In this document: piece after piece, positions 1-24,670 of the stretch
Numbering within the stretch: position 1 is the stretch's first letter
How the letters are laid out: the number at the start of each line of letters is the position of its first letter
NCBI GenBank assembly: GCA_028565715.1
Contig: JAOXYC010022234.1
Coordinates: 1-24,670, forward strand
Length of the DNA stretch: 24,670 nt
Reading direction: 5' to 3'
Origin: Phoronis pallida
Taxonomy: Eukaryota; Phoronida; Phoronidae
Notes under the pieces: model-generated
The model's input: only the letters and a program-made list of their open reading frames with translations
The model's database searches: none
Told to the model about the DNA's origin: nothing
Made by a program: the position numbers and the translations under genes

Positions 1-477
1 GAGATGTTTTCGACGATCCAGAAGATACAAGGTAAATTCGAGTGGAACAGAGTTATAATTATTCTCATATCATACTTTCTGGATGGATAAAGAACTTCAT
101 TTTATAATCTTGAATAAGCTTTGCTAGAACTATATTTGTGACAAAGTCGGCAAAAGGAGGGGGAAAACATATTTTTGCCACTGCTCACATCTCGACTTAA
201 ATACAAGTTGAAGATACCTAAACATTTCAAGTCAAAATACAGGACTAGAACAAGGAACTCATTTGTGCCATGAGCCCGCGTCGTTCTTTACAGTTTAATG
301 TGAATGTTTCCAGATTCTTCAATTACATGTGTTTGTTACAACTCGTATAATGAATCCAGATCCAACTTTTGTGGTTGCAATGAAAACCTATTATGTGTTT
401 TATTGTCTATTTTTCATGTCATTTAACATCCCCTCTTGTTTCCATAATTCTTGAACAGAGGCGTCCGCTAAACTTAC
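1..477. other. Intron 3' of the single-CCP exon, no gene seen
   Basis: AT-rich sequence downstream (in the gene sense) of the last visible exon. I looked for a further CCP or SMB exon on the minus strand and for a terminal exon with a stop and poly(A) signal and found no convincing one. It is most simply the start of the next intron. Confidence 0.5.
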
Positions 478-654
478 TTTGACACACCAGAGCGTTCCCA
501 CTCCACTGCCCACTCGCATTACATGTACGACTACTGTCTCCACTTTTCGGCTCGTATCCAGGCGAACAGGAATATTTAGCGGTGCTTTTGTAAACCGTTC
601 CGTCGTGCGTGAAGGCGGTGTTCTTGTTACGTTCAGGAGTCAAGCAATCGACAG
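478..654 (-). CDS. Exon e32: single CCP domain
   Basis: A 177-bp phase 1-1 exon encoding one CCP that begins VDCLTPERNKNTAF and ends WSGNALVCQ. It carries four cysteines (VDC, YSC, RTC, LVC) and the conserved tryptophan (GQWSG). The donor is GTAAGT (plus strand ACTTAC at 472-477) and the acceptor is TTCCTAG. It is the only one-domain CCP exon here and is clearly diverged from the array units: it has GYEPKSGDSSRTC where the array has GYEPSGGNLTRVC. The position after the three-CCP exon marks the less regular 3' flank of the repeat array. Confidence 0.92.
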
Positions 655-3600
655 CTAGGAAAAATACATGTAACTTACATTAGCCATTTGAGCACATGCG
701 ATGCTAAAATTTCCAGAAAAATAAAAAATGACAACATGGTTGAACGTAGATACGTCCACAATTATAGATTAGAAATTGAGGACACTGCCTTCGTGTCTAG
801 TCTCATGGTTTTATGTAACAAAAACAGTTTGCACCCTCTTTCCAATATATGGCGTCTCTCAGCTTTGCCTCTTTGCATAGAACGAACAATCTTTCAACTA
901 ACACGAAAATCTCCAAACAAATATGGAGGATCCACTATAAGTCTTATATAAATTTACTTACGCTCGCACACTAACGCTGCCCCGGTCCATTGTCTGTCAT
1001 TTCCGCAAGTTCTTGTTACATTACCACCTGCCACAACATAACCGGAGTCACAGCTGTATGTAACATTGTCTTGGTATAGATTACTACTATTCGAGACAGT
1101 GGTGTGAAGGTTGACATCTGGATCACCACATGACACTCGGTTGTTGCATGATAGTGCCGTCCCAGTCCAGTTTCCATCAGCACTACAGACACGCGACACA
1201 CTTCCACCCGACCGTTTAAACCCAGAAGTACAAGTGTACGTGGCAACATCCTCATACAGATTAGTGTCGCTGGATACGATTGTGTTAGAATTTCGATCAG
1301 GGAAACCACAGCTTCGTCTTTGACAGTAAAGCGCAGAGTCATTCCATTGTCTGTCTCTTTGACAGATTACAGCTTCACTACCATTAAGTTTGACATAACC
1401 ACTTGCACAGACAAAAGTTACGATGTCTCCGTTAACTGACCCACTGCTTGTTTGTATAGTGTTTACATCGACCGATAGAGCTACGCATACCACCCCTGTT
1501 GATAAAAGACGGCAAAATAAGTTATATTTTAATCGGACTCAAAGAAACATCAGGCAGACCTGCACTTTCAGAAACTTTATTTGACACTCCCCATAGCTTG
1601 TGAAATACTAAATTTACACGGTGCCAACGTGCATTCAATTATATTACATTGCAACTAGGATGTTGAGGAGAATGTCTGATAACTCAAAGTGAAAACTATT
1701 GTCGTTTATTTACTGATACATTTGTTGTTGAACGTGAGATAATTAACGGAGGAACATACATGTTGAGACGTTCAGAGACAAGAAAAATTAATTTAATCAG
1801 ATCCCAAACTTCTTTTAGCTAATGTACAAGTAAATGTCTACGCTTTCTGGCAAAGCTAAGTCGTAAAAGCAAACTTTATAAGCGAAACTTACCTTCGACG
1901 CATAGTTTCTCATAGTCAGGACAACAATCCGGTTTATTATTGCAACTTTCATCACAATGACAAGCAAATCGGCGGTCAAAAGCAGTGTTACATCGTCCCT
2001 TGCACGAAAATTGCGCTAAAAATGATTGATAATGTAATATGAGTACACGTTTTGGACTATAAAGACTAATGTAGATAGTTCTATTTTAAGAAATAAATGT
2101 TTTGCGTATAATTCCATAGCGACTCAAGTTTTGGACACACATCGTCCATTTTCCAAGCGTAGTGCCCGTATGTAAACAACATAACACAAACGAAGAACAA
2201 ACATTACATAGGGCGGAGGTAATCAGAGCTGTGGAGTCTTCTATGTTGGTGAGACTCGCCGACATTCAGACACCAGGATATTCGAACATGTAGCCTCGAA
2301 CATCTCGATAATTTTACTTATTGTAAAGATAAATATACCATTGGATGTTTTACGATACTAGGCAGTCCAACGCATGTTATCAAGTATTTCATCATTGTTA
2401 AAGTTAAGTTATGATTATCGACTAACTTCGCCAGATGATGGCCTAACGATTGTATTTCTGTTTATGTAATTTTGTTTACCTACGGGCATTTTGGGTTGAA
2501 TGCGGACAATGTAAGTCCGAAACATGAGTCGCTTTGAAATTATACGCAATATATTTATGAAATCACAATAATTGATAAATAAATAGTTAAAAAAACGACG
2601 ACTGGTATTAAAATCAAAACTTGAAACTTAAAAACACAAAGGTATCGGACCTTGTCCTGCCTCTGTACTGTTTCTTTTGAAGCTGGTAACGGCTCACTAT
2701 AATATGTACCTTTTGGTCTTATAGTTGAAATTGGTTTAAATCATAATAATTAATCGATGTTAGCTGTATTTCTTCGTAACAGCTCCATTTTTATTCATAC
2801 CTGAAATGACTGAAACCATTGAGGACAATTTGATTGTTTACAAAACATATTCAAAATGGGATTTCTCCATAAATCAAGTCATAAAACTAGCTGATATATT
2901 ACATACACCGTAAGATAAATATTAGAATTTGAATATGAGTGATATTAAGTGCATTATCATGTTTAACTTACCTTTGCATTCAAGTGCACTCCCAGTCCAA
3001 TTACCATCGGCACCACATACTCGCGTCAAATTGCCACCAATTTGTTCATACAATGGATCACAGGAGTAGTTTACTACGCCTTCATATACAGTTGTCGTGA
3101 TTGAATATGTTGTGAACTTGTTGCTAACTGGCATACCACAGTTTCGTCTTTGACAGTAAAGCGAGGACGCATTCCATTCTCTGTTTGATTGACAGACGAC
3201 TCCTTTACTACCATTAACTTCGACATAGCCACTTGCACAAGTAAACGTTATGGTGTCACCAAAAAGCGTCCTATTGCCACTTTGAACAGTGTTTGAATCA
3301 ACTGTTGGCGGTCCACAGTTTACCTCTACAAAAAGATTACAATCGCGATGTATGCACTATACTAACACTTATTTTACAAGATTATCAATTCGGAGATAGT
3401 ATTGTCGCATATTAGTGAAAGACAAATAAATAAATGTGCCGACAACTAGTTCAAATTACAGTAAGTACAAATCTTTGAATCTAACACGAACTTTATGGTG
3501 CTTTACAACTTCAAAGTGGTCGAAAGCAGTGACACGTTTTTCCACTATTTTCTTGAATGAATGGCAAAAGCAAAAGCCTTTTTTAAAAGGTTTGATACTT

Positions 3601-6600
3601 ACTTTGACATTCAAGGGCACTTCCACTCCAATTGCCCTCAGCACCACATACTCGAGTCAGATTGCCACCAGATTGTTCATACCCTGTGTCGCAGGAGTAG
3701 TTTGCTGTGCCTTCATATAGAGTTGTGGTAGTTGTAAATGATGTGTTTGGGTTGCTGTCAGGGGTCCCACAGTGTCGTCTTCGACAGGAAAGTGAATCAT
3801 TCCACTGTCTGTCCGCTTTACAAACAACCGTTTCACTTCCATTTACTTTGACGTAGCCGCTTGCACATATTAATGTTAATAGGTCACCGTAAAGTGTACC
3901 ATTACCCCTGCGAACAATGCTTGGATCTTCTGGTGGCATCCCACAGTTAACTTCTGCACAAAAATATTCAATAGTCATTGTATAATTAGAAAGTTGTGAA
4001 TATCTAAAAATATCTGGATATTTAGTAATAAGCCACACCTGTATTAATTGAATAATAATAAATGACAACTAGGTTATTATTCGACTTGTACCATCTACAT
4101 AAGTTTTGTCGAAAATACCCCTCGCATGCTTACGTGCTGCATAGGTTCGCTGAGTGCCCGTCAAGGGACAAAGCTCACAAATTGCCTCATTAATTCACAT
4201 TAACATAATCTGATCACGACAAATGTGTCCCGACTGTATTAACTCCATGAAAGAACATTATTTGTTACGAACAAATTGTTCAAAGAGAAGACTATGTTTA
4301 ACTTACTCTGGCATTTAAGAGCACTTCCACTCCAATTGCCCTTAGCATCACAGACTCGAGTCAGATTGCCACCAGACGGTTCATAACCTGTGTTGCAGGA
4401 ATAATTTGCTATGCCTTCATATATAGTTGTGGTTGTTGTGGACGATGTGTTTGGGTTTTCATAAGGACTTCCACAGTCTCGTCGTTGGCAGTAAAGTGCC
4501 GAAGCATTCCATTCTTTGTCGGCTTGACAGAAAATTGCCTCACTTCCGTTGACTTTGACATAGCCACTTGTACAGACAAAAGTTATTATGTCCCTGTATT
4601 GAGTTCCATTGCCAGTTTGAACAGTGGTGGGGTCATCTAATGGTATTCCACAATTTACCCCTGCGACGAAAAATATTTCATTGGGTAATTTCGTTAAAAG
4701 CAGAATATGTAAAATCAATACCAGTTTAAAAATATAGTTACATAATTATTCATCCCACACTATGTAGCCTTAACAGGGTAAACTGCACATATCAGTGATT
4801 CAGAATTTTTTTTTTTCCAAACTTTACGGTTAACTTTCACATAATATATTGGATTGAACACCAAAAAACTTACTTTGACATTCAAGAGCATTTCCAGTCC
4901 AATTTCCTTCAGAATTGCAAACACGAGTCAGATTGCCACCTGATTTTTCATAACCTATATCACAGGAATAGTTTGCTGTGCCTTCATAAAGAGTCGTATC
5001 TGCTGACACTCTTGTGTTTTCATTTCGATGAGGTGGTCCACAGTCTCGTTTGCGGCAGTATAGTGCTGGATAATTCCAGGTTTTGTTAGCTTGGCAGATA
5101 ACTGCTTCACTCCCATTGAATATGACATAACCACGTGTACATGAAAACGATATGATGTCACCGTAGAGTGTTTCGTTTCCACTTTGAACTGTGTTTCTAT
5201 CAACTGACAGATGTCCACATGACACCCCTGTTAATAAAATAGCAAAATGATGATTGAATGTCGACAAATCGACACCGTGTTTTGGTTTTTAGGTTCACTG
5301 TTTGATATATTCTGTTAAGTCAAGAGATACTGGTTATGTTGACCATCTCTTGCAGTGTTAGCTAAACGTCAACAATAAACACTGAACTAAAAGCTCAAAG
5401 CCTCAATGCAGTGCCCGACAAATAATGGAAAATCAAATATACCCATTCATATTTCATATTCTACAGTATATTTGGGCAAAGACCTGTATCCATTTTTGGA
5501 TGAATACTTGATAAAGGTAAAACATAGTACAGCAAACGTTGATAAAAATATAGGTTTACAGAACAAAGCTCAGGCGAGCGTTGAACAACAATCTTCTCGT
5601 ACCTAAATAATAAGGTAGATTTTATCATAACGGCTGATCTAAGGGTTAAAGGAGCTTGCAAGAGACCTATATGACCGCAAGTTTGCGTGCTCCTCCAAAG
5701 AACAATTGCAAGTCGGATTTGAAAAACCCTGTGAATCAAACCGGTGATCTCTCGATCGATTGTCATATATTTTAACTGCTTGACTTTAGACATTCGCTAT
5801 TCATGTGTCACTTACTTTGACATTCAAGGGCACTTCCACTCCAATTACCATCAGCACCACAGACTCGAGTCAGATTGCCACCAGACTGTTCATAACCTGT
5901 TTCGCAGGAGTAGTTTGCCGTGCTTTCATATACAGTTTTGGTGGTCGAGACCTTTGTGTTGGGGTTGCTGTCAGGGTCTCCACAGTTTCGTTTTTGACAA
6001 TAAGGTGCGGAGTCATTCCATTTTCTGTTAGCTTGACATACAACTGCTTCACTTCCATTGACCTTTTCATACCCACTTACACAAGCAAACGTTATGATGT
6101 CTCCGTAAAGAGTTCTATTGCCACTTTGGATTGAGTTTGAATATAACGTTGGTAAACTACAGTTTACTCCTGTATAAAAATAAAAAAACATATTTGTTAG
6201 AATACCAACATTTTTACGACCAGATAAAGGCATATTTTGGCGTATTTTGTGATACATTCACCGAATCTACCGTTGAATTTTATATCGCATTGAAAGTACA
6301 TAGACGGTTGATAAGAAGTCTCTTTTAAGAGTAATATTCACCAACAATTAATATTTTTGATTATGCAAGTATGTAACATGAGACAATGCCAACAACTAAT
6401 CATACAATTTCTCAATCTAAGAGGTATTTGTATTTAACTTACTTTGACATTCCAGGGCACTTCCACTCCAATTGCCCTCAGCACCACAGACTCGAGTCAG
6501 ATTGCCACCAGACGGTTCATAACCTGTGTCGCAGGAGTAGTTTGTTGTGCCTTCATATACAGTCGTGTCAGTTGAAAATGATGTATTGGGGTTGCTATAA

Positions 6601-9600
6601 GGTGTCCCACAGTCCCGTCTTTTACAATGAAGTGCAGAGTCATTCCAGTGTCTGTTTGATAGGCATTCAACTACTTCACTTCCATTGACTTTGACATAGC
6701 CTCTAGTACATGTCAACGTAATTATGTCTTTGTAAAGTGTTCCATTGCCATGAAGAACAGTGCCTGAATCATTCGTTGGTAATCCACAGTTTACCCCTGT
6801 ACAAAGATGTATTGGATGGACGTGATAAAAAGTACCAAAACCACTGTTGAATTGAACGGCATTTGTATGATTTGTCTTTATAATAAATTTTAGGCAATGT
6901 GTGGATAATATTCATAAGACTAAGACATTCCTCGAGAAAGACATCTTTTGACAACTCGTTTTTATACAGTAATAGAAGATTAAATTCTGATTGCTGCCAT
7001 TCAGAAATATGTTTTTCTTTCTCCCCGATAAGGATTTCTTCATCAAAACCTAGATAATTTCTAAGAAAAAAGATTGAACCAAAAGTCAGCTGTAGGCCAA
7101 CACGTTTCTTTCATATTATAACAGATAGCAGCTTTCTAAGTTTTGTTGCTGATGTATCCATTAAGTTTCTTTTATGATTTGTGTTGCATAATTATCTTAC
7201 TTTGACATTCGAGGGCATTACCGCTCCAATTGCCCTCAGCATCACATACTCGAGTTAGATTGCCACCAGACGGTTCATAACCTGTGTCGCAGGAGTAGTT
7301 TGCTATGCCTTCGTATACAGTTGTGGTGGTTGAATATGTTGTATTGGGGTTGATATCTGGGTGGCCACAGTCTCGCCTTCGACAATGAAGTGCAGAAGCG
7401 TTCCATTTTCTGTTTGATTGGCAGACAACTGCATTACTCCCATTAACTTCCACGTAGCCACTTGCACAAGCCATAGTTATAATGTCTTTGTATAGAGTTC
7501 CATTGCCAGTTTGAACAGTGTTGGGGTCATCTGTTGGCGATCCACAGTTCACTCCTGTACAAGGATGTGCAGGATGTGTTAATTAGGACAAATCATTAAG
7601 CTGAACATTTTTGCGTTTTTTCTAAATGTGTGTTAATTTATTAGGATCATATTTTAAGAAAAGGTACATGCAACATCTTTTCAAGGAGTAACTTGACATA
7701 TTCTATAACAATCAACAGAGGAGTTTTTACTTATAAGACGTCAGACTATTTTTCTCAAGTCAAATTTATCTTTTAAACTTACTTTTGCATTCAAGGGCAC
7801 TTGCAGTCCAATTTCCATCAGCACCACATACTCGCGTCAAATTGCCACCCGACTGCTCATAACCTGTCTCACAGGAATAATTAGTAAGGGCTTCATAGAC
7901 AGTTTTGCCCATTGACATTCTTGTGTGTACATTTCTATCAGGGGTTCCACAGTCTCGTCTTTGACAGTACAGTGCGGAGCCATTCCAGTGCCTGTTTGAT
8001 TGACACACGACTGCTTCACTTCCATTGGCTTTGACATAGCCACTTACACAAGCGAACGTTATGATATCTGTGTAAAGTGTCCCGTTTCCAGTTTGAATCG
8101 TATTTTCATCGACTGTCATTGGTAAACATGACACTCCTGTTTTAAAACAAGACAACAACAGATTATTAATACTCGACATAGTATGCCATGCAGGTTCAAG
8201 CTTTAAAGTTAAATTTGATACACATTGCTATTTTATAAAATCTAAAGTGTTTTAGCTGTAGCTTACTATTAGCACGTTACAATTCGTTTTTTTTCTTTCT
8301 AAAAGTGAGGTTTCTGGCGAAAGTTACCATATTTCACCACTTTTATAGAAAAAGAGGGTGTAACATTTATTTCAACGAATCAAAACCCCACCAAACCTTT
8401 TAAAACCCGATATTTTTAAGTCACTTACTTTTGCATTCAAGGGCATATAAAGTCCAATGACCATCATGATCACATACTCGCGTCAGATTGCCACCAGATG
8501 GTTCATAACCTTTGTCACACGAGTAATTTGCTATGCCTTCATATACCGTTGTGTATGTTATTACTGCCGTATTGGGATTTTTATGAGGTATTCCACAGTT
8601 TCGTCGTTGACAGTGAGGTGAGGAATCATTCCATTTTCTGTTTGATTTACATATGATTGCTTCGCTCCCATTGACTTTAACATAGCCTCTTGCGCAAATA
8701 AACATAATGACGTCTCGAAAACGAGTTTTATTGCCGCTTTGAATAGAATTTGAATAAACTGCCGGTGCTCCACATGTTATTCCTGGATAAAGACAAAAAC
8801 ATCGTTGTTATATTAAACCTGATGAAATTTCAATTATTTAAAGTAAAACATTGTTGCATAGTACCAAACCTTTATCAATTCTCGAATTACTGACCTTTGT
8901 TTGGTATCTCTCATACAAGGTGATTATTTCCTTTTCTCAAACTTCATTACTGCTAACATGCTTTGTAAGAACATGTTTTTCATACAGTTTGCAGAATAAC
9001 TTAAATATTTTGTATGCAGTTGCCCGTATGTCAGTGCAGATCTTGAGCTGATGAAATAGTGGTTTCCGGTAAGCGTTTCGGAATGTTTTTATACACTGTA
9101 TGTGCATTTTAATGGGGGATTCAATCTAAGCAGCAATAATGTTAGGTCGTCCAAGGCCATAAATGAGCAATAATGTAAACTTCAAATAAAACCAGCGGCT
9201 ATGATGAAGTTATTGCCACCGAATTTTAATCTGCGAATGTAATCAACTTACTTTGACATTCAAGGGCACTTCCACTCCAATTGCCCTCAGCACCACAGAC
9301 TCGAGTCAGATTGCCACCAGACTGTTCATAACCTGTGTCACACGAGTAATTTGCTGTGCCTTCATATACAGTTGTGGTAGTTGTAAATGATGTGCTAGGG
9401 TTGCTATCAGGGTCTCCACAATCTCTTCTTTGACAGTAAAGCGCAGAGGCATTCCATTTTCTGGTCGATTCACATAAAAGAACTTCACTTCCATTGACTT
9501 TGACATAGCCTCTTGTACAAGTTAATGTTAGTATGTCTCCGTAGAGTGTTTCATTTCCACTTAGAACGGTGCCTGGATCATCAGACGGTAAACCACAATT

Positions 9601-12600
9601 GACTCCTGCAAGAAGACAGTTTGGAAATTATTTAAAAGTTACATCGTACCCTTTAGAAACTAGTGTGAGAAGTATGCTACGGTACACACTGTGATTCTAC
9701 ATGCCGTTTGTCATTTAAATGTAACTGTACTTCCATTCGTTCATAAAGTACCTACTGAGAAAAAAAAGCCAGAATCCGTTGCCCAAGATCTGCTTTCAAA
9801 GCCGCTTTGATGTTCAATTACTGTTTGATAATTCATTAACTACCCAGCTTCATTTGAATGTGCGAATTAATGGATTGATCACAATGAAACTTAAATCCAG
9901 ATCATATGGTTTATCGTAACAGAAATACGCAGCCGTACGGCTTTTCTTTCAGTTGAATTGATTGGAAGCTTCTACCGACACATGTCTTGTCTAAAAACTG
10001 CTAAGCTAATGTATGAACGTATTGAATATAGAAATACGTTTACCAAGTAACGTTTAACTTACTTTGACATTCAAGAGCACTTCCACTCCAATTGCCTTCA
10101 GCCCCACAGACTCGAGTCAGATTGCCACCAGATTGTTCATAACCTTTGTCGCAGGAGTAGTTTGCTATGCCTTCATACACCGTCGAGGTGGTTGTAAATG
10201 ATGTGTTGAAGTTGCTATCAGGGTTTCCGCATTCACGTCTTTGACAGAATAGTGCAGATGCATTCCATGTTCTGTTTGCTTGGCAGAAGACCGCTTCACT
10301 TCCATTAACTTTGACATACCCACTTGCACACGTAAAACTTATTACGTCTCTGTATAGAGTTCCACTGCCACTTTTAACAGTGTTTGGGTCGTCTGATGGC
10401 GATCCACAATTTACTCCTACACAGAAATAAAATTTATAACATCAACCTACACGTACCATCAGAAAGTAAGATTGAAGGTTTTTCTGGAATATGTTGTGGT
10501 GATAAATATACATGTGGTTTGATCAGTTATTCCCAATCTCCTCATTTCGTTTACATACTGACCGTCTTTGTACACTCCAGGTAAATACTAAAAAATCCTA
10601 GAGGTTTCATGAAACTTTCAAATGTGGTTTCGCCTTTTTAATGATATATATATCTATATGATGTCTAAAATTTCTAATATTCAAGTGCGGAATGTAAGAA
10701 CGATTGCAAATAGACAGATAAATATTAAGGAAGTTCCTAATTTTGACAATTTTACTCAGACAAAACCAGTTATTCGATCATTTTTTGAAGATAGGAACGT
10801 TAAATATATGAAAATAAACACTCACATTACCATTTTGAAACTGAATAGTTAGCCCTGTTTTTGTCTTAAACTTACTTTGGCAATCAAGGGCATTTCCACT
10901 CCAATTACCATCTGCACCACAGACTCGAGTCAGATTGCCACCAGACGGTTCATACCCTGCGTCGCAAGAGTAGTTTGCTATGCTTTCATATACGGTTGTG
11001 GTGACTGTAAATCTCGAGTTGACGTTACTATCAGGTGTTCCGCAGTCTCGTCTTTGACAGTAAAGTGCTGGATTACTCCATGTTTTGTTTGCTTGACAGA
11101 CAACTGCTTCACTCCCATTGACTTTGACGTAACCACGTACACAAGCAAACGATATTGTATCTCCGTAAAGTGTATTGTTTCCTATTTGAATTGTGTTTCT
11201 ATCGACTGTCAGAGGTTCACATGACACTCCTGTTTGTAAAATAGCAAAAGGTAATTGGCTTTTGGACAATATAAACCGGACAGTTTGCTATAATAGGGTA
11301 TCAAGTGATAACATTTAAAATCGGCGATAATATTTTGATGGCCGATGCCGACATAAGAATGTTTAGAACAGAGTAACACTAGTTACAGAAGACATTCGTT
11401 CGGTATACAGTTTTTTTTTATTATTTGTATCAACTTTGCATGTCTATGTCACTTACTTGTGCATTCTAGGGCATTTCCACTCCAATGTCCATTCGGACCA
11501 CAGATTCGAGACAGATTCCCACCAGAGGGTTTAAAACCTGTTTCACATGAGTAGTTTGCCATAGCTTCATAAACAGTTGTGTCAACTGTGTACGTTGTGT
11601 TAGGGTAACTATTGGGTAATTCACAGTTCCGTCTTTGACAGTGAGGCGCAGAGTCATTCCATTGTCTGTTTGCTAGACATACGATTCCTTCACTTCCATT
11701 GACTTTAACATAGCCACTTGTACAAACAAATGTTATGACGTCTCCAAAAAGAGTTCTATTACCAGTTGGAATAGAGTTGGAATATACTGTTGGTGTTCCG
11801 CAATTAACTCCTAAATAAAGATTGAACAAATCGATGAAGCAATAACACCAATAGTTTCGAAGGCAATATTTAACAGAAAAAATAATAATATTGATGGGTG
11901 GACTTTATATAATAATAATAATAATGATAATAATAATGTCGGTGCTTATATAGCGCTTTTTATTCAAAGCGCTTTACAATTAATACTATACACTTGATAC
12001 AGGTTTACGCGCCTCAGATATTACTGTCCCAATCTGCGTAACTGTTCAGTCGTCTGTCATTTCAACGATCCCGGGAGGTACATTAGTCTTAATCACTGTG
12101 TTAGTCTGGCACCATCATATCCAGACGGAATCTTTTTATTTTTTTATTCTGCCACTCGCAATTATTCCATTGTCAATTCGTGTGGTTTTGTGCTGTTTTT
12201 CACGCATAATGCGTGGTGGCAGATTTGCTTCCAAATTAAAAAAAATGATAAAGACCAAAACTTTCTGAAACCTACTTGAACAATAAAGGGCGTTTCCACT
12301 CCAGTTACCATCGGCACCACAGACTCGAGTCAGATTGCCACCAGACTGTTCATAACCATTATCACATGAGTAGTTTGCTACGCCTTCATATACAGTTGTG
12401 GTAGTTGAAAACGTCGTGTGATTGTAGCTATCGGGAACTCCACACTCCTTTCGTTGACAATACAGTACAGAGTCATTCCAATGTCTGTCGGATTGACACA
12501 CGACTGCTTCACTTCCATTGACTTTGACATAGCCTCTTGCACAGGCGAACGTTATGATGTCTGTGTAAAATGTTCCGTTGCCGTGAAGAACAATGCCTGG

Positions 12601-15600
12601 ATCATCTGATGGCAACCCGCAATTTACCCCTTGACAAAGACATAGGATATACATTGTACGTGATATATTAATGTTTTACTCTGTATAGACAGGCAGAAAA
12701 AGACACACCTTTAGACTTAACAAATCACATGGTATGTAAGGCAACCGAAATTATAATATAAGATCGCTTGAACGTGCACACAAACCCTGCTTATGGTCAT
12801 TTAAGTCACAAAAACAAGTAACCGTGAAACTGCTGAAAAAAACATATAAGGAAGAATTCTGAGCTGGTGGAGCAAAACATTGGTTTAAAGATGAAGATAC
12901 CTTTAGGACATGATTTGGGACACCTTTGTATACACCTTGTTCGGCCATATTGCATAGTTTTGATTCATCAAGTAAAAAAACTTGAGTATTAGCTTTAAAT
13001 AGTGTTAACAAATCCTATTTGCTAATTTTCACTTCATTTATAAGGGCTTTGTAATTTAAAAAGGAGCAACAGACAAAAAAGAAGTGGATCACTTACTTTT
13101 GCATTCAAGGGCATCTCCACTCCAATTTCCGACAGCACCACAGACTCGAGTCAGATTGCCACCAGACGGTTCATAACCTGTGTCGCAGGAGTAGATTGCT
13201 ATGCCTTCATATACAGTTGTGTCTGTTACAAACGTTGTATTGCGGTTGATATCTGGGTTTCCACAGTCTCGTCTTCGGCAGTGAAGTGCGGAGGCATTCC
13301 ATTTTCTATTTGCTTGACATTCGACTGCTTCACTGCCATTAACTTTGACATAACCTCTTGCACAGACAAGAGTTATTATGTCTCTGTATAAAGTCCCATT
13401 GCCAGTTTGAATAGTGTTTGGGTCATCTGACGGCGTTCCACAATTCACTCCTGCACAGAAAATACATTGTTTCGTATCAAAACTAGTAAAGGTTTTCTAC
13501 AATATCGTCGTTTTTCTGTAGCGATTAGTCGCACTTTTTACGTAAACATTGTAAAATTATAAGCGTATCACTTTAATAAAATTATACCTCCGTTCCACGA
13601 AGATTTCTCTGTCAGTAGTGTAAGCTTCGCAATTTTAAACTTTAATTGTCTAATTTCAGTCTTTCTGTTTTCATGAATAACGAGACATGATCCTTGCCCT
13701 CTGAACATTATCATGTTTAGTTAACGTCATTTGCTGCAGATGAGTTTTAGCCTACAGGTTAAAGATACGGTCTCCTCGTTGGTTACGATCTCGGGTCAAA
13801 ATTCAAATCAAGCAGAAATTTTGTGTACAAGTCCTTTGATGAATATAATTAACCGGCATCTTAGGAAAAAAAAAATCATTAAAGGGGTAAATTTGAGCTT
13901 TTTATCATAAAAAAGTGTAAATTTCGAAAACCTTCTCGTACGAGAGGGTTTTTTTTTGGATACAAAGATCTCTAATTTACCCCTTTACCATTATTTTTTG
14001 ACTTTGTTGCAGGTTAATTATATTCATCAAAGGACTCATACACACACAAAATTTCTAGTTGATTTGAATTTTGACCCCAGATCCTCACTAACGAGGAGAC
14101 CGTATCTTTAAGAACTCATCGTTTCAAATACATGTACATGAAGAGTTTTCAGTTGATCGTATTTACTGTATGTAACGCTCATTCAGTGCATTCCAGTAAC
14201 AAAATCAATCATTGCATAACGTGATTTTTTTTCTCAAGCCCAAAATCAAATGTTAAGTTAAACATACTTTGACATTCAAGGGCACTTCCACTCCAATTGC
14301 CCTCAGCACCACAGACTCGAGTCAGATTGCCACCAGACGGTTCATAACCTGTGTCGCAGGAATAATTTGCTACGCTTTCATAAACAGTTGAGTTTGTCAA
14401 CACTCTGGTGTTATCATTACTGTGAGGTTTTCCACAGTCTCGTCTTTGACAGTATAGTGCTGGTTCATCCCATGTTCTGTCAGCTTGGCATACAACTGTT
14501 TCACTCCCATTGACTTTGGTATAACCACGTGCACATGTGAACTTTATGATGTCTTCGAAGAGCGTTTCATTACCAATTTGTATTGTGTTTTCATCGACAC
14601 TCAGAGGACCACATGACACTCCTGGTAATAGACAGCATGGAATTGATTAGAGGCAAAACTACATTGTGGCTCAATTTTTTTGATTATTCGTTACCTTTGT
14701 TGACGGGAATTACGCAGATCAAATAACCAAGTTTCAACACGGACCAAGGTTTTGTAACTGTTGAAACCATATGGGTACTTATGTTACTTACTTTTGCATT
14801 CAAGAGCGTGACCACTCCAATTGCCCTGAGCACCACACACACGGGACAGATTGCCACCAGATGTTTCATAACCTTTGTCACAGGAATAGTTTGCTATGTC
14901 TTCATAAACAGTCGTGTGGACTGTGAACGTTGTATTAGGGTTGCTATCTGGGATTCCACAGTCTTTTCGTCGACATTGAAGTGCAGAGTCATTCCATTGT
15001 CTGTTTGATTGACATACGATTGCTTTGCTTCCATTGACTCTAACATAGCCAAGCGTACATGCAAATATAATGATGTCTTCGAAGAGCGTTCTGTTACCAC
15101 TTTGAATTGTGTTTGAATAAAATGTCGGTAGTTCACATTTTACTTCTAAATAAAGAAAAGAGAATGATATTGTTATTGAAAGTATCAACAGAAAACAATT
15201 TAGCGTGTGTGGACACGTTTTTTTAAACACGTATGTTAAGTACACATCAGGTAGATAGAAAGTGTGCAATGAGACACCATGCCATAATATAGAAATTGAT
15301 CATCGAATACGCGAGAGTGTATTGGAGATAAACACAAATTATGGAAGCGTAACGATTTACCTACACGTAAGAAGTATGGTATTTAACTTACTTTGACATT
15401 CAAGGGCATTTCCACTCCAATTGCCCATAGCACCGCAGACTCGAGTCAGATTACCACCAGACTTTTCATACCCTGTGTCACAGGAGTAGTTTGCGATGCC
15501 TTCATAAACAGTTGTGGTAGTTGTAAATGATGTGTTTGGGTATTTATCAGGGTTTCCACAGTCGCGTCTTTTACAATAGAGTGCGGAGTCATTCCAATTT

Positions 15601-18600
15601 CGGTTTGATTGACATTCAACCACTTTACTTCCATTTACTTTGACATAACCACTCGTACATGTCAACGTTATTATGTCTCTGTAGAGTGTTCCGTTGCCAT
15701 GAAGAACAGTGCCTGGATCTTCTGTTGGCCACCCACAATTTACTCCTGTACAAAAAATATTTCAGGTTGTTAAATGTGTTTTGAGCAGCTTCCATCACAC
15801 TTGAATGATGGAAAACGTAGTTTGATGAATGTTTTGAGTTTCAACAATGAGTTATTCAACAATAGTATAACGGGTATACCTTAGTTATAATCATTTAGGC
15901 GATTTTGAAAATGTTCAAACAAATGAATTCCGACATGAAGCACCATACCATATCAAGATAAGAATATACAAAATGTCTGATATCACATTTTATAGAACAA
16001 GAATTTATCTCGATCGGGTCGCATTTATCTTACTTTTGCATTCCAGAGCGTTTCCACTCCAATTTCCAGTACGATCGCAGACACGTGTCAGATTGCCGCC
16101 AGATGGTTCAAATCCTTCGTCACACGAGTAGTTTGCTCTGCCTTCATAAACAGTGGTGTCGGTTGTAAATGTAGTGTTGGGGTTGCTATCAGGGTCTCCA
16201 CAGTCCCGTCGTTTGCAGTAAAGTGCTGATGCATTCCATTTTCTATTTGCTTGGCAGACGACCGCTTCACTTCCATTAACTTTGACATACCCACTTGCAC
16301 AAGTAAAACTTATTATATCTCTGTATAGAGTCCCATTGCCAGTTTGAACAGTGTTGGGGTCGTCTGATGGCGATCCGCAATTTACTCCTACATAGATAAT
16401 TAGTATAAATCGGCAATATACCTTCAGTGATGCAAAACTTGTTAAAAGTCAAGTTATTTTGACAGTTCAGACGGAAATAAAGATTCTGAACTGTCAAAAA
16501 AGCTTGTCCTTTAATACGTTTTGCATCAGCATTGATAACTATATAAAAATATTAAAAATACACAAACTTAAATAAACATTCAATGTGGAAACCTACAGCA
16601 ATTCATTACACTTGAGCGCACACATGATAGAAACATATTTCCAACTATCACACAGACATCACCGAGTATTTTGAAAAAAACATCATGTAGGCACAAATAA
16701 ATAGATTCCATACATTTTGGTATACATAATTTCCCGCAATATTTCAATAAAAAGATCGGTTAGAAATAAATTACAAAATTGCCTTAAACTTACGTTGGCA
16801 CTCCAGGGCGCCCCCACTCCAGTTTCCATCATGGCCACATGTGCGACTCAGATTGCCACCAGACTGTTCATAACCTAAATCACACGAGTAGTTTGCAACA
16901 CCTTCATAAACAGTTGTGTCGGTCGAGACTCTCGTGTTGATGTTTCTATAAGGGGTACTACAATTTCTTCTTTGACAGAAGAGAGGGGGGTCACTCCATG
17001 TTCTGTTTGCTTGGCAGACAACTGCTATACTCCCATTGACTCGGACGTAGCCACGTGCACACGTAAACCTTATTATGTCTTCGTAAAGTGTTTCATTTCC
17101 AGTCTGAATTGTGTTTGCATCGACTGTCTGAGGTACACAAGACACTCCTGATCATAATTAAAAAACAAAGATAGAATAATTCTGTGGTTATACATACAGT
17201 ACATGTATTTTACAAATTTATCCAGTACCAACTGATATACAAATGCATTATGAACATCATCATATCTTTGCCCAATTGGAAACGCCAAAGCTTGGATTTG
17301 AAGCAGCAACCTTTTTATTAATAGGCTTAGAATATACCTTCAACCACTGAGCTAAAGGCTGAAATTTATGCACGATATGAGTCTTAACACCATCTAATCG
17401 TCTTATACCCATATTTCATTGCAAAGTAGACAATGCACACAGAGATTTTCAAACATTACTTACGTTTACATTCAAGAGCAATGCCACTCCAAGACCCATT
17501 CGAGCCACAGACCCGGGACAAATTGCCACCAGAAGGTTCAAAGCCTGCTTCACATGAGTAATTTGCAGTGCCCTCATAAACAATGGTGTCGACTTTGAAT
17601 GTTGTGTAAGGGTTTCTATCAGGCATTCCACAGTTTTCTCTTTCGCAGTGAGGGGAGGAGTCATTCCATTTTCTGCTTGATTGACATACAATTGCCTCAC
17701 TCCCATTTGCTTTGATATAGCCACTTCCGCAAGCAAACTTCATGATGTCTCCGAAAAGAGTACTGTTGCCACTTTGAATGGAGTTTGAATATACTGTCGG
17801 TGTTTCACATCGTACTCCTGGACGAACATAGAAAATATTGTCGTTGCATTGAACACGATTTTGATGTATTGTGGTATTTGCAAAAAATGGTCACCAATAT
17901 AAAGTTGTTTTTTCATCGAATTTTTAGTGAAAGCTTGAGCAACAAATACGGAGTAAATATAAATATGTAAAATCTGAGGTTGAAGGCTACTAAACTTACT
18001 TTGACATTCAAGGGCACTTCCACTCCAATTGCCTTCAGTACCACATACTCGAGTTAGATTGCCACCAGACGGTTCATAACCTGTGTCGCAAGAGTAGTTT
18101 GCTACGCCTTCAAATACAGTTGTAGTGGTCGAAAATGTCGTGTGTGGATTGCTATTAGGGCTTCCACAGTCTCGTCGTTGACAGAATAGTGCAGAACTAT
18201 TCCATGTTCTGTTTGATTGACATTCAACAACGTCACTTCCATTTACTTTGACATAACCACTCGTACATGTCAACGTAATTATGTCTGTGTAGAGTGTTCC
18301 ATTGCCATGAAGAACAGTGCCTGGATCATCTGATGGTAACCCACAGTTTACCCCTACATATATAGACGATAGACATAATGTTTGAAAAATGCGAGGATTG
18401 ACAACTCTTTATATCGACATATCTATCTTAAAATGTAATGAGGTTTGTATTGTTGAGTTTTCAATACTTGTCGTTGTGATAGTATTAATACTGCGTTTGT
18501 CACGCCTGTCTGTTCGGTCCGTGTAGTGTGTAAGCTGGAAAACAGCCTAAGAACATTCTCGTTATATTTGTCCACAAGCATTACAGTCGAACTAATTAAA

Positions 18601-21600
18601 GGACACAAAAGGAAAATTGATTTCACACGTACAGAGCACAAAGGAATGAAATTTAAAGACATTGAGAATGATTATCCCCGACTTAATATGCAAGGACAAC
18701 GCATTTCAAGAAATCTTGTAGTTCCTATTATGAACTGGCTTAGGTTACACTGTAACTTACGTGTGCACTCAAGGGCGCGTCCACTCCAATTACCCTTAGC
18801 CCCACATACCCGAGTCAGATTGCCACCGGACTGTTCATAACCTGTGTCGCAGGAGTAGTTTGCTATGCCTTCATATAGAGTTGTGGTGGTTATAAATGTT
18901 GTATTTGAGTTGTTATTTGGGTTTCCACAGTCTCGTCGCTGACAGAAGAGTGCGGAGGCATTCCATTTTCTGTTTGCTTGACAGAGGACAACTTCACTTC
19001 CATTTACCTTGACATAGCCTTTTGCACAGACAAGGGCTATCGTGTCTCTGTACAAAGTTCCACTGTTAAGTTGAATAGTGTTTGGATCATCTGATGGCGA
19101 CCCACAGTTCACTCCTGCAAAGAGATATGTTTATTTTAAATATATTGCTGCAAAGGGCACTTAAATAAGCTTTACAAGATGTAAATAGGATTGTTGTCTT
19201 GTCTATGTTCCGACAGCTGTAGGAACATAGAGCTGTCAAGATATAGAGCTGTCGGAACATAGAACCTTTTAGAGAAATAAAAAAGGTTCCGTGTTCCAAA
19301 CATTGTTCGGAATATAGAGCTGTCGGAATATAGACCTGTCCGAACATAGAGCTGTCGGAATATAGAGCTATAGTCCCATTAAACAACAGACAGGCGGGAA
19401 TTGTACTGGGAAAATTATATATTTCAATACTAGAACGTCAGTCCTAAAGCTTTTTTAGTTGTTGTTATTAAAAAGAATTTTTGATGACACATTTAGGTGT
19501 TTAAAACCAGAGTTGACTGTTTCCTGATATTTTTATGGTAGCTTAAAATCTAGTAATTCAAGACAATTAGTTTTGAAAATCAATGTGCTAGACATGGGAG
19601 TAAACCAATGTATTGTAAGGTATCAGGTCAGTTGCCCTATAGTGATGCTCAAAATGCAGGCTTAGAGTAAAACACTCACATTATAAAGTTTTAGTTTAAT
19701 CAAGATTAAGCAGACTACTGGTCTAAACCTTACTTTGGCATTGAAGAGCAGACCCGCTCCAGTTCCCATCGTGACCACATTCTCGAGTCAGATTGCCACC
19801 AGACGGTTCATAACCGGTGTCGCAGGAGTAGTTTGCTATGCCTTCATATACAGTTGTGGTGGTTGACACGCTTGTGTTGACGTTTCGATGGGGGGTTCCA
19901 CAGTCTCGTCGTCGACAATACAGTGGTGAATAACTCCACGTTTTGTTTGCTTGACAGACAACTGATTTACTCCCGTTGAATTGGACATAACCACGTGCAC
20001 ACGAAAATGTTATGATGTCTCCGTAAAGTGTTTCATTTCCAGTCTGCATTGTGTTTTTATCAACTGATGGATTTCCACATGATACCCCTGTTAAAACAGA
20101 GCAAACAAATGATTGCGTATCATCTAACATCCCTGTATATGTATGTTTAACAACATAAACTTTTTTAAAGCTAAAGATTAAATAACACCAACTCAGCTGA
20201 CTGATTTAAAAACCATCGGAAAACCCGATGAAAGTCACATCTGATGGTTATCAATGGCACCGACGGATGAGGTATCTCGCAAAGTCGCAAAACATGAGCA
20301 TGTATGCATGTTTAATATCATATGCAACTTGTATGAGCGGGTTTTCTTTTTGACTTGCCTTTACCGACCATACCAGCACAAACTCAGGTAGAGAGCATTC
20401 TAATCACAGTCAGACTTTATAAAGGAATTTACCAACCTGATACAAATAAACTCAAGCAAACATGATTGATAAAAGAGCTACTGCCACATAAAGCATGTAA
20501 GCAAACCTGACATTGTGCTTTCACTTACTTCTGCATTCAAGGGCATTATCACTCCAATTGCCCTCAGCTTCACAGACTCGAGTCAGATTACCACCAGACT
20601 GTTCATAACCTGTGTCGCATGAGTAGTTTGCTGTGCCTTCATATACAGTTGTGGTGGTTGTAAATGATGTGTTTGGGTTACTATCAGGTTTTCCACAGCT
20701 TCGTCTTTGACAGTGAGGGGAGGAGTCATTCCAGTTTCTGTTTGATTTACATCGAATAGCTTCACTTCCATTGACTTTCACATAGCCACTTGTGCAAACG
20801 AATGTAATGATGTCCCCAAAACGAGTTCCATTGCCGCTTTGAATAGAGTTTGGGTAAACAACTGGAGTTCTACATTTTACTTCTGGAAAAGGACAAAAAG
20901 ATGCTGTGTTAAAAGTCACATAATTAAAGAAATGAGAATACTAAGGCGTATTTGGTGATTAACAAAACTTCACATTCACCGTTATATGAAAAATAAACTT
21001 CCGGTCGTCCATTGATCGAAGTACAGGGCAAAGAAGTTATGCTTTTGTCAAAGTATAAAGTTTTAATCCTATTTCAAAATTGAATCGCAGTTTTTAATAG
21101 TAGTCTCATGATTCAAATAAACCGATTTAGACGGGTATGTAACTTACTTTGACAATCAAGGGGATTACCACTCCAATTACCATTAGCACCACAGACTCGA
21201 GTCAGATTGCCACCAGATGGTTCATAACCTGTGTCGCAGGAGTAGTTTGCTCTGCCTTCATAAACAGTTGTAGTTGTTAAAAACGTTGTGTGGAGGTTGC
21301 TATCTGGATTCCCACAGTCTCGTCTTTGACAGAAAAGCGCAGAGGCATTCCATTGCCTGGTCGATTCACATAGAACTACTTCGCTCCCATTGACTTTAAC
21401 ATAACCACTTGCACAAGTCAGCGAAATTATGTCTCTGTAAAGTGTTCCATTGCCATGAAGAACGGTACCTGGATCATTTGTTGGCAACCCACAGTTTACC
21501 CCTGCACAAACATTTGCAATTACATTATTATGTAAGTTTTCAAATTATGTAACTGCCAAAAGCCAGTAATTTTCCGAAGACATGAACAATCATGACATTC

Positions 21601-24020
21601 TGATAACATCAATTGTTTAGAAACATTTTCCACAAATTGGTTGAAGACACTGTATCAATATGCCAACCTGGATACGTGAATTGACTGATCACGAAACGGT
21701 TTGTATAACTACATTGTAACTGACATTATTAAAAGGAATTAAATAAATTAATGGAACTTTTCTTCAATACCTGCATCAACTGGATGATTAAAAATATCCA
21801 TGGTGGTAACTGGCATTATTTATTAAAAAGTCCGATTTCAGTATTCACTCCATTTGTTACGTACACGTGTAACACTGCCCACGAACTGGGCTTGATGTGA
21901 AACAAAACATCAGTATGCATTTATAGATGATAAAAGGTTGTGTAATTCAAAGTTCGTGTTTACGAAACACTATTTTTTTGGTTTTGGTAGATCATATTTG
22001 TTCTATCTTACTTTGGCATTTAAGGGCCTTCCCACTCCAATTGCCCTCAGCACCACAGACTCGAGTCAGATTGCCACCAGACTGTTCAAAGCCAGTGTCA
22101 CAAGAGTAGTTTACTATGCCTTCATATACCGTCGAGGTAGTTGTATACGTTGTGTTGGGGTTGCTATCAGGGTTTCCACATTCTCGTCTTCGGCATTGAA
22201 GTGCTGAGTCATTCCAATGTCTGTCTGATTGACATGTGATTGCTTTACTCCCATTAACTTCTACATAGCCTCGAACACAATCAAGAAACATAGTATCTTC
22301 GTAAAGAGTTCCAGTGCCGGTCTTAATTATGTTGGGTTCATCTGATGGCGATCCACAGTTTACTCCTATATGGAAAGTAGATTGAGTATACTTTGGCAAC
22401 AGATTTTCATCAATGCAGCGTTTGTTAAAAACCTGACTGGTTTCATTATTTACGATTTACGGAATTGCCTTCTGTCATCAGCAGGCAAGGTGTATAAAAT
22501 GTGCTCAATGTTCATCACGATAAAACACACAGAAATAAGACCATAGCACGAGTATATTTAATATTCCTGGTACTTATACTTGTACAAATACGCATATGTT
22601 ATCATCGAAGGAAACCTTTAAAATGACAATGAGCGCTATGGCGCTATACAGGTGTGACATTAACCCAGCATACAAACATACAGTGAAGATACGCATCGAC
22701 ATCTATCGGTTAAAAGAAAAATACAAAATTTGACATGATTCTATGACTATACTGACGTAATGAGCCTAGGAATAGAACATCAAAATTCGCCCGTTATCCT
22801 GGTGATTTAATCCACGGTTTTCAAAATGAATAACCAGGGCCTCTAACAAGTTGATTAAGTAAATTTTTTCAACGGTAGAGAGTGACATACGTACTGCAGT
22901 TGTACGCGGGCAAACACATTGTCATATTTTAGATTATTCAACGAAAATCTACTCTCTCATAAAACTCAAACCCGTGTTTCCAAACCATCTTTAACTTACT
23001 TTGACATCCTAGGGCAGTCCCGTTCCAGTTTCCATCAGGTTCACAGAAACGGACCAGATTCCCACTTGACTGTTCATAACCTGTGTCACAGGAATAGTTC
23101 GCTATTCCTTCGTAAACAGTTGTGTCAGTCGACACTCTCGTGTTGACGTTACTATTAGGAGTTCCACAGTCTCGTTTTTGACAGTAAAGCGGCGAGTTGT
23201 TCCATGTTCTGTTTGCCTGACAGACAACTGCGTCACTCCCATTAACTTTAATATAACCTAGCACACACGCAAACGTTATGGTGTCTCCGTAAAGTGTTGA
23301 ATTTCCAGTTTGAATAGTGTTTACATCGATTTCCAGATGACCACATGACACCCCTGTAAACATAAACGGAACGATTATTGACGCATGTAGTCTTCTACGG
23401 GTAAAGCGATAATAGCGGGCGCACATATCAGTGCAAATGTCGGAACCTGAATTTATTTGGTGTTAGAAGTATTCAACCAACTTTGTCGATGGTCGAATGT
23501 TTTATGCAGTTCCTTGAGCACTTCGAATAAAAGCTTTCGCCTTTGTTTGCAAATTATTAGAAAGTTGCGCAACCTTTATGATCTTTTGCATAGTACAAGT
23601 GTGCAACAACTATTAGTGAATTTATTGTAATAACTTTATCAGGTTCCACTAAGACCATGGACTTACTTTTGCATTCGAGGGGATAATCGCTCCAAAATCC
23701 ATCAGGACCACAGACCCGAGATATATTTCCACCAGACTGTTCGTAACCTGTGTCACATGAGTAGTTTGCTATGCCTTCATATACAGTTGTGGTTGTTAAA
23801 AACGTTGTGTGCGGGTTGCTATCAGGGTCTCCACAGCTTCGTCTTTGACAATGAGGTGAGGAATCATTCCATTGTCTATTTGATTTACATATGATTGCTT
23901 CGCTCCCATTGACTTTCACATAGCCGCTTGTGCAAACGAATGTTATAATGTCTCTAAAACGAGTTCCATTGCCGCTTTGAATAGAGTTTGGGTAAACTAC
24001 TGGAGTTCCACATCTTACTT
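478..24020 (-). CDS. Giant multi-CCP (sushi) extracellular protein with somatomedin-B domain, internal part of gene
   Basis: This is the span of 32 coding exons read on the minus strand. They encode 62 CCP domains and one SMB domain in roughly 3,700 codons. CCP domains are four-cysteine beta modules used in complement regulators, adhesion proteins and matrix proteins, so the product is probably secreted or cell-surface; the exact role cannot be read here. All introns are phase 1 and short (170-956 bp), so splicing keeps the frame throughout. I see no initiator or terminal exon, hence the gene is partial at both ends. Because no intron shows a stop exon, promoter or signal-peptide exon, I treat it as one gene; two adjacent genes remain formally possible. 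No named orthologue is recognised. For comparison, human CR1 has about 30 CCPs and SVEP1 about 34. Confidence 0.93.
655..961. other. Intron between e31 and e32
   Basis: A 307-bp AT-rich intron. A plus-strand open frame of 87 codons crosses it but shows no domain or coding character. Nothing else seen. Confidence 0.6.
962..1495 (-). CDS. Exon e31: three CCP domains
   Basis: A 534-bp phase 1-1 exon (178 codons) carrying three CCPs and twelve cysteines. The first begins VVCVALSVDVNTIQT and resembles class b units; the second begins SCGFPDRNSNTIVSS; the third begins SCGDPDVNLHTTVSN and ends GAALVCE. The intron just upstream of it (plus strand CCTGTTGATAAAA) resembles that next to class b exon e26 (CCTGTTAATAAAA). 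This suggests e31 is a b-type two-CCP exon to which a third CCP was added. The linkers are SCNNRVSC and YCQRRSC. Donor GTAAGT, acceptor TCAACAG. Confidence 0.94.
1496..1892. other. Intron between the SMB exon and e31
   Basis: A 397-bp intron. I see no coding or repeat structure in it beyond the class-b-like start at 1496-1520. Confidence 0.6.
1893..2015 (-). CDS. Exon e30: somatomedin-B (SMB) domain
   Basis: A 123-bp phase 1-1 exon of 41 codons, too short for a simple ORF search. The translation contains SCKGRCNTAFDRRFAC, then CHCDESC and CCPDYEKLC. That gives eight cysteines in the SMB order, including C-x-C-x3-C-x5-C-C-x-D-Y-x3-C, the family signature. SMB domains are small disulphide knots; in vitronectin this domain binds PAI-1 and the urokinase receptor, and SMB occurs with a sushi domain in SUSD2. 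Here it lies between class a exon e29 and the b-like exon e31. Donor GTAAGT (plus 1887-1892), acceptor TTTTAG. The split codons give Ala on the 5' side and Gly on the 3' side, unlike the basic junctions within the CCP array. Confidence 0.93.
2016..2971. other. Longest intron (e29 to SMB exon)
   Basis: A 956-bp intron, the longest in the window. It holds a possible plus-strand GIY-YIG retroelement remnant at 2230-2310. The remainder is AT-rich with no exon that I can support. Confidence 0.6.
2230..2310 (+). pseudogene. Possible GIY-YIG endonuclease remnant of a retroelement
   Basis: In one plus-strand frame this reads CGVFYVGETRRHSDTRIFEHV. The pattern of aromatic-V-G, then R, then R-x-x-EH is reminiscent of the GIY-YIG nuclease module found in Penelope-like and related retroelements. 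An in-frame stop lies about 12 bases upstream of 2230, and the frame soon ends downstream. If real, it is a short dead fragment inserted opposite to the host gene. The match is short and was recognised by eye, so it could be chance. Confidence 0.35.
2972..3325 (-). CDS. Exon e29: two CCPs, class a (eighth a unit)
   Basis: A 354-bp exon beginning VNCGPPTVDSNTVQSGNRT, with FGD after it as in other a units. It has eight cysteines. The second CCP departs from the array consensus with CDPLYEQIGG where most have CDTGYEQSGG, and NWTG for NWSG. It ends ALECK and splices (GCG, Ala) into the SMB exon rather than into a b exon. It is therefore the last regular repeat unit. Confidence 0.95.
3603..3953 (-). 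CDS. Exon e28: two CCPs, class d (351 bp)
   Basis: The only two-CCP exon that is not 354 bp. One codon is missing just before the fourth cysteine of the first CCP: NDSLSCRRR here against NDSALYCQRR elsewhere. It begins VNCGMPPEDPSIVRRGNGT, a diverged d signature. All eight cysteines remain. The last third is nearly identical in DNA to that of several other exons. Acceptor TGTGCAG, donor GTAAGT. Confidence 0.95.
3954..4306. other. Intron between e27 and e28
   Basis: A 353-bp intron, AT-rich. Nothing recognisable. Confidence 0.6.
4307..4660 (-). CDS. Exon e27: two CCPs, class c
   Basis: A 354-bp exon beginning VNCGIPLDDPTTVQTGNGT, then QYRD where most units have LYRD. The third cysteine context is EAIFCQADKEWNAS. 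The second CCP starts DCGSPYENPNTSS and ends SALKCQ, with Lys replacing the usual Glu before the last cysteine. Eight cysteines. Confidence 0.95.
4874..5227 (-). CDS. Exon e26: two CCPs, class b
   Basis: A 354-bp exon beginning VSCGHLSVDRNTVQSGNET. It has the b-type segment NKTWNYPALYC, which lacks the N-x-S/T sequon found at this point in other classes. The second CCP begins DCGPPHRNENTRVSA, keeping the b-type NTRVS. The following DNA in the intron (CCTGTTAATAAAATAGC) is shared with e18 and, in part, e31. Eight cysteines. Confidence 0.95.
5228..5815. other. Intron between e25 and e26
   Basis: A 588-bp intron. Short open frames occur on both strands but none has domain character. No repeat recognised. 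Confidence 0.55.
5816..6169 (-). CDS. Exon e25: two CCPs, class a
   Basis: A 354-bp exon beginning VNCSLPTLYSNSIQSGNRT, with Ser for the usual Gly after the first cysteine and GYEKVNGS for GYVKVNGS. The fourth-cysteine segment is WNDSAPYC, the a-type SSPHC/SAPHC variant. The second CCP reads NTKVSTTKTVYES, which leans towards class b (NTRVSTD), so past exchange between neighbours is possible. Eight cysteines. Confidence 0.95.
6443..6796 (-). CDS. Exon e24: two CCPs, class d
   Basis: A 354-bp exon beginning VNCGLPTNDSGTVLHGNGT. It carries eight N-x-S/T sequons (NDS, NGT, NGS, NDS, NTS, NYS, NLT, NWS), among the highest counts here. The fourth-cysteine segment is NRHWNDSALHCKRR. Eight cysteines. 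The 3' third is almost identical in DNA to that of the class b exon at 14268-14621. Confidence 0.95.
6797..7200. other. Intron between e23 and e24
   Basis: A 404-bp AT-rich intron with nothing recognisable. Confidence 0.6.
7201..7554 (-). CDS. Exon e23: two CCPs, class c
   Basis: A 354-bp exon beginning VNCGSPTDDPNTVQTGNGT, then LYKDIITMACASGYVEVNGS. The fourth-cysteine segment is RKWNASALHCRRR. The second CCP begins DCGHPDINPNTTYST and has VCDAEGNWSG where most have VCGAEGNWSG. The donor is the variant GTAAGA. Eight cysteines. Confidence 0.95.
7783..8136 (-). CDS. Exon e22: two CCPs, class b with d-like middle
   Basis: A 354-bp exon beginning VSCLPMTVDENTIQTGNGT, a clear b start. The next part, LYTDIITFACVSGYVKANGS and NRHWNGSALYC, resembles the class d exon at 12276-12629 (YTDIITFACARGY, DRHWNDSVLYC) rather than the b-type NKTW...ALYC. 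The second CCP is b-like again (NVHTRMSMGKTVYEAL). This mosaic pattern suggests gene conversion. Eight cysteines. It ends TASALECK. Confidence 0.95.
8429..8782 (-). CDS. Exon e21: two CCPs, class a
   Basis: A 354-bp exon beginning ITCGAPAVYSNSIQSGNKT, then RFRDVIMFICARGY. The RF after the sequon and CKSNRKWNDSSPHC link it to e1 and e5. The second CCP is diverged: NPNTAVITYTTVYEG and VCDHDGHWTLYALECKS, where the conserved NWSGS/N is replaced by HWTLY and the NWS sequon is lost. Eight cysteines. Confidence 0.95.
8783..9251. other. Intron between e20 and e21
   Basis: A 469-bp AT-rich intron. A 66-codon plus-strand frame lies in it without coding character. Nothing else seen. Confidence 0.6.
9252..9605 (-). 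CDS. Exon e20: two CCPs, class d
   Basis: A 354-bp exon with no in-frame ATG, so start-based ORF searches miss it, but the frame is open throughout. It begins VNCGLPSDDPGTVLSGNET and has CESTRKWNASALYC. The CESTR segment is shared only with the class d exon at 21148-21501, marking the two as close relatives. The second CCP reads DCGDPDSNPSTSFTT and ends GNWSGSALECQ. Eight cysteines. Acceptor CTTGCAG, donor GTAAGT. Confidence 0.95.
9606..10062. other. Intron between e19 and e20
   Basis: A 457-bp intron, AT-rich. No feature recognised. Confidence 0.6.
10063..10416 (-). CDS. Exon e19: two CCPs, class c
   Basis: A 354-bp exon with an open frame but no in-frame ATG. It begins VNCGSPSDDPNTVKSGSGT, so the usual GNGT sequon is lost (GSGT). 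The fourth-cysteine segment is NRTWNASALFCQRR. The second CCP begins ECGNPDSNFNTSFTTTSTV and ends GNWSGSALECQ. Eight cysteines. The acceptor reads GTGTAG and the donor GTAAGT. Confidence 0.95.
10417..10875. other. Intron between e18 and e19
   Basis: A 459-bp AT-rich intron with a short TA-rich tract near 10645-10660. Plus-strand frames of 66 and 76 codons cross it without domain character. Confidence 0.6.
10876..11229 (-). CDS. Exon e18: two CCPs, class b
   Basis: A 354-bp exon beginning VSCEPLTVDRNTIQIGNNT. It carries the b-type NKTWSNPALYC. The second CCP reads NVNSRFTVTTTVYESI, replacing NTRVST, and has CDAGYEPSGG. It ends NALDCQ, with Asp before the last cysteine. Eight cysteines. The intron next to its 5' edge matches that of e26. 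Confidence 0.95.
11457..11810 (-). CDS. Exon e17: two CCPs, class a
   Basis: A 354-bp exon beginning VNCGTPTVYSNSIPTGNRT, then LFGDVITFVC. It has GIVCLANRQWNDSAPHC. The second CCP is NCELPNSYPNTTYTVDT and shows the a-type ending NLSRICGPNGHWSGNALECTS. The CETGFKPSGG loop replaces GYEPSGG. Eight cysteines. Confidence 0.95.
11811..12275. other. Intron between e16 and e17
   Basis: A 465-bp intron. Its centre is a repeat-type sequence, (AAT)n followed by an AGCGCTT...AAGCGCTT inverted motif at 11952-11975, described separately. The part from about 12000 to 12270 may belong to the same inserted element. Confidence 0.55.
11879..11980 (-). repeat. Interspersed-repeat 3' tail with (ATT)n microsatellite
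   Basis: On the minus strand the order is TTGTAAAGCGCTTTG, AAAAGCGCTATATAAGC, then (ATT)n. The AAGCGCTT box is repeated in inverted form and followed by a trinucleotide tail. Similar tails are widespread in animal SINE or LINE-derived repeats, which is general recall rather than a search. The upstream limit is not visible; it may extend to about 12110. Confidence 0.5.
12276..12629 (-). CDS. Exon e16: two CCPs, class d
   Basis: A 354-bp exon beginning VNCGLPSDDPGIVLHGNGT, then FYTDIITFACARGY. The second CCP begins ECGVPDSYNHTTFST and ends NALYCSS, with Tyr for Glu before the last cysteine. The donor is the unusual GTAGGT and the acceptor TTGTCAAG, so splice sites are weaker than its neighbours. 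Eight cysteines. Open frame runs past the donor to about 12136, but the CCP ends at the cysteine, so I place the exon end at 12276. Confidence 0.93.
12630..13096. other. Intron between e15 and e16
   Basis: A 467-bp intron. A minus-strand frame of 86 codons at 12751-13011 has no domain pattern and no suitable splice context. Nothing else seen. Confidence 0.6.
13097..13450 (-). CDS. Exon e15: two CCPs, class c
   Basis: A 354-bp exon beginning VNCGTPSDDPNTIQTGNGT. It has RKWNASALHCRRR, as in e23. The second CCP reads DCGNPDINRNTTFVTDT and then IAIYSC, where the usual ANYSC sequon is lost. It ends AVGNWSGDALECKS. Eight cysteines. Confidence 0.95.
13451..14267. other. Intron between e14 and e15, holding a foldback element
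   Basis: An 817-bp intron. Nearly half of it is the palindromic element at 13739-14120. The flanks are plain AT-rich sequence. Confidence 0.7.
13739..14120. mobile_element. 382-bp near-perfect palindrome (foldback or MITE-like element)
   Basis: The left arm 13759-13854 and the reverse complement of the right arm 14012-14111 agree at roughly 90 percent, with one small length difference. The outer ends GATGAGTT (13739) and AACTCATC (to 14120) also pair. The inner part is symmetrical too (AAAGGGGTAAATT against AATTTACCCCTTT), down to the perfect centre CTCGTACGAG at 13935-13944. No coding capacity and no clear target-site duplication were seen. Such snap-back elements are commonly non-autonomous DNA transposons. 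Confidence 0.85.
14268..14621 (-). CDS. Exon e14: two CCPs, class b
   Basis: A 354-bp exon beginning VSCGPLSVDENTIQIGNET, then LFEDIIKFTCARGYTKVNGS. It carries DRTWDEPALYC. The second CCP reads SNDNTRVLTNSTVYESV. The donor is GTATGT rather than GTAAGT. Its 3' third matches that of the class d exon e24 almost base for base, although the first CCPs differ strongly. Eight cysteines. Confidence 0.95.
14792..15145 (-). CDS. Exon e13: two CCPs, class a
   Basis: A 354-bp exon beginning VKCELPTFYSNTIQSGNRT, then LFEDIIIFACTLGYVRVNGS. The fourth-cysteine segment NRQWNDSALQCRRK differs from the a-type SSPHC. The second CCP has TVHTTVYEDIANYSC and NLSRVCGAQGNWSGHALECKS. It is separated from e14 by only 170 bp, the shortest intron in the window. 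Eight cysteines. Confidence 0.95.
15392..15745 (-). CDS. Exon e12: two CCPs, class d
   Basis: A 354-bp exon beginning VNCGWPTEDPGTVLHGNGT, then LYRDIITLTCTSGYVKVNGS. It has KVVECQSNRNWNDSALYCKRR. The second CCP reads DCGNPDKYPNTSFTT, GYEKSGGNLTRVCGAMGNWSG. Eight cysteines. Confidence 0.95.
16034..16387 (-). CDS. Exon e11: two CCPs, class c
   Basis: A 354-bp exon with no in-frame ATG but an open frame. It begins VNCGSPSDDPNTVQTGNGT, the archetypal c signature. It has NRKWNASALYCKRR. The second CCP ends differently from most: CDEGFEPSGGNLTRVCDRTGNWSGNALECKS. The donor is the variant GTAAGA. Eight cysteines. Confidence 0.95.
16388..16793. other. Intron between e10 and e11
   Basis: A 406-bp intron containing a perfect 14-bp hairpin at 16457-16499. 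Otherwise AT-rich, no feature. Confidence 0.6.
16457..16499. repeat. Perfect 14-bp inverted repeat
   Basis: TTTTGACAGTTCAG at 16457-16470 is the exact reverse complement of CTGAACTGTCAAAA at 16486-16499, with a 15-base loop. It is a short hairpin in an intron and no role is evident. Confidence 0.8.
16794..17147 (-). CDS. Exon e10: two CCPs, class b
   Basis: A 354-bp exon beginning VSCVPQTVDANTIQTGNET, then LYEDIIRFTCARGYVRVNGS. It has NRTWSDPPLFC. The second CCP begins NCSTPYRNINTRVSTDT, with Ser for Gly after its first cysteine, and reads NLSRTCGHDGNWSGGALECQ. It ends in C, so the junction codon with e11 is CGA (Arg). Eight cysteines. Confidence 0.95.
17148..17463. other. Intron between e9 and e10, holding a SINE copy
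   Basis: A 316-bp intron. About half is a minus-strand tRNA-derived SINE copy (17195-17362). Confidence 0.6.
17195..17362 (-). mobile_element. tRNA-derived SINE copy, degenerate
   Basis: On the minus strand there is an A-box-like TAGCTCAGTGG (plus 17344-17354) and a B-box-like GCTTCAAATCC (plus 17294-17304) in tRNA-like spacing. These are followed by GTTTCCAATTGGGCAAA. The copy at the right end of the window has the same order with GTTTCCTACTGGGCTAA. A shared non-tRNA body after a tRNA head argues for one SINE family. End points are approximate. Confidence 0.55.
17464..17817 (-). CDS. Exon e9: two CCPs, class a
   Basis: A 354-bp exon beginning VRCETPTVYSNSIQSGNST, then LFGDIMKFACGSGYIKANGS. 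It has SRKWNDSSPHCERE, where the usual QRR linker is ERE. The second CCP has KVDTIVYEGTANYSC and the a-type ending CEAGFEPSGGNLSRVCGSNG. It ends in C, giving CGA (Arg) at the junction with e10. Eight cysteines. Confidence 0.95.
18000..18353 (-). CDS. Exon e8: two CCPs, class d
   Basis: A 354-bp exon beginning VNCGLPSDDPGTVLHGNGT, the archetypal d signature, then LYTDIITLTC. It has NRTWNSSALFCQRR. The second CCP reads DCGSPNSNPHTTFST and VFEG, where nearly all others have VYEG. Eight cysteines. Confidence 0.95.
18354..18760. other. Intron between e7 and e8
   Basis: A 407-bp intron. Frames of 79 (minus) and 104 (plus) codons overlap it, but the plus-strand frame runs into the antisense of exon e7 and has no domain. 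Nothing else seen. Confidence 0.6.
18761..19114 (-). CDS. Exon e7: two CCPs, class c
   Basis: A 354-bp exon beginning VNCGSPSDDPNTIQLNSGT, so the GNGT sequon is shifted to NSGT and lost. It then reads LYRDTIALVCAKGY. The second CCP begins DCGNPNNNSNTTFIT and ends GRALECT. It ends in C, giving CGG (Arg) at the junction with e8. Eight cysteines. Confidence 0.95.
19115..19733. other. Intron between e6 and e7, with 16-bp tandem repeats
   Basis: A 619-bp intron. It contains the 16-bp repeat cluster at 19202-19372; the remaining 360 bases are AT-rich with no feature recognised. Confidence 0.65.
19202..19372. repeat. 16-bp tandem repeat cluster with inverted copies
   Basis: Units of consensus GGAAYATAGAGCTGTC run at exact 16-bp spacing in two blocks, 19222-19269 and 19309-19372. 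An inverted copy (TCTATGTTCCGACAGCT) starts at 19202. Between the blocks, GGAACATAGAACCTTTT pairs with AAAAGGTTCCGTGTTCC. The arrangement can therefore fold into several hairpins. Confidence 0.8.
19734..20087 (-). CDS. Exon e6: two CCPs, class b
   Basis: A 354-bp exon beginning VSCGNPSVDKNTMQTGNET, then LYGDIITFSCARGYVQFNGS. It carries the b-type NKTWSYSPLYCRRR. The second CCP reads DCGTPHRNVNTSVST and NLTRECGHDGNWSGSALQCQ, with Glu for Val before the third cysteine and Gln before the fourth. The donor is GTAAGG. Eight cysteines. Confidence 0.95.
20088..20528. other. Intron between e5 and e6
   Basis: A 441-bp intron. It has a small hairpin CATCGG-AAAAC-CCGATG at 20214-20230 and nothing else that I recognise. 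Confidence 0.6.
20529..20882 (-). CDS. Exon e5: two CCPs, class a
   Basis: A 354-bp exon beginning VKCRTPVVYPNSIQSGNGT, then RFGDIITFVC. VYPNSIQ with GNGTRF is shared with e1 only. It has CKSNRNWNDSSPHC. The second CCP reads SCGKPDSNPNTSFTT and VCEAEGNWSDNALECR. The adjoining intron at 20883-21103 is homologous to that beside e1. Eight cysteines. Confidence 0.95.
20883..21103 (-). repeat. Intron segment duplicated beside e1
   Basis: This sequence aligns along its length with 24021-24211. Shared strings include GAGAATACTAAGGCGTAT and GCTTTTGTCAAAGTA, and both copies end CAGTTTTTAATAGTA. The copy at e1 lacks about 30 bases near its start. It records a block duplication that copied an a exon with its 5' intron. 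Confidence 0.85.
21148..21501 (-). CDS. Exon e4: two CCPs, class d
   Basis: A 354-bp exon beginning VNCGLPTNDPGTVLHGNGT, then LYRDIISLTCASGY. It has CESTRQWNASALFC; the CESTR string is shared with e20. The second CCP reads DCGNPDSNLHTTFLT and ends GANGNWSGNPLDCQ, with Pro-Leu-Asp in place of Ala-Leu-Glu. Six N-x-S/T sequons. Eight cysteines. Confidence 0.95.
21502..22011. other. Intron between e3 and e4
   Basis: A 510-bp AT-rich intron with no recognisable feature. Confidence 0.6.
22012..22365 (-). CDS. Exon e3: two CCPs, class c
   Basis: A 354-bp exon beginning VNCGSPSDEPNIIKTGTGT, in which the GNGT sequon is lost. It continues LYEDTMFLDCVRGYVEVNGS. The segment SDRHWNDSALQC is closer to class d than to the c-type RKWNAS, hinting at exchange. 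The second CCP reads ECGNPDSNPNTTYTTTST and CDTGFEQSGG, ending KALKCQ. Donor GTAAGA. Eight cysteines. Confidence 0.95.
22366..22999. other. Intron between e2 and e3
   Basis: A 634-bp AT-rich intron. No exon, element or ordered repeat recognised on either strand. Confidence 0.6.
23000..23353 (-). CDS. Exon e2: two CCPs, class b
   Basis: A 354-bp exon beginning VSCGHLEIDVNTIQTGNST. It has NRTWNNSPLYCQKR. The second CCP reads DCGTPNSNVNTRVSTDT, the fullest b signature, but its last third is unusual: SSGNLVRFCEPDGNWNGTALGC. The NLT and NWS sequons are lost, an NGT is gained, and Gly replaces Glu before the last cysteine. Eight cysteines remain. Confidence 0.95.
23354..23666. other. Intron between e1 and e2
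   Basis: A 313-bp intron. Nothing recognisable. Confidence 0.6.
23667..24020 (-). CDS. Exon e1 (5'-most visible): two CCPs, class a
   Basis: A 354-bp exon beginning VRCGTPVVYPNSIQSGNGT, then RFRDIITFVCTSGY. It has CKSNRQWNDSSPHC. The second CCP reads SCGDPDSNPHTTFLT and ends NISRVCGPDGFWSDYPLEC, in which the usual NWSG sequon is replaced by FWSD. Its closest relative in exon and intron is e5. Because it starts in phase 1 with an AG acceptor (TTTCCAG), at least one more exon lies upstream beyond the window. Eight cysteines. Confidence 0.95.
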
Positions 24021-24211
24021 CTGGAAAGGAACAAAAAGAAATGAGAATACTAAGGCGTATATGGTGATTAACGAAACTTCAGATTCACTGTTTTATGAAA
24101 CATAAACTTCAGGTGGCCCCTTATAGAAGTACAGTGGCATAGAAGCTGTGCTTTTGTCAAAGTAAAAAGTTTTAATCCCATTTCAAAACTGAATGGCAGT
24201 TTTTAATAGTA
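24021..24211 (-). repeat. Intron segment homologous to 20883-21103
   Basis: The intron immediately 5' of exon e1 aligns with that 5' of e5, apart from a roughly 30-base gap and scattered substitutions. In the e5 copy the next exon (class d, e4) starts 44 bases beyond the end of homology. Here that point is followed by the inverted-repeat element and a SINE head. Confidence 0.85.
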
Positions 24212-24229
24212 TGTTGCTCAGAATGCATT

Positions 24230-24521
24230 GGATATTAAAAACAACGCTTTTAAAAGTCGAGATATTCCAATGTGTATTCTTCACATTATTACCAAAGACA
24301 AATGGCGATGTAAACAAAGCAACCTCACTATGTATAGCGTAGATTGGTATAAATACAGGAAGGTAACAAAAACGTGTGGAATAACAGGACAAGTAATAAA
24401 TATATATATTTAAACACACAGTGTAATCAATTCACGCGTAAGCTGAGCATGTGTCTTGAGAATAATGTGAAGAATACACATTGAAACATAACGACTTTTA
24501 AAAGCGTTGTTTTTTGTATCC
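24230..24521. mobile_element. 292-bp element with about 61-bp terminal inverted repeats
   Basis: Positions 24237-24290 and the reverse complement of 24461-24514 are each 54 bases and differ at about four positions. The match continues outwards with two differences to GGATA at 24230 and TATCC ending at 24521. The interior (24291-24460) is unique AT-rich sequence without coding capacity. No clear target-site duplication was seen. The form suits a non-autonomous DNA transposon. Confidence 0.8.
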
Positions 24522-24525
24522 GTTT

Positions 24526-24670
24526 ACGCTCGTAGCTCAGTGGTAAGTGTCCCGGCCTTTTAACAAAAAGGTCGTGGGTTCGCACCGTGGGTTGTTGCAT
24601 TGCACTGAGTGTTTCCTACTGGGCTAATAGGATAGGATGGCATTGTGAGTGTTTAGCAAAAGGTTGTCGC
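24526..24670 (+). mobile_element. tRNA-derived SINE, 5' part (cut by window end)
   Basis: There is an A box TAGCTCAGTGG at 24533-24543, a lysine-like anticodon region CCTTTTAAC and a B box GGTTCGCACC at 24577-24586, so the head derives from a tRNA. The 7-base acceptor halves do not pair and the anticodon loop is one base short, so it is not a working tRNA gene. The downstream GTTTCCTACTGGGCTAA is shared with the minus-strand copy at 17195-17362. Confidence 0.6.

Follow-up and report, generated by a model that had tools for sequence, protein, structure and literature searches.

Organization of the locus

The stretch of DNA analysed here, referred to as the window, is 24,670 bp long and makes up an entire contig (C25); the gene that it carries therefore lacks both of its ends. 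On the minus strand lie 29 exons, each encoding a pair of CCP modules, which together span positions 2972-24020. Twenty-eight of them measure 354 bp, and the remaining one, exon 28 (3603-3953), is one codon shorter at 351 bp; these values, taken from the extracted exons, confirm the span and the exon lengths given in an earlier account made from the DNA letters (the sequence-only reading). Every two-CCP exon of the array begins and ends in phase 1, and all 29 have an open reading frame and AG/GT flanks. Each of the 40 introns examined, 28 in the window and 12 on a second contig (C258), starts with GT and ends with AG, and the donor is GTAAG at 26 of the 28 window introns. On the 3' side of exon 29 the same gene continues with a three-CCP exon and then a single-CCP exon, and by exon count the window encodes 62 CCPs. 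The exons, with the class of each array exon, are as follows.

23667..24020, minus strand, exon 1, class a, two CCPs, 354 bp
23000..23353, minus strand, exon 2, class b
22012..22365, minus strand, exon 3, class c
21148..21501, minus strand, exon 4, class d
20529..20882, minus strand, exon 5, class a
19734..20087, minus strand, exon 6, class b
18761..19114, minus strand, exon 7, class c
18000..18353, minus strand, exon 8, class d
17464..17817, minus strand, exon 9, class a
16794..17147, minus strand, exon 10, class b
16034..16387, minus strand, exon 11, class c (exon modelled with AlphaFold)
15392..15745, minus strand, exon 12, class d
14792..15145, minus strand, exon 13, class a
14268..14621, minus strand, exon 14, class b
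13097..13450, minus strand, exon 15, class c
12276..12629, minus strand, exon 16, class d
11457..11810, minus strand, exon 17, class a
10876..11229, minus strand, exon 18, class b
10063..10416, minus strand, exon 19, class c
9252..9605, minus strand, exon 20, class d
8429..8782, minus strand, exon 21, class a
7783..8136, minus strand, exon 22, class b
7201..7554, minus strand, exon 23, class c
6443..6796, minus strand, exon 24, class d
5816..6169, minus strand, exon 25, class a
4874..5227, minus strand, exon 26, class b
4307..4660, minus strand, exon 27, class c
3603..3953, minus strand, exon 28, class d, 351 bp
2972..3325, minus strand, exon 29, class a (weakest assignment)
962..1495, minus strand, three-CCP exon, 534 bp, phase 1-1 (boundaries by eye)
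478..654, minus strand, single-CCP exon, 177 bp, phase 1-1 (boundaries by eye)

The window holds 53 frames of at least 90 residues, 30 of which contain CCP exons; six of the 23 others were scanned against Pfam and matched no family at the cut-off, with three weak sub-threshold matches. No stop exon was found in the window after the single-CCP exon at 478-654, and neither a signal peptide nor a membrane anchor was found in this gene with both ends missing. At gathering scores, nothing in the window matched Rfam. Tandem Repeats Finder returned three short rows only, the unit of the array exceeding the 500-base limit of the run; two short tandem repeats of period 16 lie at 19215-19369, within the intron that separates exon 6 from exon 7. 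The assembly data searched were those of a partial assembly (11.7 Mb in 933 contigs), for which 134 Sushi matches are listed, 62 of them in the window and 27 on C258, as counted by hand from the genome profile scan.

We also noted a mitochondrial contig of 16,147 bp with AT-rich ends (C671; L035, L036), on which cox1 was identified by Pfam and the remaining genes were named by eye from their frames. Its code is best read with AGR as Ser, ATA as Met and TGA as Trp. One strand carries cox3-nad3-nad2-cox1-cox2, and the opposite one most of the remaining protein genes found. Three papers describe a mitochondrial layout close to this one in the chiton Katharina and in a phoronid (PMC3704766, PMC5162086, PMC2678162), from which atp6 and nad6 of C671 depart in their placement. 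On the assumption that C671 and C25 belong to the same animal, the source is likely to be a lophotrochozoan of mollusc or phoronid type.

Four exon classes in strict rotation

Four two-CCP exons make up the higher-order unit that repeats along the array. Exons 4, 8, 12 and 16 places apart have a mean DNA identity of 0.782, 0.779, 0.775 and 0.772, respectively, as compared with 0.719-0.729 at the remaining lags up to 15. None of 10,000 shuffles of exon order attained the observed period-4 contrast of 0.0535 (maximum 0.0190), and among periods of 2 to 8 exons the contrast peaks at four exons, that is, eight CCPs. The sequence-only reading had sorted the exons into four classes that follow one another as a-b-c-d seven times without a break and close with one further a. 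Label-free clustering of first-CCP DNA into four groups returned exactly this arrangement, position modulo 4, with both Ward and complete linkage (adjusted Rand index 1.00), out of 1.7e15 possible orders of eight a, seven b, seven c and seven d exons. With average linkage the index was 0.70, classes c and d being merged except for one exon, and for whole exons it was 0.90 (Ward), 0.57 (complete) and 0.45 (average). Successive class a exons are spaced 2.61-3.34 kb apart, in agreement with the genomic period of 2.6-3.3 kb first read from the sequence.

That reading had also expected the exons to group by class and not by neighbourhood, and this is how they fall in a tree of 42 exons, 29 from the window and 13 from C258, where every class lies on one side of a branch (support 85/76 for a, 98/94 for b, 68/55 for c and 100/96 for d). 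In a tree of first CCPs from the 42 exons and the three-CCP exon, support is 94/83 for a, 99/98 for b, 97/92 for c and 98/88 for d. The first CCP of the three-CCP exon groups with the b exons and with two exons of C258 in a set of 13 rows (99/98). Exon 29 is less clear-cut: over its whole length the closest exon is of class c, and its first CCP is closest to class a by DNA, not by protein. In protein, the window exons are 51-84% identical to one another (class means 0.60-0.77); exon copies within a class differ by 14-28% in DNA, and eight of the ten strongest class-diagnostic columns are found in columns 2-15 of the first CCP.

Class identity differs between the two CCPs of an exon

The first CCP carries a strong class identity, of which very little is left in the second, synonymous sites included. 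The nearest neighbour is of the same class for 29 of 29 first CCPs by DNA and 28 of 29 by protein, and for 17 of 29 second CCPs by DNA and 14 of 29 by protein. Eight position-specific clades, one for each CCP of the unit, had been anticipated from the sequence; the first CCPs do form four class groups, but the tree of the 42 second CCPs requires 12 class changes where the minimum is 3 (shuffled labels average 21.8). Residual class signal in that tree is strongest in b, with 2 changes, and present in a (6 changes against 9.8 shuffled); in d it is weak, 10 of 500 shuffles needing no more than its 6 changes, and in c, where 82 of 500 needed no more than 7, it lacks significance. An AU test on second CCPs rejected a clade of class a (p 0.031) and did not reject clades of b, c and d (0.24, 0.079 and 0.15), and the second-CCP data for these three classes are therefore weak, not contrary. 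The second CCPs show a period-4 contrast of 0.0197, as high in 0 of 3000 shuffles.

Synonymous difference in the first CCPs is 0.472 within classes and 0.582 between them; in the second CCPs the corresponding values are 0.445 and 0.463, a contrast of 0.018 that was equalled or exceeded in 8 of 1000 shuffles. As within-class divergence is alike in both CCPs, the near lack of a between-class excess in the second does not come from too little divergence. Followed along the exon in nine steps of 13 codons, the class contrast at third positions is 0.126, 0.160, 0.070, 0.040, 0.029, 0.042, 0.007, -0.005 and 0.026 (shuffles as high, of 1000: 0, 0, 0, 1, 3, 3, 247, 724 and 38), high in codons 1-26 and practically nil in codons 79-104. 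The class signal reappears in the intron bases next to the exon at each end (no shuffle of 200 reached it at either, the two contigs being pooled), and its loss inside the second CCP together with its return in the flanking intron fits exchange tracts at this place. A recombination test by class was significant for b and c (0 of 300 permutations each) but not for a (48 of 300) or d (160 of 300); the results for all 42 exons (37 of 500) and for the 29 window exons (29 of 500) were marginal.

The second CCPs have thus likely been homogenised across the classes. That they resemble one another through stronger constraint, with no part played by gene conversion, appears to us rather improbable, even though their mean protein identity is 0.65-0.81 both within and between classes, the AU test rejects the class a clade only, and the outcome of the recombination test is mixed. 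The synonymous sites speak against it: within classes the second CCPs have diverged nearly as far as the first, only the between-class excess being nearly absent, and since constraint on the protein does not remove class signal at synonymous sites, its near loss there argues against such constraint as the cause.

The encoded protein

Pfam Sushi (PF00084) scored above the cut-off in all five ORFs given, three of them from the window, and was the sole family above the cut-off in the 12 frames reported. Four Cys per module are invariant across the 22 rows of an alignment (A1) made up of 12 of the 29 window exons, 6 of the 13 C258 exons and one sequence each from C908, C550, P0001 and P0002. An AlphaFold model of exon 11 based on a 22-sequence alignment has a mean pLDDT of 95.1 and a pTM of 0.74; the best 50 Foldseek rows include human CD55 CCP3-4 (TM 0.86), C1s, MASP-2 and beta-2-glycoprotein I, and within these rows identity to solved CCP structures is 17-29%. 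By Pfam, AlphaFold and Foldseek, the modules are ordinary CCP modules. Mean dN/dS is about 0.25, with purifying selection acting on the exons as a set.

The 3,392 residues of the 29 exons contain 188 N-X-S/T sequons, against 58.5 +/- 6.5 in shuffled sequences, and all 42 exons contain 264, against 80.8 +/- 7.3 (maximum 103; C, W and G held fixed). This density, more than three times that of the shuffles, is concentrated at conserved columns: sequons occur at columns 17, 37, 51, 85, 98 and 108 in 36, 40, 34, 40, 41 and 31 of the 42 exons, and more rarely at columns 70 and 47 (19 and 9 of 42). N-W-S, common at column 108, is a poor glycosylation acceptor. In the window, the column 51 sequon is present in 2 of 7 class b exons and that of column 47 in 5 of 7, and all seven class c exons have the one at column 70, so that the glycan pattern predicted from these motifs would vary by class.

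A protein search with one exon gave 2 matches of 2 candidates, and a search with alignment A1 gave 5 of 166, the last two of which (P0004 and P0005) look like general CCP proteins. Over the full length of exon 11, the two-CCP frames P0001, P0002 and P0003 match it at 70, 62 and 62% identity; they contain 7, 6 and 4 sequons, 16 of these 17 at columns used in the array; their contigs, of 716, 510 and 2949 bases, are too short for a higher-order unit of the size found in the array. Two scans of viral contigs detected no relative. Other CCP exons were seen in passing. Those on C908 and C550 (L011 5067-8010; L023 608-982) are 39-52% identical to exon 11, and the two counted for sequons have 2 and 5. 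C5 and C236, both with CCP exons (L013 7160-10000; L016 9966-6873), are 79-93% alike piecewise over more than 2 kb and may be alleles or recent paralogues. C395, C812, C12 and C21 (L014, L017, L018, L022), all Sushi-positive, have DNA pieces in common that are 75-88% alike, and probably represent another CCP gene family.

Among solved chains, CR1 is the best sequence match, and CR2, factor H and CD55 are also among the top ones. Together with a report of a regulator motif pattern in CCP proteins from many animal phyla, among them molluscs (PMC6683126), these matches would suit a receptor or regulator of complement like CR1, with CCP pairs as binding sites for a C3b-like opsonin and with further sites supplied by the repeats. 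The same source gives the pattern in regulators of complement activation as M5-M3-M1-M2-M4 over three CCPs (PMC6683126). We nevertheless regard a protein of this type as unlikely. CCP proteins match one another widely, and long chains accumulate higher summed scores, which makes the matches unspecific; the A2M family (C3-like, PF00207) was matched in 0 of 1 genome, though such a gene may have been missed in the partial 11.7 Mb of 933 contigs; and the dense sequons, if occupied, would hide much of the surface. Complement regulation is possible, and nothing here is specific for it.

A second array and the age of the units

C258, a contig of 12,607 bp from the same assembly, carries in the same sense a single-CCP exon and three divergent two-CCP exons, followed by the order a b c d a b c d a b; the classes were first named by eye and then borne out by the 42-exon and first-CCP trees. 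This contig may be the 5' part of the window gene. No exons were seen in the facing edges of C258 and C25 (702 and 650 bases), so that at least one c and one d exon would be missing between the two if they were joined. Exons of C258 form subclades of their own in b (100/98) and c (100/100), and its d exons pair at 93/89. Of 780 intron pairs only one can be aligned, namely the introns behind the two c exons of C258, which share 70% identity over 166 bp. These subclades and the alike introns are the picture of a recent block duplication, and the units of C258 are younger than those of the window.

Within the window no introns can be aligned with one another, and within-class dS is about 0.7, which makes its units old. 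A faint similarity between introns of the same class remains (mean excess score 0.67 against -0.04, one-sided p 0.008), and intron length does not differ by class (p 0.26). Distance between exons of the same class hardly depends on their separation (Spearman 0.15, p 0.15). A clade of window-only a exons was rejected (p 0.002), and window-only clades of b, c and d were not; as the a exons of C258 stand among those of the window, class a at least is older than the split of the two arrays.

The sequence-only reading had proposed that the array expanded by blocks in the way of CR1. The period of four exons and the same order on C258 agree with this proposal, but no unit history common to the four classes was detected in the window (r between -0.30 and 0.28 in six Mantel tests, with p at least 0.15 in all), and because block duplication predicts congruent histories, this incongruence counts against block duplication in its plain form. 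It is one of two observations that would suit a period arising from functional constraint or convergence on four exon types, with no copying of four-exon blocks, the other being the crowding of the most class-diagnostic columns at the start of the first CCP. We consider such an origin very unlikely, as class signal is strong at third codon positions in codons 1-26, is present in the splice-adjacent intron bases on either side and persists faintly inside introns, and selection at the protein level does not account for synonymous and intronic signals. An assembly artefact, a row of separate genes or a set of dead copies is more improbable still, for although both gene ends are absent from the contig, the introns are unique apart from the one pair on C258, within-class copies differ in DNA as described, all 29 exons are open with GT-AG borders and a mean dN/dS of about 0.25, and the six non-CCP frames scanned held no Pfam family at the cut-off.

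Discussion

Our best explanation of the data as a whole, which we hold with moderate confidence, is that the window is the inner part of one gene that grew by blocks, that its second CCPs were homogenised and that its product is a long glycosylated rod. The window would belong to a single animal gene whose product is an extracellular protein of great length made of tandem CCPs, with 62 CCPs in the window and 27 on C258, possibly its 5' part. We suggest that the gene gained its length in blocks of four exons (eight CCPs), through unequal exchange or duplication; as all exons are of phase 1-1, whole blocks can be copied or lost with no change of frame. Afterwards or in parallel, gene conversion or exchange would have evened out the second CCPs across the classes, leaving four class-specific first CCPs that would alternate with a common second CCP.

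The product would be an extended, heavily N-glycosylated rod or stalk, either secreted or membrane-bound, and may act through its length and repetition, in multivalent binding, in adhesion or as a protective coat. We infer this function from the length, the repetition, the disulfide modules of extracellular type and the regular lattice of predicted sequons. A CCP is about 4 nm long, and the 62 modules of the window would, fully extended, reach some 250 nm; if C258 and C25 are one gene, 89 CCPs of it have been seen. It is possible, and we put this forward only tentatively, that the protein is a giant CCP rod independent of CR1 whose first CCPs hold four private identities in strict rotation while its second CCPs are gene-converted, an alternating rod of address and spacer with a regular N-glycan lattice and a length that changes in steps of four exons. 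The regularity of the sequon lattice turns the idea of a glycan-covered rod in an invertebrate into a concrete, testable proposal. With seven complete units in the window, two on C258 and some partial ones, there are enough copies for block duplication and homogenisation within exons to be studied separately.

Duplication of exons or domains in blocks is already known from CR1, titin and nebulin. Titin and nebulin resemble the array in being giant proteins with super-repeats of domains, whose periods are 11 or 7 modules; they are intracellular muscle proteins built of other modules, not CCPs. Long runs of CCPs are found in SVEP1/polydom and CSMD (about 34 and 29 CCPs), which also carry VWA, EGF, pentraxin or CUB domains. 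In the frames scanned here, which include six of the 23 non-CCP frames of a gene with missing ends, only Sushi was found at the cut-off. In the titles and abstract starts of the open-licence papers listed, we found no eight-CCP unit of paired-CCP exons in an invertebrate whose class identity is retained in one CCP of the exon and largely gone from the other.

Among the closest parallels is CR1, in which tandem CCPs are likewise arranged in a higher-order unit. The long homologous repeat of CR1 comprises seven CCPs, and the unit of the window array comprises eight; unlike CR1, the array also has in each of its 29 exons a CCP pair of nearly fixed length. A sequon density far above that of shuffles of the array's own sequences may also set it apart. 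Human CR1 is described as having 30 CCPs in four LHRs (PMC5845983). In the array, separate clades for the CCP positions of the unit, as the sequence-only reading had anticipated, were obtained for the first CCPs and not for the second. The two arrays would have arisen independently, to judge from the 51-84% mutual identity of the window exons against 17-29% to solved CCPs in the best 50 Foldseek rows and 22% to CR1 CCP15-17 (Foldseek). The array described here appears to provide, besides CR1, a second and independent case of a CCP array that grew by multi-domain blocks.
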